From: Desulfatiglans anilini DSM 4660
GTDB taxonomy: Bacteria; Desulfobacterota; DSM-4660; Desulfatiglandales; Desulfatiglandaceae
Reading direction: 5' to 3'
NCBI RefSeq assembly: GCF_000422285.1
Contig: NZ_KE383814.1
Location: 1 to 64,000, forward strand
DNA length: 64,000 nt
Shown here piece by piece: positions 1 to 64,000 of the stretch; the first letter of the stretch is position 1; the number at the start of each line of letters is the position of its first letter. The translations under genes and the position numbers were made by a program. The notes under the pieces were generated by a model. The model searched no databases. It saw only the letters and a list, made by a program, of their open reading frames with translations, and was not told where the DNA came from.

Positions 1-9
1 CAAATAGTA

Positions 10-93
10 GCCACCTTCAGGTGGCCCCCGATTTTATTTACCGCTTTGAGCGGTTCACAAATTCAAGCCTCCGGCTTTGCCGGAGGTCATGAC
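10..93. repeat. Cluster of three short hairpins at the window edge (REP-like)
   Basis: Three perfect small inverted repeats lie in a row: GCCACC/GGTGGC with a 4-nt loop (10-25), CCGC/GCGG with a 5-nt loop (41-53), and CCTCCGGC/GCCGGAGG with a TTT loop (68-86). Spaced palindromes like these are typical of REP sequences or of the end of an IS200/IS605-type element. The window begins here, so it cannot be seen whether a transposase lies to the left. Calling it the edge of a mobile element is inference. Confidence 0.45.
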
Positions 94-561
94 TGGCGAG
101 GATGTATGTTCGGGGAGGATCGTATTGCATTGAGGAAAATGAGGCGAGCGCGAAGTGCCGGGCACGGGCGGAGGGTTTTAGCGGCAAGGCCTGCGCGCGT
201 TCGGGCGGCCAAACGCGAATCTCTTCAGACTGCATTGCACAGAAGGCGGTACGGAGCGCTGAGAGGTGGACCTGTTCATTGGAATGATGGATGGGGTGTA
301 GAACTCGCACCGGTGCAGAATTTCGATTCGCACATCACCGAACTTGGTGGAGCAGGAGATGCACGGATCGCAGCGGGGGATACGCCTCATTCAGGATCTC
401 AGCGAGGTCGCTCGGAAGACAGGCGACGCCGAGATGGACAAAAAACCGGTTCCGGATCACACGTTTTGTAAAGGCGATTTCGAGGGGATCAGAAAGAGAG
501 AAATGGATCGATCCCCGGGGAAAGGCGAAGAGCCTCGGAGCGAGGCAGGCGGAGGAGTCCG
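94..561. other. No supported gene; possible decayed coding sequence
   Basis: Short open frames overlap here on both strands, but none has a convincing start with a ribosome-binding site or a recognisable motif. One plus-strand frame, about 344-561, reads as a plausible hydrophilic protein and then continues out of frame over the start of the next gene. This could be a frameshifted 5' extension of the 729-residue protein or coincidence. I see no promoter that I can support. Confidence 0.3.
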
Positions 562-2751
562 ATGGTTGCATGGAAAGCAGCGCTGGGTGTTGTCGACCGT
601 CTGCGGGAGGCTGCAGGCAGGAGCTGGTGGGGCGAGATCGGCCTGGAGGGAAGAGGACAGGAGCGTTGGTTGGGCGTCCATTACAGGGATCTCTTCGGGA
701 GCGGTCGAAAGTGGCGTGCGCGGGCGATACGGAAGAATCGTCCTGATCTCAAGGGGGCCCCGCAGACGGTCGATGTGACGCTGAGGAGCGAAGACATCTA
801 CCTGAGGGACAGGCTGCTCCATTCCATCGAGGTCCTCTATGGATCGGATAGCCGCACCATGGCCGAACAAGAACTCGGCGAGAGGCCGCTTACCTGCCGC
901 CGTGTGCGGAGGGTGGTGGATCGCATCCGCTGCAGGAAGGAGGCCTTCCAGCGGAGGTTTTTCCTCTCCGGGAAGCCGGATGACGTGGATCCGCTTCCGG
1001 GGACGTTCGACGCCCTTGTGCAGGATCTCAAGCAGGAGACGAATATCCTGCCGGAATTCTGGCAACAGGGTGGCGAGAAGACCCTCAGGTGCCTGGCGCA
1101 GAGGATCATCGAGCAGTCCGCTGAAGGCCTTTCCGAGTCCAGGCGCATCGGGGAGATCCGGGACAATATCATGGCGTTTTTCACGCAGCGGCAGATGCTC
1201 TGGGATGCAGCGGCACCGCTGCGGGAAGTCGACGACCCGATTATTCGGCAGGACCTCGACACCCTCTTCAATCAATTTTTACTCCATCCGTCTGTCTTGT
1301 TGTTGCGCCCCCAAGGTGCGCGGGGACAGGTGATGGAGACGATATGGAGAAGATACCGGCGGTTTCTGGAGTCAAACCCGATGGACGGCGGGGAACAGGT
1401 GCAGCAGGCCGGAGAATCAACATACGAAGCGAGGCGGCAATCCCTGACGCAGTTCATCTTCGGGATGCCGGAGATGCCGATGAGCTTCGAAGTGACCGGC
1501 AGCGTCAGGCACCGGAGCGAAATGGACTCCTACCGCTATCTGGACGGGGGCGTTCATTACACGATTGTTGCGCACGGGCGGACTTCCCCAGCGCCGCTCT
1601 CCCAGCCTGACTCTTCCCTGCGGGTTCTTGAGAAGCCAAGCGTTGGGACCGTGCCCCGGCAAGATTCCTCGATCACTCTGGATCAGCAGCCAGAATTGGT
1701 AAATCCTGAAGAGGAAAAAGAGCGTAAATTTCTGGAAAGCAAGGGTTTAGACAATCAGATCCCGATCCCGCAAGATCCTCTGACCGACCCGGAGCTACAG
1801 CAAAAAAAGGAACTTCCGCCGAAAGTGGATGAATCGAAATCTCTGGAACAGGCCAGACAGGAGGCCTTGAGCGAGGCCAGAGAAAAATTCCGGGAGAAAT
1901 ATTTCAGCCGGCAGAAGCCGCCGCTCGACGGTGACTACGGCCTGATAAGGATGACCGGGAGATACGTTGGTAATAAACGTGATTCCGGACTTTTCGGCGT
2001 GCAGGACAATGAAAGGGGTCGGGTCTGGCCTGCTGAATCCTTCAATGAGACCCTGAGAAATGTCATCGATACAATCATCGATAATACGGATGTTGATGCG
2101 CTCTATGATATGGGAAAAGACGGCGTGATAGAAAAATTGTCCAATTTTATGGAAGACTTGAAATGGGGAATGGATTTTTTCGAGGAAAAGCATAAATCAG
2201 AGGTAAGCAATGCGTATAGTCATATCCCGTATAACAAACCAGAAGCAGAATATGATATGTACACATATGAAATGACTAGCGATGTATATTCTCATCTTGA
2301 GACTATATGCCAAAGGTGGCTGGTGATGCCTGCGTTGGTACGGCACCGTTACATTAGTATCGGTGAACGTAGGCATATTATGAAACATATAATTGAATCA
2401 TGTTATAAATATATTCGTTCATTGCGTGGTCTTCAAAGGTCGGAAGGGCTGGTTGCCGAGGAGAGAATGTGTCAATATGTCTTCGGAAAAGAGACATTGC
2501 CCCAAAAATTCCTGTTTGATGAATCTAGACAGTTGATCGGTTATGATTGGGGATCAGAACAAAAAGGAAAGCCAATCTACAATGAAGATGAGTCGTTGAA
2601 AGACAGTGATGCTAATAGAAGAATAATCTTTAAAAAACAGGATTCTAACGAAATTGATATTGTTAGGGAAATAATTTCGGAAGATTCTGATGATGAGATT
2701 TCCGATGATGGTCTTGTGCCAGAATTGGACATTGAACAGCAAGATATATAA
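562..2751 (+). CDS. Unrecognised 729-residue hydrophilic protein
   Basis: I do not recognise the family. The ATG at 562 follows a strong ribosome-binding site (GGAGGAG, 6 nt upstream). There is no signal peptide or membrane segment. The first ~320 residues are Arg/Glu-rich and probably helical. Residues ~330-440 are a charged, low-complexity Pro/Glu/Lys linker. A second conserved-looking part follows (~450-650, rich in Asp, Tyr and Met), and the C-terminus is strongly acidic. Base composition changes sharply: the first two thirds are GC-rich like the neighbours, while from about 2190 to the stop the gene is clearly AT-rich. That suggests fusion of segments of different origin or transfer. It stands alone and is followed by a hairpin terminator. 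Large size, a linker and a variable tail also occur in toxins and effector-type proteins, but nothing here proves such a role. Confidence 0.6.
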   Translation: MVAWKAALGVVDRLREAAGRSWWGEIGLEGRGQERWLGVHYRDLFGSGRKWRARAIRKNRPDLKGAPQTVDVTLRSEDIYLRDRLLHSIEVLYGSDSRTMAEQELGERPLTCRRVRRVVDRIRCRKEAFQRRFFLSGKPDDVDPLPGTFDALVQDLKQETNILPEFWQQGGEKTLRCLAQRIIEQSAEGLSESRRIGEIRDNIMAFFTQRQMLWDAAAPLREVDDPIIRQDLDTLFNQFLLHPSVLLLRPQGARGQVMETIWRRYRRFLESNPMDGGEQVQQAGESTYEARRQSLTQFIFGMPEMPMSFEVTGSVRHRSEMDSYRYLDGGVHYTIVAHGRTSPAPLSQPDSSLRVLEKPSVGTVPRQDSSITLDQQPELVNPEEEKERKFLESKGLDNQIPIPQDPLTDPELQQKKELPPKVDESKSLEQARQEALSEAREKFREKYFSRQKPPLDGDYGLIRMTGRYVGNKRDSGLFGVQDNERGRVWPAESFNETLRNVIDTIIDNTDVDALYDMGKDGVIEKLSNFMEDLKWGMDFFEEKHKSEVSNAYSHIPYNKPEAEYDMYTYEMTSDVYSHLETICQRWLVMPALVRHRYISIGERRHIMKHIIESCYKYIRSLRGLQRSEGLVAEERMCQYVFGKETLPQKFLFDESRQLIGYDWGSEQKGKPIYNEDESLKDSDANRRIIFKKQDSNEIDIVREIISEDSDDEISDDGLVPELDIEQQDI

Positions 2752-2852
2752 GTCGAGACGGGGCGAGAATACGGATCATCCAACGGAAGGAAACTTTTTA
2801 TGTCCAGTTTTTGCTGACAGGAGATCGATGCGCCCCTCCCGCCAAGCAGGTG

Positions 2853-2889
2853 TCATGATGGCGCAACGTGCTGTTGCGCCATCATGATT
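2853..2889 (+). terminator. Stem-loop terminator after the 729-residue gene
   Basis: A perfect 15-bp stem (2853-2867 with 2873-2887) encloses a 5-nt loop and is followed by a short T run. It lies about 100 nt after the stop codon. The T tract is weak, so it may act in both directions or need Rho. Confidence 0.55.
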
Positions 2890-3021
2890 TCCTGTATTCG
2901 CCTTTTCCCCGCCTTGCTTTGACACGCTCGCCTGGGTTCCGCAGGCAAAACGCGTTTTCCGAACCGGGGATCCCCGTTGAAAGCCCTTGATTGACTAGCG
3001 CATATGTTGTACCTCATAATC

Positions 3022-3158
3022 AGTTTCTATCCGAACATGGTCTTTTTGGCCAATCTCGGCGTCAATCTGCACGTTTGCTTGTGCGGCGACCTGCAGGTCG
3101 CCTCCGCGCAATTGCTGCATTTCCTGGATATTGGAAGAACCGGGACCCGCCGCGAAGC
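3022..3158 (+). repeat. Dispersed palindromic repeat, copy A (right end missing)
   Basis: This copy keeps the left terminal sequence (a variant of GTTTCCATCCGGAAATG), the TTTTTGGCCAAT arm, the central hairpin GGCGACCTGCAGGTCGCC (about 3083-3101) within a longer stem of about 40 nt, the GATATTGG return arm, and the start of the ACCGGGACCCGCCGCGAAGC unit. The right terminal repeat is absent, so the copy is truncated just upstream of the histidine kinase gene. Other copies lie near 13.6, 17.9, 29.7, 32.8, 35.9 and 39.5 kb. Confidence 0.8.
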
Positions 3159-3254
3159 GATCGATCAGCATGCCACCCTTGTTCATCGCTGCGCCGTGGA
3201 TAAGGATCTCGTCGGTTCTGAAGCCCTTACGAGCCTATTTGGAAGATTTTTGAC

Positions 3255-5630
3255 ATGCCCCCAGATGCAGACACTATCCAACCGCCCACGGGATCCGAGG
3301 GATCCGAAGAGAAGGTACAGCACTGTCAGCATCACCATGCCGAGACCGGACAGCGTGAGCTTATCCTTTCTCTTGCGATAGAACGTCTTGACGTGCCGCT
3401 TCTAGTGATCGACGCCGAGCATCTTATCACCCACTGCAGCAAGGCGTATGAAAGGCTTGCCGGAATTCCGGCTGAAGGCATGATCGGGACGAAGGGCCAA
3501 TGGCGGACCTTTTTCCTGGAGCCCGGGCCGGTGCTGCTGGACCTCGTTGTCGACCGGGCACCGGAGGCGGAGATCATGGCGCGCTTCGGCCCGGGGTGCC
3601 GCAAGTCGCCCTTGGCGGAGGATGCCTGGGAGGCGGAGCGTTTTTTGCCGGCCCCCGACGGGGGCGGCAAATGGTTCCTGTTTACGGCGGTGCCCCTGAA
3701 GGATGAAAACGGCCGGGTCACCGGGGCCGTGGAGACCTTCAGGGAGGTGACCAAAGGCCACCGGATGCAGGACGCCCTGCGCCGGACCTCGGTCCGCCTC
3801 CAGACGCTGGTCGATTTCATCCCCTACCCGATCGGCGTGTTCACCATGGACGGGCACCCGACCTATCTCAACCCCTATTTCACGAAGGTCTTCGGGTGGA
3901 CCCTCGAAGACTTCCAGGCGGGGAGGGTCCCCTTCGTCCCGTTCGATCAGGTCCAGAGCACCCTGGAAGAGTTGAAGCGCCTTCGCCAGGACAAGATCCT
4001 GGTGCACCACGAATCCAAGCGGTTGACTAGGGACGGGCGCCTGCTGGACGTCTCCATCCGCGCGGCGGTCTATGCCGAAAGCCTGGATGATCTGGCCGGC
4101 GTCATCGCCATCTACCGTGACATCACCAAGGACAAGCGCATGGCCCGGATCCAGGAGGCCATGCTCCAGATCAGCCTCGCCCTTCCGAAGTATCCGGAGC
4201 TCCACGAGCTGCTCCATTTCATCAACACGGAGGTGAAGGACCTCGTCGAATCGGAGGGGTGCGTGGTGATTCTTCCGGACGAGGAAAAGCAAGAGCTCTA
4301 CATCACGGGGGCGGCCTACGATCAGGACGAGGCCATCCGGCGGGCCGCGGAGGTCAGGTTCCGCTACGACCAGCTCATGGCCGGGGAGGTCATCCGGACC
4401 GGCAAGCCGATGATCGTTTCGGATACTTCCCGGAACCGGGAACTCCATGAGGAGCGGGATCGCAAGCTGGGGTACAGCACCCGGAATCTGGCGCTCGTGC
4501 CCCTGGTGGGGAGAAACCGGATCAAGGGCGCCATCTGCGCCATCAACAAGCGGGACGGGGATTTCAAGCCGTCGGACATCGAACTGCTGGAGATGGTGGC
4601 CGGGACCGTCGCCGTGGTCATCGCCTACGCCCAGGTCTCTGAAAAGCTCAAGTCGGCCTACAATGAGCTCTTGAGCATGAACAAGGCGAAGGACAAGATG
4701 ATCAACCACCTCTCGCACGAACTGAGGACGCCGCTTGCGGTTCTCATGTCCACGATGACGATCGTCTCCCGGAAGCTGAAGCACCTGCCCGAGGCGGAGT
4801 GGGCGCCGACCCTGGAAAGGGCCCGCAGGAACCTCAACCGCCTGGTGGAGATCCAGCGCCAGGCGGAGGATATTCTGATGGGCGGTTCACTCCAGACCCA
4901 GGATGTCATGATGCTCCTGCTCGAAGAGTGCACCGACGAACTCGAGGCCCTGACGGCGGAGGAACTGGGGGAGGGGGTGGCCGTCCAGAAGATCCGAAGG
5001 CGCATTGACGATCTTTTCGGCCCGAAAACGAGCGAGTCCGAGAAGATCCTGCTGGATGGGTTCGTCGGGGAGCGGATCTCGTTTCTGAAGCCCCTGTTCG
5101 CCCACCGGCATGTCGACGTGAGCTTGGCGGCCGAGCCGGGGCCGGCCGTTTGGATCCCCCGGGATGTGCTCGAGAAGCTGGTCGACGGGCTTGTCCGCAA
5201 CGCCGTGGAGAACACCCCCGACGAAGGGCGGATCGACGTCCTCGTCCACCCGCGGGGAAGCGGAATGGAGCTGGTCGTCCACGACTATGGGGTCGGAATC
5301 CCGGAGGAGGCGAAGAAACGCATATTCGAAGGGTTTTTTACGACAGGCGACACCCTTTCCTACTCCTCCAAGAGACCCTACGACTTCAACGCGGGCGGCA
5401 AGGGGGCGGATCTCCTCAGGATGAAGATGTTCTCCCAACGCTATGGGTTCGAGATCCGGATGACGTCGACCCGGTGCCGTCATCTTCTCGACGGCGCCAG
5501 CGTCTGTCCGGGAGGGATATCCCTCTGTCCGTTCTGCGCCGGCCCTGAAGACTGTTACGGGTCCGGGGAGACCACCTTTTCCCTGTATTTCCCTTCCAAG
5601 GGTGACGAACAGGACATCCGGAACCTGTGA
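3255..5630 (+). CDS. PAS-PAS-GAF sensor histidine kinase with Cys-rich C-terminal insert
   Basis: Soluble-looking sensor kinase of 791 residues with no transmembrane segment or signal peptide. The order is PAS domain (~43-165), second PAS (~180-290), GAF domain (~300-460), dimerisation/phosphoacceptor domain with His488 in a SHELRTP H-box, and ATPase domain with N-box Asn649 and G1 box D677-x-G679-x-G681. After the GGKG motif, before the last strand, there is an insert with five cysteines (741, 751, 758, 761, 767). This is unusual for a kinase ATP-binding domain and suggests a metal- or redox-responsive element. The first PAS is clearly related to the second PAS of the kinase at 33158. The ATG at 3255 has a modest ribosome-binding site, and the first ~35 residues are poorly conserved-looking. 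No response regulator is adjacent, so the partner is unknown. Confidence 0.88.
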   Translation: MPPDADTIQPPTGSEGSEEKVQHCQHHHAETGQRELILSLAIERLDVPLLVIDAEHLITHCSKAYERLAGIPAEGMIGTKGQWRTFFLEPGPVLLDLVVDRAPEAEIMARFGPGCRKSPLAEDAWEAERFLPAPDGGGKWFLFTAVPLKDENGRVTGAVETFREVTKGHRMQDALRRTSVRLQTLVDFIPYPIGVFTMDGHPTYLNPYFTKVFGWTLEDFQAGRVPFVPFDQVQSTLEELKRLRQDKILVHHESKRLTRDGRLLDVSIRAAVYAESLDDLAGVIAIYRDITKDKRMARIQEAMLQISLALPKYPELHELLHFINTEVKDLVESEGCVVILPDEEKQELYITGAAYDQDEAIRRAAEVRFRYDQLMAGEVIRTGKPMIVSDTSRNRELHEERDRKLGYSTRNLALVPLVGRNRIKGAICAINKRDGDFKPSDIELLEMVAGTVAVVIAYAQVSEKLKSAYNELLSMNKAKDKMINHLSHELRTPLAVLMSTMTIVSRKLKHLPEAEWAPTLERARRNLNRLVEIQRQAEDILMGGSLQTQDVMMLLLEECTDELEALTAEELGEGVAVQKIRRRIDDLFGPKTSESEKILLDGFVGERISFLKPLFAHRHVDVSLAAEPGPAVWIPRDVLEKLVDGLVRNAVENTPDEGRIDVLVHPRGSGMELVVHDYGVGIPEEAKKRIFEGFFTTGDTLSYSSKRPYDFNAGGKGADLLRMKMFSQRYGFEIRMTSTRCRHLLDGASVCPGGISLCPFCAGPEDCYGSGETTFSLYFPSKGDEQDIRNL

Positions 5631-5647
5631 GAGACCAGGACCACGAT

Positions 5648-5693
5648 GCGCTCCCCCGGCCCGCTCCGCCGGCGGAGCGGGCCGGGGGAGCGC
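5648..5693. terminator. Perfect 46-nt GC-rich palindrome between kinase and kdnB
   Basis: Bases 5648-5670 are exactly complementary to 5671-5693: 23 bp with no loop and no mismatch, almost pure G+C. It starts 18 nt after the kinase stop. There is no T tract, so it may be a Rho-dependent or bidirectional terminator, or a cruciform. Confidence 0.6.
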
Positions 5694-5863
5694 TTGAACG
5701 CTGAGGGGCTCAGGCCTGGTGCCTGCCCGAACGCCTTTCCTCCGAAGATCTTTCCTTGATAAATCCATCGCGTTGGTTTATCTCTGGATGCTGCCGGTGT
5801 CTGGACGAAGCCGGACGGGCGCCCCAGGGGCGCCGGGCATCCCTGTACCTCGAGGAGACCGTC

Positions 5864-7030
5864 ATGAAACGTTTGATTACCATCGAAGGGGTCAAAAAGA
5901 CCCTGTTCGGCAGCGGGGCGGTAGGCAGCCTGCCGGCCGAACTGGAGGCATTGGGGGCCGCCCGCGCCATGCTGGTCATGGACCGGGCCCTCTCCGAAAT
6001 GGAGCTCGGCAGACGTGTGCAGGAGATCCTGGCGCAAGGGCCGGTCGAGGCGTTGCCCTTCTTCCGGGTCAGCCCGGAGCCCGCCCCCGAACTGGCGGAC
6101 GAGGGCGCGGAACTGGCCCGGCAGGAACAGGTGGATTGCGTCATCGGCGTGGGCGGCGGGAGCACGCTCGATGTGGCCAAGGCCATCGGGGTCCTGGCGA
6201 AGAACGAGGGGAAGGCCCTCGACTACGTGGGGCTCAACCTGGTGAAGGCCCCCGGCCTGCCGACCGTCATGGTTCCGACAACGGCCGGGACCGGCAGCGA
6301 GACGACGTTCACGGCGGTTTTCACCATGCGCGGGACCAAGACCAAAGGGGGGATCAACAGCCCCTTCCTGTATCCCGTTCTGGCGATCCTCGATCCGGAA
6401 TTGACCCTCGGGCTTCCGCCCTATCCGACCGCCTACACGGGGATGGACGCCCTGACCCATGCGATCGAATCCTACACGTCGCTCCAGTCGCATTTCGTCA
6501 CGGATGCCCTCTCCCTCGAGGCGGTCAAGATGATCGCCGGGAGCCTGCGGGGGGCCGTCTTTCAGGGGGGCAATCTTCATTATCGCATCCGGATGCTGCA
6601 GGCGAGCTATCTGGCGGGTCTCGGGTTGGCGATGAGCGGCGTGGGGGCGGTGCACGCATTGGCCTATCCGCTCGGGGCCTTTTTCGATATCCCGCACGGG
6701 ATCGCCAACGCGCTGATGCTTCCTTATGTGCTCGATTTCAACTTCCCCGGCAGCACGGAAAAGTTCGCCGCGGTGGCCGTCGCCATGGGGGCCCCGGCCA
6801 AGGGCAGGAGCGAAAGGGCCCTCGCCGCCGAGGCCGCCGAACGGGTGTGGGAGCTTTCCCAGGACATCGGCGCGCCGCTCAGGCTGCGGGACCTGGGGGT
6901 CCCGGAGGACGCCATTCCCCGGATGGCCGAGGCGGCTATGAACGTTACGCGGCCCATCCTGAACAACCCCCGGCCGATGAGTGCCGCCGCGGCTGAAAAG
7001 ATCTACCGGCGCGCGTTTGAAGGCCGTTAG
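5864..7030 (+). CDS. kdnB: Iron-containing alcohol dehydrogenase, probable Kdo 8-oxidase KdnB
   Basis: Group III (Fe-type) alcohol dehydrogenase of 388 residues. The Rossmann GGGS motif is at 97-100, and the metal ligands expected for the family are visible as Asp195, His199, His264 and His278. The ATG at 5864 follows GAGGAG; an in-frame upstream extension lacks a ribosome-binding site. The next gene on the same strand is a close match to KdnA, and in Shewanella KdnB (this same family) oxidises C8 of Kdo so that KdnA can transaminate it. The pair should make 8-amino-3,8-dideoxy-manno-octulosonate for the LPS inner core. On its own this gene could be any Fe-ADH; the specific call rests on the pairing. 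A weak sigma-70-like box pair (TTGATA, 16 nt, TTATCT) lies at 5756-5783. Confidence 0.75.
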   Translation: MKRLITIEGVKKTLFGSGAVGSLPAELEALGAARAMLVMDRALSEMELGRRVQEILAQGPVEALPFFRVSPEPAPELADEGAELARQEQVDCVIGVGGGSTLDVAKAIGVLAKNEGKALDYVGLNLVKAPGLPTVMVPTTAGTGSETTFTAVFTMRGTKTKGGINSPFLYPVLAILDPELTLGLPPYPTAYTGMDALTHAIESYTSLQSHFVTDALSLEAVKMIAGSLRGAVFQGGNLHYRIRMLQASYLAGLGLAMSGVGAVHALAYPLGAFFDIPHGIANALMLPYVLDFNFPGSTEKFAAVAVAMGAPAKGRSERALAAEAAERVWELSQDIGAPLRLRDLGVPEDAIPRMAEAAMNVTRPILNNPRPMSAAAAEKIYRRAFEGR

Positions 7031-7185
7031 TCCGAAGGACGGCCGGTTTCGGCCGCAGGGAAAAGCGGCTGTGAAACCGGAAACGAGGCGCCTTCCGAAA
7101 AGGCGCAGATATGAGGATGACCCTATGCGGGAGGCCGGAGCCTTCGCGGCCTCGGGGCTGCAAACAGGGAAAAGAGGAGGGCGCC

Positions 7186-8388
7186 ATGCCGGGTTTTGAA
7201 GTGCTGGGGGAAGAAGAGCGGAAAGAGGTCCTGGATGTCTTGTCGCGCAAGGTCCTGTTCCGCTACGAGTTCGACAAGGAGCGGCAGGGGATCTACAAGG
7301 TGGCGGAGTTCGAGAAGGCCTTCGCGGACTATTGCGGCGCCGGATGGGCCCTGGCGGTCTCCTCCGGGACGGCGGCGCTGCGGGTGGCCCTGGCGGCCCT
7401 CGGGATCGGGCCGGGGGACGAGGTGATCACCCAGGGATTCACCTTCGTGGCGACCTGGGAGGCGATCCTGGACATCGGGGCGGTCCCGGTGTTTGCCGAG
7501 ATCGACGACACCTTCTGCCTCGATCCTGGGGATGTGGCGCGCAGGATCACCCCGCGGACCAGGGCGATCGTCCCGGTGCACATGTGCGGAGGCCAGGCGC
7601 GGATCGAGGAGATCATCGCGGAGGCATGCCGCTTCGATCTGCCCGTGATCGAAGACACCGCGCAGTCCTGCGGCGGGCGGATCCGGGGAAAACACGTGGG
7701 GACTTACGGCCGCATGGGGACGTTTTCCTTCGATTCGGTCAAGACCATGACGACCGGGGAAGGCGGCATGGTGCTTTTCCAGGACGAGGAGGCCTACATC
7801 CGGGCGAGTGAATACCACGACCACGGGCATGATCACGATCCCGCCGTGGGCCGTGGACTCGAGAAACGGAATTTCATCGGGTTCAATTTCCGCATGATGG
7901 AACTGCAGGGGGCGCTCGGCCTGGCGCAGCTTCGGAAGCTCGACCGCGCGATCCTGGCCCCTCAGCGCGAGAACAAGCGGCGCATCCAGGTGGCCCTGTC
8001 CGAGATCCCGCAGGTGCAGCTGCGCTCATCCCCCGACCCCGATGGGGATATCGGTTCCTTCCTGATGTTTTCGCTTCCGACGGCCGGGCAGGCCCGATCC
8101 TTTGCCCAAGTGATGAAGGAGGCCGGGTGTCCGCCCGTCTACTGGTACGACAACACCTGGCATTATTACGGACACTGGGAGCATCTCCTGGGGGGAAAAA
8201 CGCCCTTCCGGTCGGGGTATCCCTTCAGGACGCCCGAGGGCGCGACGCGCTGCACCTATGACCCCGATGCCCTGCCGCGCACCGCGGAGCGGCTTTCGCG
8301 CTGCCTGACCATCCCGATTCAGATCCGGATGGACGACCAGATCCCGAAGATCATCGCGGCTATTGAGAAGGCCGCCAGGGTTCTTTAG
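7186..8388 (+). CDS. kdnA: 8-amino-3,8-dideoxy-manno-octulosonate transaminase KdnA
   Basis: DegT/DnrJ/EryC1 fold aminotransferase of 400 residues. The PLP-binding lysine is Lys186 in SFDSVKTMTTGEGG. Beyond the family level it carries features I know from Shewanella KdnA: the MPGFE start, SFDSVKT, the HDHGHDH loop, NFRMMELQGALGLAQLRKLD, and YWYDNTWHY near the C-terminal domain. KdnA transfers an amino group from glutamate to the 8-aldehyde of Kdo made by KdnB. The ATG at 7186 follows AGAGGAGGGC, a strong ribosome-binding site; the longer in-frame reading from 7111 has none. No kdsB-type CMP-transferase is nearby, so activation of the sugar must be encoded elsewhere. Confidence 0.83.
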   Translation: MPGFEVLGEEERKEVLDVLSRKVLFRYEFDKERQGIYKVAEFEKAFADYCGAGWALAVSSGTAALRVALAALGIGPGDEVITQGFTFVATWEAILDIGAVPVFAEIDDTFCLDPGDVARRITPRTRAIVPVHMCGGQARIEEIIAEACRFDLPVIEDTAQSCGGRIRGKHVGTYGRMGTFSFDSVKTMTTGEGGMVLFQDEEAYIRASEYHDHGHDHDPAVGRGLEKRNFIGFNFRMMELQGALGLAQLRKLDRAILAPQRENKRRIQVALSEIPQVQLRSSPDPDGDIGSFLMFSLPTAGQARSFAQVMKEAGCPPVYWYDNTWHYYGHWEHLLGGKTPFRSGYPFRTPEGATRCTYDPDALPRTAERLSRCLTIPIQIRMDDQIPKIIAAIEKAARVL

Positions 8389-8394
8389 TATCGG

Positions 8395-8436
8395 TCCGGA
8401 AATGGTGGTCCGGCACGACCTGTTTCCGGATGGAAG
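8395..8436. repeat. Collapsed copy of the dispersed palindromic repeat (ends only)
   Basis: TCCGGAAATGG at 8395 and TTTCCGGATGGAAG at about 8423-8436 match the left and right terminal sequences of the repeat at 32810-33087, but only ~17 nt lies between them. It sits between the convergent kdnA and glnD genes. It reads as an internally deleted or excised copy; the short length makes this tentative. Confidence 0.45.
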
Positions 8437-8506
8437 CACGTTAAAAAATCAGGACGATATCTGAGACGGCTTACGGCCCCGGTCCCGCCTGCGTCTGCGG
8501 GCGGCG

Positions 8507-11116
8507 TTACTGGGTGACCTCCCGGATCGCCCTGCGGATCTCTTCGATCGGCAGGGGGTCGAAGAGTTTTTCTCCCTCCGGGGTCTGCACATAGAACACG
8601 CCCAGCAGCTTTTCCTGGTCCCGGTTGACGGTGGCGAAGCGGATGTCGAGCCCGTGCGCCGTCAGGACCTTGGCGAGGCGGTACAGAAGCCCCATCCGGG
8701 CGTCCGCTGCGACCTCCACGATCGTGAAAAAATCGGAGGCCTCGTTGTCGATTTGGACCGACCTGGGCCAGGTGATCCATGAGACGGTCTGGGAAAGCTG
8801 CCCTTCCTCTTTCTTCGCAATCCGCTCATCCAGTGAGAACTCGCCTCGCAGCACCTGTGTGATCTGCTCCCTGACACGCCCCCAGGTCTCGTCCTCCCGC
8901 AGGGGATCGAGGGGATTGGTCACCTCGTAAATGTCGAAGGCCAGTCCGTTCTTGAGGGTGAAGATCTGGGCCGAAAGGACCCCGATATTGTTGAGCGTGA
9001 AAACCCCGGCCATGTCGCTGAAAAGCCCCCTCCGATCCCGGATGCACTGGAGGATGCGTGTCACCGGCGCATCCGCTCTCTTGCGCACGGACCAGGCGAA
9101 GGGGGCTTCACCGAGATCGAGGGCGAGGGCCACTTGCGCCACCACGTCCTCGATGGGCGTGCCGATGAAATAGCGCGAGGAGATCTGTTCGAGGAGCCTT
9201 CTCACGTCCCGGGCCGGGAAGCGCCCTTTGAGGGATTTGAGGACCTGTTTTTTCTGTTCGGTGAATCGGCGGGTGGCGTGGGGGGTTGCGAGGGTGTCCT
9301 TCTCGAGGATCCGCCGAGTCTTCGCATAGAGCTCCGTGATGAGGTGGAGCTTCCACTCCGTGCGCGCCATCGGGCCCGTGGCGAAGCTGTCCGCCGCGGT
9401 GAGGAGGAAGAGCATGTCGAGGAGTTCGGTGGACTGCACGGTCTGTGCCGTCTGAACGGAGGTCTTCTCGTCGCTCAGATCGCGGCGCTGCGAGACGCGG
9501 GCAAGCAGGAGGTGGTGCCTGACCAGGGCGGCGACGGCCTCTGCAGACGCGCGATCGATGCCGAAGCGCCGGAGGATCGGCCGAACCAGCGCCGCCCCTT
9601 TCACGCTGTGATCGTCCGGATACCCTTTCCCGACATCGTGAAGCACCCCGGACAGAAACAGACGTTCCGGATGGGGGAGGTTCTCGAAGACCGCACGGAA
9701 GATGGGCCACCGTTCGTCGTATGCCCCTTCGGACATCTGTTCCAGCACCTCCGCCGTGCGGAGCGAATGGATATCCACCGTGTCGACGTGGTAGAAGCCG
9801 AGTTCGGGCAGGTTGCGGATCCGCTTGAACTCGGGGATGAACAGCTCCAGGAGCCCGATTTCGAGCGCGAGACGGATGATTTTCGGGTTGCGCGGGCGGC
9901 TGAGGACGCGCAGGAGCGCCGGGCGGGCGTCCTGGAGGCCCAGGAGACGGCGCTTCGATCGGGCGATCATCCGCCGAGCCTCCCAGATCAGGCCGGACCC
10001 CCAGAAGAGGCCCTGTTCGTTCGCTTGTTCGAGGGCCTTCAGGATGAGACTGGGGTCGGTCTTGAGCGACACGTCCTGGCGGAGGACGAGATTCCCCTTG
10101 GTCACCTGGAAAAACGGGCCGATGGATGGGTTCTCCTCGGCCGGGGATGGGTGGATGATGTCGAGGGCCTTGACCTGGAAGGCTTCGTATCCGTATCGGA
10201 TGCGGTTCAGGTGCCGATAGAGGTCCTTCATGAACTTGAGCGGTGCGCTCAGGTGCGGATCGTCCGTGTAGCCCAGGCGGTCGGCCAGATCCTTCTGATA
10301 GGCGAGCAGGAGGCGGTCCTCCTTGCGTTGCGCGAGGAAGTGCAGCTGGTTGCGGACCTTGAGAAGAAAGCTCTTCGAGTGGGCGAGTGTATAGAGATCG
10401 AAGTGCGAGAAGACGGCAAAGCGACGGATCTGGCTGAACCGGACGCAGGAAAAATAGATCCTTGCCATCCAGTTCATGAAATGCAGGTCCCTGAGCCCCC
10501 CCGGGCCTTCCTTGATGTCCGGCTCGACGAAAAAGGCCTCGGTGCGAAACTGCTCCTCCTGTTTTCGGCGTGCGGCCATGAAGTGCTTGAGGATCTTTTC
10601 GCGTTCACGAAAGAGACGTGAGAGGAACGCATGCTCGAAAAGATCGTAAAAGGGGCGCGACCCGAGGATCGGCCGGGCGTCCAAAAGGGCCGTAAGGACC
10701 GTGAAATCCTCCATGGCCAGGCGGATGCAGGCGGGGATCGTCAACGTCGCGTGCCCCACCTCGAGGTGGGCGTCCCAGAGCGGGTAAAGGGCGCGGGGTA
10801 TGATCTCGTTCAGTTCAGGGTCTTCACGGCCCTCGTGGATGACCATGAAGTCGATGTCCGAGCCGAAACAGAGTTCCCTCCGGCCATAGCTGCCGAGGGC
10901 GAGGATGATGAAGGGCTTGTTCCGCGGTTCGCGCGCGCGCTTCTTCAGGCCGGCCTCGAAGAAGAGGCGGCGGGTGAACCGATCCACGAGCTCCGTGTAG
11001 GCCTGGCAGAAACGGAATCCGCTCTTCAATGGAATGAATTTACGGACCAGATCCGTCCGGTCGGAGACGAACCGCGAAACGATGCCGGTTTGGGTGCTTA
11101 AATCTTTGGAGGTCAT
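8507..11116 (-). CDS. glnD: PII uridylyltransferase / uridylyl-removing enzyme GlnD (copy 1)
   Basis: Bifunctional nitrogen sensor of 869 residues that uridylylates PII at Tyr51 when glutamine is low and removes the group when glutamine is high. The nucleotidyltransferase motif GSYGRRE is at ~75-81, with catalytic Asp87 and Asp89 (SDIDF). A central HD domain follows (IHSLRTAEVL histidine, then LHDVGKG with DHS), and two ACT domains lie in the last ~170 residues. The length is close to E. coli GlnD (890). It lies 152 nt downstream of glnB on the same strand, which fits a glnB-glnD operon and makes that PII its likely substrate. A second GlnD is encoded at 13801 beside glnK. Confidence 0.93.
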   Translation of the reverse strand: MTSKDLSTQTGIVSRFVSDRTDLVRKFIPLKSGFRFCQAYTELVDRFTRRLFFEAGLKKRAREPRNKPFIILALGSYGRRELCFGSDIDFMVIHEGREDPELNEIIPRALYPLWDAHLEVGHATLTIPACIRLAMEDFTVLTALLDARPILGSRPFYDLFEHAFLSRLFREREKILKHFMAARRKQEEQFRTEAFFVEPDIKEGPGGLRDLHFMNWMARIYFSCVRFSQIRRFAVFSHFDLYTLAHSKSFLLKVRNQLHFLAQRKEDRLLLAYQKDLADRLGYTDDPHLSAPLKFMKDLYRHLNRIRYGYEAFQVKALDIIHPSPAEENPSIGPFFQVTKGNLVLRQDVSLKTDPSLILKALEQANEQGLFWGSGLIWEARRMIARSKRRLLGLQDARPALLRVLSRPRNPKIIRLALEIGLLELFIPEFKRIRNLPELGFYHVDTVDIHSLRTAEVLEQMSEGAYDERWPIFRAVFENLPHPERLFLSGVLHDVGKGYPDDHSVKGAALVRPILRRFGIDRASAEAVAALVRHHLLLARVSQRRDLSDEKTSVQTAQTVQSTELLDMLFLLTAADSFATGPMARTEWKLHLITELYAKTRRILEKDTLATPHATRRFTEQKKQVLKSLKGRFPARDVRRLLEQISSRYFIGTPIEDVVAQVALALDLGEAPFAWSVRKRADAPVTRILQCIRDRRGLFSDMAGVFTLNNIGVLSAQIFTLKNGLAFDIYEVTNPLDPLREDETWGRVREQITQVLRGEFSLDERIAKKEEGQLSQTVSWITWPRSVQIDNEASDFFTIVEVAADARMGLLYRLAKVLTAHGLDIRFATVNRDQEKLLGVFYVQTPEGEKLFDPLPIEEIRRAIREVTQ

Positions 11117-11268
11117 GGTCGATCAGGGCAGCGCGGCCTTGGATCTGCAGGCCCCGGCCCTGTCCGGGTGCCGGAGCGATGCGGGCGGGGGAAAACCGCC
11201 GGCCGGCGCAGGGGAAAAAGCACCGTTATCCACGGACGGCGAAAGCTCAAACGGCGCGGAAACAGCCC

Positions 11269-11971
<703 letters not shown>

Positions 11972-13192
11972 ATGAACGTGGGAGATACGGTGTTTGTTTT
12001 GATGTCTGCGGCCCTGGTGATGCTGATGACGCCCGGGCTGGCGCTGTTTTACGGCGGCATGGTGCGCAGCAAGAACATCTTGGGGACCCTGATGCAGAGC
12101 TTCATCATCCTGGGGGTGGTGACGCTCGAGTGGGTGCTTTGGGGTTACACCATGGCCTTCGGCCCCGACCATGCCGGGCTTATCGGCGGCCTGGACTGGT
12201 TCGGTCTGAAAGGCGTGGGCATGGAGCCGAGCGCGGACTACGGGACCACGGTCCCGCATCTGGCCTTCATGATTTTTCAATGCATGTTCGCCATTATCAC
12301 GCCGGCGCTGATCACGGGCGCCTTCGCGGAGCGCATGAAATTCAGCGCCTTTCTGCTCTTCATCCTCATCTGGGCGACGGTGGTCTACAACCCGTTGGCA
12401 CACTGGGTCTGGGGCGTGGGAGGATGGATGGGCAGGATGGGGGCGCTCGATTTTGCCGGGGGGACGGTCGTGCACATCAGCAGCGGCGTGTCGGCGCTCG
12501 CTGCGGCGATCATCCTGGGGCGCCGCCTCGGCTGGGGGGAGACAGCCTACATCCCTCACAACGTCCCGATGACCATCACGGGGGCTGCGCTGCTCTGGTT
12601 CGGGTGGTTCGGTTTCAATGCCGGGAGCGCCCTCAGCGGCAACGGCCTGGCGGCGAGCGCCTTTGTTGTCACGCATGTCGCTTCAGCGGTCGCGGCCCTC
12701 AGCTGGACCTTCATGGAGTGGGTGCATCGCGGCAAGCCGACGACGCTGGGCGCTGCGAGCGGGGCGGTGGCGGGGCTGGTCGCGATTACGCCTGCCTCGG
12801 GTTTCGTGGGGCCTCTTTCCGCCATCATCATCGGGGGGTTGGGCGGCGTCATCTGCTACGGGGGGATCCTGCTCAAATCCCGGCTTGGTTATGATGATTC
12901 CCTGGACGTGGTGGGCATCCACGGGCTCGGAGGGACCTGGGGGGCCTTGGCTACAGGGCTCTTCGCAAGCACGGCCGTCAATCCGGCCGGGAGGGACGGG
13001 CTTTTCTTCGGCAACCCGGGCCAATTGTGGATCCAATTTCTCTCGGTGGCCGCCACCGTCGTCTATGCCTTCGTGCTGACGTGGGTCATCCTCAAGGTCA
13101 TCGATCTGCTGATGGGTCTGCGGGTCAGCGCCGAAGAAGAGGTGCGCGGGATGGACGTCAGCCTCCACAACGAGACGGGGTATAACCTATAA
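11972..13192 (+). CDS. amtB: Ammonium transporter AmtB
   Basis: Ammonium channel of 406 residues with about 11 membrane helices. The ATG at 11972 follows AAGGAGGAGG. Both pore histidines of the twin-His motif are visible, in GGTVVHISSG and VVGIHGLGGTWG. No cleaved signal peptide is obvious; the N-terminus starts straight into the first helix (MNVGDTVFVLM). It is transcribed from the sigma-54 promoter at 11916-11931 and is followed 29 nt later by glnK, the usual pairing in which GlnK blocks the channel when ammonium is plentiful. Confidence 0.95.
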   Translation: MNVGDTVFVLMSAALVMLMTPGLALFYGGMVRSKNILGTLMQSFIILGVVTLEWVLWGYTMAFGPDHAGLIGGLDWFGLKGVGMEPSADYGTTVPHLAFMIFQCMFAIITPALITGAFAERMKFSAFLLFILIWATVVYNPLAHWVWGVGGWMGRMGALDFAGGTVVHISSGVSALAAAIILGRRLGWGETAYIPHNVPMTITGAALLWFGWFGFNAGSALSGNGLAASAFVVTHVASAVAALSWTFMEWVHRGKPTTLGAASGAVAGLVAITPASGFVGPLSAIIIGGLGGVICYGGILLKSRLGYDDSLDVVGIHGLGGTWGALATGLFASTAVNPAGRDGLFFGNPGQLWIQFLSVAATVVYAFVLTWVILKVIDLLMGLRVSAEEEVRGMDVSLHNETGYNL

Positions 13193-13218
13193 TCAACCTT
13201 TTCGGGATTGGAGAATGA

Positions 13219-13560
<342 letters not shown>

Positions 13561-13736
13561 CTCCCAGCCGGAAATGGTCTTTTTAGCCAATCTCTGCGTC
13601 TATCTGCACGTTTGCTTGTGCGGCGACCTGCAGGTCGCCTCCGCGCAAACGCTTGATTTCCTTGATATTGGATAAAAATCCTCCTTTCCGGCTTGGAAAC
13701 CGGGTTCTACCGGGAAATCATTTTCGGATGGATACC
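13561..13736 (+). repeat. Dispersed palindromic repeat, copy B
   Basis: The copy starts right after the glnK stop codon. The left end (GCCGGAAATGG) and right end (TTTTCGGATGGATACC) are diverged terminal inverted repeats. The central hairpin GGCGACCTGCAGGTCGCC lies at 13622-13639, flanked by the TTTGCTTGTGC / GCGCAAAC stem and the TTTTTAGCCAAT / GATATTGGAT outer arms. It lacks the 52-nt units seen in the copy at 32810. It could terminate the amtB-glnK transcript. Confidence 0.85.
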
Positions 13737-13800
13737 AGATAGCGCCCGGCCGGAAAGGGCCTTTTCGGTCGATCTGCGGCGGCAGCGGCGAGAGGTGGTT

Positions 13801-16398
13801 ATGACACGGGCTTCCGAAGAATTGAAGAGCGGCCGGGAGGCACTGCTTGGCGGCCTGGCTGGGGGGACATGCGGCCGGGATTTTCCGGAGCGTTATACGG
13901 AATCGGTGGACCAGTACTTCAGGCGGTCGCTGCAGGACAGTCCAATCGGCCGGTCGCTTTTCAAGGAAAAATGCCCTGTAGCCTTTGTCGCGGTCGGCGG
14001 CTATGGCCGGGGGGATTTATGTCTGCATTCGGACATCGATATCCTGATCCTCTTTGGCCGCAAGGTCCCGGCTTCGGCGAAGGATTTGACAGACGAGGTG
14101 TTTTTCCCGCTCTGGGACCTCGGTCTGGACCTCGGCTATGGTGTGCGGACGGTCGCGGATTGCGTTGCGCTTGCGAGAGACGATTTTCAGGTGTTGACTT
14201 CACTGCTCGATGCGCGGTTTCTCTGCGGGGATTCCCCCCTGTATCTCGTCCTGCTCGCGAAGATGCAGGACAAGGTGCTTCGCAAACGGGCCCCGGCCTT
14301 CAGGCACTGGATCGAGGATCAGGCGCGGATCCGTGAGATGACTTACGGCGATGCGAGTTATCTCCTCGAGCCGAATCTGAAGGAGGGCCTGGGCGGGCTG
14401 CGGGATTACCATGCCATGCTCTGGCTCGGAAAGGTCTTTTTCGGCCTCCGGGTCCCCCGGGACCTGGAGTATCAGGGAAGGCTTTCAACCGCCGAGTTCC
14501 AAGGGCTCGATGCCGACCTGGAACTCATCGGGCGCACGCGCAACCTCCTCCACTTCCTGACCGGCCGAAAGAACGACCGCCTCTCCTTCGAGTATCAGGA
14601 GAAGATCGCCGGCATGGAAGGTTTCAGAGATTGGGTCCATTCGGCCGCGGTCGAGCAGTTCATGGGCCGGCTGCACGCGGCGATGGCCTCGATCAAATCG
14701 CTGTACAGGGCCTTTCTGAGAACGCATCTGCCAAAGGGAGGACCCTCACCGAAGGAAGCGGTCGTGGACGATCTCGGGCCGGGCTTGCACCTCGAGGGAG
14801 AGGCCCTTTGCTTCGATGGGGCGATGGCCGTCTTGACCCGTTCGCTTCTCCTGATGGAGATCTTCGAAGAGAGCTGCCGCCTTGGGTATCCCCTTTCGAT
14901 GGAGGCGCGGCGGCTGGTGCGCGAATTTTCCTATCTCGTGGACGACGCCTACCGCTGTGCGCCGGAGGCCGTCGAGGGCTTTCTCGGCATAAGCGAATCC
15001 CCCCGGGGGCAGCCGGCACTCGATGAGATGTTCGAGACAGGCTTCCTGGACGTCTTCATACCGGAGCTCGGCCGCACGCGGGACAAGGTGCAGTTCGACG
15101 CCTACCATATCTACCCGGTGGGCCGGCACGTCCTCCAGACGGTGTCCTGCCTGAAGACGATAGGACAGCAGGGCGATATCCTGCTCACGACGATCTTCGA
15201 GGAAATAAAGGACAAGCGCAGTCTTTTTGCGGCGGCGCTGTTCCATGACATCGGGAAGGACGGTCCGGAGCATGCGTTGAGAGGGGCCTGGATCACCCGC
15301 ACCATCCTCGATCGATTCGATTACCCGATGAAGGCCGGGGAGGATGTCCTTTTCCTGGTGAGAAATCACCTGCTCCTGGCCGAAACCGCCACCCGCAGGG
15401 ACCTGAACGACGAGAAGATCGTCGTGCAATGCGCCCGCGGGATCGGGAGCATCGAGCGCCTCAAAATGCTCTATCTCCTGACCTGGGCCGATTCCAGGGC
15501 GACAGGCCCGCGCGCCTGGACCGACTGGATCGCGAACCTGGTGCGGGAACTCTTCTTCAAGATTCTGCACATCCTCGAAAGAGGCGAGTTGGCCAGCGCC
15601 GATGCGTCCAGACGGATGGAGGCGACCCGCCTCGAGCTTCGGCAGCGCCTCTCGAAGGACATGGACCCGGATCGCGTCGAGAGGATCATCGAAAACATGC
15701 CGCATCGCTATCTGCTCGAGAGGACGTCGGCCGAGATCCTGCGGGATGTCGAGACGGCCCTCGAGATGCAAAGCGGGGCGGGAGGGGGTGTGATCGATCC
15801 TTTTGCGTTGACCTTCCGGAAAGACGAGGCGGAGGATTGCTGGGAGATCACCTTCGCGGCCCGGGACCGCCCAGGCCTGTTTGCCGATATGGCGGGCGTG
15901 CTCGCCCTCGAAAACATCAATGTCCTGAGCGCTTATATCTATACCTGGCGGGATGGCACCGCGCTCGACATCTTCAGGGTTACCAACCCGCTCGACCCCC
16001 TTCGTACCGGTGAAATCTGGCAGAGGGTCCAAGAGGACCTGCAAAGGGTCTTCAGCGGCCGGTTGCCGCTCGGTCCCCGTCTCGAAGAGAAGGCGAGCCG
16101 TTCGGTCCTGGATGTTCAGCGAAAGCCGGCACACCCGCCGGAGGTGGGTGTGGACAATCGCGCGTCGGACTTTTTCACGGTCGTGGAGGTCTTCGCGGAC
16201 GACCGGATCGGGCTCCTGTATCGCATCACCCATACGCTTTTCAGCCTCGGACTCGACATCCGAATCGCCAAGATCTCGACCAAGGGGGACCAGATCGCCG
16301 ATGTGTTCTACGTCCGGGATCTGGAGGGCCAAAAGGTGGAAGACCCGGGACGGGTGGAAGAGATCCGGATGGCGCTTCTGCACGTGCTCATGGAATGA
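13801..16398 (+). CDS. glnD: Second GlnD-type PII uridylyltransferase (copy 2)
   Basis: Second complete GlnD of 865 residues. The ATG at 13801 follows GAGAGGTGG; the longer in-frame reading would begin inside palindromic repeat copy B and is rejected. The nucleotidyltransferase motif GGYGRGD is at 66-72 with Asp78 and Asp80. The HD domain includes HDIGK but continues DGPEHALRG, unlike the usual GxGGDHS of the family and unlike copy 1 (GYPDDHS). Two C-terminal ACT domains are present. Copies 1 and 2 are well diverged, so this is not a recent duplication. It is downstream of amtB-glnK and may act on GlnK. The altered HD loop could affect deuridylylation; this is inference. Confidence 0.9.
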   Translation: MTRASEELKSGREALLGGLAGGTCGRDFPERYTESVDQYFRRSLQDSPIGRSLFKEKCPVAFVAVGGYGRGDLCLHSDIDILILFGRKVPASAKDLTDEVFFPLWDLGLDLGYGVRTVADCVALARDDFQVLTSLLDARFLCGDSPLYLVLLAKMQDKVLRKRAPAFRHWIEDQARIREMTYGDASYLLEPNLKEGLGGLRDYHAMLWLGKVFFGLRVPRDLEYQGRLSTAEFQGLDADLELIGRTRNLLHFLTGRKNDRLSFEYQEKIAGMEGFRDWVHSAAVEQFMGRLHAAMASIKSLYRAFLRTHLPKGGPSPKEAVVDDLGPGLHLEGEALCFDGAMAVLTRSLLLMEIFEESCRLGYPLSMEARRLVREFSYLVDDAYRCAPEAVEGFLGISESPRGQPALDEMFETGFLDVFIPELGRTRDKVQFDAYHIYPVGRHVLQTVSCLKTIGQQGDILLTTIFEEIKDKRSLFAAALFHDIGKDGPEHALRGAWITRTILDRFDYPMKAGEDVLFLVRNHLLLAETATRRDLNDEKIVVQCARGIGSIERLKMLYLLTWADSRATGPRAWTDWIANLVRELFFKILHILERGELASADASRRMEATRLELRQRLSKDMDPDRVERIIENMPHRYLLERTSAEILRDVETALEMQSGAGGGVIDPFALTFRKDEAEDCWEITFAARDRPGLFADMAGVLALENINVLSAYIYTWRDGTALDIFRVTNPLDPLRTGEIWQRVQEDLQRVFSGRLPLGPRLEEKASRSVLDVQRKPAHPPEVGVDNRASDFFTVVEVFADDRIGLLYRITHTLFSLGLDIRIAKISTKGDQIADVFYVRDLEGQKVEDPGRVEEIRMALLHVLME

Positions 16399-16824
16399 AT
16401 CCCCGGAGAGAGCTCAGCCGAAACGCCCCTGCATGCGCTCGTGAGTCGAACTTCCTGCAGGAGTGCAGCTGAAAGGCCTCCTGGACGAACTTGGGGCTTG
16501 AATCCCTGAAGGCACGTGAGCCGAGAGGCGTTCTCGCAGGAGGCGGCAGGTTGAACTTTATGCGGCAGGCCGGCAGGCCGGAGTCGTGCGCCGGCAAGGG
16601 TCCAAGGGAAGCAACCCTTGTCATTTGTGAAAAAAGGGCTATCTTGCATGGGGATTGATTTGGAAGGTAACGCGTCCCGGCTGCAGTGTCCGTTGATCGC
16701 CGGGATGTGTGCCCGCGGGGGAACCTGTTGACAGGGCGCGGTTTGACGTGGAAGCACCGTTCGGGGCTTTGAAGGTGAAAGAGGTCGGATCGAAGCGGCG
16801 GTCGGGGGAGCTGGAGGGCGAAGG
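16399..16824. other. 426-nt gap without a supported gene
   Basis: Short frames on both strands show no start signals or motifs. A weak inverted repeat (CCCTT ... AAGGG) lies near 16616-16641. I see no tRNA or regulatory RNA. Confidence 0.4.
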
Positions 16825-17832
16825 ATGGCGGGTCGATGGATGATGCTGTGGTTGCTGGGCGCCGTCCTTTGGACCGGCTGCGCCGCAGAGGGGCAGCGTG
16901 TGGAAAGCAGCAAGGATGACAAAGGCTTCACCGATTTCATCCAGTGGCGTTGGGAGCGTTTGTTCAAAGACATTCCCTCGGCGGAGGATTACCATTTCGA
17001 GCTTGCGCGGAACGATCCGGATTTTCTGCGCGGCAACCGCTCGGTCAACACCGTCACGTGGATCGGGCATGCGACCCTGCTCCTTCAGATCGACGGCCGT
17101 AACATCCTGACGGACCCCCACTTCTCCAGGAGGGCCTCTCCGGTGCAGTGGGCGGGTCCGCGGCGGGTGGCGCCCCCGGGTCTCGCCCTCTCGGATCTTC
17201 CCCCGATCGATTTTGTCCTGGTGTCGCATGACCACTACGATTCCCTCGATGTCGGGAGCATCGAGGGACTGCTGTCCCGAAAGGGCGGCGAAAGGACCCT
17301 TTTCGTTGTCCCCAAAGGGCTCAAACGGTGGTTTGAAAATCTCGGGGTGCAGCGTGTGGTGGAACTCGAGTGGTGGGAAACCCACACCGAAGACGGGGCG
17401 GCCCTGACCGCGGTCCCCGTCAAGCACTGGAGCAAACGGAGCTTGTTCTCCAAGAACCAAAGCCTCTGGGCGGGATGGGTGGTCAGATCCCCCGGCTTCG
17501 CCTTTTTCTTCGCCGGGGACAGCGGCTACACGGAGCGTTTCAAGGAGATCGGCCGCAGGTTGGGGCCTTTCGATCTGGCGGCCATCCCGATCGGCGCCTA
17601 TGAGCCGCGCTGGTTCATGCGGGACCACCACATGGATCCTGGAGAAGCGGTGCAGGTGCATCTGGATGTGGCAGCCCGCCGCTCGGTGGCGATCCACTGG
17701 GGGACCTTCATCCTGACCGACGAACCGCTGGATGAGCCGCCTGTCCGTTTGGCAGAGGCGCTGGCCGAAAGAGGGCTGGATGGCGATGTGTTCTGGGTAC
17801 TGCAGCACGGAGAGACGCGGCGGCTGCCCTGA
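16825..17832 (+). CDS. Metallo-beta-lactamase-fold hydrolase, NAPE-PLD-like, exported
   Basis: Zinc hydrolase of 335 residues. The N-terminus has a hydrophobic segment ending in TGC at about Cys19, so it may be a lipoprotein, though Trp at -3 is not ideal for a lipobox. The domain begins with WIGHATLLLQIDG, then TDPHFSRRASPVQWAGPRR and the metal motif SHDHYDSLD. Further metal ligands are expected around FAGDSGY and IHWGTF. The WIGH / TDP / SHDHYDHLD pattern matches N-acyl-phosphatidylethanolamine phospholipase D and related bacterial proteins. The substrate is unknown but a lipid phosphodiester is plausible. The ATG has GGAGGGCGAAGG upstream. No linked partner genes. Confidence 0.75.
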   Translation: MAGRWMMLWLLGAVLWTGCAAEGQRVESSKDDKGFTDFIQWRWERLFKDIPSAEDYHFELARNDPDFLRGNRSVNTVTWIGHATLLLQIDGRNILTDPHFSRRASPVQWAGPRRVAPPGLALSDLPPIDFVLVSHDHYDSLDVGSIEGLLSRKGGERTLFVVPKGLKRWFENLGVQRVVELEWWETHTEDGAALTAVPVKHWSKRSLFSKNQSLWAGWVVRSPGFAFFFAGDSGYTERFKEIGRRLGPFDLAAIPIGAYEPRWFMRDHHMDPGEAVQVHLDVAARRSVAIHWGTFILTDEPLDEPPVRLAEALAERGLDGDVFWVLQHGETRRLP

Positions 17833-17894
17833 GGAGCATCGGCTCGCCTGCCGCGTGCCGCTCAAACGATTCGCCCCGCCGTCCCCATTTTTTC

Positions 17895-17990
17895 CCCGGC
17901 GTAAAATGGTCCTTTTTTCCTATATCGGCGCCAGCTTGCCTGTCTGCTTGTGTTGCCTCGTCTGCAGGGCCTCCCAGAAAACCGCCTGAT
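17895..17990 (+). repeat. Strongly diverged copy C of the palindromic repeat
   Basis: The order AAATGGTCCTTTTTT, then CTGTCTGCTTGTG, CTGCAGGG and a T-rich return arm parallels the other copies, in the same orientation, but the stem arms are mostly lost. Assignment rests on collinear short matches and is tentative. Confidence 0.4.
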
Positions 17991-18066
17991 TTATTTGCAG
18001 AGGGATCCGCTTCTATGGCATTGGAGACCAGTTCGCCGTGGCCTTTGATCTCCGGACAACTGCTTG

Positions 18067-20307
18067 TCACACGAAGACATCAGCCTCTCCTGAGGAGCAG
18101 ACGAGTAAGGAGGTGGGAAGTTCGGCGAGCATGCCTTCGAAGTTCGCCTGAAATTCGGTGGCCGCTTTTTCCTCAGGGACATTGAACCCGAGCAGCACAA
18201 CAGCCGCATCCCCCGAGTGCCGCTTCAAGACATCGGGGAAAGGCGCCTGTGACACGAGCACAACCGGCTCCGCCTCGATTCGGGCGCGGTCGAGCAGGGC
18301 CCTCAGGGCGTCGGCCGAAGGCTTCCTGCCCGCCTCGTCCGGTATGAGGCGGAGAAGCCGAATGCGGGCCTCGGACCATTCCCCGTTCAGGTGGATCAGA
18401 TGGGCGAGCAGGACCATCAGGGAGCCGTTTCTCTGCCCCCTCCACCAGACATCGATCCTGTGAGGACGGTCTTTGCGTGGCAGGCCTTTATCTTTGACAA
18501 GGACGAGACTCATATCGAGGGCCAGCGCCGACTGGAGATGACGGACGAAATAGCCGGCCCGCTCCGGATCCGACGACCAGCCCATGAGCAGGATATTCGG
18601 GCGCAGCGGGTTGAACGGGTGGCCCTGGATGAGGGTGGAAAGTCCGTCGTCGAGCGTCTTGCTCACTACAACCGTCGAAAGGGCCTCGAACTGGTTTTCA
18701 CCCAGGAAACGCCTGAGCTGTTCGAGCGCCGTCAGGCGGCGGCTCTTCAATTCCTGCAGGTTTCCAACCAGGACGCGCGCCAGTGTCACCAGTCCCCGTT
18801 CCGCCCCGATCCACAAGGCATAGAGGGCGATGGTCCGTCTCTCTTCCGGGTTTCCAATGAGCACCAGGATGGTAGGCCGCCAGTTCTTCGGGTCCGCCGG
18901 CATCTTGGCCAGCCGAAGCATGTTCTGACGGATCCGCGAATAGAGGAACCCCCAGCGTGCATCCCCGAAATGAACCCTGAGCACGCGCCGTCGAAGCAAG
19001 GTGTAAATCGCGCCGAGCGCAGCGACCGCTACGCCGGCCGCGAAGGGATCGATCAGGAACGCGGCCCCCGCGCAGAGCGCGGCGCCGCAGAGGGCCGGCA
19101 GCCAGTGGTAGTATTTGAAGCGGGGTCTGAAGGACGGATTCCCCGAAAAGGATTCGATGAATGCGGCGAGATTCACCATGCCGTAAGTGTAGAGAAAGAA
19201 CATGGTGACAACCGCCGCCAGGATATCGAAGGCTTTGCCTTTCGAGTCCGTACCGCTCAGGATGATAATCAGGACGGTGACGGCCAGGGTCAGCAGGAGT
19301 CCGCGCCGCGGCTCGTCCCGCCGGGCCGAACCGGCAGCGAAGGGTTGGATGGCGGGGATGATTCTGTCGCGGGCGATGGCCTGCAGGACCCGCGGTGCTC
19401 CGAGAAATGAGCTGATTGCGCTCGAGAGCGTGGCGGCGAAGACGCCGGCCGAGACCAGGAAGCCGGCCCCGAAAAGGGCCTGTCGCGCCATGGTTTCGTA
19501 GGAGGCCGCCACCAGTTCGTCCCTAACCTGCGCCCCTCCGAGCAGCAGGGTCTGGAGGGCATAGATCAGGAGCCCGACGCCGATCGCCGCAAAGGTCCCG
19601 ATCGGAATCGAGCGGCCGGGCTCCTTCAGATCGCCCGACATGTTGACCCCCGCCATGATCCCTGTAACGGCGGGAAAATAGATGGCGAAGAGGGACCAGA
19701 AGGAGAGGCCGGCGGGGATCGGGGCGTGCCAGTTCTCCAGAAAGGTCTCCGTTTTGAAATGGAGGACGGCGCCTCCCATGAAGGCGAGGATGGACAGGGC
19801 CAGCACGCTCATGATCAGGTATTGGGTCTTGATGGCCCAGTTCGCTCCGACGTAGGCGATAGTGAAGAGGACCAGGCCGGTCGACAGGGCGATGCTTCTG
19901 TAGTAGGGGGCCAGCGCTGGAAGGGTGCGCACCAGGGCCTCCGAAAACCCCAGGATGTAGAACGGCACCGAGACGGCCTGGGCCAGGAAAAGCGCCAGTC
20001 CGATGGCCCCTCCGAACTCCGGGCCAAGGGCGCGCGAGATGAGAAAATAGGCGCCGCCGCCTGCGACCGGGGTGTTGGTCGAAACGGCGGAAATGGAAAG
20101 CGAAGTGAGGGTGGTGATGCTCTTTGCCAGCAGAAGGATCAGGAGCGCCTGGAAGATGCCTGCCTGGCCGGCGACGAAGCCGGACCGCATGAACATGATC
20201 ACCCCGAGGATGGTCAAAATCGAGGGGGTGAAGACGCCGCCGAAGGTGCCCAAACGGTTGCCCCCGGGAGCCGGGTCTCGCGCTGAGGACGCTTCTGTCT
20301 TGTCCAT
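18067..20307 (-). CDS. APC-superfamily permease of the cation-chloride cotransporter type
   Basis: Large transporter of 746 residues. The first ~430 residues form about 12 membrane helices beginning GTFGGVFTPSILTILGVIMFMR, which is characteristic of the SLC12-like cation-chloride cotransporter branch of the APC superfamily. The last ~270 residues are a soluble domain, as in that family. The consensus stretch AVSTNTPVAGGGAYFLISR is present. Substrate cannot be told from sequence; bacterial members are mostly uncharacterised and may carry ions or amino acids. The ATG at 20307 is preferred over one three codons upstream because AGGA lies 9 nt before it. No operon partners. Confidence 0.75.
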   Translation of the reverse strand: MDKTEASSARDPAPGGNRLGTFGGVFTPSILTILGVIMFMRSGFVAGQAGIFQALLILLLAKSITTLTSLSISAVSTNTPVAGGGAYFLISRALGPEFGGAIGLALFLAQAVSVPFYILGFSEALVRTLPALAPYYRSIALSTGLVLFTIAYVGANWAIKTQYLIMSVLALSILAFMGGAVLHFKTETFLENWHAPIPAGLSFWSLFAIYFPAVTGIMAGVNMSGDLKEPGRSIPIGTFAAIGVGLLIYALQTLLLGGAQVRDELVAASYETMARQALFGAGFLVSAGVFAATLSSAISSFLGAPRVLQAIARDRIIPAIQPFAAGSARRDEPRRGLLLTLAVTVLIIILSGTDSKGKAFDILAAVVTMFFLYTYGMVNLAAFIESFSGNPSFRPRFKYYHWLPALCGAALCAGAAFLIDPFAAGVAVAALGAIYTLLRRRVLRVHFGDARWGFLYSRIRQNMLRLAKMPADPKNWRPTILVLIGNPEERRTIALYALWIGAERGLVTLARVLVGNLQELKSRRLTALEQLRRFLGENQFEALSTVVVSKTLDDGLSTLIQGHPFNPLRPNILLMGWSSDPERAGYFVRHLQSALALDMSLVLVKDKGLPRKDRPHRIDVWWRGQRNGSLMVLLAHLIHLNGEWSEARIRLLRLIPDEAGRKPSADALRALLDRARIEAEPVVLVSQAPFPDVLKRHSGDAAVVLLGFNVPEEKAATEFQANFEGMLAELPTSLLVCSSGEADVFV

Positions 20308-20719
20308 GAAGAACATCCTGTTCGAGGGTGAGTTTCGGAGGGCGGTTATGGAGAGCCCTGGGCCCCCGGCACGTTCACCGGCTTTTCTGCGGGCGGCTGC
20401 GGCAGCGCCCGCTCATTCCCCGCCGGTGCCCCGGTGTGAAGCGCGCCCTGCAAAGGCCGGCCGGTCGACGGCCGCAGCACCCCTGAAAAACGGTTCAGCA
20501 AGCCTCTGCTGCAGAATTGTAGGGCATTGTCAAGGCTGAATCAACTGCTCCAGAAGTTTGGGTATCCGAGGGGCCTTTTGCAGGTCCGCACCAGGACCAT
20601 CTTCCGCGTGGGGAGAAAGCGCAGTGCACGAAGGGAAGAACGGTGGAAGGCCCAGTCGTCCAGCAATCCAGAAGGACATCCTTGAGTCGTCACTGGTTTT
20701 AAGACCCTCATCAGGGCCG
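20308..20719. other. 412-nt gap without a supported gene
   Basis: Lies between the end of cobS and the start of the permease. A small hairpin at 20703-20718 (ACCCT/AGGGC with a 4-nt loop), read on the minus strand and followed by TTAAAA, may terminate the cobalamin operon. Nothing else is supported. Confidence 0.4.
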
Positions 20720-21466
20720 TCAAGAGGGAAGGCTCACGAACCAGGCGCCGGCCAGAAGAAGGACGATTTCCAGCCCTTCGTTGGCGATGCCGAGCAGGTC
20801 GCCGGTGATGCCTCCAAAGCTCCGCCGCCAGCGGAGCCCGAGCAGCACGGCGGTTGCCCAGGCCAGCACGAAAAACCCGATTCCGGCCAGTCCGAACGGG
20901 AGGCACGCCGACAGGCAGATCGCCAGGGCCGCGGCACACCGGCCGGGGGTGGCCCCCTGAACGAAGGGACGCCCCATCCCCTCGCCGGCGCGGGCGTAGG
21001 GCAGGGTGGTGATCAGCCAGACCAGCATGCCGCGCGAGAGGACCGCAATGGGGATGAGAAACGCGGCTCTGCCGGCGGAGACGAGCCTCTCGCAGGCGAT
21101 CCATTTCGCCAGGAGGTCGAGCCCGATGGCAGCGACCCCGAAGGCGCCGATATGGACATCCTTCATGATGGCCAGCCGCTTCTCCCGGTCCAGATACCCC
21201 CCCAGCGAGTCCGCCCAGTCGCCCAGCCCGTCCAGGTGCAGCCCGCGGGTCAGCACGGTCTGCAGGGCGACGATCAGCAGGGCTGTGCCGGCCGGCCAGG
21301 GGGTCAGCGGAAACTGGCGGAAGGCGAGATCGACCGCGTACAAGGCCGAGCCGAGGATCAGGCCCGTGACGGGGAACCACGGCAGGGCGCGGCCCAGGTC
21401 CTCGCTGCCGCCGGCCGGCACGGGGATCAGCGTCAGGGTGCGGATCGCCGAGCGGAGTCCTTGCAT
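20720..21466 (-). CDS. cobS: Adenosylcobinamide-GDP ribazoletransferase CobS
   Basis: Integral membrane enzyme of 248 residues that joins alpha-ribazole (from CobT) to adenosylcobinamide-GDP, the last assembly step of cobalamin. The family signature HLDGLGDWADSLGG is present near residues 65-80, and the rest is hydrophobic helices. The ATG at 21466 begins MQGLRSAIRTLTLIPV, typical for CobS; upstream residues do not fit the family. The start sits directly against the cobT stop, indicating translational coupling. It is the last gene of the riboswitch-controlled operon. Confidence 0.92.
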   Translation of the reverse strand: MQGLRSAIRTLTLIPVPAGGSEDLGRALPWFPVTGLILGSALYAVDLAFRQFPLTPWPAGTALLIVALQTVLTRGLHLDGLGDWADSLGGYLDREKRLAIMKDVHIGAFGVAAIGLDLLAKWIACERLVSAGRAAFLIPIAVLSRGMLVWLITTLPYARAGEGMGRPFVQGATPGRCAAALAICLSACLPFGLAGIGFFVLAWATAVLLGLRWRRSFGGITGDLLGIANEGLEIVLLLAGAWFVSLPS

Positions 21467-21467
21467 C

Positions 21468-22520
21468 TCAGGCCCCCGGGGCGATGCCCGCCTCTTCGAA
21501 CGTGGCCATTTCGTTGTAAATGCGCACGGCGCTGCCGATGACCTGCATGGCCAGGGCCGCACCCGTTCCCTCCCCGAGGCGCATGTCGAGGTTGAAGAGG
21601 GGCGCGAGCCCCTCCTTTTCGTAGAAGATGCGGTGGCCCGCTTCGGAAGAAAGATGGGAGAAGAAAAGGTATTCCCTGACTGCGGGGCAGAGGCGCATGG
21701 CCACCAGCGCGCCGGCGCTCGAGATGAAGCCGTCGACGACGACGATGAGGCCTTTGGCGGCGCCGCCTAGGCACAATCCGCAGATTCCGGCGATCTCGAG
21801 GCCGCCCAGGGCGGCAAGGGCGCTCAGGGGGTCCGCCAGTGCGAACCGATGCCGCTTCAAGGCTTCTTCGATGATCGCGGCCTTGCGGTGCAGCTGTTCG
21901 GTTTCGAGGCCGGTTCCGCGGCCGGTCACCTCGAGGGGCGCCGCCGGCAGGAGCCCGGCAAAGAGGGCCGAAGACGGCGTCGTGTTGCCGATCCCCATCT
22001 CCCCGGTGGCGATCATCTGCGCCCCCCGGTCGTAGGCGCCGAACGCCGTCTCGATCCCGACGGACAAGGCGCGCTCGGCCTCTTCAACGGTCATGGCCCG
22101 CTCCCGCAGGATGTTTCCGGTGGCGCGCCTGACGTTGCGGCGGATCAAGCCCTGGGCATCGGCGAGGTCCGTTTTCATCCCGATATCGATCACGCTGACG
22201 CGGGCCTCGGCGCAGCGCGCAAGCACATTGATCGCCGCGCCGCCGGCAAGGAAATTCCGGACCATCAGGGCGGTTACATCTTGGGGGTACGCGCTGACCC
22301 CCTCCTCGACGACCCCGTGGTCTCCCGCGAATACAAAGACCTCGCGGTTCGTCACATCGGGTTTGGCCTCCTCCCGGATGGCCGCGACGCGGGCGGCGAT
22401 CTCTTCGAGTTTTCCGAGGCTGCGGAGCGGCTTCGTCAGGCTGTCGAGCCGTTCCCAGGCCCGGCTGAGCCACTGCTCGGAGAGCGGTTGTATCTGGGTC
22501 ATGATTTCCTGCCAATGCAT
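21468..22520 (-). CDS. cobT: Nicotinate-nucleotide:dimethylbenzimidazole phosphoribosyltransferase CobT
   Basis: Cytoplasmic enzyme of 350 residues that makes alpha-ribazole phosphate from nicotinate mononucleotide and a benzimidazole base. Typical stretches include SLTKPLRSLGKLEEIA, VFAGDHGVVEEGVSAYP, GEMGIGNTTPSSAL and the C-terminal RLGEGTGAALAM with the catalytic Glu. The ATG at 22520 follows GGAGGAACACC; the longer in-frame reading has no ribosome-binding site. It lies 182 nt downstream of tonB and is coupled to cobS. Together they salvage imported cobinamide or remodel the lower ligand. Confidence 0.94.
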   Translation of the reverse strand: MHWQEIMTQIQPLSEQWLSRAWERLDSLTKPLRSLGKLEEIAARVAAIREEAKPDVTNREVFVFAGDHGVVEEGVSAYPQDVTALMVRNFLAGGAAINVLARCAEARVSVIDIGMKTDLADAQGLIRRNVRRATGNILRERAMTVEEAERALSVGIETAFGAYDRGAQMIATGEMGIGNTTPSSALFAGLLPAAPLEVTGRGTGLETEQLHRKAAIIEEALKRHRFALADPLSALAALGGLEIAGICGLCLGGAAKGLIVVVDGFISSAGALVAMRLCPAVREYLFFSHLSSEAGHRIFYEKEGLAPLFNLDMRLGEGTGAALAMQVIGSAVRIYNEMATFEEAGIAPGA

Positions 22521-22702
22521 GGATGGTGTTCCTCCGGTTCCTTGAAATTTTCTGTAGGTTTCCAGCCGCCTTGAGGGTCTTCCTCCCGGACGGCTGCGAA
22601 AAATGAACCTGAAGCAGTCCCCGCTCAAGTGGAGCACCGGCCCGGTCGTGTGCCAAGGGCGGTTGTTCAGCTACGGGCGGTCTCGGTGCTACAGCCTCGC
22701 GG

Positions 22703-23497
22703 CTAATCTCTGAGCGAAAACATGACGGGTATCGAAACCCGCATCGGGATGGCGCGGCCTTGGAGCGTTGCCGGTTCGAAGATCCATTCCTGCACCGCGG
22801 CCATGGCAGAGTCATCCAGGACAGCGTAGCCGCTCGACTCTTCGATCCTGAGATCGGCGGCACGGCCCTCGGGGGTCACCAGGACGTCAATGACCACGGT
22901 TCCCTGGCAGCCCCTGCGCCTCGCCAGGCTGGGGTAGAGCGGCGGCGGGTTTTCCCGGTATCTGGGGACGGCCTTGCGGATGCCCTCGATCCGGCCGACG
23001 TCGCTCTGCCTGAACACCCTGCCTGCAGCGGCGGAAGACAGGCTGCCGGGCCCGGCTTTCGTCTGCGCCTCCGGTTCCACCGGGTCGGGAGAGTTGGGAG
23101 GCGCGGGATGAACGATTTCAGTCTGCATCACTGCTGCGGGGGCTGCCGCAGCCGGGGGCTGCTCCGTCGGTTCGGGGAGGACGGACTCGATCCGCTGAGG
23201 CGGTGCGGCGGGTTTTGCGGCAGCGACGGGGTGCGGCGGCGACGATGCCCGGGGTTTCACCGGCTCCGGCGGCCTGGGGGGTGCGGCGATCGGCTTTCGT
23301 AAAGGGGGTTTCGGAGCGGGTGGTGCGGGGTCCGGGGCTTTTTCCGGGGCGGGCGGCGGGACCTCGAGCGCCAGCTCGAGCGGCTGAGCCGCTCGCTTTG
23401 CGCCCGGAGCGGTTTTCAACCACCTGTCGCCAAGGCCGAAGAAGAGCAGGCCGTGGAGTGCCAGGGCCGCCGCAGCGGAAAAGATCAACCTCTTCAT
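22703..23497 (-). CDS. tonB: TonB energy-transducing protein
   Basis: Protein of 264 residues with an N-terminal membrane anchor (~5-23), a long Pro/Ala/Lys-rich periplasm-spanning region (~40-150) and a C-terminal TonB fold (~175-260). The YP motif is PPPLYPSLARRRGCQGTVVI. It carries proton-motive energy from ExbBD to outer-membrane receptors. It overlaps exbD by 4 nt. Being inside a B12 operon, it probably serves a corrinoid receptor; no BtuB-type receptor gene is in the window. Confidence 0.9.
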   Translation of the reverse strand: MKRLIFSAAAALALHGLLFFGLGDRWLKTAPGAKRAAQPLELALEVPPPAPEKAPDPAPPAPKPPLRKPIAAPPRPPEPVKPRASSPPHPVAAAKPAAPPQRIESVLPEPTEQPPAAAAPAAVMQTEIVHPAPPNSPDPVEPEAQTKAGPGSLSSAAAGRVFRQSDVGRIEGIRKAVPRYRENPPPLYPSLARRRGCQGTVVIDVLVTPEGRAADLRIEESSGYAVLDDSAMAAVQEWIFEPATLQGRAIPMRVSIPVMFSLRD

Positions 23498-23904
23498 AGG
23501 GCCTTCTCCGCCTCCGCCTGCAGGGAGACCCTTGTGATCCCGGCCTCTCTGATCCGGTCGAGGACCTCGAAGAGGTCCTGGTAGGGGACGGTTCGATCCG
23601 CAAAGAGGAGGACGCCGGCATCCGGGTCGTTCCTGGTTTTTTCCGCCAGCGCAGGGGCGAGGCCTTCGAGCGTCGCGGGTTCTTCGTCCAGGAAGAGGGC
23701 GCCGCCCGGCTGGAGGGTGACGGACAGGGTCAACCTCTTTTCGACGGAGGCGGATTCCGACGAAGGCAGGAGGACGGGAAGCCCGTGGTGGACCGCCATG
23801 GAGAGCATCGCATAGATGAAGAATACCAGGAGCAGGAAGACGATGTCGATCAGCGGAATCATCTCCACCCGGACCCTTTTTTGATGATAGAGCGGGATTT
23901 TCAT
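23494..23904 (-). CDS. exbD: ExbD/TolR-family proton channel subunit
   Basis: Protein of 136 residues with one N-terminal membrane helix (IPLIDIVFLLLVFFIYAML) carrying the conserved Asp needed for proton coupling, followed by a periplasmic domain. It starts 3 nt after exbB and overlaps tonB by 4 nt, so exbB-exbD-tonB are translated as one block. Assigned ExbD rather than TolR because of the tonB partner. Confidence 0.9.
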   Translation of the reverse strand: MKIPLYHQKRVRVEMIPLIDIVFLLLVFFIYAMLSMAVHHGLPVLLPSSESASVEKRLTLSVTLQPGGALFLDEEPATLEGLAPALAEKTRNDPDAGVLLFADRTVPYQDLFEVLDRIREAGITRVSLQAEAEKAL

Positions 23905-23907
23905 ATG

Positions 23908-24573
23908 CTATCCATTCGCTGTCGCCTGCACCCGCGCCTTTTGCTCATTTCCGGGGCCCTCCGAAAGGCAGTGCTGCGTGAGTTTCTCGTAAACGATCTC
24001 CAGGCTGGTGGCGTATTTCTCGATCGTCAGAACCGCATTTTCGACGCGGGAGGTGAAGTAGTTGTATGGGAAGACGCTGAAGATCGCGATCCCGAGGCCC
24101 GCCGCGGTGGTGATGAGCGCCTGCGCGATGCCGCCGGTCACCGCCTGGGGCTCCTCGATGCCCATGTTCCCGAGGACCTCGAAGGAGGCGATGATGCCGA
24201 GGACCGTCCCGAAGATGCCGAGAAGCGGCGTGACGGTGATCATCGTGTCGAGGACACCCAGGTAGCGGCGCATGCGCTTGACCTCGTCGGCCGCGCTGGT
24301 TTCCATCGCCTTGGCCATGGAGAATTCCCGGTGGAGGATGCCGCTGATGAGGATTCGTATCACGTAATCCCTCGACCCGGCTGTCTTGATCCGGACGCCC
24401 TCCCAATCCCCCGTACGGCAGAGCTCGAGGACTTCGTTGACCAGGCTCTGATCGCGGCGCCGGTCCTCTCTGAGCCAGAAGAGGGCCTTTTCGATGACCA
24501 CCGTCAAGGAGAGGATGGAGCACAAGAGCAGCGGGTACATAATGGGACCCCCGCTCAAAAAGATGTCGATCAT
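23908..24573 (-). CDS. exbB: ExbB/TolQ/MotA-family proton channel subunit
   Basis: Protein of 221 residues with three membrane helices. The first is at the N-terminus (GGPIMYPLLLCSILSLTVVIEKAL), and the MotA/TolQ/ExbB block TPLLGIFGTVLGIIASF is followed by a helix with GGIAQALITTAAGL. It forms the pentameric stator around ExbD. It is first of the exbB-exbD-tonB block, separated from btuD by a 204-nt gap that holds an inverted-repeat element. Confidence 0.9.
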   Translation of the reverse strand: MIDIFLSGGPIMYPLLLCSILSLTVVIEKALFWLREDRRRDQSLVNEVLELCRTGDWEGVRIKTAGSRDYVIRILISGILHREFSMAKAMETSAADEVKRMRRYLGVLDTMITVTPLLGIFGTVLGIIASFEVLGNMGIEEPQAVTGGIAQALITTAAGLGIAIFSVFPYNYFTSRVENAVLTIEKYATSLEIVYEKLTQHCLSEGPGNEQKARVQATANG

Positions 24574-24633
24574 AGAATGAACCTCCCGGCGCGTCTACGG
24601 CCCGGGGAGTTTGCTGCGGCCGGAAACGCGGTT

Positions 24634-24769
24634 TTGACAGGCCGTCGAAAAACGCCCGTCTGCTGCGTTACGCTCATCCCGTGTCACGGCGGAGCCCTGA
24701 TGCGTGCGCTTCCTTCCACGGGGTTTCGCAAGCCTTGCATCCGGCCGTTTTTCAGCGGCCTGCAAGCAA
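24634..24769. repeat. Inverted-repeat element between btuD and exbB
   Basis: The ends AGGCCGTCGAAAAACG (about 24638) and CGTTTTTCAGCGGCCT (about 24749-24764) are imperfect reverse complements, 13 of 16 bases. Between them is the CTGCTGCGTTACGC stretch. I associate this pattern with repeats seen in Desulfobacterota genomes, from memory only. It is unrelated to the other palindromic family here. It interrupts the cobalamin operon and may form a hairpin in the transcript. Confidence 0.5.
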
Positions 24770-24777
24770 GGGATTTC

Positions 24778-25614
24778 TCAATACGCTGTTGATGGAGCCT
24801 TCCCGCAGGCCGGGCCTCCAGTGCAGCGCCCCGCCCTGCCGACCAGGCTCACGCGCGGAGCCCCCGTGGCGGGGTTTCTATCCACCAGCACGCGGCAGTC
24901 GTACGCGGCGCTGATGCCCTCGGAGGTGACCACCTCGGCCGGCGTGCCCGCGCTGAAAAGACGGCCGTTTTCGAGAATGACCAGGCGGTTGCAGTACAGG
25001 GCGGCCAGGTCGATGTCGTGCGTGACCGCCACGACGCTAACTTGTTTGTCCCGCACGAGCGAGGAGATCAGCTCGAAGATCTCCATCTTGTATTTGATGT
25101 CCAGGAAGGCCGTCGGTTCGTCCAGCAGGATGATCTCGGGATCCTGGGCGAGCGCCCTGGCAATCAGAACGCGCTGCTTCTCGCCCCCCGACAGCTCGTG
25201 GATCGACCGGGCGGCAAGCCGTTCGGCATCCACGGTGCGCAGGGCCTGCAGGGCGATCTCGAGATCCCGTTCGCTCTCGAACTGAAGGCGTTTGAGGTGG
25301 GGCGAACGCCCCATCAGCACGACCTCCAGCACACTGAATGAAAAACGGAAGGCATGCTCCTGAGCGACGAAGGCGATCTTTTGCGCGAGTTCCCTGCGTT
25401 TGAACGCGGCGACAGGCCGGCCGGCATAGAGCACCGCGCCGCTCTCCGGCTTGAGCAGCCCGCCCATGATCTTCAAGAGGGTGCTCTTGCCGGATCCGTT
25501 CGGGCCGAGGATCCCTACGAGTTCACGGGCCCCGACCTCCAGGCGGACCCCCTGGATCGCCCAGGTGTCCTCATAGCGATAGCTCACGGTGTCGAGGGTC
25601 AGGATCGGTTCCAT
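24778..25614 (-). CDS. btuD: Cobalamin ABC transporter ATPase BtuD
   Basis: ATP-binding subunit of 278 residues. Walker A is GPNGSGKST (~37-45), the ABC signature LSGGEKQ, Walker B IILLDEPTAFLD, and the switch His in VTHD. It begins MEPILTLDTVSYRYED at 25614, overlapping btuC by 16 nt. It powers import through BtuC. The last ~20 residues (after about VSLVGR) lie next to the inverted-repeat element and look non-conserved, so the C-terminus may be extended by repeat-derived sequence. Sequence alone cannot separate BtuD from FecE/FhuC; the riboswitch and cob genes settle it. Confidence 0.9.
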   Translation of the reverse strand: MEPILTLDTVSYRYEDTWAIQGVRLEVGARELVGILGPNGSGKSTLLKIMGGLLKPESGAVLYAGRPVAAFKRRELAQKIAFVAQEHAFRFSFSVLEVVLMGRSPHLKRLQFESERDLEIALQALRTVDAERLAARSIHELSGGEKQRVLIARALAQDPEIILLDEPTAFLDIKYKMEIFELISSLVRDKQVSVVAVTHDIDLAALYCNRLVILENGRLFSAGTPAEVVTSEGISAAYDCRVLVDRNPATGAPRVSLVGRAGRCTGGPACGKAPSTAY

Positions 25615-26621
25615 TGGCTGCCTCGTGTCCGCAGAAGGATCATGAAAAAAGGGGCGCCCAGGAAGGCCGTCACGACTCCGACGGGCAGCTCGCTCGGCGA
25701 GACCACCCACCGCGCGAAGGTGTCGCAGACGATTAGGAGGACGGCTCCTCCGATCGCCGAAACGGGGATGAGAAGCCGGTGGTCGGGGCCGAACGCCATG
25801 CGCGCGAGATGGGGTACGATCAAACCGACGAAACCGATCAGACCCGAAAGAGAGACGACCAGCCCGGTCATCAGGGAGACCAGCAGAAAACAGTGTATCT
25901 TCGTCCGTTCGACATCCACCCCCATGTGGCAGGCCGCTTCGTCTCCCAGGGTCATGAGGTTCAGATCCCGGCCGAAGCCGTAAAGGACGACCGCCGCCAG
26001 GATCACGACCGGGGCGATGAGCGCGGATTGCCCGAAATGGCTCTGCGACAGGTCCCCGTAAAGCCAGAACAGCATGGTGTGCAGCCGGCTGTCCGTGGAG
26101 GTGGAGACGAAGAACATGATCACGGCCGTGAAAAAGGCGTTGATGATCACCCCGGTGAGGAGGATGGTCGAGGACTCCATCCCCATCCTGCGGGTTCCGA
26201 GGAGGAGCACCAGGAGGATGGTCACCAGCGCCCCTGCAAACGAGAATGCCGGGATGCCGAACTGGAAGCTGAAGCCGAGCATGATCCCGATGATGGCCCC
26301 CAGTGCGGCCCCGCTCGACACCCCGAGTATGAAGGGTTCTGCGAGCGGGTTGCGGAGGAGCGCCTGGAAGACGGCGCCTCCCAGAGAGAGGGCGAAACCG
26401 ACGAGACCGGCGAGCAGGACACGGGGGAGGCGGACCTTGAGGACGATCAGTTCGGTCGTGCCCCCGGTGCTCTCTCCCAGGAGGGTGCGGCACAGCGCCG
26501 AAAAGGGGATGTCGGCTGTGCCGAGCCAGAGGGAGAAGAGAATCGCCCCCGCGAGAATGCCGGTCATAACCATGGAGATGAAGACGACTTTGCCGGGGGT
26601 CACCCGTCGATGCAGGATCAT
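25599..26621 (-). CDS. btuC: Cobalamin ABC transporter permease BtuC
   Basis: FecCD/BtuC-type permease of 340 residues with about 10 membrane helices. Conserved stretches are RLPRVLLAGLVGFALSLGGAVFQ, NPLAEPFILGVSSGAALGA and GLIGFVGLIVPHLAR, the last forming the contact with the ATPase. The ATG at 26621 overlaps the btuF stop by 4 nt. It forms the inner-membrane channel with BtuD and receives substrate from BtuF. Confidence 0.92.
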   Translation of the reverse strand: MILHRRVTPGKVVFISMVMTGILAGAILFSLWLGTADIPFSALCRTLLGESTGGTTELIVLKVRLPRVLLAGLVGFALSLGGAVFQALLRNPLAEPFILGVSSGAALGAIIGIMLGFSFQFGIPAFSFAGALVTILLVLLLGTRRMGMESSTILLTGVIINAFFTAVIMFFVSTSTDSRLHTMLFWLYGDLSQSHFGQSALIAPVVILAAVVLYGFGRDLNLMTLGDEAACHMGVDVERTKIHCFLLVSLMTGLVVSLSGLIGFVGLIVPHLARMAFGPDHRLLIPVSAIGGAVLLIVCDTFARWVVSPSELPVGVVTAFLGAPFFMILLRTRGSQWNRS

Positions 26622-27517
26622 GGCCGCTCCCAGGGGATTTCCGGATGGATGAACCGGGCCGCCTCTTCGAGGCCGTCTACGATGCGGGGCGACGGCCGGT
26701 CGACGAGGTCCGAATCGATGAGGTGCACGCGGCCGTTGCGGGCGGCGGGGATGTCCTCCAGACGAAGCCATTCCCGGCGGGCCTCTTCGAACCGGCCCCC
26801 GCGGTCCATGGACGAGACCAGGATGACGTCGGGCCGCTGGCGGATGACCTCTTCGAGGCTGATCCTGGGGTAGGCGAAGGGCTCTTCGCTGAAGGGATTC
26901 GAGCCGCCCGCCAGGGTGATGAGGTCGTTCAGGAAAGTGTCCCGGTTGACCGTCATGATGGGGCGCAGATTGATCTGCACAAAGACCTTCGGGCGGGGCA
27001 GGCCGCGGACCTTCTCCGCCACATCTTCGGCGCGGACCTTCAGGGCCTCCGCGGCGGCGGCCCCGTCCCGGGTGGCTCCGCAGACCTGCCCGAGGAGCGC
27101 GATGGTGTCCAGGGCCTCGAATAGGTTCCTGGGGTTGGTGGTGAAGACCTGGATGCCTGCGGCCTCGAGGGTCTCGATAACGCTCCGGCTGTTCCCGTCC
27201 ACCGTGGCGATGACGAGGTCCGGGGCGAGGCTGATGATCCGCTCGATGTTCAGGTTCACATAGCTCCCGACCTTGGGTTTGCCGAGGGCAGCCGGCGGGT
27301 AGGTGCTGTACTGGGTGACGCCGGCCACCCGTTCGCCCAGACCGAGGAAGTACAGGATCTCCGTGATGCTTGGGGCGAGGGAGACGATCCGCCGGGGCGG
27401 TCCATCCAGGGTGACGGTTCTGCCCAGCGCGTCGCGGAACGCGCCAGCGGACGCGGGCCTTGCCATGAAGGCGACCAGGATGAACAAACCGATGAACAGG
27501 CTGCGGCTCGATAGCAT
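26618..27517 (-). CDS. btuF: Periplasmic cobalamin-binding protein BtuF
   Basis: Helical-backbone substrate-binding protein of 299 residues with an N-terminal signal peptide (~1-24, ending ARPASAG). The first lobe has RIVSLAPSITEILYFLGLG, as in BtuF/FepB proteins. It captures corrinoid in the periplasm for BtuCD. The ATG at 27517 lies only 8 nt from the T tract of the riboswitch terminator and has no good Shine-Dalgarno, so its translation may be inefficient or tied to the leader structure. It is first in the operon. Confidence 0.88.
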   Translation of the reverse strand: MLSSRSLFIGLFILVAFMARPASAGAFRDALGRTVTLDGPPRRIVSLAPSITEILYFLGLGERVAGVTQYSTYPPAALGKPKVGSYVNLNIERIISLAPDLVIATVDGNSRSVIETLEAAGIQVFTTNPRNLFEALDTIALLGQVCGATRDGAAAAEALKVRAEDVAEKVRGLPRPKVFVQINLRPIMTVNRDTFLNDLITLAGGSNPFSEEPFAYPRISLEEVIRQRPDVILVSSMDRGGRFEEARREWLRLEDIPAARNGRVHLIDSDLVDRPSPRIVDGLEEAARFIHPEIPWERP

Positions 27518-27525
27518 CTTATGCC

Positions 27526-27561
27526 AAAAAAAATCCCCGAATCACGTTTCGATCCGGGGAT
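27526..27561 (-). terminator. Riboswitch-controlled intrinsic terminator before btuF
   Basis: Read on the minus strand, ATCCCCG pairs with CGGGGAT (27555-27561 with 27533-27539), with a few inner pairs, and is followed at once by eight T (27533-27526). It lies between the B12 aptamer and btuF, the position expected for transcriptional control. Confidence 0.85.
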
Positions 27562-27623
27562 AGCCCTGTTTTTATCCGAGAGATCCAGAGGCAGCCGTCT
27601 TTCCGTCGCGGCTTACGCCTCGT

Positions 27624-27803
27624 GTTCAGGCAGGTCTTCTGACTTCCCCGTCCTTCCAGCGACCTTCCCATTCCGGTTGAGGCGGAACAGTGGTCCATGC
27701 ATGCTGAAAGGTTTCCCTGCGTTGCAGCGGAGCGGAGTTACAGCGGCGGGCCCATCCCCGATTCGCACGGGGTTCCCTATTAAGCCTCGTAAGGCGCCTG
27801 AAC
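27624..27803 (-). promoter_or_regulatory. Cobalamin (AdoCbl) riboswitch
   Basis: The minus-strand RNA has the closing P1 stem (27796-27803 with 27624-27631, GCCTGAAC/GTTCAGGC), AATAGGGAACCCCGTG, AATCGGGG, a CCGCCGCTGTAA block, GACCACTG, and the terminal GGGAAGG ... GTCAGAAGACCTGCC core. These match the B12 riboswitch. It should switch off btuF-btuC-btuD-exbBD-tonB-cobTS when adenosylcobalamin is plentiful. Confidence 0.95.
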
Positions 27804-28129
27804 ATGCTTGAGTGGGTTTCCCGCTCCTAACAAGGATCAGGAACCCGGTCTCGCTTCAAGACCAGAAAGACCGGCGCCGATCTATCCCGGGGAAGAGGGC
27901 GGGCACCCGGCTGGACTTCACAGCAGACCTTCCGACTACCGGGTAGTGTGCCACACGACACCGGTGCATCAGCGCGATTTCCAGGTTGAAGCGAGTCTGG
28001 CGATTATTTTGAGTAAATAGTGTAAGACGAAGGCGGGGATTCTGTCAAGCGGCAAAACGACCGAGAGGCAGAGAGGGCAATGGGGAGCAGCATGCCCCGG
28101 GAAAACCGCTATCCGATTGCACCGATGCG
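27804..28129. other. Upstream region of the cobalamin operon; no gene seen
   Basis: About 330 nt between the B12 aptamer and the protease terminator. It should contain the operon promoter on the minus strand, but I cannot point to convincing -35/-10 boxes. A second B12 aptamer is not present. Confidence 0.4.
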
Positions 28130-28176
28130 TAAAAGGGTGAAGGCAAGGCCCCATGGAAGGGCGGGCCTTGCCTTCA
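28130..28176 (-). terminator. Intrinsic terminator of the papain-like protease gene
   Basis: A perfect 14-bp stem (28138-28151 with 28163-28176, GGCAAGGCCC arms) with an 11-nt loop. On the minus strand it is followed by CCCTTTT. It lies about 35 nt past the stop codon. Confidence 0.75.
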
Positions 28177-28210
28177 CGCCTGTCTTGCTGCTGCCGGTCA
28201 AAAACGATTG

Positions 28211-29566
28211 CTATTGGAGGAAAAAGCCGAGGAACGGTTCGCCGGCAGCCCGATGACGCTGCATCTGGGTTTCAAGCTGGTTGAGAAAAACCCGGAGGTC
28301 GAGGGGTGAACAATCCGCCACGTCACCCATGAACTGCATGACCTCATCCGTGTTTTCGATCGTACCGAAGCCCCCCTGCACGACGCTTTGAACGGCCGCG
28401 CGGTTGGCCTTGACGAGCTGCCGGGCCTGGATCAGCAGCCTCGGGTGGGTCAAAAGCACCCGCAGGAGGTTGTCCGCCTGGTTGTAGATCATGCCTGAGC
28501 AGAACTGGCCGAAGGCGGTCTCTTCCATCACCTTGTCGCGGTAGGCGCGGAAGAGGGCGAGATCCCCGGGCACAGGGAGCATGGTCCGGTAGGCGGCGTA
28601 CCAGTCGACGCTGGGGCCGTAGGCGCTGCCGTACTGGTAAGTCCAGTATCCGAACTGCACGTCACCGGCCAACTGGCTGTAGCCGATATTGAAATACCCG
28701 CCAAGGCCTCCCCAGGAAGACCCCCAGCTGTTCTTGCAGATAAAGGAATTGTTCGAGTCGTTCCATCCGACGACGAGGACGAAGTGGTTGCCTTCGTAAG
28801 TTCCGCTTGTCTTGGTGTAAACCCCGGTGCTGTAACTGTAAAAATCGCTGTAGACCTTGTACCACACGACCACGGGGCCGTTGTTATAGATGGCGTTCTT
28901 GATCTCGGTGGAGGTGGCGACTTCACCGCTGTTTGCATAACTCCAACTGGTGAAGTAATAGGTTTCATCCTGCCAGTTGGTGCAGGCATTCGAGCAGGGT
29001 CCTTTGCTTACAGTGTAAGGGTAGCAGGATTCGACCGCCGTGCCGGTGTTTTTCAGGAAGTCCGAAGCGGTGCTGGCATAGCCTCCGGTGCAGTCACCCG
29101 CGGTGCTGCAGGAAAGGACGATCTGCTCCGAGAGGTCGAGGGTGGAGCCGGGAAGGCTGTTGGTGATCATGTACTTGGACTCGAGGGCGGCCACCGGCGC
29201 AAAGCAGAAACAGGAGCCGCAACCCCCCTGATTCTTGACCGAACTGACGTAGTTCGACCCGCCTATGTTTCGCCAATCCAATTGCGTAGGGAGGGCGGCC
29301 CCCCGGGGGGCTGCCGCGGACGCCTCGGCCTCGGGGCCGGCCGTATCCTCCATGGCCCCCAGGAGCTTGCGGCGCTCTTCAGGGGACATGCGCGTGACGG
29401 GGTTTTCCGCGGCGACCCAGTTGGCGCCGGCCGCCTCGATGGCGGCGTTGATTTCATCGATGGTTTCGTCGCAAAAGGCGGGATTGGGTGAAAGCACCAA
29501 CAGCACCGCCAGGATGACGAGACCGGTCAGCGAAAAAAGGCCTTGTTTTCTTCTTCGATTGTTCAT
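28211..29566 (-). CDS. Secreted papain-family (C1A) cysteine protease
   Basis: Exported protein of 451 residues with a signal peptide (~1-32). A short propeptide-like helical stretch (~35-75) is followed by a mature papain domain from ~92 (LPTQLDWRN). The catalytic set is visible: oxyanion Gln113 and Cys119 in KNQGGCGSCFCF, His261 in GNHFVLVVGW, and Asn279 in KNSWGSSWGG. The Trp after the catalytic Cys is replaced by Phe. A helical C-terminal extension (~330-451) has no clear family. It probably degrades peptides outside the cytoplasm. The start codon begins a typical MNNRRRK signal. It stands alone with its own terminator. Confidence 0.88.
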   Translation of the reverse strand: MNNRRRKQGLFSLTGLVILAVLLVLSPNPAFCDETIDEINAAIEAAGANWVAAENPVTRMSPEERRKLLGAMEDTAGPEAEASAAAPRGAALPTQLDWRNIGGSNYVSSVKNQGGCGSCFCFAPVAALESKYMITNSLPGSTLDLSEQIVLSCSTAGDCTGGYASTASDFLKNTGTAVESCYPYTVSKGPCSNACTNWQDETYYFTSWSYANSGEVATSTEIKNAIYNNGPVVVWYKVYSDFYSYSTGVYTKTSGTYEGNHFVLVVGWNDSNNSFICKNSWGSSWGGLGGYFNIGYSQLAGDVQFGYWTYQYGSAYGPSVDWYAAYRTMLPVPGDLALFRAYRDKVMEETAFGQFCSGMIYNQADNLLRVLLTHPRLLIQARQLVKANRAAVQSVVQGGFGTIENTDEVMQFMGDVADCSPLDLRVFLNQLETQMQRHRAAGEPFLGFFLQ

Positions 29567-29961
29567 CGTCGCACCTCCCCATCAAAATAGGATTCAAACG
29601 GTTGGAAACACCCTTATCGCTAAGGTCGTCCTGCAGCGGTTTTTACCGGGGATCTGGCGTATGAACATCTCCGGGTGCCAAACGCGCTTAGGCAGGCTGA
29701 TCGGTTTCCCCAGGGAAACCGATCTTTTCGGACAATCTCGGGATCCATTTGCAGGGTTGCCTGTGCGGCGACCTGTGCGCCGCCTCCGTGCAAACGCCCG
29801 CTCCTCTATACAGCGGCAAAAGGTCCGCATTTCCGGATGAATATATCGATTGACAGGTTTGCCGGCCCGCCGTTCTAAAAAAACCCGATCGATGCTCGTT
29901 CCATCTGTGAAAATTTTTCGAAAGCCGGTGCAGGCCCAGAAGGGAATGAACTTATGGGCGA
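29567..29961. other. Gap holding repeat copy D; no gene
   Basis: The 395-nt gap holds diverged palindromic repeat copy D and a perfect hairpin (ATCGGTTTCCC/GGGAAACCGAT, 29700-29723). Start signals of the protease lie at the left edge. No gene is supported. Confidence 0.5.
29700..29850 (+). repeat. Dispersed palindromic repeat, copy D (diverged)
   Basis: The left end has mutated into a perfect hairpin of its own (29700-29723). It is followed by TTTTCGGACAATCTCGGG, CTGTGCGGCGACC, CGCCGCCTCCGTGCAAACG and, near 29829, ATTTCCGGATG. The central palindrome is altered to GGCG...CGCC, so the arms still pair. Same orientation as the other copies. Confidence 0.65.
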
Positions 29962-30429
29962 TCACCGTTGGGTGTTTTCGAAGTAATCACTGCGGTTGAT
30001 GTCAGGAAACTCGAAAACGACGGGGGTACAGGCCCCTTTTTGGATGATGCCGAGCTTGCAGTCGAAGGTCTTCCCGACTTCGATACCGTATTTCCGGATA
30101 AACTCCGGTCCTGGATGCCATGAGTTGGTCAGGGTGAGCCATTGCTCCCGACTGACCATATCCGCATAGGTTTGATCATAGGTTTCATCGGTGGTGAAGA
30201 GGAATTTGACTTCATGCTGAGGGTATGAAGGGCCGCCGGTTGCTTTGGGTGCGTGGCTCTGTTCGATGGACACGATCTTGGCTTTGCCGTCATAGTAATG
30301 GTAGGAACAAGGCCCGGTCGACATGGATTTTTCCGATTCATGTTGGGGGTTTGCACAGGAAAACTGGGGGATGATCAGGGCCGTGCAGGCCAGAAAACAA
30401 AGCATCTTCCACATTTTCGACTTCCTCAT
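29962..30429 (-). CDS. Small exported protein of unknown function
   Basis: Protein of 155 residues with an N-terminal hydrophobic segment (KMLCFLACTALIIPQFSC) that is a signal peptide or possibly a lipoprotein signal with Cys at ~25, although the residues before the Cys are not a good lipobox. The mature part is hydrophilic, with four Cys in total, and shows no motif I recognise. A longer reading to 30675 is possible, but MRKSKMWKM gives the better signal start. The ribosome-binding site is weak. The gene sits in AT-richer DNA with no operon partner. Confidence 0.55.
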   Translation of the reverse strand: MRKSKMWKMLCFLACTALIIPQFSCANPQHESEKSMSTGPCSYHYYDGKAKIVSIEQSHAPKATGGPSYPQHEVKFLFTTDETYDQTYADMVSREQWLTLTNSWHPGPEFIRKYGIEVGKTFDCKLGIIQKGACTPVVFEFPDINRSDYFENTQR

Positions 30430-30842
30430 CCATTCGGGTTGAAAGCGAGGGCCTCCGAAGGGCTTGAATTCCATGCCCTGCAGCCTACCAGAAGCGTCCT
30501 TTGTCATGCGGAATCGAATCATGTGCAATGATCGATTCGGGGTCATAAACAAACAACTCTCTGCAAAACTTGGAATGCGGACGATTCCTCCGTAGCAGGA
30601 AAAAAACCAAATGAATAGTTGATAGCGCGAAAGAAGGGTAGCAATAAAATACTTTAGAGTTGCATTCCAGCACAAAAGGTAAATGATTGCAATAAAAATG
30701 ATTCAACCGAATCCATTCGCATGCCTGGGATCACGTCCATGGTTAATTATAAGTGTTTGAAATTGTTTTGTTTGAGCATATCTACTTGAGCATGTGACTG
30801 GTGGAGATTCCCACGCGGGGGTCCTCCGCAGTCCGGGGCGCA
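30430..30842. other. AT-rich gap without a supported gene
   Basis: About 410 nt that is markedly more AT-rich than its surroundings (especially 30590-30790) between the small exported protein and the CBS protein. It should hold the promoter of the exported-protein gene. No gene, tRNA or repeat copy was found. Confidence 0.4.
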
Positions 30843-31268
30843 TCAAGCCGCGGATTCGACCAGGTTCCAAAGGGGGAGGATCCCCACGTTCCCGATGATC
30901 CGGCGTTCCCGGTCGACGACGGGGATCTCTTTGATGTTGTGGGCAGCCATTCTTTCGAGGACTTCCTCGATATCGTCGTCTTCCAGGGCATAGATCACGT
31001 GCTTGTCGGCAATGTCCGATACGGATTCGGCGGTGATCAGGGAGAGGGTCCGCGTGAACGAATGCGGGCGGCGGATGGCCATGATGCTGCGGATCAGGGC
31101 TCCGAGTGACACAGAACCCTTCAGCCGGCCTTCGGGGTCCACGAGGTAGAGGCCTCTGACCTGCTCCAGACCGGCGATCTTCCGCGCCACCTCCTTGAGG
31201 GGGCAATCCTCCTCGACTGTCAGATAGGACGTGTTGCCAATGGTTTGGAGCGCCTGGGATACCTTCAT
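30843..31268 (-). CDS. Two-CBS-domain regulatory protein
   Basis: Protein of 141 residues made of two CBS motifs (~7-60 and ~75-135), which usually bind adenine nucleotides. It ends in VVDRERRIIGNVGILPLWNLVE. Its ATG overlaps the antiporter stop by 4 nt, with GGGAGAAAG just upstream, so the two are translationally coupled. It is likely to regulate the antiporter in response to nucleotide state, in place of the fused TrkA-N domain found in classical KefB/KefC. Confidence 0.85.
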   Translation of the reverse strand: MKVSQALQTIGNTSYLTVEEDCPLKEVARKIAGLEQVRGLYLVDPEGRLKGSVSLGALIRSIMAIRRPHSFTRTLSLITAESVSDIADKHVIYALEDDDIEEVLERMAAHNIKEIPVVDRERRIIGNVGILPLWNLVESAA

Positions 31269-32503
31269 GTCTTTCTCCCGTCGTAAGAGGTTTCGCCCGC
31301 TTTGAGAAGCGCGAAACGGACCAGGGGCAGGCAGAGGATCATGCTGATGATGACCGATCCGATGATCGCGTTGACCAGGATGGAGCCGATCTCCGAGACG
31401 GGAAAGATGTTTTCGGCGGTCAGAACGAGGCCGATGGTCCAGCCCGCCTGTGGAGAAAGGGCAAGCCCGAGGTAGCGCCGCAGCGGGTCGGGCGCCCGCG
31501 CGATCGAAGCGCCGCACCACGTCCCGGCCGTCTTGCCGGCCAGGCGAGCGACCACGATCAGGAGCGCCAGGGGACCCGCCGATTGGAGCACCCCAAGCTG
31601 CATGTGCGCTCCTCCGAGCCCGAAGAACAGGCTGAAAACCGGTTCCTCGATCTGTTCGGCCGCCCTGAAAAACTCCCTGTTTCCCCCCAGATTGACGATC
31701 AGGCAGCCGACCACCATGTTGGCCAGGAGACCGGAGAGGCCGAGTGCGTCCGCCACGCCGCTCGTGCTGAAGATGGTGCCGAAAACGACCATCATGTAAG
31801 CCTCGCGCTGCTGGATCAGGCGGCCGATCTGAAGGAGCAGGACGGCGCCTGCTCCGCCGAGCAGCAGGGACTTTGCGATAGGGAGGGCGGCCCTGGAGAG
31901 CAGAGCCTGGAGAGAGACGTCTCCCGGCCCGGTGAGGGTCTGAGCGACGGCGACGGAAAGGGTGAACAGGAGGATCGTCAGCCCGTAGCTGAGCGCGATG
32001 ACACTGAGAAGGGCCGTGGTGAAAGGACCGGCGGCCCGCATTTCGCTCACGACCCCGAGGACGGCCCCCGATGCGGTCGCCACGCAGACGGCCCCGATCA
32101 AAAGGGCCATGGCGACCTGCATCCTCGACCAACCCGGATCGGCTTCCGGCGGGGCGAGGAGGAAGGGGAGCACCCCGAGCAGACAGGCGGCCGGCACCAG
32201 GAAACCGCCTGCGGCCTGAAAGGCCGTGATCGTGAAAATGCTCTTCCCGAGGCGCCGGATGCGTTCGACAATCAGGCTTCCGCCGATCGAGAAGGCGATC
32301 AGGGACATCCCGGCCTTGGTCAGGACGAGCAGTTCGCCGCGGATCAAAGGCTCTGGGAGGATGTTTGTAGCCGATGGGCCCAGCAGGAGCCCGGTCAGAA
32401 GGTATCCGCCCACCCTTGGTGCATGGAGCAGATTGGCGAGCCGACCGCCGAGATAGCAGAGGAGGAGAAGAAGCCCGACCGATAGAAGGGGGTTCGTGAT
32501 CAC
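31265..32503 (-). CDS. CPA2-family (Kef-type) cation/proton antiporter
   Basis: Membrane protein of 412 residues with about 12-13 helices. Its start LLLLCYLGGRLANLLHAPRVGGYLLTGLLLGPS is typical of the CPA2 monovalent cation:proton antiporters (KefB/NapA type). It ends after the membrane domain, with no TrkA-N/RCK regulatory domain, and the coupled CBS gene probably fills that role. I chose GTG at 32503 because it sits right before the first helix with AAAGGTG upstream; the frame is open further but reads into the repeat at 32810. Ion specificity (Na or K) cannot be told. Confidence 0.82.
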   Translation of the reverse strand: MITNPLLSVGLLLLLCYLGGRLANLLHAPRVGGYLLTGLLLGPSATNILPEPLIRGELLVLTKAGMSLIAFSIGGSLIVERIRRLGKSIFTITAFQAAGGFLVPAACLLGVLPFLLAPPEADPGWSRMQVAMALLIGAVCVATASGAVLGVVSEMRAAGPFTTALLSVIALSYGLTILLFTLSVAVAQTLTGPGDVSLQALLSRAALPIAKSLLLGGAGAVLLLQIGRLIQQREAYMMVVFGTIFSTSGVADALGLSGLLANMVVGCLIVNLGGNREFFRAAEQIEEPVFSLFFGLGGAHMQLGVLQSAGPLALLIVVARLAGKTAGTWCGASIARAPDPLRRYLGLALSPQAGWTIGLVLTAENIFPVSEIGSILVNAIIGSVIISMILCLPLVRFALLKAGETSYDGRKT

Positions 32504-32809
32504 CTTTGAGCACCTTTGCCGGGGGCGGTGGGCGGATCGCCCTGTGCTCCCGGAGCCTCCCTCTGGAAAGATCGATACCGATCCGCGTCGAGGGGTCGAA
32601 TGCCGGGTACGCTGCCGATGAAAAACCCGAATGGGATAGATCATACCAGAAACCGCTTCCGCGGACAACCCGCCTCCGTCTTGATCCCGGGGCGGCCTTG
32701 CCGTCGTCATGAAGGCATGGTAAGCTGAAATGAAATTGTCGCAGCTGAGATTTTGTCTGCCTCCGATGAGCATGCTCGTGTTGAGGCTACGGCACTGCCA
32801 TAGCAATGA

Positions 32810-33087
32810 GTTTCCATCCGGAAATGGTTTTTTGGCCAATCTTGGCGTCAATCTGCGCGTTTGCTTGCGTGGCGACCGTCAGGTCGCCTCCGCGCAACCG
32901 ATTGATTTCCTTGATATTGGCCAAACCGGGACCCGCCGCGAAGCGGTGGGACTGAGCACCCGAAGGGTGTGAAGAAACCGGGACCCGCCGCGAAGCGGTG
33001 GGACTGAGCACGCGCAGCGTGTGAAGAAAATTCCTCATTCCCGGATTGGAAACCGGGTTCTCCGGGAAATCATTTCCGGATGGAAAC
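32810..33087 (+). repeat. Dispersed palindromic repeat, copy E (full length)
   Basis: A complete copy with perfect 17-bp terminal inverted repeats: GTTTCCATCCGGAAATG at 32810-32826 and its complement at 33071-33087. Inside are the TTTTTTGGCCAAT / GATATTGGCCAAA arms and the central stem GGCGACC/GGTCGCC with loop GTCA, where the other copies have TGCA. Two tandem 52-nt units (32925-33028) follow, then a GATTGGAAACCGGGTTCTCC tail. No open frame for a transposase fits inside. A target-site duplication is not evident. Confidence 0.88.
32925..33028. repeat. Two tandem 52-nt units with covarying hairpins
   Basis: Units at 32925-32976 and 32977-33028 both begin ACCGGGACCCGCCGCGAAGC and contain hairpin CCGC-GAA-GCGG. 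The second hairpin is CACCC-GAA-GGGTG in unit 1 and CACGC-GCA-GCGTG in unit 2, so one stem pair has changed on both sides. Confidence 0.85.
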
Positions 33088-33157
33088 CAATTAGGTTTAG
33101 GTTGAAGGAGCCCGGTTAGAAGTCCCATCGAGCGGTGGGATTGTCCCGGAGGGGGTA

Positions 33158-35851
33158 GTGGCCATGAAGGACGAAGCGAAGACCAAAGAAGAGTTGCTGC
33201 GTGACTTGCGGGAATTGCGGGGCCGTTTGGCGGCCCTGGAATCCGATTCGAGCACGGTCTGCCCCGATGAGGAGCAGCAGCGAAGAATGGAGGCGGCGCT
33301 GCGCGAATACGAGCGGAAGTGCCGGGTGATTTTCGATCAGACCTTCCAGTTTATCGGTCTTCTGACCCCGGACGGCACCCTCGTGGAGGCCAACAGGACC
33401 GCGCTGCAATTCACTGGCGCCCGGCCTTCGGATGTCATCGGCAAGCCGTTCTGGGATACGCCCTGGTGGCGGCATTCGAAACCTTTGCAGGAGCGGCTCA
33501 AAGAGGCCGTAAAGCAAGCGGCTGCCGGAGAGTTTGTGCGGTTCGAAGTAACCCATACGGCGGCTGACGGAGAGCTGCGCTGCATCGATTTTTCGCTGAA
33601 GCCGGTCCGGGACGAGCGGGGCGAGGTCGTTTATCTCATCCCGGAAGGGCGCGACATCTCGGAACAGAAACGGATTGAAAAAGAACTCCAGCGTTATCGT
33701 GAACACCTCGAGGTGATGGTCAGGGAGAGGACGGCACAGCTGGAGGCGGCGAACGAGGACCTCAAAAAAGAAATGCAGGAGCGCCGCCGGGCGGAAGAGG
33801 CGGTCAGGGAGCGCGAAAAGACGCTTGTCGAGATCGTGCAGGGAAGCCCGATTCCCACCTTTGTAATCGACACCGAACATGTCGTCACCCACTGGAACAA
33901 GGCCTGTGAAACCCTGACAGGCATTCCTGCGGAGAAGATGATCGGGACGAGGGATCAATGGCGCGCCTTCTATCCGGGCGAACGTCCGGTCATGGCGGAT
34001 CTGATCGTGGACCAGGCATCGGAGGCCGAGTTGGCCGCCTATTACGGGGACTGCCATCGTCCATCGGTCGTGAGGGAGGGCGCCTGGGAAGCCGAACGGT
34101 TCTTTCCATCGCTGGGTAAAAAAGGCAAATGGCTGTTTTTTACCGCGGCGCCTCTGAGACGCTCCGACGGCGTCATCATGGGCGCGATCGAGACGTTGCA
34201 GGATCTGACCGAGCGCCATTTGACGGAGGACGCCCTGAGACTTGACGAGGCCCGCCTCGAGGCGCTGCTGAAACTCAATCAGATGGGCGAAGGGTCGATG
34301 CAGGAGATCGCCGGATTCGCCCTCGATCAGGCTGTTTCTTTGACGAAGAGCAAAATGGGATATGTGGGCTTTGTCGATGCGGACGGCAGGACGTTGACCA
34401 TCCACGCCTGGTCGGCGGCGGTGGCCCGTGAGTGCACCATCGAGGCAAAACCCACCGTGTTCGCGCCGGAGACCATGGGCCTCTGGGGAGAGGCGTTGAG
34501 GCAGCGAAAACCCGTGATCACCAATGACTACCGCGCCCCCAACCCATGGAAGAAAGGGTATCCGCCGGGGCATCCGCGCTTGATCCGGCACATGAACATC
34601 CCGGTGTTCGAAGGCGACCGGATCGTCGCCCTGGCGGGGGTGGCCAACAAGGCGGACGATTACGACGGGTCGGACGTCCGCCAGATCACCCTGCTGATGC
34701 AAGGGATGTGGCGGCTTCTCGAGCGACGGCGGGCCGAGGAGGAGCTGCGCAGGCATCGCGATCATCTGGAGGAGTTGGTCAGGGAGCGTACAGCGGACCT
34801 GATCGAGTCGGAGGAGAAGTACCGCACCCTGGTCGAGAACGTGCCGCTGGTCGTCTACCGCGTTTCACTGGACGGGAAGGTGTTGTTCGTCAACCATTTC
34901 GTCACCGAGATCTTCGGCTACAGCCCGGCCGAGATATTCCGCTGCCCCGCTTTGCTCTTGAAGGACTGCGTGTGCAGCGAGGACCTCGAGATCGTCAAAG
35001 AACTCCGTGAAAAAACGCTTCATAAGGGTCAGGAGTTTCTGGCCGAGTACCGCATCCGGCACAAGAAGGGGCATGTGGTCTACGTGATGGATCACGCTAT
35101 CCCGTTTGAATCGCCGGATGGCCGGATCAAGGGGGCGGACGGGATCATCATGGATGTCACCAGCCGGATCAAGCTGCGGGAAGAGCTGGTGCGCGCCGAA
35201 GAGCAGAAGACCATTACGGAGGTCTCCGCCCGGCTGGCGCATGAAATCCGCAATCCGCTGGTGTCGGCCGGCGGGTTTGCGAGGCGGCTTCTGGCCTCGA
35301 TGGATCAGCACGATCCCAACCGCGCGAAGGTGGAGATCATCGTCAAGGAGGTTCGCCGTCTGGAGACGATCCTCCGCATGATCCTCAACTACCTCCAGCC
35401 GGTCAAGCTGTATCTTTCGAAGAACGATCCCAACGGGCTCGTCGAGAACGCCCTGAACGCGGTCGAGTCCGAGCTGAGAGAAAGCGGCGTCGCGGTGCGG
35501 CTCGATCTCAGTCCGGATGTGCCCGAGATCACCGTCGACCGCCTGCAGATCGAACTCGTCCTGGAGACCCTGATCAAGCAGGCCATCAACCAGATCAAGG
35601 ACGGAGGAGAGCTTTTTATCGGCACCACCGCAGCCGAGGGGGTTCTCAAACTGGTGATGAAATACCCCGTCAAACACGTTTCAAGGGATGATGTCGAGCA
35701 TTTCTTCTACCCGTTCATCTCGTCTGAAAAGGCCTACGACACGGCGGACCTCCCGCTCTCCAAGATCGTCATCAACAAGCACGGGGGCGACATCGATGTC
35801 AGGCTCGAGAAGCCGGATACGCTGGTGCTCCGGATCCTGATGCCCCTCTGA
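33158..35851 (+). CDS. Multi-PAS/GAF histidine kinase with degenerate ATP-binding domain
   Basis: Signal-transduction protein of 897 residues with no membrane segment. The order is coiled coil, PAS (~55-175), coiled coil (~180-225), second PAS (~230-350, related to the first PAS of the kinase at 3255), GAF-like domain (~365-530), third PAS (~560-675), and phosphoacceptor domain with His695 in AHEIRNP. In the ATPase domain the N-box Asn is Gln808 (LIKQAIN). The DxGxG G1 box is missing: the segment reads LVMKYPVKHVSRDDVEHFFYPF. The glycine-rich G2 loop reads YDTADLPLSKIVINKHGG. It may not autophosphorylate and could act as a phospho-relay or scaffold. GTG at 33158 or ATG at 33164 could both use GGAGGGGG. 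Confidence 0.85.
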   Translation: MAMKDEAKTKEELLRDLRELRGRLAALESDSSTVCPDEEQQRRMEAALREYERKCRVIFDQTFQFIGLLTPDGTLVEANRTALQFTGARPSDVIGKPFWDTPWWRHSKPLQERLKEAVKQAAAGEFVRFEVTHTAADGELRCIDFSLKPVRDERGEVVYLIPEGRDISEQKRIEKELQRYREHLEVMVRERTAQLEAANEDLKKEMQERRRAEEAVREREKTLVEIVQGSPIPTFVIDTEHVVTHWNKACETLTGIPAEKMIGTRDQWRAFYPGERPVMADLIVDQASEAELAAYYGDCHRPSVVREGAWEAERFFPSLGKKGKWLFFTAAPLRRSDGVIMGAIETLQDLTERHLTEDALRLDEARLEALLKLNQMGEGSMQEIAGFALDQAVSLTKSKMGYVGFVDADGRTLTIHAWSAAVARECTIEAKPTVFAPETMGLWGEALRQRKPVITNDYRAPNPWKKGYPPGHPRLIRHMNIPVFEGDRIVALAGVANKADDYDGSDVRQITLLMQGMWRLLERRRAEEELRRHRDHLEELVRERTADLIESEEKYRTLVENVPLVVYRVSLDGKVLFVNHFVTEIFGYSPAEIFRCPALLLKDCVCSEDLEIVKELREKTLHKGQEFLAEYRIRHKKGHVVYVMDHAIPFESPDGRIKGADGIIMDVTSRIKLREELVRAEEQKTITEVSARLAHEIRNPLVSAGGFARRLLASMDQHDPNRAKVEIIVKEVRRLETILRMILNYLQPVKLYLSKNDPNGLVENALNAVESELRESGVAVRLDLSPDVPEITVDRLQIELVLETLIKQAINQIKDGGELFIGTTAAEGVLKLVMKYPVKHVSRDDVEHFFYPFISSEKAYDTADLPLSKIVINKHGGDIDVRLEKPDTLVLRILMPL

Positions 35852-35854
35852 GTT

Positions 35855-35970
35855 TTCCTCCGGAAAGGCCCTTTCTGACCATCCCGGCTTCGATGTGCGC
35901 GTTTGCTTGTGCGGCGGACCTGCAGGTCGTCTCCGCACAAGCACTGCTTTTCCCTGATATGGCCAAAAAA
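35855..35970 (+). repeat. Dispersed palindromic repeat, copy F
   Basis: It begins 4 nt after the kinase stop codon. CTCCGGAAAGGCC left end, then GCGCGTTTGCTTGTGCGGC, GGACCTGCAGGTC centre, CTCCGCACAAGC, and a CCCTGATATGGCC return arm. The right terminal repeat is missing. It lies between convergent genes, so it may serve as a terminator for both. Confidence 0.75.
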
Positions 35971-35977
35971 ATCTCAT

Positions 35978-36457
35978 TCAATAAATCATTCCGGCGACAT
36001 AGACACCCGCGCCTACGAAGAGATTGGTGTCGGGGACCCTGTAAATGAAGGTCGTCTTTTTTGTCGGCGTGGTCTTGCCGGGTTTGGGCCACATGTAATC
36101 GACCCAGCCGCTGCCGCTGGTTCTGGCGATGTTCACGAAATGAACAAAAAGAGCCTTGCCGGTGGGGTCGGTCAGCAGCAGAACATGATCGTATTTGGTC
36201 AGTTCGGGCTGCATCGGATGGGCGAGCATCTTCCCGTTGATGTCCATCAGGAAGACGTAGGAGTCCTTCCAGACGAAAGGCCCATTCGGGTCGTTGAGGA
36301 GTCTGACGGCCTCATCCTGCCCCTGTGATGTGACGGTGGCCGCAGCTTCGTAGCACTTGACGACGCACTCTTCCTTGGTTGCCGTTTCGTCGGCGCGGAG
36401 GGCCGAGGGTGACAGAAACAGGATCCCGAGGATTGCGATGACACGAATCAATGACAT
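35978..36457 (-). CDS. Periplasmic single-Cache-domain protein
   Basis: Exported protein of 159 residues with a signal peptide (~1-23, ending SALRADE). The rest is one small-ligand-binding Cache fold (single Cache type 2). Typical stretches are the N-terminal helix with repeated Ala/Val, FVWKDSYVFLMDINGKMLAHP, GKALFVHFVNIARTSGSGWVDYMWPKPG and a closing VPDTNLFVGAGVY. It has no membrane anchor or output domain, so it is a free periplasmic binder. The ATG follows CAAGGAGGGG. It is 147 nt downstream of an acetate-type permease on the same strand, which hints at a small carboxylate ligand; that is inference. Confidence 0.82.
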   Translation of the reverse strand: MSLIRVIAILGILFLSPSALRADETATKEECVVKCYEAAATVTSQGQDEAVRLLNDPNGPFVWKDSYVFLMDINGKMLAHPMQPELTKYDHVLLLTDPTGKALFVHFVNIARTSGSGWVDYMWPKPGKTTPTKKTTFIYRVPDTNLFVGAGVYVAGMIY

Positions 36458-36604
36458 GTTACCCCTCCTTGGAAATTGCGGGTTTCTGCTGTCCGGATGC
36501 CTTTTCACGGGGCTCCCGGCGGTGCTCCTAGGACTTCTTGCAATGCGCCCCGCTCCGGTCGAGGCGGCTGCGGACGCTGTTCTTCGGCATCTGGGCGCCG
36601 GCAT

Positions 36605-37174
36605 CTATCGGATCCAGGGTTTTCCGACCGGCAGGACATCCCTTCCGAAGACCTGGGCGAAGATCACATGGGCCATCATGTACCAAGCCGACAGGGCGCA
36701 TAACATGAGTTCGTAGCCGGCGATCTTGACCATCCCGGGGTAACCGAAATGGGCGAGGTCCAGCAGGATGAAACCGATCAGGAGCAGAGTGAATGTGATG
36801 GCCATGGCGCTGTGGATTTTCATGGCTGGTATCCACATGATGAAGGTATAAAGCGTCCAGCCGATCAGGAACCATCCAGTGTCCGTGGTGCTGGAATGAT
36901 AGATGTTGAAGTGGTTGAGCAGAAAGATGATCCCGAGGGCGATCCAGAAGGATCCGTAGGCGACGAATGCGCTGTATCCGAAGTTGTTGCCGGACTGGTA
37001 TTCCTGAAATCCGGCGATCATCTGCGCCAGGCCCCCGAAGATGAAAGCGAGGGCGACGATCGGACCCACTCCGCACCATCCTACGTTGTGGAACTGGAGG
37101 ATCATCGTTGTCATCCCGAAACCTGCCAGGCCCACGACCCCGGGGTTTCCTTTGGGGCTTTCTCCATTGGACAT
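36605..37174 (-). CDS. SatP/GPR1-FUN34-YaaH family acetate permease
   Basis: Membrane protein of 189 residues with six helices. The family start NPGVVGLAGFGMTTMILQFHN fits the GPR1/FUN34/YaaH NPxxxGL motif, and GFQEYQSGNNFGYSAFVAYGSFWI is also typical. Members move acetate and succinate with protons. The ATG at 37174 has AGGAGGTG upstream. With the Cache protein it may form an acetate transport-and-sensing pair. Confidence 0.9.
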   Translation of the reverse strand: MSNGESPKGNPGVVGLAGFGMTTMILQFHNVGWCGVGPIVALAFIFGGLAQMIAGFQEYQSGNNFGYSAFVAYGSFWIALGIIFLLNHFNIYHSSTTDTGWFLIGWTLYTFIMWIPAMKIHSAMAITFTLLLIGFILLDLAHFGYPGMVKIAGYELMLCALSAWYMMAHVIFAQVFGRDVLPVGKPWIR

Positions 37175-37706
37175 AGGACACCTCCTCAACGGCTAAGATT
37201 GACGCTTGGACTCTTATCCGACAAACCGCACCGCAACGCAGCCGCGGAGATTTTGCCGGGGGGCACCGCGCCTGCGATTCCTTGTTTTGGCTGCAGCATA
37301 CCGAGGGCCCAGCCTACAGGGCCCTGCCTGGCCTGCGAGGGGCGCCGGCACCAGAGGGGGGTTGAGGCCGGTCCGATTGGATGTCTGGTCGAGATCGATG
37401 GTCAACTGTCCAGAGATACGTTCATGAAGCGGCAAGAAATACGGGAAAAGTCGCCTGTTGAGAAATAGGGGGGCTGTTTCAGGCATCCTCGATGCACCGT
37501 TGAATCACAAGAGGCCGTTTCCGCCTGAGGGGCTCCAGTATGCGCCGCATCGCTGCGGCCAGGGGGGCTGTAAGGGTCTGAAACCGTTTTTTCCACCATA
37601 GCATTTCAGGGAAGATATGCAAGTGTTTCTCGCGCAGGAAGGGGGGGCGCATGGTGAAATCGCACTCGACGGGGATGGTGGGACAAGACCCCCGGAAAAA
37701 CGGGCC
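37175..37706. other. 530-nt gap without a supported gene
   Basis: Between the permease start and the end of the Fur-FeoA gene. Contains a small hairpin (GCCGCATCGCTGCGGC, 37549-37564). Open frames on both strands look like shadows. No repeat copy was found. Confidence 0.4.
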
Positions 37707-38420
37707 TCAGTCGAGGGGCTGGGTGCAGACCGGCGTCGTCTCGGGCGTGACCGGGGAGACGAGAAGTTTTTGGGCGATGCCCCGCCCGAGGGCCATCCGG
37801 CTGCAATTGTGGGCGAAGATGAGATTCCCCTGCCCGGCATTGCTGATGATTTCGATGGTGTCTCCCAGGCGGAGCCCGAGGGCCGCCAGCCTGGCGCGCG
37901 AGAATGCGCCGCTCAGGATGTCGCGGATGGCGACGATTTCTCCCGGTTTGGCCATCGAGAGGGGCATAAGCGGTTTTCTCTGGGCCATACAGGCATCGCA
38001 GAGGCCGTAGATCTCCAGGCGGTGCTGCAGGATGTGAAAGCCGTGCTGGGCGGCTATCGCTATCTGCAGCTTCTCGAGATCGTCGTTCGCGAATTCGACG
38101 ATCTTTCCGCATTTGGTGCAGATCAGGTGGTCGTGGTGGATGCCCAGGTGCCGATGTTCGTAGCGGATGGGCTGATCCGCGAACTCCTTCCGCTGCGCAA
38201 AGCCGAGGTCCACCATACGGTGGAGGCATTGGCGCACGAATTCGGGCTCGATATCTTCGCCCCTGCTTTCCAGGAGACGGTAGATCTCTTCGAGCGTCAT
38301 ATGCTCTTCGGAACTGAGAAAGGCGTCGACCACCTTCAGCCGGTCTTCGATCCGGTCGGAGCCGTCGGCTTCGATGAGTCTTCGAAAATTTTCCTTCTCC
38401 AAAAAATCATTGTTTTTCAT
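37707..38420 (-). CDS. Fur-family regulator fused to a FeoA domain
   Basis: Fusion of 237 residues. Residues ~1-148 are a Fur-type metalloregulator: winged helix (~20-85), then HHDHLICTKCGK with Cys101/Cys104 and GLCDACM with Cys141/Cys144 for structural zinc, and further metal-site His residues at 91 and 95-98. Residues ~152-222 are a FeoA SH3-like domain (LSMAKPGEIVAIRDI, RLAALGLRLGDTIEI, SRMALGRGIAQKLLV). Fur represses iron-uptake genes with Fe(II), while FeoA normally assists the FeoB iron channel. No feoB is nearby. DtxR-family regulators often carry a C-terminal FeoA-like domain, but a Fur version is unusual. The 15-residue tail is not conserved-looking. Confidence 0.9.
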   Translation of the reverse strand: MKNNDFLEKENFRRLIEADGSDRIEDRLKVVDAFLSSEEHMTLEEIYRLLESRGEDIEPEFVRQCLHRMVDLGFAQRKEFADQPIRYEHRHLGIHHDHLICTKCGKIVEFANDDLEKLQIAIAAQHGFHILQHRLEIYGLCDACMAQRKPLMPLSMAKPGEIVAIRDILSGAFSRARLAALGLRLGDTIEIISNAGQGNLIFAHNCSRMALGRGIAQKLLVSPVTPETTPVCTQPLD

Positions 38421-38496
38421 GATCAGCGGATTCCGTGCCTTTGTTTCTGGTCCAACTTCAGATCACCCATCCTCCCGGTCGGAGCGCGGTGCCCTT

Positions 38497-39390
38497 TCAT
38501 ACCTGGATGCCGGCCGAGAAATAGCCGAGGAAGCCTTTGACGGCGTTGGCTATGAAGGTCCTTTCCCGGGCCTGGGTGGGCGGGTCCATGCCCTCGAAGG
38601 CGTCGAGATTCGAGTCGTTTGCGAGCAGCGCACGGACGCACCTGTCCAGGACATCTCGATCACCGTGCCGCAGTTCGGCTTGGATGATGTCCGCCCACAG
38701 CAGAAGCTGTTCGCGAAAAGCGGTCAGCCAGGGCCGCGAATGCTCGTTCCAGCCGCAATGGGCATAACAGATGGGCTGGTCCTCGAAAGCGAGGAGCGTG
38801 TCCACGCTTCGAAGGCAAACGTCGAGGAAGAAACGCGGCGGGGTTGCCGGTCTGAGGTAATCCCGTCCGGAGACCCTGAAGTAGTTGCCGGCGGCTTCCC
38901 CCGCGAACAAGCGGCCGCCATAAAGGAAACTGAGGTGATGCAGGGCGTGCCCGGGGGTTTCGGCGATCGTCAGGCCCTCGATGGCGGCCTCCGGATGGGC
39001 GATCAGTTTTTCCGGCCGGATCGGGCCGGGCGCACCGTAAGCTTCGGCCAGTTCGCCGAGGACAGCCAGGCTCCCCTTCCATAATTTCTCTGGATTGACG
39101 AGGAAGGGAAGACCTGCGGCGTGGCAGATGACCTTCGCAGAGGGATAAGCCTCGAGAAGGGCGGCGAGTGCGCCGCAGTGATCGATATGGACGTGAGTCA
39201 GCAGCACGTAATCGATCCGGGCCAAACCACGTGACCGCAGGGAAGCGATCAGCCGGCCTGCCGTTCGCGCAGGGCCGACATCGATAACCAGGTTCAAAGG
39301 CCCTTCGCAGAGCCAGGCGCCGAAAAAGGGTGCAAAACCGGGAAGGTCCTGCTCGATGTGGATGAGGTCGAAGGAGACGGGTTCGGTCAT
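38497..39390 (-). CDS. Metallo-beta-lactamase-fold hydrolase
   Basis: Cytoplasmic MBL-fold protein of 297 residues. The metal motif is LLTHVHIDHCGAL (HxHxDH), with a further His in TPGHALHHLS and an Asp/Glu position in LFAGEAAGN. No signal peptide. The substrate is unknown; the size and pattern suit a glyoxalase II-like or other thioester hydrolase. It is 76 nt upstream of the Fur-FeoA gene on the same strand and may be cotranscribed with it. Confidence 0.8.
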   Translation of the reverse strand: MTEPVSFDLIHIEQDLPGFAPFFGAWLCEGPLNLVIDVGPARTAGRLIASLRSRGLARIDYVLLTHVHIDHCGALAALLEAYPSAKVICHAAGLPFLVNPEKLWKGSLAVLGELAEAYGAPGPIRPEKLIAHPEAAIEGLTIAETPGHALHHLSFLYGGRLFAGEAAGNYFRVSGRDYLRPATPPRFFLDVCLRSVDTLLAFEDQPICYAHCGWNEHSRPWLTAFREQLLLWADIIQAELRHGDRDVLDRCVRALLANDSNLDAFEGMDPPTQARERTFIANAVKGFLGYFSAGIQV

Positions 39391-39911
39391 GTCATGGGGT
39401 CGCTTTCATGGGTGATGCGGACGGGAATGCACCGTCCGTTCGCGTCCCTGAGGACGAACTGGTTCCCATCCGGAAATGGTCTTTTTGGCCAATCTCCGCG
39501 TCAATCTGCGCGTTTGCTTGTGCAGCGACCTGCAGGTCGCCTCCGCACAAACGTTTGATTTCCCTGATATCAGCCAGACCGAGACCCGCCCCGAAGGGGG
39601 GCCCGGGCACCGGAAGGGCGTATATAAAAATCCTCATTTCCGGATTGGAAACGGGGTTCTAGTGGCAAATTATTTCCGAATGGACACCGAAACATAATAG
39701 AGGAATCGAAACCGGCAAGTCAAGCCGGCCTTTCGCCGCCGCGCCGACAGCGTTTCCGGGATGCGAACGGGGTTCACCGGGAGGACGAAAGGTGCTATAG
39801 TGTCGCCCCGGAGGCTTCGCAGAGCGCCGGCCGACTGCGGTTTCGGGGCTGGAGGCTTTCGTTTGAAAAAGATTGTCATAAGCCGCGAAAGTGAAAGGGG
39901 TGCTTGCAGCC
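39391..39911. other. Divergent region holding repeat copy G
   Basis: 520 nt between the MBL hydrolase and diguanylate cyclase starts. Palindromic repeat copy G fills 39461-39688. The remaining 220 nt up to the cyclase hold no supported gene. Confidence 0.5.
39461..39688 (+). repeat. Dispersed palindromic repeat, copy G (nearly full length)
   Basis: Left end GGTTCCCATCCGGAAATGG, right end TATTTCCGAATGGACACC: imperfect terminal inverted repeats. Centre CGACCTGCAGGTCG within a long stem, outer arms TTTTTGGCCAAT / GATATCAGCCAGA. It has one diverged 52-nt-type unit whose hairpin is CCCC-GAA-GGGG where copy E has CCGC-GAA-GCGG. Same orientation as the others. Confidence 0.85.
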
Positions 39912-40892
39912 ATGCCTGATAAAGCCTGGGAAGGAGATTCCTCGAACCACCCTTTTGCCGTTCTTGTGGCAGAGGACGAGACCGTGTCACGGCGTCTGCT
40001 CGAGCGGATGCTGCAGACGGCGGGCTATGACGTCACGGTGGCGCGCAACGGGCATGAAGCCCTCGCCTTGTTTGAAGAACGTTTCCATCCGATCGTGCTG
40101 ACCGACTGGGTCATGCCCGAGATGGACGGTCTCGAACTTTGCCGGGCCGTCCGGGCCCGGCTGAATGAAGAAGGCTATGTCTACCTGGTCCTTCTGACGG
40201 CGAAGGACGGCAAAGAGGATATCATCCGGGGCCTGGAGGCCGGAGCCGACGATTACTTGACCAAGCCGTTCCATCGGGCGGAGCTGATCGCGCGCCTCAA
40301 GACCGGTGAGAGGATTCTGCGGCTCGAAAGGTCGCTCAAGGCGGCCAACGAGCGGATCAGGCTGCTTACCATTACGGATGCATTGACGGGCTGCTACAAT
40401 CGTAAATACCTCGATGAAATGCTCCCGGGGGAAATCGAGCGGGCTTACCGCTACCGGCGGCCGATATCGATCATCCTCTGCGATCTGGATCATTTCAAAG
40501 ATCTGAACGACGGCTACGGTCACCAGGCGGGCGACAGTGTGCTCAGGCAGTTTGTCGGTCGGGCGAAGGCGGGGCTCAGAAGCCGGATCGACTGGGTTGC
40601 CCGCTACGGGGGCGAAGAATTCCTGATCGTATTGCCCGAAACGCCGCTCGATGCGGGCCTGGCGGTGGGGGAACGCCTCTGCGGGCAGGTGGCGGAGACC
40701 CCCATGGAGCTTCACGGCGGCCAAGGGGTGAATGTGACCGCCAGTTTCGGGGTTACGGCCTGCGAACCGGGGGCGGGAGAGGCCACGCCGTCTTACGAGG
40801 CGGTTTTAAGGTGTGCGGATGAACAGTTGTATGCGGCCAAGCGCGCAGGCAGGGCGAGGGTTGCCGGAGCGCGTTTCGAAGCCGGCCGGTGA
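39912..40892 (+). CDS. PleD-like response regulator diguanylate cyclase
   Basis: Protein of 326 residues. Receiver domain (~14-135) with phosphorylation site Asp65 (LTDWVMPEMDG) and Lys118. GGDEF domain (~150-320) with the active GGEEF at 233-237 and ITDALTGCYNRKYL at its start. It should make cyclic di-GMP from two GTP when phosphorylated. The RxxD inhibitory I-site five residues before GGEEF is not intact: the sequence is SRID (224-227), so product inhibition may be lost. The ATG at 39912 is preferred; an upstream in-frame GTG at 39891 is possible. The cognate kinase is not adjacent. Confidence 0.88.
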   Translation: MPDKAWEGDSSNHPFAVLVAEDETVSRRLLERMLQTAGYDVTVARNGHEALALFEERFHPIVLTDWVMPEMDGLELCRAVRARLNEEGYVYLVLLTAKDGKEDIIRGLEAGADDYLTKPFHRAELIARLKTGERILRLERSLKAANERIRLLTITDALTGCYNRKYLDEMLPGEIERAYRYRRPISIILCDLDHFKDLNDGYGHQAGDSVLRQFVGRAKAGLRSRIDWVARYGGEEFLIVLPETPLDAGLAVGERLCGQVAETPMELHGGQGVNVTASFGVTACEPGAGEATPSYEAVLRCADEQLYAAKRAGRARVAGARFEAGR

Positions 40893-40972
40893 AGGGGGCT
40901 GCGGGTTCCGGTTCATCCGGGTCTGCCGGGGATTGCAGGGCGGAGGCTGCAAGGTTCCGGGGCCTCTTTCTT

Positions 40973-42193
40973 TCAAACATGTTTCAGCCGTTTGCCCCGG
41001 ATGTAGATCTCCAGGGGTCCGTTGAGCGAAAAGGGCAGCGCATCGGGGCTTCCGGCCGCCGCGAGAAAAGTGGCCGGCCTGCCTGGGGCAAGGGTCCCTA
41101 GATCGTTTTGCAGACCCAGAAGAGCGGCCGCCTGTGATGTGCCGCATGCGACGGCCGCCTCGACCGGCAGACCGGCCTCCATGAGCAGTGCCAGCTCTTC
41201 GATCAGCCCGCGGCCGTGATGGACGCCGAGGCTGCCGGCATCGCTGCCGGCTGCGATCGGGACCCCCAGGGCGTAAGCGCGTTCGATCTGCAGGCTCTGG
41301 GCTTCGAGATTCCTGCGGCAGACGGACCGCTCAGGGCTTTGCGGAGGGAGGCTTCGATCGTAGGCCTGCATGGTGACGGCGGTTGGAACCCAGGTGATCC
41401 TTTTTTCCGCCAGGGCGCAGAGGTTGGCCTCTCCCATGAAGAAGCCGTGCTCGATGGAATCGCAGCCGGCGGCGATCGCCTCCTTCACGGGGAGGACTCC
41501 GTTGGCATGCACCATGATCCGCAGCCCCCGGGATCGGGCGGCGCGGAAGGCCTCCTCGAGCTCCGCCCGGTTGAACTGGGGCGGCGTTTGACGGCCGAAT
41601 TCCTTGAGGCTGTTCAGGCCCGACTGAACGATTTTGACGTGGTCCGATGGATCCTGATCGATGGTGATGGCTTGCGCCAGGGTTTGCCGCGGTGCGGGGC
41701 TTCGGCCGATGAGTTTCCCGTAGCGCCCCGGAGCGTGCCAGGCGCGGCCCGCGGCGCGGAGGTATAGCGGAAAAGAGGGGTCGGTCGACTTGGACTTTTT
41801 GTACCTCAAGGCATAGGCCCCGTAGTCACCCCCATCCCGGAGGCCCAAGATCCCGCGGCTCAGGTGTGCGAGGATATGGGCGTCGACTACGGGCTTGGTC
41901 TCTGTATAAGATGCTGTGAGCTGCCGATGCCTCGCATCTTCATCCGTCGTGCTGGAGAGCGCGAGATGAACATGGCTGTCTATCAGAGGCGGCAGGATGC
42001 TACAGCTGCGCAGATCCGCGGTGGTCCCGGCGGCCTTGCTGGAATCCGGGGCGCCCGCTTCGATCCTTCGGATCAAACCGTTTTCGTCGATGCTCACGAG
42101 GACCTGTCTGCGCGCCGGGGCGCCGCTTCCGTCGATGAACCAGCCCGCGATAAAACGTCTTGGATGGTCGAGAGTGGTGGCAGGATGTTGCAT
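40973..42193 (-). CDS. Amidohydrolase-superfamily protein (imidazolonepropionase-like)
   Basis: Cytoplasmic metal-dependent hydrolase of 406 residues. A beta-sandwich N-terminal part is followed by the HxH metal motif DSHVHLAL (~75), a Lys in SDHVKIVQSG that could be the bridging lysine, VHANG and IEHGFF for the next ligands, and GSDAG for the catalytic Asp, then ALGVHHGRGL-like and LGTLAPGRPATFL at the end. These fit the imidazolonepropionase/prolidase-like group. The substrate is unknown. The ATG at 42193 is chosen over an upstream TTG. It is divergent from lysS. Confidence 0.78.
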   Translation of the reverse strand: MQHPATTLDHPRRFIAGWFIDGSGAPARRQVLVSIDENGLIRRIEAGAPDSSKAAGTTADLRSCSILPPLIDSHVHLALSSTTDEDARHRQLTASYTETKPVVDAHILAHLSRGILGLRDGGDYGAYALRYKKSKSTDPSFPLYLRAAGRAWHAPGRYGKLIGRSPAPRQTLAQAITIDQDPSDHVKIVQSGLNSLKEFGRQTPPQFNRAELEEAFRAARSRGLRIMVHANGVLPVKEAIAAGCDSIEHGFFMGEANLCALAEKRITWVPTAVTMQAYDRSLPPQSPERSVCRRNLEAQSLQIERAYALGVPIAAGSDAGSLGVHHGRGLIEELALLMEAGLPVEAAVACGTSQAAALLGLQNDLGTLAPGRPATFLAAAGSPDALPFSLNGPLEIYIRGKRLKHV

Positions 42194-42696
42194 GCGAGCG
42201 CTTTCTGAAATCAAGATAGCGGCCGTCTGTCCCTCCGGGGCTGGGCCCGCCCCGCCGGCCGGGTTTCAGTTTCCATCCAGGAGACACTTTTTGCAAGGCC
42301 TTTTGTAAACGGACAGCCGAATGCGTGGCCGGGTGGCGGATGCGTCCGCCTGGGCCTTGTTCGTCTTTGGCCTTGACTCAGCCCATGGAATCCAATAGAA
42401 ATAAATGTTTAATTTTCAGGACAGAGTCCTCCGAAGAGATAGCCGGCTGCGGGGGCGGTGCTTCGTGAAGCGGACTGAGGCGGGTCGACGGCCGGGGCAG
42501 GCTTGATGGCATGCGGCTCGCGCGATGGGCCGAGTTCGGGGCATGTGGGTCGATCCAGGCGGCTGCATGGGTTCCCCGTCCGGGTTTGGGCCGGGATGAA
42601 TGCGGCGCCCCTTTGGCCGAGGCGGTGGATGATGGGGAAGGCTGTTCGGTGGAAGCGAGGACAGTCCGGCGATACCGAAATGACAAGGCGGTGAGC
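42194..42696. other. Divergent gap and long lysS leader; no gene
   Basis: 500 nt between the amidohydrolase and lysS. A promoter is proposed at 42373-42401, which would leave a leader of about 285 nt. I see no riboswitch or T-box pattern in the leader. The fragment GTTTCCATCC at 42270 resembles a repeat end but is too short to call. Confidence 0.4.
42373..42401 (+). promoter_or_regulatory. Probable sigma-70 promoter of the envelope operon
   Basis: TTGACT and TAGAAA are separated by exactly 17 nt and followed by AT-rich DNA. It is the best -35/-10 pair ahead of lysS-lolCD-bamA. Confidence 0.5.
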
Positions 42697-44187
42697 GTGG
42701 CAAAAGCGGTTGCGAAGAGTGGAACGGTGTTCGAGGAGAGGCTCGAGAAGGCCGAGAAGTTGAAGGCCATGGGCGTGGAGCTTTACCCGGCCGGTTTCCG
42801 GCCCTCCATGCGTATCGTGGAGGCTGCGGAGCGGTTCGGACCCATGGACGCGGATGCCCTGGAGGCCTCGGAAGAGGCGCACAGCCTTGCAGGACGCATC
42901 GTAGCCTGGCGGGATTTCGGAAAGGCTGCGTTTATCCACATCAAGGACGGCACGGGCCGCATCCAGGCTTATGTCAAGAAAGACCAGGTCAGTGAGCGGG
43001 ATTTCGAGATCTTCCGTTTGATGGATATCGGGGACTACCTCGGTTTGTGGGGGCGGTTCTTCCGCACGCGGACCGGCGAGCTGACGCTCCTTGCCGACGG
43101 CTTGAAGCTCCTGAGCAAATCCCTTCGCCCCCTGCCGGAAAAGTGGCATGGCCTGACGGATGTGGAGACCCGCTACCGCCAACGCTATCTGGACCTGATT
43201 GTCAACGACCCGGTTCGGGAGGTCTTCTACCTCCGCAGCCGGATCATCCAATCGATTCGCGCCTATTTTCTGGCCCGTGACTTCCTGGAGGTCGAGACGC
43301 CGATGATGCAGCCGATCCCCGGCGGGGCGACGGCGCGGCCGTTCAAGACCTACCACAACGCCCTCGGGATGCACTTTTATCTGCGCGTGGCTCCGGAGTT
43401 GTACCTGAAGCGGCTGATCGTCGGCGGCATGGACCGGGTCTTCGAGATCAACCGCAACTTCCGGAACGAGGGGATATCGGTTAAGCACAATCCCGAATTC
43501 ACCATGCTCGAATTCTACATGGCCCATGCGACGTTCGAGGACCTGATGGCGTTTACGGAAGGGCTGTTCACCCATGTGCTGCAGCAGATCTTCGGGCGGC
43601 TCGTCATCGATTACCAGGGCGGACAGATCGATTTCACCCCGCCCTGGAAGAGGGTTTCGCTTTTCGATGCCTTGAAAGACCTCGGCGAGGTTTCCGAGAC
43701 GGTTCTGCACGATGCGGCGGAGGCCGTCCGCTTTGCCGAGCATCGGGGTATCGCGGTTCAGGAAAAGGAGGGGCACGCCAAGCTGCTGACCAAGCTGTTC
43801 GACGTCCTGGTGGAGCCGAAGCTGATCCAGCCGACATTCGTTTCCGGCTATCCAACGGGGGTTTCTCCTCTGTCGCGCCGCAACGACGAGGACCCGGGTT
43901 TGACCGACCGCTTCGAGTTGTTCATCGGCGGCAAGGAGATCGCCAATGCCTTCACGGAATTGAACGACCCGGTGGATCAGCGGGGGCGTTTCGAGGAGCA
44001 GGTGGCCATGCGGGAGGCCGGTGATGAAGAGGCGCAGTTCATGGATGAGGACTACGTGACCGCTCTTGAATACGGCATGCCGCCTACGGGCGGGGAGGGC
44101 ATTGGCATCGACCGTGTCGTCATGCTTCTGACCGACTCGCCTTCCATCCGGGACGTGATCCTCTTCCCCCACATGAGAAACCGGTAG
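42697..44187 (+). CDS. lysS: Lysyl-tRNA synthetase (class II)
   Basis: Class II lysyl-tRNA synthetase of 496 residues, the usual length. OB-fold anticodon-binding domain (~45-155) is followed by the catalytic domain with motif 1 (DFLEVETPMMQPIPGGATARPF), motif 2 (FEINRNFRNEGISVKHNPEFTMLE) and motif 3 (PTGGEGIGIDRVVMLLT). I chose GTG at 42697, with AAGG 8 nt upstream; the GTG two codons earlier is also possible. The open frame runs further upstream without family similarity. It is followed 3 nt later by lolC, so a translation gene heads the outer-membrane operon. Confidence 0.95.
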   Translation: MAKAVAKSGTVFEERLEKAEKLKAMGVELYPAGFRPSMRIVEAAERFGPMDADALEASEEAHSLAGRIVAWRDFGKAAFIHIKDGTGRIQAYVKKDQVSERDFEIFRLMDIGDYLGLWGRFFRTRTGELTLLADGLKLLSKSLRPLPEKWHGLTDVETRYRQRYLDLIVNDPVREVFYLRSRIIQSIRAYFLARDFLEVETPMMQPIPGGATARPFKTYHNALGMHFYLRVAPELYLKRLIVGGMDRVFEINRNFRNEGISVKHNPEFTMLEFYMAHATFEDLMAFTEGLFTHVLQQIFGRLVIDYQGGQIDFTPPWKRVSLFDALKDLGEVSETVLHDAAEAVRFAEHRGIAVQEKEGHAKLLTKLFDVLVEPKLIQPTFVSGYPTGVSPLSRRNDEDPGLTDRFELFIGGKEIANAFTELNDPVDQRGRFEEQVAMREAGDEEAQFMDEDYVTALEYGMPPTGGEGIGIDRVVMLLTDSPSIRDVILFPHMRNR

Positions 44188-44190
44188 ACG

Positions 44191-45417
44191 ATGTTTTTCG
44201 AGCTTTTCCTCGGGCTCCGCTATCTGCGGACGAAGCGCAAGGAGCGATTCATCTCCGTCATCTCGGTCATTTCCATGGTGGGCGTAATGGTGGGCGTCAT
44301 GGCGCTCATCGTGGTCCTGTCGGTGATGAACGGTTTCCGCGAGGACCTGCTCGGGAAGATACTCGGGGTCAACTCCCATGTCCTGCTCTTCAGCTACGAC
44401 GGCCCCTTCGACGGACACGAGGCTGTTCAGAAAGGGGTGGAGGAGGTGCCCGGCGTCATGGCGGCGACGCCGTTCATCTACAGCCAGGTGATGGTGAACC
44501 ATCGCGGCAACGCCTCGGGCGCCATCCTGCGGGGAATCGACACGGCCACCGCCGGAAGGGTGGTCGCGATCCCCGACATGATCCGCGGAGGATCCGTGGA
44601 TCAGCTCGATCCCGCGCCCGGCGAACCGCCGGGGATCGTAATCGGGAAGGAACTTGCACGCCAGCTGGGCGCCCTGACTGGCGACGTGGTCTCGGTTCTT
44701 TCGCCGGAGGGCAAGCTCACCCCGCTCGGGCGCGCGCCCAACACCCGGGAATACCGTCTGGTCGGCATCTTCGATTCGGGCATGTATGAATACGATGCTT
44801 CCATGGTGTATGTGTCTCTTTCCGAGGCGCAGGATCTGCTCGGAATCGGTGCCAAGGTGACGGGCCTGGAATTGAAGGTCGAGGACCCCGATCAATCCGA
44901 CCGGCTGGCCCGGGAGGTGCAGTCCGCCGTGGGCCCTCCCTATTGGACGAAAGACTGGAAGCAGATGAACAGGAGCCTCTTTGCGGCATTGAAACTCGAA
45001 AAACTGACCATGTTCATCATCCTGACCATGATTGTCCTGGTGGGGGCCCTCAATATCATCAGCACCCTCGTAATGGTGGTGATGGAGAAGACCAAGGATG
45101 TGGCGATCCTGAGGGCGATGGGCGCCTCGGCACGCAGCATCATGGCGATCTTCATGCTGCAGGGATTGCTTGTCGGTCTGGTAGGAACGGTCGTGGGCCT
45201 GGCTGCCGGACTCGGGTTGTGCGAACTCCTCGGGCGATACCAATTCATCGACCTGCCCGCGGATGTCTACTACATATCCAAGCTTCCGGTTCTGGTCCAG
45301 CCGGGAGACGTCCTGTTCGTAGCCGGCGCGGCGGTGATGATCTCTTTCCTCGCGACGGTCTACCCATCCTGGCACGCATCACGCCTGAACCCCATCCATG
45401 CCATTCGCTATGAATAG
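44191..45417 (+). CDS. lolC: Lipoprotein-releasing ABC transporter permease LolC/LolE
   Basis: Inner-membrane permease of 408 residues. The first membrane helix is at ~20-45 (ISVISMVGVMVGVMALIVVLSVMNGF), a large periplasmic domain follows (~50-270), and three C-terminal helices end at YPSWHASRLNPIHAIRYE. With LolD it extracts mature lipoproteins from the inner membrane for LolA. Only one permease gene is present, so it probably works as a homodimer (LolF-like) instead of LolC/LolE. Confidence 0.92.
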   Translation: MFFELFLGLRYLRTKRKERFISVISVISMVGVMVGVMALIVVLSVMNGFREDLLGKILGVNSHVLLFSYDGPFDGHEAVQKGVEEVPGVMAATPFIYSQVMVNHRGNASGAILRGIDTATAGRVVAIPDMIRGGSVDQLDPAPGEPPGIVIGKELARQLGALTGDVVSVLSPEGKLTPLGRAPNTREYRLVGIFDSGMYEYDASMVYVSLSEAQDLLGIGAKVTGLELKVEDPDQSDRLAREVQSAVGPPYWTKDWKQMNRSLFAALKLEKLTMFIILTMIVLVGALNIISTLVMVVMEKTKDVAILRAMGASARSIMAIFMLQGLLVGLVGTVVGLAAGLGLCELLGRYQFIDLPADVYYISKLPVLVQPGDVLFVAGAAVMISFLATVYPSWHASRLNPIHAIRYE

Positions 45418-45449
45418 GCCGCGTGAGAACCGCCCTCAGGAGTCCCGGT

Positions 45450-46112
45450 TTGCTTGTTCTAAGAGATATCTACAAATCGTTCGAGCATCACGGTAAACGC
45501 ATCGCCATTTTGAATGGAGTGGATCTCAGGCTCGAAGCAGGCGAGTCTCTGGCGGTCATGGGGGCATCGGGCGTCGGGAAATCCACTCTGCTCCACATGA
45601 TGGGAAGCCTCGATCCGCCCACCCGCGGAGAGGTCAGGTTCAATGGGGTGGACGTCTACGGGATGGATGAAGCGTCCCTCTGCAGATTCCGGAACAGGGA
45701 AATCGGATTCGTTTTTCAGTTTCACCATCTTTTGCCCGAACTGAACGCACTCGAGAACGTCATGATGCCCGCTCTCATCGCGAGGGTGCCGAGGTCGCGC
45801 TCTGTTGGACTGGGCATTGAAGCGCTCGGGAAGGTCGGCTTGACCGAGCGGCTGGACCACCGCGCGGGGGAGCTTTCCGGCGGTGAGCAGCAGCGGGTCG
45901 CCATTGCAAGGGCGCTCCTGATGGAGCCCAAGTTGATCCTGGCCGACGAGCCGACCGGGAATTTGGATGTCCAGACCGGCGAGGATGTGTCCGAGCTTTT
46001 GGTCCGTTTGAATCGGGAAGAAGGCATGGCCATGGTCATTGTGACCCATAACCGGAGGTTGGCGGATAAGATGTCGAGGCGGATGGAGATCGTCAATGGG
46101 AAGATTTGCTGA
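45450..46112 (+). CDS. lolD: Lipoprotein-releasing ABC transporter ATPase LolD
   Basis: ATPase of 220 residues. Walker A is MGASGVGKST, the signature LSGGEQQR, Walker B LILADEPTGNLD, and VTHN the switch. I start it at TTG 45450: AGGAG lies 7 nt upstream, and LLVLRDIYKSF matches where LolD proteins begin. A GTG at 45423 in the same frame has no ribosome-binding site. It partners the LolC/E-type permease 32 nt upstream and overlaps no gene if bamA starts at 46126. Confidence 0.9.
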   Translation: MLVLRDIYKSFEHHGKRIAILNGVDLRLEAGESLAVMGASGVGKSTLLHMMGSLDPPTRGEVRFNGVDVYGMDEASLCRFRNREIGFVFQFHHLLPELNALENVMMPALIARVPRSRSVGLGIEALGKVGLTERLDHRAGELSGGEQQRVAIARALLMEPKLILADEPTGNLDVQTGEDVSELLVRLNREEGMAMVIVTHNRRLADKMSRRMEIVNGKIC

Positions 46113-46125
46113 GGGGATTTTCGGG

Positions 46126-48831
46126 ATGCTGAAGTCGGCCGGGATCTGCAGCAGGAATGCTGGCTTTGTCAAGGTGCTCCGTCTTGTTTTTGTTCTGGCG
46201 GCGTTGATGCCGCTGGCCTCGCCGGTGCTGGCGAGCGATGGGGATGGGAAGGTGGCGGTCCTGCCGTTCAGGGTCTATGCCGATGCATCGCTGCAGCATC
46301 TTCAGACGGGGCTCCAGAGCATGATCCGTGAACGCATCGCTGTCCGGGGGCTTGAGGTCCTCGGCACGGATGCGGTCAACCGGCATCCGGGGGTCTTCGA
46401 CATGCCCTTGAGCGCTGAGGCCCTCGCCCGTGCGGGCATGCAGCTGGGCGTCCGATATGTGGTCGCCGGGAGCCTCACCCAGATCGGAGAGCGCATCAGC
46501 ATCGATGCCAAGATTTTGGATACAGCCAAACCCGATGCCCCCGCGCTGATCTACATGGTCGCCGACAACGTGAACGCTGTGCCGGATACGACGGACGGCC
46601 TCGCCAAGAGCATCTACAACCAGATCACAGGCGCCGTGCAGGTGGATTCCTTGGTGGTGAGAGGCAATCAGCGGGTCGAGAGCGCCGCCGTTCTGGCGAA
46701 TGTGGCGACGCGCAAGGGAAGTACGCTGGACTACGCCGAGCTGGACAAGGACCTGCGCAATATCTACAAGATGGGGTTTTTCACCGATGTCAAGATCGAG
46801 ACAGAGGACGGCCCCAACGGCAAGATCGTCGTATTCGTGGTGACGGAGAAACCATCGATCGGCAAGATCGTTTTCGAAGGCAATAAAAAGGTGAATTCGG
46901 AGGACCTGACCAAGGAGATCGGCATCCGCGCCTTTTCGATCCTCGACGAAACGGCGATCAAACAGAGCATCAACCGGCTTGCGGAATTCTATCGGAAGAA
47001 AGGATATTACAACATCGCTCTGGATTACCGGATCGAGTCGCTCCCCGGCAATCAGGTGCAGTTGACCTATCTGGTGGATGAAAAAGAGAAGGTCTACATC
47101 AAGAAAATCGCCTTCACCGGAAACACCTACTACAAGGACGGGGATCTGAAGGATCTCATGGAAACAAGCGAAAAGGGCTGGTTTTCATGGGTGACGGATT
47201 CCGGTGTCCTGGACGAGAAGAAGCTCGAGTTCGATACGCACAAGCTGACCGCCTCCTACCATAACCAAGGGTTCATCAAGGCGCGCGTCGGGCAGCCAAG
47301 GATCGCTTATGACGAGAAGCTGGAGGGGCTTCAGGTGACGATCGACATCTTCGAGGGCGAACGGTACAAGGTCAACGAGGTCGGCGTCGAGGGCGAGATG
47401 ATCCGGCCCGAGGAGGAATTGTTGAACCGGGTTGCCATCGGCAAAGAGCCTTATTTCAACCGGGAGGTCGTGCGCAAAGACATCCTGAGCCTGGTGGATG
47501 TTTACAACGATGAAGGCTTCGCCTATGCGGAGGTTACGCCCCTGACCGCGGAAAACGATGCCGAGCACCTCGTCAATGTGACCTACCGGATCACGAAAGG
47601 ACCCAAGGTGCGCTTCGAGCGAATCGATATCTCGGGCAACACGATCACGCGCGACAAGGTCATCCGGCGGGAGCTCGAGGTGGTGGAAGGCGAGGTCTTC
47701 AGCGGGAGGAATCTGAAGCGGAGCAACGAAAATCTGAACCGTCTCGGCTACTTCGAAAACGTAGAGGTCAAGACCGAAAAGGGGACCGAGGAGGATCAGA
47801 TGGTCCTGGATATCAAGGTCAAGGAGCGTCCGACCGGGTCTTTCAGCTTTGGAGGCGGCTACAGTTCGGTCGACAGCGCCTTTGTCGCGTTTCAGATCGC
47901 GCAGGAAAACTTTATGGGGTACGGCCAGAAACTGTCCGCCTCGGTCAGGCTCGGCGGCATTTCGACCGAGTTCGATGTTCGCTTCGTGGAGCCATGGTTC
48001 CTGGACAAACCGCTCTCTCTCGGGGTGGATGCCTATAAATGGGATCGGGAGTGGGACGAATACGACAAGGACAGCCTCGGCGGAAACGTTTCGTTGGGGT
48101 TTCCCGTGAAGCTCGACAGTTATACGCGCGGGTTCGTCCAGTATACCTACGATGACGCCAATATCACCGATGTGGCGGAGGACGCGGCTTTTATCATAAA
48201 GGACATGGAGGGCAGGAATCTTACGAGCAGTCTTACGTTAGGGCTCAAACGCGACTCCCGCGACAAGCCCTGGGACACGTCCCGGGGTTCGGTGAACAGC
48301 CTCTCTGTGGAGTGGGCCGGCCCGCCGCTCGGGGGGGATGTCGCCTTCACGAAATACGTCGCCAGGTCCGCCTGGTACTTCCCGATGCCGTGGTCCACGG
48401 TCCTGCTCCTGCAGGGCCGTTGGGGGTATATCCAGGATCGCCCCAGCGACGGAAAGTTGCCCGTCTACCAGAAGTTCTTTCTTGGCGGCATCAATACGAT
48501 CCGCGGCTTTGACTACGGGGATGTGTCGCCGTGGGATCCTGTGACCTGGGATCGGATCGGCGGTGAAAGGGAGATGGTCTACAATGTGGAATACCGTTTC
48601 CCGCTCATCAAGGAGCAGGGCGTCGTAGGGCTTGTCTTTTTCGACGCCGGTAATGTCTGGACGGATTACGAGCCCAGCGAGAACGTGAGCGGTCTCCGGA
48701 CCTCGGCGGGTGTAGGCGTCAGGTGGTACTCGCCCATGGGGCCGCTCCGTTTGGAGTACGGCAAGAATCTCGACCCGCAGAGGGACGAGGAATCCGGCAA
48801 GTGGGAGTTTTCGGTCGGCGGGCTTTTCTAG
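46126..48831 (+). CDS. bamA: Outer-membrane protein assembly factor BamA with extra N-terminal domain
   Basis: Outer-membrane protein of 901 residues (E. coli 810). Signal peptide (~1-36, ending SPVLAS), then an extra domain of ~130 residues beginning KVAVLPFRVYAD that resembles the TolB/FlgT-type N-terminal fold. Five POTRA repeats follow from about VDSLVVRGNQRVES to ~550, then a 16-strand barrel. The lid-lock motif is visible as FLGGINTIRGFDYG, and the C-terminus WEFSVGGLF ends in aromatic Phe for recognition. The ATG at 46126 has GAGGGG upstream; an ATG at 46096 inside lolD is possible. It inserts barrel proteins. Next genes are skp and lpx, the usual neighbours. Confidence 0.94.
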   Translation: MLKSAGICSRNAGFVKVLRLVFVLAALMPLASPVLASDGDGKVAVLPFRVYADASLQHLQTGLQSMIRERIAVRGLEVLGTDAVNRHPGVFDMPLSAEALARAGMQLGVRYVVAGSLTQIGERISIDAKILDTAKPDAPALIYMVADNVNAVPDTTDGLAKSIYNQITGAVQVDSLVVRGNQRVESAAVLANVATRKGSTLDYAELDKDLRNIYKMGFFTDVKIETEDGPNGKIVVFVVTEKPSIGKIVFEGNKKVNSEDLTKEIGIRAFSILDETAIKQSINRLAEFYRKKGYYNIALDYRIESLPGNQVQLTYLVDEKEKVYIKKIAFTGNTYYKDGDLKDLMETSEKGWFSWVTDSGVLDEKKLEFDTHKLTASYHNQGFIKARVGQPRIAYDEKLEGLQVTIDIFEGERYKVNEVGVEGEMIRPEEELLNRVAIGKEPYFNREVVRKDILSLVDVYNDEGFAYAEVTPLTAENDAEHLVNVTYRITKGPKVRFERIDISGNTITRDKVIRRELEVVEGEVFSGRNLKRSNENLNRLGYFENVEVKTEKGTEEDQMVLDIKVKERPTGSFSFGGGYSSVDSAFVAFQIAQENFMGYGQKLSASVRLGGISTEFDVRFVEPWFLDKPLSLGVDAYKWDREWDEYDKDSLGGNVSLGFPVKLDSYTRGFVQYTYDDANITDVAEDAAFIIKDMEGRNLTSSLTLGLKRDSRDKPWDTSRGSVNSLSVEWAGPPLGGDVAFTKYVARSAWYFPMPWSTVLLLQGRWGYIQDRPSDGKLPVYQKFFLGGINTIRGFDYGDVSPWDPVTWDRIGGEREMVYNVEYRFPLIKEQGVVGLVFFDAGNVWTDYEPSENVSGLRTSAGVGVRWYSPMGPLRLEYGKNLDPQRDEESGKWEFSVGGLF

Positions 48832-48884
48832 GGATGGAAAAGACAAATCCGCCGGAGCAGTTCAAATTGTAAGGAGGGTGACGT

Positions 48885-49418
48885 ATGACTGGTCTGAAGA
48901 GAAGGTTTGGCTTGGTGGGCGCCTTACTGTGTGTGCTGATGTGGCATGCCGGAGCGATGGCTGCGAATGGCAACAAAATAGGTGTCGTCGATCTCCAGCG
49001 GTGTATTCAGGAGACTGATGAAGGAAAGAAGATCTATCAGGAGCTGAAAACGAAGAAGGATGAGATGCAGAGGCGTCTGGACGAGAAGCAGGACGAAATC
49101 TTGCGGTTGAAGGAAGAGCTCGAAAAGCAAAGCATGATGCTGAGCGTGGATGCCAAGGAGGACAAGCAGAAGGAATTCGAGCGCAAAGGGCGGGAATTCA
49201 AATATATGTATGACGATTTGAGCGAAGAAATGAGGAAGGCCGAAGCCGAGGCCAAGAAGGACATCCTCCAGGATCTGGAAACGGTCGTAACGCGGATAGG
49301 GGAGAACGATAAATATCAGATGATCTTCGAGAGGCGCAGCTCCGGCATCATGTTTATCGACAACGCTGTCGATATCACGGACGAAGTCATCAAGGCCTAT
49401 AACCAGATGAAGAGATAG
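48885..49418 (+). CDS. skp: Periplasmic chaperone Skp/OmpH
   Basis: Exported protein of 177 residues. Signal peptide (~1-25, ending GAMAAN), then IGVVDLQRCIQETDEGKKIYQEL, the usual start of mature Skp, and long charged helices (~45-130) that form the tentacles. It holds unfolded outer-membrane proteins on the way to BamA. The ATG follows AAGGAGGG. It sits between bamA and lpxD, the standard order. Confidence 0.92.
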   Translation: MTGLKRRFGLVGALLCVLMWHAGAMAANGNKIGVVDLQRCIQETDEGKKIYQELKTKKDEMQRRLDEKQDEILRLKEELEKQSMMLSVDAKEDKQKEFERKGREFKYMYDDLSEEMRKAEAEAKKDILQDLETVVTRIGENDKYQMIFERRSSGIMFIDNAVDITDEVIKAYNQMKR

Positions 49419-49560
49419 ACGCATCGGATGCCGTGCAGAAAAGGTTTTTTCGGCGTTTGCCGGGGCTGGCTGCGGCGTTCGGGCCGGGGCGATGGTCCGG
49501 GGCCGGCCAGGATATACAGTGAAGGGTGTTTCAGGACAGCATGCAGATAGGAGCGGCGAT

Positions 49561-50598
49561 TTGCAGATAGAGGTCAATGAGATTGCGCGCCGGGTAGAAG
49601 GGCGCGTCTGCGGGGATGGCGCGCGTGTCGTTACGGGAATCCAGGCTCTCGACGCGGCGAAAGAAAGCGACATCAGCTTCTTCGCCGACGTCCGCTATGC
49701 CGATGCGCTTGCCCATACCAGGGCCGGGGCGGTCATCGTGCGCGAAGAGACGGCCGGATTCGAAGGGCCTCAGGTCATCGTCGCGAATCCGCAGGTGGCT
49801 TACGCCAAGGTCGCGTCGCTGTTTCAGAGGCCGCTGCCCCGGCATCCCGGCGTCAGCCCGGAGGCTTGCATCCATTCGTCTGCGCAAATCGGACCCGGGG
49901 CATCCATCCACCCGCTTGTTTTTGTCGGGGAAGGGGCCGTCGTCGGGGAGGATGCGGTGCTCTTTCCGGGGGTCTACGTCGGGGCGCGGGCGCGCATCGG
50001 GGCTCGGACCGTTCTGCATCCGAATGTCAGTGTTCTGCATGACTGCATTGTCGGGAACGATGTGATCGTGCATGCCGGAACGGTGATCGGGAGCGACGGC
50101 TTCGGCTATGTGCGGGACGGCGGTCATTCGGTGAAGATCCCGCAGATCGGCATCGTCCAGATCGATGACCAGGTCGAGATCGGAGCCAACAACTGTATCG
50201 ACCGGGCCGCCCTTGGAAGGACGTGGATCCGGCAGGGGGTCAAAACCGACAATCTGGTGCAGATCGCGCACAACGTGGTGATCGGGGAAGGGAGTCTTGT
50301 GGTGGCCCAGGCGGGGATCTCCGGCAGCGTGAAGATCGGGCGGGGCGTTGTCCTCGGCGGACAGGTCGGGATCGCAGACCACCTCGAGATCGGAGACGGC
50401 GCCAGGGTGGCTTCCCAGAGCGGTGTCATGCGGTCCATCGAGCCGGGCGAGGCCGTCAACGGATCGCCGGCGATGCCGCACCGGCAGTTCATGCGGATGG
50501 CGGCCTTGACGGCGCGGCTGCCTCAACTGAATGAGCGCGTCAAGAAACTCGAAAAAATGATCGAGGCGCTTGCTCCGTTCGTGAAAGAAAGGACATGA
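49561..50598 (+). CDS. lpxD: UDP-3-O-acylglucosamine N-acyltransferase LpxD
   Basis: Third enzyme of lipid A synthesis, 345 residues. N-terminal uridine-binding domain (EIARRVEGRVCGDG, residues ~5-100), then left-handed beta-helix hexapeptide repeats (~105-310) with the catalytic His likely in DNLVQIAHNVVIGEG, and a C-terminal helix. I start it at TTG 49561: AGGAG lies 7 nt upstream, and the N-terminus then matches LpxD. An ATG at 49492 gives an unrelated 23-residue extension. fabZ follows 3 nt later. Confidence 0.92.
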   Translation: MQIEVNEIARRVEGRVCGDGARVVTGIQALDAAKESDISFFADVRYADALAHTRAGAVIVREETAGFEGPQVIVANPQVAYAKVASLFQRPLPRHPGVSPEACIHSSAQIGPGASIHPLVFVGEGAVVGEDAVLFPGVYVGARARIGARTVLHPNVSVLHDCIVGNDVIVHAGTVIGSDGFGYVRDGGHSVKIPQIGIVQIDDQVEIGANNCIDRAALGRTWIRQGVKTDNLVQIAHNVVIGEGSLVVAQAGISGSVKIGRGVVLGGQVGIADHLEIGDGARVASQSGVMRSIEPGEAVNGSPAMPHRQFMRMAALTARLPQLNERVKKLEKMIEALAPFVKERT

Positions 50599-50601
50599 TC
50601 G

Positions 50602-51048
50602 ATGGATTTGCCGCTCGTTTACGAAGACATCATCCAGATTTTACCGCATCGTTACCCGTTCCTGCTCGTGGACCGGATCACCGAACTCGAGCCCGGCAAG
50701 CGGATTGTGGGTTACAAGAATGTGACGGCCAACGAGCCGTTTTTTCAAGGGCATTTCCCGGGCAAGCCGATCATGCCGGGGGTGCTGATCGTCGAGGCCA
50801 TGGCCCAGACCGGCGGTGTGCTCGCCGGATGCTCCGCCGCAGAAGAAGGAGCGGCAAAGGGATTCGATCAAGTCTTCTTTATGGCCCTCGACAAGGTGAA
50901 GTTTCGCCGCCCGGTGGTTCCGGGGGATCAACTGCGCTTCGAGGTGGAGGCCCTGCGGGCCGGTTCGCGCGTCTGGAAGCTGGCGGGGAAGGCCTTCGTC
51001 GGTGAAGTTCTGGCGGCCGAGGCGGAGATGACGGCGAGCGTCAGCTGA
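50602..51048 (+). CDS. fabZ: 3-hydroxyacyl-ACP dehydratase FabZ
   Basis: Hot-dog-fold dehydratase of 148 residues. Catalytic His51 in [11 protein letters not shown] and Glu65 in [11 protein letters not shown] are present, with the family start [14 protein letters not shown]. It dehydrates 3-hydroxyacyl-ACP and thus competes with LpxA and LpxD for the same acyl donors, which explains its place in the lpx operon. Confidence 0.95.
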
Positions 51049-51115
51049 GGCCCAGGGGCCGGACTGGAAAAGGAAGACATCATCGCTTCAGGAGGGGCGG
51101 AAGAAAAGAATTCTC

Positions 51116-51889
51116 ATGAACATACATCCTACCGCAGTCATAAGCGCGGGGGCCGAGCTGGGAACCGATGTGTCGGTCGGCCCCTATTCCACGATTGGGC
51201 CGCATGTCCTTGTCGGTGACAGGACCGAGATCGGGGCCCACGTGGTCATCGAGGGTCATACGTATATCGGCCGGGACAATCGGATCTATCCCTTTTCCTC
51301 CATCGGGACAGCACCCCAGGATATCGGATACCGGGGGGAAGACACCCGCCTCAATATCGGCGACAAGAACGTCATCCGCGAATATGTGACGATCCACCGG
51401 GCGACCACCAAGCAGCACTGGGAAACGATCCTCGGGGACCAGAATTATGTGATGGCCTATGCGCATATCGCCCATGACTGCATTCTCGGGAACAATGTGA
51501 TCATGTCCAACGTCGCCACACTGGCAGGGCATATCACGGTAGGGGATCACGCCATCCTGGGCGGGTTGGTCGCGGTGCACCAGTTCGTGAGGATCGGGGA
51601 CTACGCGTTTCTGGGCGGCAAATCGGGCATCGACCGGGACGTCCCGCCGTTCATGATCACCGCCGGCGAGCGCGCCCGCCTCTATGGGATCAACCGCAAG
51701 GGGCTGGCGCGGATGGGTTTCAGCCGCGAAGTGATCGACGGTCTCAAGAAGGCCTATCAGATCATCTGGCGGGAGAAGCGCAGGTTCGAGGAGGGGATTC
51801 GGGCGGTCCGTGAACAGATTCCTTCTTTCCCGGAGCTGGAGATGTTGCTGAATTTCTTCGAGGGCTCGAAGCGGGGTATTTTGCGTTGA
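51116..51889 (+). CDS. lpxA: UDP-N-acetylglucosamine acyltransferase LpxA
   Basis: First enzyme of lipid A synthesis, 257 residues. Hexapeptide beta-helix (~1-185) with IHPTAVISAGAELG at the start, the catalytic His expected in NYVMAYAHIAHDC, and HQFVRIGDYAFLGGKSGIDRDVPPFM before the C-terminal helices. Start at ATG 51116 with GGAGGGGCGG a little upstream. Chain-length and substrate preference (GlcNAc or its 3-amino analogue) cannot be read with confidence. Confidence 0.94.
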   Translation: MNIHPTAVISAGAELGTDVSVGPYSTIGPHVLVGDRTEIGAHVVIEGHTYIGRDNRIYPFSSIGTAPQDIGYRGEDTRLNIGDKNVIREYVTIHRATTKQHWETILGDQNYVMAYAHIAHDCILGNNVIMSNVATLAGHITVGDHAILGGLVAVHQFVRIGDYAFLGGKSGIDRDVPPFMITAGERARLYGINRKGLARMGFSREVIDGLKKAYQIIWREKRRFEEGIRAVREQIPSFPELEMLLNFFEGSKRGILR

Positions 51890-51986
51890 GCCTGGATCGG
51901 AGGCGTTTCGAGGAAAAGGAAGAAGACCCGGCAACGGGTTTCGGAAAGTTGGGCGCAAGCGGCGTTCGACTGTGGAGAGGATGGTC

Positions 51987-52826
51987 ATGAGCGAAGAACC
52001 CGCCTCGGTGATCGGGATCATCGCCGGGGGCGGCCGGTTCCCGATCATGGCCGCCGCAGCCGCCAGAGAAAAGGGGTTGAAGGTGATCGCCGTCGCCCAC
52101 TTGGGCGAGACGGATCCGGCTCTCGAGGCCGCGGCGGACGAGATTGTCTGGGTGAAGCTCGGTCAGCTCGGGCAGGTGATCAAGGCCCTGAAGGGGCACA
52201 ACGTGCGGCAGGCCCTGATGGCCGGCACGATCACCAAGCGGCGGATGTTCGAGGGGATCAGGCCCGACCTCCGCGGCCTGGCGCTTGCCTCGAAGCTTGC
52301 CCTCTTTCACGACGACGATATCCTGCGGGCGGTGTCGCGCGAGTTTGCGAAGGACGGCATCGAGATCGTGCCCTCGACCGCGTTTCTGCCGGGCCTGGTG
52401 GCGCCGGGCGGATGCCTGACGCGCCGGAAACTCTCCCGGGGGGAACTCGAAGACGTGCGCTGCGGATGGCGGATCGCCAAGGAGCTCGGGCGGCTCGACA
52501 TCGGCCAGTGTGTGGTTGTGAGGGAGAAGGCCGTTCTGGCGGTCGAGGCCATCGACGGGACGGATGCTACGATCCGCCGGGGAGGGGTGATCGCCGGTGA
52601 GAAGGCGGTGGTGGTGAAGGTCTCCAAGCCCACGCAGGATCTGCGCTTCGATATGCCGACGGTGGGTCTTCAGACGATCGAGCTGATGGCCGAATTCCGG
52701 GCGGCCGTCCTGGCGGTGGAGGCAGGGAAGACCTTGATGTTCGACCGCGAGGCGATGATTGCAAAGGCGGAGAAAGCGGGTATCAAGATCGTTTCGTTCG
52801 AGGCCGGGGAGATGGACCAGGCGTGA
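51987..52826 (+). CDS. lpxI: UDP-2,3-diacylglucosamine pyrophosphatase LpxI
   Basis: Enzyme of 279 residues of the LpxI family (formerly DUF1009), which replaces LpxH in alphaproteobacteria and many deltaproteobacteria. It has IGIIAGGGRFPIMAA at the N-terminus, AGTITKRRMF in the first domain, and the LpxI core FLPGLVAPGGCLTRRKLSRGE and DIGQCVVVREKAVLAVEAIDGTDATIRRGG in the second. It hydrolyses UDP-2,3-diacylglucosamine to lipid X. The ATG at 51987 has GAGAGG upstream; two earlier in-frame starts at 51972 and 51981 are possible. Confidence 0.9.
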   Translation: MSEEPASVIGIIAGGGRFPIMAAAAAREKGLKVIAVAHLGETDPALEAAADEIVWVKLGQLGQVIKALKGHNVRQALMAGTITKRRMFEGIRPDLRGLALASKLALFHDDDILRAVSREFAKDGIEIVPSTAFLPGLVAPGGCLTRRKLSRGELEDVRCGWRIAKELGRLDIGQCVVVREKAVLAVEAIDGTDATIRRGGVIAGEKAVVVKVSKPTQDLRFDMPTVGLQTIELMAEFRAAVLAVEAGKTLMFDREAMIAKAEKAGIKIVSFEAGEMDQA

Positions 52827-52905
52827 TTCGGCCACGTATAGACGTCTGGTGGCGGTCTCCTCGCGGCCGCGTTGCACATAGGATCGAAGGGAGGTTCGTC
52901 TCATC

Positions 52906-53877
52906 GTGATGCATGAAAGAGTGCGGGTGGGTGTCATCGGCGTGGGGCATCTCGGCGAGTATCACGTGCAGAAGTACACGGCCCTGCCCGAGGCGGAACT
53001 GGTCGGCGTGGTCGATAGCGACGCGGGCCGTGCCGAAGAAATCTCCCGCCGCTACGGGACGATGTGTTATGACGACCTGGACGGTCTCCTCGGGCGCGTC
53101 GATGCGGTGAGTCTTGCCGTTCCGACGGAGCAACATCATGAGGTCGGACGCCGTATCCTGAAGGCGGGGGTGCACGTCCTGATCGAAAAGCCGATCACCT
53201 ATGATCTGGCGCATGCCGGCGAACTGATCGCACTGGCGGACAAGGCGGGTCTGGTCCTGCAGGTCGGGCACGTCGAGCGTTTCAACCCGGCGGTCGTTGA
53301 AATGAGCGGGATGCTCGATCGGCCCATTTTCATCGAGTCCCACAGGATGAACCTTTTTACGACGCGCGGGACGGATGTGGACGTGGTCCTGGACCTCATG
53401 ATCCATGACCTCGATATCATTCTGCACATGGTGCGGGCGGAGGTGCGGGAGGTCCATGCCGTCGGGCTTTCCGTCATCACGCCGCAGACGGACATCGCCA
53501 ATGTCCGGATCATCTTCGACAACGGAACGGTCGGGAACCTGACCGCCAGCCGGGTCTCGAACAATATGCTCCGGAAGATCCGGATCTTTCAGCCTGACGC
53601 TTACATCTCGGTAAACTGCGCCAAGCGCGAAATCAGCCGCACGGAGCTTGACCGCGAGCAAAAGGGGGCCGACGGCTTTCCCCAGATCGTCACACGGAAG
53701 AAGAGCTTTCCGGGGAGTGATCCGCTCGCCGATCAGATCGCGGCCTTCGTGAAGGCGGTGCGCGAGGGGGCCGCGCCTGTCGTGAGCGGCCGGGATGGGC
53801 GCAGAGCGCTTCAGGTGGCCCTTGCCATCATCGATCAGATCAAAGAGGGCTGTGACCATTTCAAGCGCATCCGCTGA
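52906..53877 (+). CDS. Gfo/Idh/MocA-family NAD(P)-dependent oxidoreductase in the lpx operon
   Basis: Dehydrogenase of 323 residues. Rossmann motif VGVIGVGHLGEYH (~8-20), then EKPITYD (EKP signature, ~90-96), GHVERFNPAV and LDLMIHDLDIIL (the catalytic His region). Members oxidise sugar hydroxyls. It lies between lpxI and lpxB and overlaps lpxB by 26 nt, so it is tightly bound to lipid A synthesis. In Leptospira and Acidithiobacillus GnnA, of this family, oxidises C3 of UDP-GlcNAc for 3-amino lipid A, but no GnnB aminotransferase is adjacent here. The exact substrate is unknown. GTG at 52906 or ATG at 52909. Confidence 0.82.
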   Translation: MMHERVRVGVIGVGHLGEYHVQKYTALPEAELVGVVDSDAGRAEEISRRYGTMCYDDLDGLLGRVDAVSLAVPTEQHHEVGRRILKAGVHVLIEKPITYDLAHAGELIALADKAGLVLQVGHVERFNPAVVEMSGMLDRPIFIESHRMNLFTTRGTDVDVVLDLMIHDLDIILHMVRAEVREVHAVGLSVITPQTDIANVRIIFDNGTVGNLTASRVSNNMLRKIRIFQPDAYISVNCAKREISRTELDREQKGADGFPQIVTRKKSFPGSDPLADQIAAFVKAVREGAAPVVSGRDGRRALQVALAIIDQIKEGCDHFKRIR

Positions 53878-55036
53878 GAAGCGCCGTCCGAGGACGGTGA
53901 TGATCCTTGCCGGAGAGGCATCGGGCGATCTGCATGGCGCGAAGCTTGTCGAGGCGATTGAGCGGCATGAGCCAGGGGTCTCCTTTGTCGGCATCGGCGG
54001 GGCGTACATGGAGCAGGCCGGCGTGCGGCTCGTCGAGCAGGCTTCCCGGATGGCCGTTGTCGGTTTGACAGAGGTGTTTCGCAAGGGTCGGGTCCTCTTG
54101 AGGGGCCTGCGGGAGGTCAAGCGCATCCTTCGTTGCGAACCCCCTTCCCTGTTGATCCTGATCGACTACCCCGACTTCAATATCCATGTGGCGGGCACCG
54201 CCAGGCGGTGCGGCATCCCGGTGCTTTACTACATCAGCCCGCAGGTCTGGGCGTGGCGCAAGGGCCGCATCCGGAAGATCTGGCGGCGCATCGAGCGGAT
54301 GGCGGTCATCCTTCCATTCGAAGAGGCCTTCTATCGGCGCCATGGTGTGGCGGTCGATTACGTGGGCCATCCCTTGATGGACAGCGTGCCTTCCCAGCTG
54401 GTCGAGCACGCGGCGGCGCTCGACTGGCCCCGAACCGGGGATGCCCCCATGGTAGGAATTGTACCCGGCAGCCGCGAGGAAGAGATCCGCCATCTCCTGC
54501 CTATCATGATGGAGGCGGCCGGAATGCTGAGGGGGCGGTTTCCGGGGCTGCGCGCTCTTCTGCCGCTTGCATCGTCCGTGAAGGAAGCCACCATCCGGGA
54601 GATTGCCGGTGGCAGCCCCGTCCCCCTTGAGATTTCTCCGGAAGGCCTTCCGCGGGTCCTCGGGCGCTGTCACGCTGCGATGGTCACTTCGGGAACGGCA
54701 ACCCTCGAAACCGCCATCGCGGGAGTGCCCATGGTAGTGGCCTATCAGCTCTCTGCTCTCAGTTACTGGGCGGGGCGCCTCCTGGTCAAGGTGCCGTTTA
54801 TCAGCCTGGTCAACCTGGTAGCCGGCAGGGCCGTCGTGCGGGAGCTGATTCAGCAAGAGGCGACGGCGGCGAACCTTGCCCGCGAGGTTGGCCGGCTGCT
54901 CGAAGATCCGCCTTACAGGCGCGCCATGCTGCAGGGCCTAAACGAGGTCAGGCGTTTGCTCGGTGAAGGAGGCGCCTCCGGGCGCGCTGCGCTGATCGCA
55001 ATCGACATGCTGCACAAACAAAGCGTTGACGGTTAG
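53852..55036 (+). CDS. lpxB: Lipid A disaccharide synthase LpxB
   Basis: Glycosyltransferase family 19 enzyme of 394 residues that joins lipid X to UDP-2,3-diacylglucosamine. Typical stretches are MILAGEASGDLHGAKL, LLILIDYPDFNIHVA, YYISPQVWAWRKGRI, VGHPLMD, GIVPGSREEEI and VTSGTATLETAIAGVPMVV. I start it at GTG 53852 with AGAGGG 5 nt upstream, inside the oxidoreductase gene; the longer reading has no family similarity. Confidence 0.93.
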   Translation: MTISSASAEKRRPRTVMILAGEASGDLHGAKLVEAIERHEPGVSFVGIGGAYMEQAGVRLVEQASRMAVVGLTEVFRKGRVLLRGLREVKRILRCEPPSLLILIDYPDFNIHVAGTARRCGIPVLYYISPQVWAWRKGRIRKIWRRIERMAVILPFEEAFYRRHGVAVDYVGHPLMDSVPSQLVEHAAALDWPRTGDAPMVGIVPGSREEEIRHLLPIMMEAAGMLRGRFPGLRALLPLASSVKEATIREIAGGSPVPLEISPEGLPRVLGRCHAAMVTSGTATLETAIAGVPMVVAYQLSALSYWAGRLLVKVPFISLVNLVAGRAVVRELIQQEATAANLAREVGRLLEDPPYRRAMLQGLNEVRRLLGEGGASGRAALIAIDMLHKQSVDG

Positions 55037-55039
55037 GAA

Positions 55040-56419
55040 ATGGCAAGAAGCATTCTGGTGGTGGACGACGAGGAGAGCATCCTTCAATCCGTCGAGGGCA
55101 TCCTGAGCGACGAGGGGTTGGAGGTCGTCTGGGCGATGAGCGGTTCCGAGGCCTTGGAACGAATCGAGGAAAGCATCCCGGACCTGGTCCTCCTGGATAT
55201 CTGGATGCCGGGCCTCGACGGGATCGAGACCCTGGTCAAGATCAAGGAGCACTGCCCCACGCTGCAGGTGATCATGATGTCCGGGCACGGCAACATCGAG
55301 ACCGCCGTCAAGGCGACCCGCCTGGGCGCCTACGATTTCATCGAAAAGCCCCTGTCGCTCGAGAAACTGCTGCTTGCCGTCAACAATGCCCTCGATTACA
55401 ACCGCCTGGAAGAGGAGATTTCCCTCCTCAGGGAGACGCAGAGAGGACGTTACCGGATCACGGGGGAGAGCAAGGCGATCACGCAGTTGAAGGAGCAGAT
55501 CCGCATCGTCGCCCCGACCAACGCCTGGGTTCTGATCTCCGGAGAAAACGGCACCGGCAAGGAACTGGTGGCCCACACGATTCATCGGTTGAGCAAGCGC
55601 AGCCGGAAGCCTATGGTGGAGGTCAATTGCGCCGCGATCCCCGAGGAGCTGATCGAAAGCGAACTCTTCGGACACGAAAAGGGAGCGTTTACGGGCGCTT
55701 CGACCATGCGGAAGGGCAAGTTCGACCTGGCGCACGAAGGGACGCTGTTTCTGGACGAGATCGGGGACATGAGTCTGAAGGCCCAGTCGAAGACCTTGCG
55801 CATCCTGCAGGAGCAGAAATTCGAGCGCGTCGGTGGATCGAAGACCATCAGTGTGGATGTCCGTGTGATCGCCGCGACCAACAAGGACCTGGAAGCGGAG
55901 ATCGAAAAGGGCCGTTTTCGGGAGGACCTCTACTTCCGTTTGAACGTCATCCCCATGCGGGTTCCGCCGCTCAGGGAGCGCCGGGAGGACATCCCGGAAC
56001 TCATTGGGGAGTTTATCCGGGATTTCGCCGGCGCTATGAACACCGAACCGAAGGAGATCAGCCCGGAGGCGTTGGCGGTTCTCCGGCAGTACGAGTGGCC
56101 GGGCAACGTGCGCGAGCTGAAAAACCTCGTAGAACGTCTGATGATCATGACCCAGGAGACCGTCATCGAGGCGAAGGACGTTCCTCCTCCCTACAACAAC
56201 CGCTCCCGGGCGGGGGCCGAAGAGGTGCCTGAGGCTATACAGGCCGGTACCCTCAAGGAGGCCAGAAGCGCATTCGAAAAGGCCTACATCGAGAGCAAGC
56301 TGCGGGAATGCAACTGGAACATCTCCCAGACCGCCGAGGCGATCGGGATCGAGCGAAGCAATCTTCACCGGAAGATCAAGGCTTACGGGTTGGACGACGG
56401 CCGGTTCAAGGATGAATAG
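55040..56419 (+). CDS. NtrX-like sigma-54-dependent response regulator
   Basis: Regulator of 459 residues. Receiver domain (~1-120) with Asp53 (LLDIWMPGLDG) and Lys103. AAA+ domain (~145-370) with Walker A GENGTGKE, the sigma-54 contact loop GAFTGA at 215-220, and Walker B GTLFLDEIGDM. C-terminal Fis-type helix-turn-helix (WNISQTAEAIGIERSNLHRKIKAYGL), closest in style to NtrX. It activates sigma-54 promoters on phosphorylation. Four nt after lpxB, so it may be cotranscribed with the envelope genes. Whether it drives the amtB promoter at 11916 is unknown. Its end overlaps convergent engB by 37 nt. Confidence 0.88.
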   Translation: MARSILVVDDEESILQSVEGILSDEGLEVVWAMSGSEALERIEESIPDLVLLDIWMPGLDGIETLVKIKEHCPTLQVIMMSGHGNIETAVKATRLGAYDFIEKPLSLEKLLLAVNNALDYNRLEEEISLLRETQRGRYRITGESKAITQLKEQIRIVAPTNAWVLISGENGTGKELVAHTIHRLSKRSRKPMVEVNCAAIPEELIESELFGHEKGAFTGASTMRKGKFDLAHEGTLFLDEIGDMSLKAQSKTLRILQEQKFERVGGSKTISVDVRVIAATNKDLEAEIEKGRFREDLYFRLNVIPMRVPPLRERREDIPELIGEFIRDFAGAMNTEPKEISPEALAVLRQYEWPGNVRELKNLVERLMIMTQETVIEAKDVPPPYNNRSRAGAEEVPEAIQAGTLKEARSAFEKAYIESKLRECNWNISQTAEAIGIERSNLHRKIKAYGLDDGRFKDE

Positions 56420-57003
56420 TCGCGCGGGCCTCCCGCAAGGGAATGGATCGCCTTCCAGATCTCATCGCGGCCTTGGCGGGTTTTGGCCGAAAACAGGATG
56501 GGCGGCATGTGGAGGAGCCCTGACAGGCTCGTGGTGATGTCCCGCAGGCGCCCCTGGGCCTGATTCCTGGAGAGTTTGTCGGCCTTGGTCAGAACCGGGA
56601 GTGCCGGGATCCCATAGGTGATCAGCCAGTCCAAGAGTTCCTTGTCCCCCGGGGCAGGGTCTCGCCGTATATCCAGAATGACCACCACCGCCGCCAGATT
56701 GGTGCGGTTCAGCAGGTATTCCTCCACCATCCGCCGCCAGGATTCCTTGACTGAAAGCGGGACCTTCGCGAAGCCGTAGCCGGGCAGATCCACGAGATAG
56801 AAGGCGTCGCCGAGCCGAAAGAAATTGATGGCCTGGGTGCGGCCTGGGCTCGCGCTCGTGCGGGCGAGCCCGCGCCGGTTGACGAGGACGTTGATCAGGG
56901 ATGACTTGCCGACGTTGGATCGCCCCGCGAACGCGATTTCGGGCCGGTCGGGCGGGGGAAAGTGCTCTTTCCGGTAGGCGGCCTTGACGAAAGCGGCATC
57001 CAT
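56383..57003 (-). CDS. engB: Ribosome-biogenesis GTPase EngB/YsxC
   Basis: Small TRAFAC GTPase of 206 residues. G1 is GRSNVGKSS, G2 with T in SASPGRTQAINFF, G3 DLPGYGFAKV, G4 LTKADKL and G5 FSAKTRQG. It helps assembly of the large ribosomal subunit. Its 3' end overlaps the NtrX-like gene on the other strand by 37 nt. It starts 1 nt after the aminotransferase stop. Confidence 0.93.
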   Translation of the reverse strand: MDAAFVKAAYRKEHFPPPDRPEIAFAGRSNVGKSSLINVLVNRRGLARTSASPGRTQAINFFRLGDAFYLVDLPGYGFAKVPLSVKESWRRMVEEYLLNRTNLAAVVVILDIRRDPAPGDKELLDWLITYGIPALPVLTKADKLSRNQAQGRLRDITTSLSGLLHMPPILFSAKTRQGRDEIWKAIHSLAGGPRDYSSLNRPSSNP

Positions 57004-57004
57004 A

Positions 57005-58150
57005 TCAACGGGTCTCGATGAAGCGTTCGAGCCGATCCAGCCCTTCCTTGATGCGGTCCAGGTGGTTGGCGTAGGAAAAGCGCAAATACCCCTCTACGTT
57101 GGCTCCAAAATCGATCCCTGGCGTAACGCCCACTCCCGCCTTCTCTAGGATTTCAAAGGCCAGGTCATAGGATTTCTCTTCGAGGTGCCGCGCGTTGACC
57201 AGGAGATAAAAGGCGCCCGCAGGCTCGACGGGGAGGCGGAAGCCCATTTTCTGGATCCGGTCGATCATGTAGCGCCGACGCTCGTCATAGATCTCGACCA
57301 TCCTCTGGACGTCCGCTGCAGCCTCTTCCAACGCCGCCACCCCTGCCCACTGGGAGATGCTGCCAGCTGAGATGAAGAGGTTCTGCTGAACCTTCTGGAG
57401 TGGACGGATGAACTCGGGTGGTGCGATGATGTAGCCGAGGCGCCACCCGGTCATGGCGTAGCGCTTGGAAAAGCCGTTCAGGACGAAGGCGTTGCGGGTG
57501 AACTCCAGGATCGAGTGAGCCGGATGGCCATAAACCAGGCCGTGGTAGATCTCATCCGAGACGATGGGCAGTCCGAGACCGGCGATCTCTTTCATCCGGT
57601 CCGAGTCGAGAAGGTTGCCGGTTGGATTGGCCGGGGAGTTGATGAGAACGGCGCGGGTCCTTCGGGTGACGGCCTTTTGAATGGCGTCCGCGCGCAGTTG
57701 AAAGCCATCCTCCTCGGAGCAGCGCACGAAGACCGGCTCCGCCCCGATGAACCGGGCGAAGTTCGGATAGCAGGGGTAGTGAGGGTCGGACAGGATGATC
57801 TCATCGCCTGGTTCGAGGAGCGCCGCAAAGATCATGAAGAGGGCAGGAGAAGTCCCGGATGTGACGAGGATCTGCTCCGGGGTCACCGAAACGCCGTAGG
57901 CCTGCAGGTGGTGGCGGCAGATGGCCTCCCGCAGGGCCAGGAGGCCCAGGCTGTGCGTGTAGTGCGTTTCTCCCCGGGCGATGGCCTTGACAGCTGCGTT
58001 GCAGATGCACGGAGGCGTCGTGAAGTCGGGTTCGCCGATCTCGAGATGGACGACGTCCCGGCCGGCCTTTTCCATCTGCTGGGCCTTTTCCAGGATGTCC
58101 ATGACGATGAATGGCGGTATGTCGAGGGTGCGCCTGCTGATGTGCGCCAT
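57005..58150 (-). CDS. PLP-dependent aminotransferase class I/II
   Basis: Fold-type I aminotransferase of 381 residues. The start includes VVHLEIGEPDFTTPP, the substrate Asn site is NSPANPTGN, the PLP Lys is in NGFSKRYAMTGWRLGY, and the distal Arg is in LRFSYAN. It most resembles aspartate or aromatic aminotransferases of the AspC/ArAT group, but substrate is not readable. The ATG at 58150 follows AAGGAG; the longer frame has no ribosome-binding site. It lies 192 nt downstream of hisG and abuts engB, so it could serve as a histidinol-phosphate aminotransferase, but lacks clear HisC features. Confidence 0.8.
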   Translation of the reverse strand: MAHISRRTLDIPPFIVMDILEKAQQMEKAGRDVVHLEIGEPDFTTPPCICNAAVKAIARGETHYTHSLGLLALREAICRHHLQAYGVSVTPEQILVTSGTSPALFMIFAALLEPGDEIILSDPHYPCYPNFARFIGAEPVFVRCSEEDGFQLRADAIQKAVTRRTRAVLINSPANPTGNLLDSDRMKEIAGLGLPIVSDEIYHGLVYGHPAHSILEFTRNAFVLNGFSKRYAMTGWRLGYIIAPPEFIRPLQKVQQNLFISAGSISQWAGVAALEEAAADVQRMVEIYDERRRYMIDRIQKMGFRLPVEPAGAFYLLVNARHLEEKSYDLAFEILEKAGVGVTPGIDFGANVEGYLRFSYANHLDRIKEGLDRLERFIETR

Positions 58151-58342
58151 GTCGTCTCCTTGACGGATCCGTTGGGTGTCTGAGCCCATGGTGGGGCCCT
58201 GCGCCGGGGGCGGCGCCTGCTGTCTGTTCACAGTCTGCTCGAGAGCCGCCCTTCGCTGAGCCATGAAGCCTTTCGTCACGGCCTGTTCGCTTTGCTCGGG
58301 CAAGAGGCCTCCGCCGTCCTGGGACGGTTCGGTCTGAAGCCG

Positions 58343-59215
58343 TCAGATGACCTTGTTCAGATTGTATTCGATGATCCCCTGGGCGCCCGCCTGCAAGAGC
58401 CGGGGGATGAGATCCCGCACGGCGCGGGTGTCCACCACCGTCTCGACCGAGACCCAGTCGGTGTTGTGCAGCCCGGCGATCGTCGGGGCGTTCAGGCTGG
58501 GCAGAAGGGCTATGACGGTCTCCTTCTTGTCCAACGGGAGGTTCATCTTGAGGCCGACCAGGCGTTCGGCTCGCAGCGCGCCTTTGAGAAGCAGGATGAT
58601 CTGCTCGATCTTGGCGCGTTTCCACGGGTCCGCGTAGGCCTCCCGGTTGGCGATGAACCGCGTGTTGGTCTGCATGAGTTCGTGGATGATCTTCAGCCCG
58701 TGGGCGCGGATCGTCGACCCGGTCTCGGTGACCTCCACGATCGCATCGGCGAGGCCCGAGACGACCTTCGCCTCGGTGGCGCCCCAGGAGAAGGAGACCT
58801 TGACGTTGATGCCGTGCTGTTCGAAAAAGCGGCGGGTGAAGTTGACCAGTTCAGTGGCGATCTTCTTGCCTTCGAGGTCTTCGAGGCGGCGGATGTCGGA
58901 GTCCGCCGGCACGGCCAGGACCCAGCGGGCGGGATTGGCGCTCACCTTCGAATAGACCAGATCATCCACGACCACGACGTCGGATTCGTTTTCCTCGATC
59001 CAGTCCTTGCCGGTCAGTCCGGCGTCGATGGTGCCGCTTTCGACGTAGCGGGACATTTCCTGCGCACGGCAGATGCTGCAGGCGATGGTTTCGTCATTAA
59101 TGTCGGGGAAGTAGCTGCGATCATTCACATTGATCTTCCATCCCGACTTTTCGAACAAATTGATCGTAGCGTTCTGGAGGCTCCCCTTGGGGATGCCGAG
59201 TTTGAGCGTGCTCAT
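58343..59215 (-). CDS. hisG: ATP phosphoribosyltransferase HisG (long form)
   Basis: First enzyme of histidine synthesis, 290 residues, long form. PRPP loop region EVTETGSTIRAHGL; start LKLGIPKGSLQNATINLFEKSGW. The C-terminal ~75 residues form the ACT-like regulatory domain for histidine feedback (WVSVETVV ... RLLQAGAQGIIEYNLNKVI). It overlaps hisI by 4 nt. The other his genes are not in the window. Confidence 0.94.
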   Translation of the reverse strand: MSTLKLGIPKGSLQNATINLFEKSGWKINVNDRSYFPDINDETIACSICRAQEMSRYVESGTIDAGLTGKDWIEENESDVVVVDDLVYSKVSANPARWVLAVPADSDIRRLEDLEGKKIATELVNFTRRFFEQHGINVKVSFSWGATEAKVVSGLADAIVEVTETGSTIRAHGLKIIHELMQTNTRFIANREAYADPWKRAKIEQIILLLKGALRAERLVGLKMNLPLDKKETVIALLPSLNAPTIAGLHNTDWVSVETVVDTRAVRDLIPRLLQAGAQGIIEYNLNKVI

Positions 59216-59595
59216 TTTCCATATACCTTTTCAGGATCGAATATCTTCTTTCCTACGATAGTGACGTTGCCGAATGTATCGACCTGCTGGTGGAAGCAGG
59301 TGTCATAGCCGGTGTGGCACGCGGCGCCCCCGACCTGTTCGACGCGGAAGAGGACCGTGTCGTTGTCGCAGTCCGCGTAGATCTCCTTCACCTTCTGCAC
59401 ATGGCCGGAGGTGCCGCCCTTGTGCCAGAGCTCCTGGCGCGAGCGGCTCCAGTAATGCACTTCCCCCGTCTTGAGGGTCATGTCCCAGGCTTCCTGGTTG
59501 ATGTAGGCGAGCATCAAGACCTTGCCCGAGCGATGATCCTGGGCGATCGCGGGAAGAAGGCCGTTTCCCTTCGAAAAATTCAATTTGATGGTCAT
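59212..59595 (-). CDS. hisI: Phosphoribosyl-AMP cyclohydrolase HisI
   Basis: Histidine-pathway enzyme of 127 residues that opens the ring of phosphoribosyl-AMP. LMLAYINQEAWDMTLKTGEVHYWSRSR is the family core, and the metal sites are in ADCDNDTVLF (Asp, Cys, Asp) with Cys residues in ACHTGYDTCF. There is no HisE domain. It is coupled to hisG by a 4-nt overlap. Confidence 0.94.
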   Translation of the reverse strand: MTIKLNFSKGNGLLPAIAQDHRSGKVLMLAYINQEAWDMTLKTGEVHYWSRSRQELWHKGGTSGHVQKVKEIYADCDNDTVLFRVEQVGGAACHTGYDTCFHQQVDTFGNVTIVGKKIFDPEKVYGK

Positions 59596-60161
59596 AGCGG
59601 GTCCTTTGGTATCGGGTTTTCATCCGGCGGGAATCCCGAGGCCTCCCTTTCTATTCCGGGAGGGAAAGAAATGGACGTCCGTCGGTCTGCGGGGATTGCA
59701 CCAGTGGAAGCGGACTGCTGTGCCGGTCGGCCGGCCTCTGTAGACGCCGATTTCCATCCGGCCGGAGCGTCTGCCGCGGGTAGGCCGGTCCCGTGAAGTA
59801 CAGCGGGTGTTGTCACTCTCTCCTTGATAAAAGTATCCGTAGGTCCGAAAGGGAAACCGGCCGGATTCCGAACGATCAAAATAACATTGAAGGCGCCGCC
59901 GGTGCAACCCGTATTTCGCCTCCTCTGCGAAACAACGGTTTCGCCCCATCAGCAGGGCGGAGCCGCCCGGGGGCTTTCCCATAGGCCTTCATCTTTCCAT
60001 CACCCTTCAGGTAACTACTATCCTGCCGCAGGGGGTGCCGGGCCAGGCGCATTGCCGAGTCGCCTTCCTTGTCTTGTGAAGCTTGACGGCTCTTTCGGCG
60101 CCGAAGGCGTGCGGGAAAAATCAGGTCATAGAGGGAAATATTTTTACGTGGCAAGGGCTTT
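59596..60161. other. 566-nt gap without a supported gene
   Basis: Between rlmN stop and hisI start. GC-rich with several weak inverted repeats. Frames on both strands lack start signals or motifs. It must contain the his promoter on the minus strand, not identified. No tRNA found. Confidence 0.4.
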
Positions 60162-61232
60162 TCAAGCCTGCAGGACCTGATCCGGCCCGCTGCCTGATCG
60201 GGCTTCATGCTCCTCATACTGTCCGCTCAACTGACCGCAGGCGGCGAGGATGTCCTGCCCTTTGCTTTTGCGGATGATGGCCGTGTAATGGCGCTGAATG
60301 AGAACTTCTTGAAATTGCAGGATCCTCTCCATGGAGGACGGCTTGAAGGGCGATTCCGGGTGCGGGTTGAGGGGGATCAGGTTGATCTTGGCGCGAATCC
60401 CGCGGAGAAGGGACGTCAGACGCTCCGCGTCCCGCTCCGAATCGTTGACGCCCTCCATGAGGATGTACTCGAAGGTGATCATCCGGCGATTCGGCAGGGG
60501 GAACTCCCGGCAGGCGGCGAGAAGCTCGGGGAGGGGATAGCGCCGGTTGACAGGCATCAGGAAATCGCGGGTCTCCGGGTCGGCGGCGTTCAAGGACACG
60601 GCCAGGTTGACGGTCATCTCCCGCCCGAGTCGGCGCATCACGGGGACGAGGCCGCAGGTCGAGAGCGTCACCTTGCGGTGCGAAAAATTGAGGCCTTCAT
60701 CCGCCGTCAGGATGCCAACGGCCTTTTTGACGTTTTCATAATTGGCCAAAGGCTCGCCCATCCCCATCAGCACCAGGTTGGTGAGCTGGTCCGGATCGTC
60801 CATGGACCGTTTGACCTCGAGGACCTGATCCACGATTTCGGCGGGCGAAAGATTCCGGTGAAACCCCTGCCGGGCTGTGAGGCAAAAGCGGCAGCCCATG
60901 GCGCACCCTGCCTGGGAGGAGATGCACAAGGTCCAGTGGTCCCGCTCGGGAATCAGGACCGACTCGATGAAGAAACCGTCGCTGAGCCTGAAGAGGACCT
61001 TGCGGGTGGTATCCCGGGAAATCTGAAGATCGGCGGTCTCGAGGCTCGAAAACCGGCATTCGCCGGCGAGGCGTGCGCGCAGGTCCTTCGGCAGACTGGT
61101 CATTTCGTCGAATCCGCGGGCGAGGCGCTTGAAGATCCAGTGGCGCACCTGTCTTGCCCGATAGGGCTCGATGCCCAGGACCTCGGCGCAGGCCTCCGTT
61201 TCGCGGTTGTCCATTCCGGAGATCTCAATCAT
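60162..61232 (-). CDS. rlmN: 23S rRNA / tRNA adenine-C2 methyltransferase RlmN
   Basis: Radical-SAM methyltransferase of 356 residues that methylates A2503 of 23S rRNA and A37 of tRNA. The CxxxCxxC cluster is Cys110, Cys114, Cys117 (CAMGCRFC). The methyl-carrying C-terminal Cys is Cys332 (ILAACGQL), and GMGEPL is present. The ATG at 61232 overlaps the thymidylate synthase gene by 8 nt. AGGAG lies ~12 nt upstream. The final 24 residues are longer than usual. Confidence 0.93.
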   Translation of the reverse strand: MIEISGMDNRETEACAEVLGIEPYRARQVRHWIFKRLARGFDEMTSLPKDLRARLAGECRFSSLETADLQISRDTTRKVLFRLSDGFFIESVLIPERDHWTLCISSQAGCAMGCRFCLTARQGFHRNLSPAEIVDQVLEVKRSMDDPDQLTNLVLMGMGEPLANYENVKKAVGILTADEGLNFSHRKVTLSTCGLVPVMRRLGREMTVNLAVSLNAADPETRDFLMPVNRRYPLPELLAACREFPLPNRRMITFEYILMEGVNDSERDAERLTSLLRGIRAKINLIPLNPHPESPFKPSSMERILQFQEVLIQRHYTAIIRKSKGQDILAACGQLSGQYEEHEARSGSGPDQVLQA

Positions 61233-61920
61233 CGGTCCGGCATTCTCCTTTGCTGAGGGCCTGAGGGTTGGGGCACATGGTGCGCAGTTTCGCGAGTTCC
61301 CATACGTAGTCGTACAGGTGAAGCCCCTTGCTGGCGGCGATGATCTCGCCGTCGCCAACGCCGATCTCCCCGGCCATGTACTCCTTCAGGAGTTGGATGG
61401 CTCCGAGGTTGGCCGGAAAGCCGTTCCAGAGATCCCACGACCGGAAATAGACCACGAAGTGGAGTTTTCCGTCCCGGATACGGGTGTCGATGCCTCGCAG
61501 ACAAGGCGGATCCTTGAGAAAAATGGCCTCCGGGTTTCCCACCGTCATATAGGCCTGATTGGTGCCGAATCCATCCTCCCGGTACATACGGATGACCTCC
61601 TGTATCTGCATCTCCAGGTAGGACCCGTAGGTGTAATCCTCTCCGGGCTGCTTTACGGCTGTCATGAGATAGGGGAGGTAGCTTTCGAGATAGCCTTCCG
61701 CGACGGGGTTCGGGATGCCCAGGGCCGGCGGGATGTCCGGCAAAAGGGGCCGGGTTTCCGGAAATCGGACATGGACGGTGACATAGTCGAACTCGAGCCG
61801 CTTCTGCCCCTCGTAGCTTCCGCGCTCGATAATGTATTCATGCCCCGTTTCGAGCAGGCGGTATACGCATTGGAACCACGCGTCCGGCAGGTCGCGGGCC
61901 TGGATGAACTCGGGTTGCAT
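61225..61920 (-). CDS. Archaeal-type thymidylate synthase-like protein
   Basis: Protein of 231 residues with the thymidylate synthase/dCMP hydroxymethylase fold. The catalytic Cys is Cys140 in DPPCLRGIDTRI, and the nucleotide-binding block FRSWDLWNGFPANLGAIQLLKEYMA corresponds to the RSxDxxLGxPFN region of ThyA. The divergent sequence and short length match the methanogen-type enzyme (ThyA/TysY of Methanothermobacter and Methanocaldococcus). It should methylate dUMP using a reduced C1 carrier. Upstream of and overlapping rlmN, so cotranscribed. No classical thyA or thyX in the window. Confidence 0.82.
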   Translation of the reverse strand: MQPEFIQARDLPDAWFQCVYRLLETGHEYIIERGSYEGQKRLEFDYVTVHVRFPETRPLLPDIPPALGIPNPVAEGYLESYLPYLMTAVKQPGEDYTYGSYLEMQIQEVIRMYREDGFGTNQAYMTVGNPEAIFLKDPPCLRGIDTRIRDGKLHFVVYFRSWDLWNGFPANLGAIQLLKEYMAGEIGVGDGEIIAASKGLHLYDYVWELAKLRTMCPNPQALSKGECRTDD

Positions 61921-62006
61921 CGCGGATCTCCTTAGAGAAAAATAAACTCATAATGTTATCCGACTTGTGACCGTCCGGCAATGCAAATGAGACCTTGCCG
62001 GGAGGT

Positions 62007-62930
62007 CTATGCATAGGCAGCCCCCTTTTCCCTTATCTGGCGATAGGCCCGCAGGGGAAGGATGAGGCCGAAGAATGGGATCATGTAGACGGCGGCCAGG
62101 GTCGGTTCCAGGGGCCCGAAGAACTGGGCGGCGAAGACGATGATCAGGACGTTGTTCATGTTGCCGAAAGAGACAGCGGCCCCCACCTGTTGCGGCAGGG
62201 TTCTCCGGAATGCCGTCAGGATGCCGGCCGCGAGAAGGATCAGGGCCAGGATGATCGCGACGAGCGTCGCCTCGAGGAGCGTCCCCGGATTCTGCTGAAA
62301 AAAAACGGCGTATTTCGAAAAGACCCCGAAGTTGATCAAGGCGAAGATCACAAGGGATATCGGGAAGCGTCGCTTCATGAGAGCGGCGGTCAGCTTGGGG
62401 AGGAGGCGCCGGCTCAATTCCACCGCTGCAATGGGGATGAAAACGGTCAAGACCAGCATGCGGAACATCGGTCCGAACGGAACATGGAATTCCTGGCCCG
62501 GCAGGAACCGGACGAGCACGGGCAGCGTGATGGGTACGAGCGGTGAGGTGAGCACCACCATCGCAAGGACGATGGGCATGTCCGCATCGAGCAGTCCGGC
62601 AATGAAAGGCGCCACCACGCCCGTCGACACCCCGGCGAGGAGCAGGACGGCGAGGGCGTACTCCGGGTAGATCGCCCGGCAGGCGAGGTAAAGGATGAGC
62701 GGCAGGATGAAGAGCTTGGCTGCGCAGAGCCACAAAACGGTGATCTTGATGTTGCGCACAGTTCCCAGAACCGTTTCGACCCGGATGGAGAGAAAGCTCA
62801 GGTAGAGCAGAAACATCATCAGGTAGAGCGGGTAGGGTTGAAAGAAGGCGCACGGCCCCGGTGCAAGGATGCCGGCCGCCATGGAAGAGAACACCACCAG
62901 CAGAAGGATGAAGTCGTTCAAGCGGAACAT
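62007..62930 (-). CDS. Bile acid:sodium symporter (BASS)-family transporter
   Basis: Membrane protein of 307 residues with about 9-10 helices. Typical blocks are LLAGVSTGVVAPFIAGLLDADMP (crossover motif region), VLTSPLVPITLPVL and GAAVSFGNMNNVLIIVFAAQF. Members carry organic anions or bile acids with Na+, but bacterial substrates are varied. A Na+ site is suggested by the polar residues in the two crossover helices. The start MFRLNDFILLLVVF fits. No linked metabolic gene points to a substrate. Confidence 0.85.
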   Translation of the reverse strand: MFRLNDFILLLVVFSSMAAGILAPGPCAFFQPYPLYLMMFLLYLSFLSIRVETVLGTVRNIKITVLWLCAAKLFILPLILYLACRAIYPEYALAVLLLAGVSTGVVAPFIAGLLDADMPIVLAMVVLTSPLVPITLPVLVRFLPGQEFHVPFGPMFRMLVLTVFIPIAAVELSRRLLPKLTAALMKRRFPISLVIFALINFGVFSKYAVFFQQNPGTLLEATLVAIILALILLAAGILTAFRRTLPQQVGAAVSFGNMNNVLIIVFAAQFFGPLEPTLAAVYMIPFFGLILPLRAYRQIREKGAAYA

Positions 62931-62995
62931 GGATAGCCAGTCTCCTCGGACGCAGTTGTTTTGGAGGGTGTTTTCTTCCGGGGTCCGAGCTGCGG

Positions 62996-63826
62996 CTACC
63001 CTTCCCAGTACAAGAGGAGCCGGTGCGACAGGGCATCGAGGAGCGGATGCCCCTGCGCTTCAGCGGCCGGCGGCTGCATTTCGAGAACGGTCACTTTGGC
63101 TCTCTGAGGCCCTTCTGTGAGAAAGTCCTGCCGTACAGTCAGGGTGAGCCCGCGCTCTTCGCAAAGGTCCTTCGCCAGGTTCGGCACCTCGGGGTTCAGC
63201 GTGAGAAGGGGCGCTTCCGGGGCAACCGCCTTGCTGAAAAGCCAGAGCCAGGCTTCGATGGCGGACGCCGTCTGCTCCCGGGTCAAATAACCGTAACCGC
63301 CGCCGGCGCTCAACTGGTTGAAGAAAGGATCGGGCGGGGGCGTCTCTTCCAGGGCATCGGCCAGGAGCGGGCCGCGACCCTTGGCCTCGTCGAGGAGGGT
63401 GTCGGCTTCCCTGCCGTTCAATTCGACCTGGGTGGACATATGCAGGATCAGGTGGCGGTGCAGCGTCGCCGCGCGCGGGAATGCAGCGGCTTCGCTCCCG
63501 ACTTTGATCTCCTGGCGAATCAGCCATGCCGGGGAGTCTTCATCCTGTCGGGCCATATAGGCCTTGATGAAGCCTTGGTATCCCCGCTCCGGATGGTTTC
63601 CGATCCAGGTCTGGTACTCGCCCAGGACGGCGCTGAAATCACCCTCGGGCCTGAGGTCTTCAGGGGGGTAAACGCATTTCAACCGTTTCATCAGGGCCTG
63701 ATCGCCGATCCGGGGTGGTTCCATGTACCAGGGGATTCCCGCCGTCAGGCTCTCGCACGTTCTGAGCACCGCTTCGAGATCACCCTCAGCCAATACGCAA
63801 TGAGGAAAGAGAACAGCCTGCTTCAT
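62996..63826 (-). CDS. Unrecognised 276-residue protein
   Basis: I do not recognise the family. The protein begins MKQAVLFPHCVLAEGDLEAVLRTC, is soluble with no signal peptide, and is mostly helical with a short QLSAGGGYGYLTREQ stretch. No catalytic motif is visible. The ATG at 63826 follows AAGGAA; a 22-residue upstream extension lies in the GGGGTCGG repeat and is rejected. It is 65 nt upstream of the BASS transporter on the same strand. Confidence 0.6.
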   Translation of the reverse strand: MKQAVLFPHCVLAEGDLEAVLRTCESLTAGIPWYMEPPRIGDQALMKRLKCVYPPEDLRPEGDFSAVLGEYQTWIGNHPERGYQGFIKAYMARQDEDSPAWLIRQEIKVGSEAAAFPRAATLHRHLILHMSTQVELNGREADTLLDEAKGRGPLLADALEETPPPDPFFNQLSAGGGYGYLTREQTASAIEAWLWLFSKAVAPEAPLLTLNPEVPNLAKDLCEERGLTLTVRQDFLTEGPQRAKVTVLEMQPPAAEAQGHPLLDALSHRLLLYWEG

Positions 63827-63844
63827 ATCGAATTCCTTATAAAA

Positions 63845-64000
63845 GGGGTCGGACCAACCTAATAATTTAATATTATTACAATAGCGCTTCAAAAAACGAC
63901 CTTTTTTGGCCTTAGAAGAAGGTTTTGGGGCATCAAATCGCCTTTCTGAGCGATATATTTAAATGGGGTCGGACCAAGCTATTTGTTTGATATCACTGCA
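63845..64000. repeat. Pair of direct repeats at the right window edge
   Basis: GGGGTCGGACCAA occurs at 63845-63857 and again at 63965-63977, 120 nt apart. Similarity extends to about 36 nt (63845-63880 and 63965-64000), including the end CA and an AT-rich part. The second copy runs to the window edge, so more copies may follow. The motif GGGTCGGACC is itself an imperfect palindrome like REP sequences. Confidence 0.6.

Follow-up and report, generated by a model that had tools for sequence, protein, structure and literature searches.

Palindromic elements of the window and their abundance

The window, by which we mean the whole stretch of 64,000 nucleotides analysed here (61% GC), carries a series of long palindromic elements among genes such as glnB, glnD and a gene for a Na/H exchanger. 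It belongs to a genome assembly of 4.67 Mb in 107 contigs (G000), which is considered here together with a sister species (G001), a member of another genus (G007) and 58 other relatives. A profile search with module A, the palindromic part of the element, gave matches at exactly seven places of the window and no others (3023, 13560, ~17902, 29703, 32810, 35852 and 39462), in agreement with the seven palindromes that the original prediction had placed near these positions. The copies and their parts are as follows:

3023..3161, plus strand: copy 1, module A and the start of a B unit; intact right end absent
8388..8437, plus strand: possible minimal copy of 50 bp, two end repeats only; absent from the list of the original prediction
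13560..13735, plus strand: copy 2, complete A-C element of 176 bp between glnB and glnD
17895..18000, plus strand: copy 3, module A, decayed (profile match 17902-17998)
29703..29843, plus strand: copy 4, A-type element, decayed
32810..33087, plus strand: copy 5, complete A-B-B-C element of 278 bp
32923..33026, plus strand: the B units of copy 5, two of 52 nt arranged in tandem, two hairpins in each
35852..35977, plus strand: copy 6, module A without its right end; convergent genes on either side
39462..39687, plus strand: copy 7, element of module A, a degenerate B unit and module C

The general plan of the element is A-B(0-2)-C, with module A being a long imperfect palindrome of about 115-125 nt and B a unit of 52 nt. 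Depending on the presence of zero, one or two B units, the elements measure about 176, 228 and 278-283 bp, respectively, and they terminate in the end repeats GTTTCCATCCGGAAATG. The stems of the B units exist in alternative versions, each of them internally compensated. As drawn originally, the element corresponded to module A, which stands, while the right module C and the B units had been missed; the perfect terminal repeats of 17 bp claimed for the full copy are indeed those of copy 5. Copy 4 is better preserved in the sister species, where the right end of its orthologue is clearer than in the window. In comparison to resampled windows, the constituent sequences are strongly enriched: a conserved arm of 28 nt (up to 8 mismatches) occurs five times (resampled 0.2, maximum 2) and the central palindrome (up to 4 mismatches) 12 times (resampled 0.7, maximum 3), six of these matches being located inside element copies and six outside.

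To the extent tested, the copies do lie between genes as asserted, with two of them reaching the edges of genes. The first base of copy 2 (13560), located between the co-directional genes glnB and glnD, is at the same time the final base of the glnB stop codon, and the left end of copy 5 is overlapped by the Na/H exchanger if this gene is taken in its longest frame, which extends to 32851. The gene contexts of the window copies are mixed and do not represent one class of gene end. For the possible minimal copy at 8388-8437 a clear target duplication is absent; a comparable element consisting of little but two ends was observed at L049 (G025), the two spanning 50-54 bp. Apart from these elements, the window contains a cobalamin riboswitch (27612-27816, minus strand, 88.2 bits), a different repeat, TAAANGGGGTCGGACCA, near its end (63840-64000) with a length differing between G000 and the G001 orthologue, and two similar stretches forming an inverted pair (11396-11608 and 13221-13433). 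Since the latter stretch is inside glnB, the former is probably a second P-II gene.

When the whole genome of the window was searched for the 20-bp end, tolerating up to 3 mismatches, 198 + 202 = 400 matches were obtained, with 0 + 0 for the reversed control. Module matches form 18 clusters in 177.7 kb of the contig to which the window belongs, 15 of them with module A, which corresponds to about 390 A-bearing copies genome-wide if these 177.7 kb are typical of the 4.67 Mb. The anticipated hundreds of copies per genome were thereby confirmed, and a lack of further copies, named in the original prediction as an outcome that would speak against it, did not occur. The same end search yielded 542 matches in G001 and 322 in G007. 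Numbers in the other 58 relatives ranged from 0 to 54 (control, 0-3 per genome), with at least 15 matches in six of them (G011, G005, G018, G026, G057 and G049). A 283-bp stretch with copy 5 used as query matched in 23 of the 61 genomes. In a collection that may omit the genome of the window and those closest to it, a 48-bp pattern of the left end retrieved 82 stretches of named genomes bearing the titles of 14 isolates. For 13 of these the label is Desulfobacterales, Desulfobacteria, Desulfobacteraceae or Deltaproteobacteria, and for the remaining one just "Proteobacteria".

Insertion marks and a matching ISNCY-type insertion sequence

The fetched loci provided 107 end pairs, some of which are inner-end duplicates of one element. 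An exact 6-bp duplication flanks 32 of them (shuffled mean 1.0, maximum 5), increasing to 52 of 107 when up to one mismatch is allowed (7.2 shuffled), and a 7-bp duplication was recorded for three. The duplicated target is mostly TANNTA; the flanks of copy 5 read CAATGA and CAATTA. As expected for MITEs, the elements hence combine a short length, the lack of a transposase gene, a high copy number and terminal inverted repeats with a target-site duplication of 6 bp.

The comparison of orthologous intergenic sites, suggested along with the original prediction in order to define the ends and the duplication, was made between G000 and G001, sharing 94% identity across the 12 kb tested, and yielded pairs of filled and empty sites. 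Two sites are cleanly empty in G000 and occupied in G001, with a surplus of 182 and 183 bp. The extra DNA consists of a 176-bp copy plus GATCTA at the one site and plus TAGTCTC at the other, which, as a counterpoint, fits a duplication of 7 and not of 6 bp. Further differences concern the interior of the elements: at the orthologues of copies 2 (13560) and 7 (39462), G001 holds tandem A-A dimers with an identical TTTCC microhomology junction, and at the orthologue of the copy 5 locus (32810) module A is inverted or dimeric. With these different insertions and internal rearrangements, the G000/G001 pair represents a natural system for study.

Palindromic, intergenic and highly repeated sequences could also arise by segmental duplication or belong to the REP/RAYT type, without being MITEs of a DDE transposase. 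The flanks are unrelated among 36 aligned copies, so that the common flanking sequence by which a segmental duplication was to be recognized is missing. In combination with this, the 6-bp target duplications and the ends matching an insertion sequence (IS) with a DDE transposase refute this explanation, the probability of which is negligible. That the palindromes are copies of a MITE is near certain.

The matching IS was found among 29 PF01609 loci examined in G000, G001 and G007, three of which, all in G001, are flanked by MITE-type ends about 1.7 kb apart. Its outer 15 bp are identical to those of the MITE. The transposase (455 aa from the first Met, with DUF772 and DDE_Tnp_1 domains) reaches 438.9 bits against the NCBIfam model transpos_ISNCY_1 (cut-off 325), placing it with the ISNCY insertion sequences; unlike the MITE, the IS has no core. 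One of the three copies is flanked by the target duplication TAAATA. The flanks of the other two are unlike, a matching duplication being absent, and one copy has an in-frame stop. Matches to this transposase are present in 13 of the 61 genomes, mostly as fragments or distant relatives. A homologue in G016 (66% identity) has like ends and the target duplication TAATTA, and in G007 an end fragment of the transposase gene adjoins the end variant GTGTCC, which is also carried by the MITEs of that genome. The similarity between the MITE and the G001 IS, with only ~15 bp of the end in common and the core absent from the IS, falls short of indicating descent of the one from the other; the core is likewise absent from all six IS copies examined.

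A matching candidate for the source transposase called for in the original prediction was obtained from the sister species; the window's assembly yielded a match of 24 aa only and no intact transposase of the G001 ISNCY kind. A MITE need not strictly share its genome with a like-ended source IS, and none was detected in that assembly. At least three of its contigs (C1, C7 and C36) start inside a copy, a matter of practical relevance, from which it follows that repeats including an IS are possibly missing from the assembly. Probably, the genome of the window depends on an IS which it has since lost or which the assembly misses.

It appears close to certain that the MITEs are served by an ISNCY transposase. 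ISNCY-type transposases with a DUF772 and a DDE domain would act in trans at the GTTTCCATCC ends of the MITE and would insert it at TANNTA under duplication of 6 bp. The source IS possibly belongs to ISDol1, a subgroup name within ISNCY in the section of PMC8147514 on this group. The IS1202 family, which the corresponding section of PMC10132070 places within ISNCY and describes with outer ends TGT...ACA and target duplications of 3-5, over 15 or 0 bp, was rejected, as the ends GTTTCC...GGAAAC and the 6-bp duplication do not fit. Other candidates for an autonomous element were evaluated as well. Scanning 20 fetched stretches of relatives, the majority selected for a left end that stood alone or was incomplete, revealed no transposase between end pairs, and an end pair spaced by 1237 bp in L046 turned out to enclose, with a MITE on either side, a host gene that looks tetratricopeptide-like by eye. 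An extra 1.65 kb in G001, at the orthologue of the copy located at 138 kb of G000 contig C106, was dismissed as a source, too: an IS110-like element is situated there within or beside the MITE copy, next to the B units (joined-stretch 157576-159504), with a transposase which we take to be of the IS110-like family.

A folded core in elements with different ends

The fold of module A was evaluated with 20 diverse core sequences, using a structure derived from the fold of one sequence, in which the outer helix was placed manually. On this structure, 87.7% of the cells pair. Both-sided changes occur at 14 of 35 pairs in comparison to 10.6 in shuffled alignments (8 of 500 shuffles reach 14), and the covariation score amounts to 0.270, with 0.126 for shuffled and at most 0.092 for slid controls. 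An automatic consensus fold of A comprises 18 pairs, seven of them with both-sided changes. For a second core, termed K, which has the hairpin frame in common with A and a different though related apex, both-sided changes were found at 11 of 20 pairs with a score of 0.323 (0.131 shuffled, at most 0.098 slid), and the number of additional pair types shows no excess (16 versus 15.4; 239 of 500 shuffles reach 16). Copy 5 folds far below its shuffles (z -9.05), and four A units gave z values of -5.12, -2.38 (copy 7 of the window), -6.52 and -5.62. Module A is structured as a fold, the stems of which covary across genera. The initial alternative of a MITE or a structured RNA is thus settled in favor of the MITE by the terminal repeats, the 6-bp duplication, the filled and empty sites and the matching IS in the sister species, and the structured part is borne out at the level of a covarying fold.

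With covarying stems, a copy 5 folding this strongly and copy 2 (13560) positioned between two co-directional genes, one could regard the element as a domesticated structured RNA or a signal for transcription or mRNA stability, similar to ERIC, BOX or Correia elements, for which mobility would be secondary. We consider this improbable in view of the mixed gene contexts in the window, the decay of several copies and the presence/absence differences between close genomes; moreover, no family of Rfam 15 reaches its threshold on the element.

The core includes near-constant frame strands, 5' CTC-GGCGTCA and 3' TTCCTTGA-TTG. The assumption that they are wholly unpaired was abandoned, as part of them forms a short, hardly varying helix in the A structure, with one both-sided change in seven pairs. 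Since these strands lie either outside the covarying stems or in this short helix, they are a candidate site that may aid transposition or limit harm to the host.

Core K is present in an element with other ends (type ii) nested inside an A-type element with type i ends at L057, representing an observed case of nested insertion. The MITE of G007 shares the type i ends and target duplication (e.g., TATCTA at L225) and has the K apex. The type ii element of L057 as query matched in 28 of the 61 genomes and an element of a third type in 35 of 61, in some of them with the core only; neither query has a match in G000 or G001. The assignment of cores to end types, being a pattern count across the fetched loci from which unclassable cores were left out, is given below together with the target duplications:

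Type i, ends GTTTCCATCC: 6-bp duplication at 34 of 88 (1.24 shuffled); A core 43, K core 11
Type ii, ends GGAGGCTGTCCGAGAATG: TA at 6 of 10 (5.6 shuffled), a duplication being indistinguishable from a fixed TA target; K core 4
Type iii, ends GAGACCTTTGCAAAACG: 5-bp duplication at 12 of 21 (0.73 shuffled); K core 25
Type iii/vi: K core 1
Type iv: 4-bp duplication at 2 of 2, two elements only; K core 2
Type v, ends GTGTCCGAACGAAAACTG: exact 6-bp flanks TAAATA (L404) and TAACTA (L405), 5 of 6 in L399; K core 2
Type vii: A core 2
Unassigned ends: A core 12, K core 6

Among the K cores without an assigned end, L366, a looser hit in a viral contig, is due to chance, and L425 is a shortened type i element with the flanks AAGTTA. 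Core identity amounts to 81-93% among types ii, iii and iv, to 68-86% between these and type i, to 73-83% between these and type v, and to 62-75% between types i and v. Directly inward of the outer 15 bp, the sequences of types i and ii coincide (..ATGGCTATTTTTC; AAAAAATATCTCATT.., L033 and L213). As far as sequence identity in many genomes can tell, the conclusion that elements with different ends have one folded core in common is solid. In two K cores, L401 (G286) and L402 (G265), a different hairpin (GTAGGGGCACATTGCAATGTGCCCCTAC) takes the place of one side of the apex, which is swapping at the inner end, too.

Other sources of ends were sought in seven genomes, covering 30 loci of 122 PF01609 matches and six PF13358 matches. 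At a contig start in G035, type ii ends 2175 bp apart surround an IS1182 transposase scoring 398.4 bits (cut-off 270); the flanks are CTA and TAG, the left one comprising three bases. In G012, an IS5 transposase (176.9, cut-off 140) lies between a left end of type iii and a less strictly matching right end, with a spacing of 1447 bp; here, a matching duplication is absent and the right end is MITE-like in its outer part only. IS630, which the TA target had initially suggested as the family behind type ii, was discarded, the six PF13358 loci of the seven genomes being without type ii ends and the IS found being IS1182. DUF772 is present in all three transposases (ISNCY, IS1182 and IS5). As the transposases were searched by two domains only, this shared domain is no test; the best protein match between types is 28% over 151 aa (E 1.7e-5).

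On phylum level, the frame pattern was detected in 47 of 395 genomes, with three hits for a control pattern. Forty of the loci were read; by eye, 28 of the 47 genomes hold an element, the other 19 looking like single chance or coding hits. The frame thereby recurs in several families of the phylum. One K-core element used as query had no match in plasmids and phages. In viral contigs, at least 120 stretches match the loose frame pattern, and among the matches listed none has a recognisable apex.

Exchange of ends and relation to known elements

One folded core is found with end sequences belonging to three IS families and with target duplications that differ, so that the core is separable from the ends as a unit of descent. 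We regard it as very probable that the palindromes represent a non-autonomous MITE moved in trans by ISNCY-type transposases, with a folded core that would be re-equipped with ends. The core would be the lasting unit, adopting ends usable by a related transposase that is present, and the exchange might involve nested insertions, recombination, or a switch of template from one palindrome to another. Both nested insertions and dimers joined at microhomologies were observed and represent plausible steps of such an exchange, and the reasons for core retention as well as the way of end exchange are what we infer rather than observe.

The type ii element inside a type i element at L057, the TTTCC-joined A-A dimers of G001 and the alternative compensated stems of the B units also suit a plainer reading, in which these are ordinary MITEs with a palindrome devoid of function. 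Template switching would then compensate changes within the stems, and nested insertion or recombination would spread cores in repeat-rich genomes. We hold this to be quite possible, though short of probable. Template switching alone does not predict that strands outside the covarying stems are conserved across genera and end types, a conservation for which shared ancestry may account in part, and the recurrence of the frame in several families of the phylum likewise argues against a palindrome without function. At the other extreme, the hairpin core could be a true selfish lineage across the Desulfobacterota, swapping its outermost ~15 bp for the ends of resident DUF772-type transposases (ISNCY, IS1182, IS5), with its frame being a cis-acting site for these transposases or a common host factor. 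This is put forward tentatively, and we are more inclined to doubt than to assert it.

MITEs are normally seen as remnants of one IS and as bound to one transposase. Against this background, a small gene-less transposon borrowing the transposase of another element in hundreds of copies, with its core recurring in sister elements that carry the ends of other families, is unusual. In the open-licence literature, we found nothing describing this MITE family or an exchange of ends in bacterial MITEs. The separation of core and ends makes it testable whether the interior of a MITE, usually taken as filler, aids its spread, and how ends are exchanged.

Geobacter uraniireducens belongs to the same phylum as the organism of the window. 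Its MITE Chunjie is characterized in the relevant part of PMC10969869 by 178-235 bp, 38 copies, conserved ends, direct repeats and one copy located in an operon. By this description, our element resembles Chunjie in size range, conserved ends and direct repeats, and differs by an estimated copy number about ten times higher. High copy numbers are shared with the MITEs of the large sulfur bacterium Candidatus Thiomargarita nelsonii, according to the section of PMC4853749 devoted to them: the hupL MITE, with 19-bp inverted and 10-bp direct repeats and a source IS not found in that study, has matches on 260 of 439 contigs, and a second MITE is a hairpin. That section describes no core common to several end types. 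Nezha and RUP are small, folded MITEs for which the account in PMC3049150 proposes movement in trans by like-ended IS (ISNpu3-like and IS630-Spn1, respectively). As given there, each of them is tied to one IS, unlike the one core with several end types found here.

In terms of described architecture, a likeness can be drawn to the BOX elements of Streptococcus pneumoniae, which the pertinent part of PMC3049150 presents as modular A-B(n)-C, with variable tandem middle units, and as folded; their terminal repeats are said to resemble the IS ISSpn2, and elements of S. suis keep boxB with other end modules. Our elements likewise consist of end modules with variable tandem middle modules, in this case 0, 1 or 2 B units. 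Unlike BOX, they occur in another phylum, their outer 15 bp equal an IS end with a target duplication of 6 bp, and a related folded core is found with the ends of other IS families. Regarding the middle modules, tandem arrays of ~51-nt units resembling module B were observed at L055 and L056 (G018) linked to type i ends, suggesting that B may constitute an independent family of repeats.
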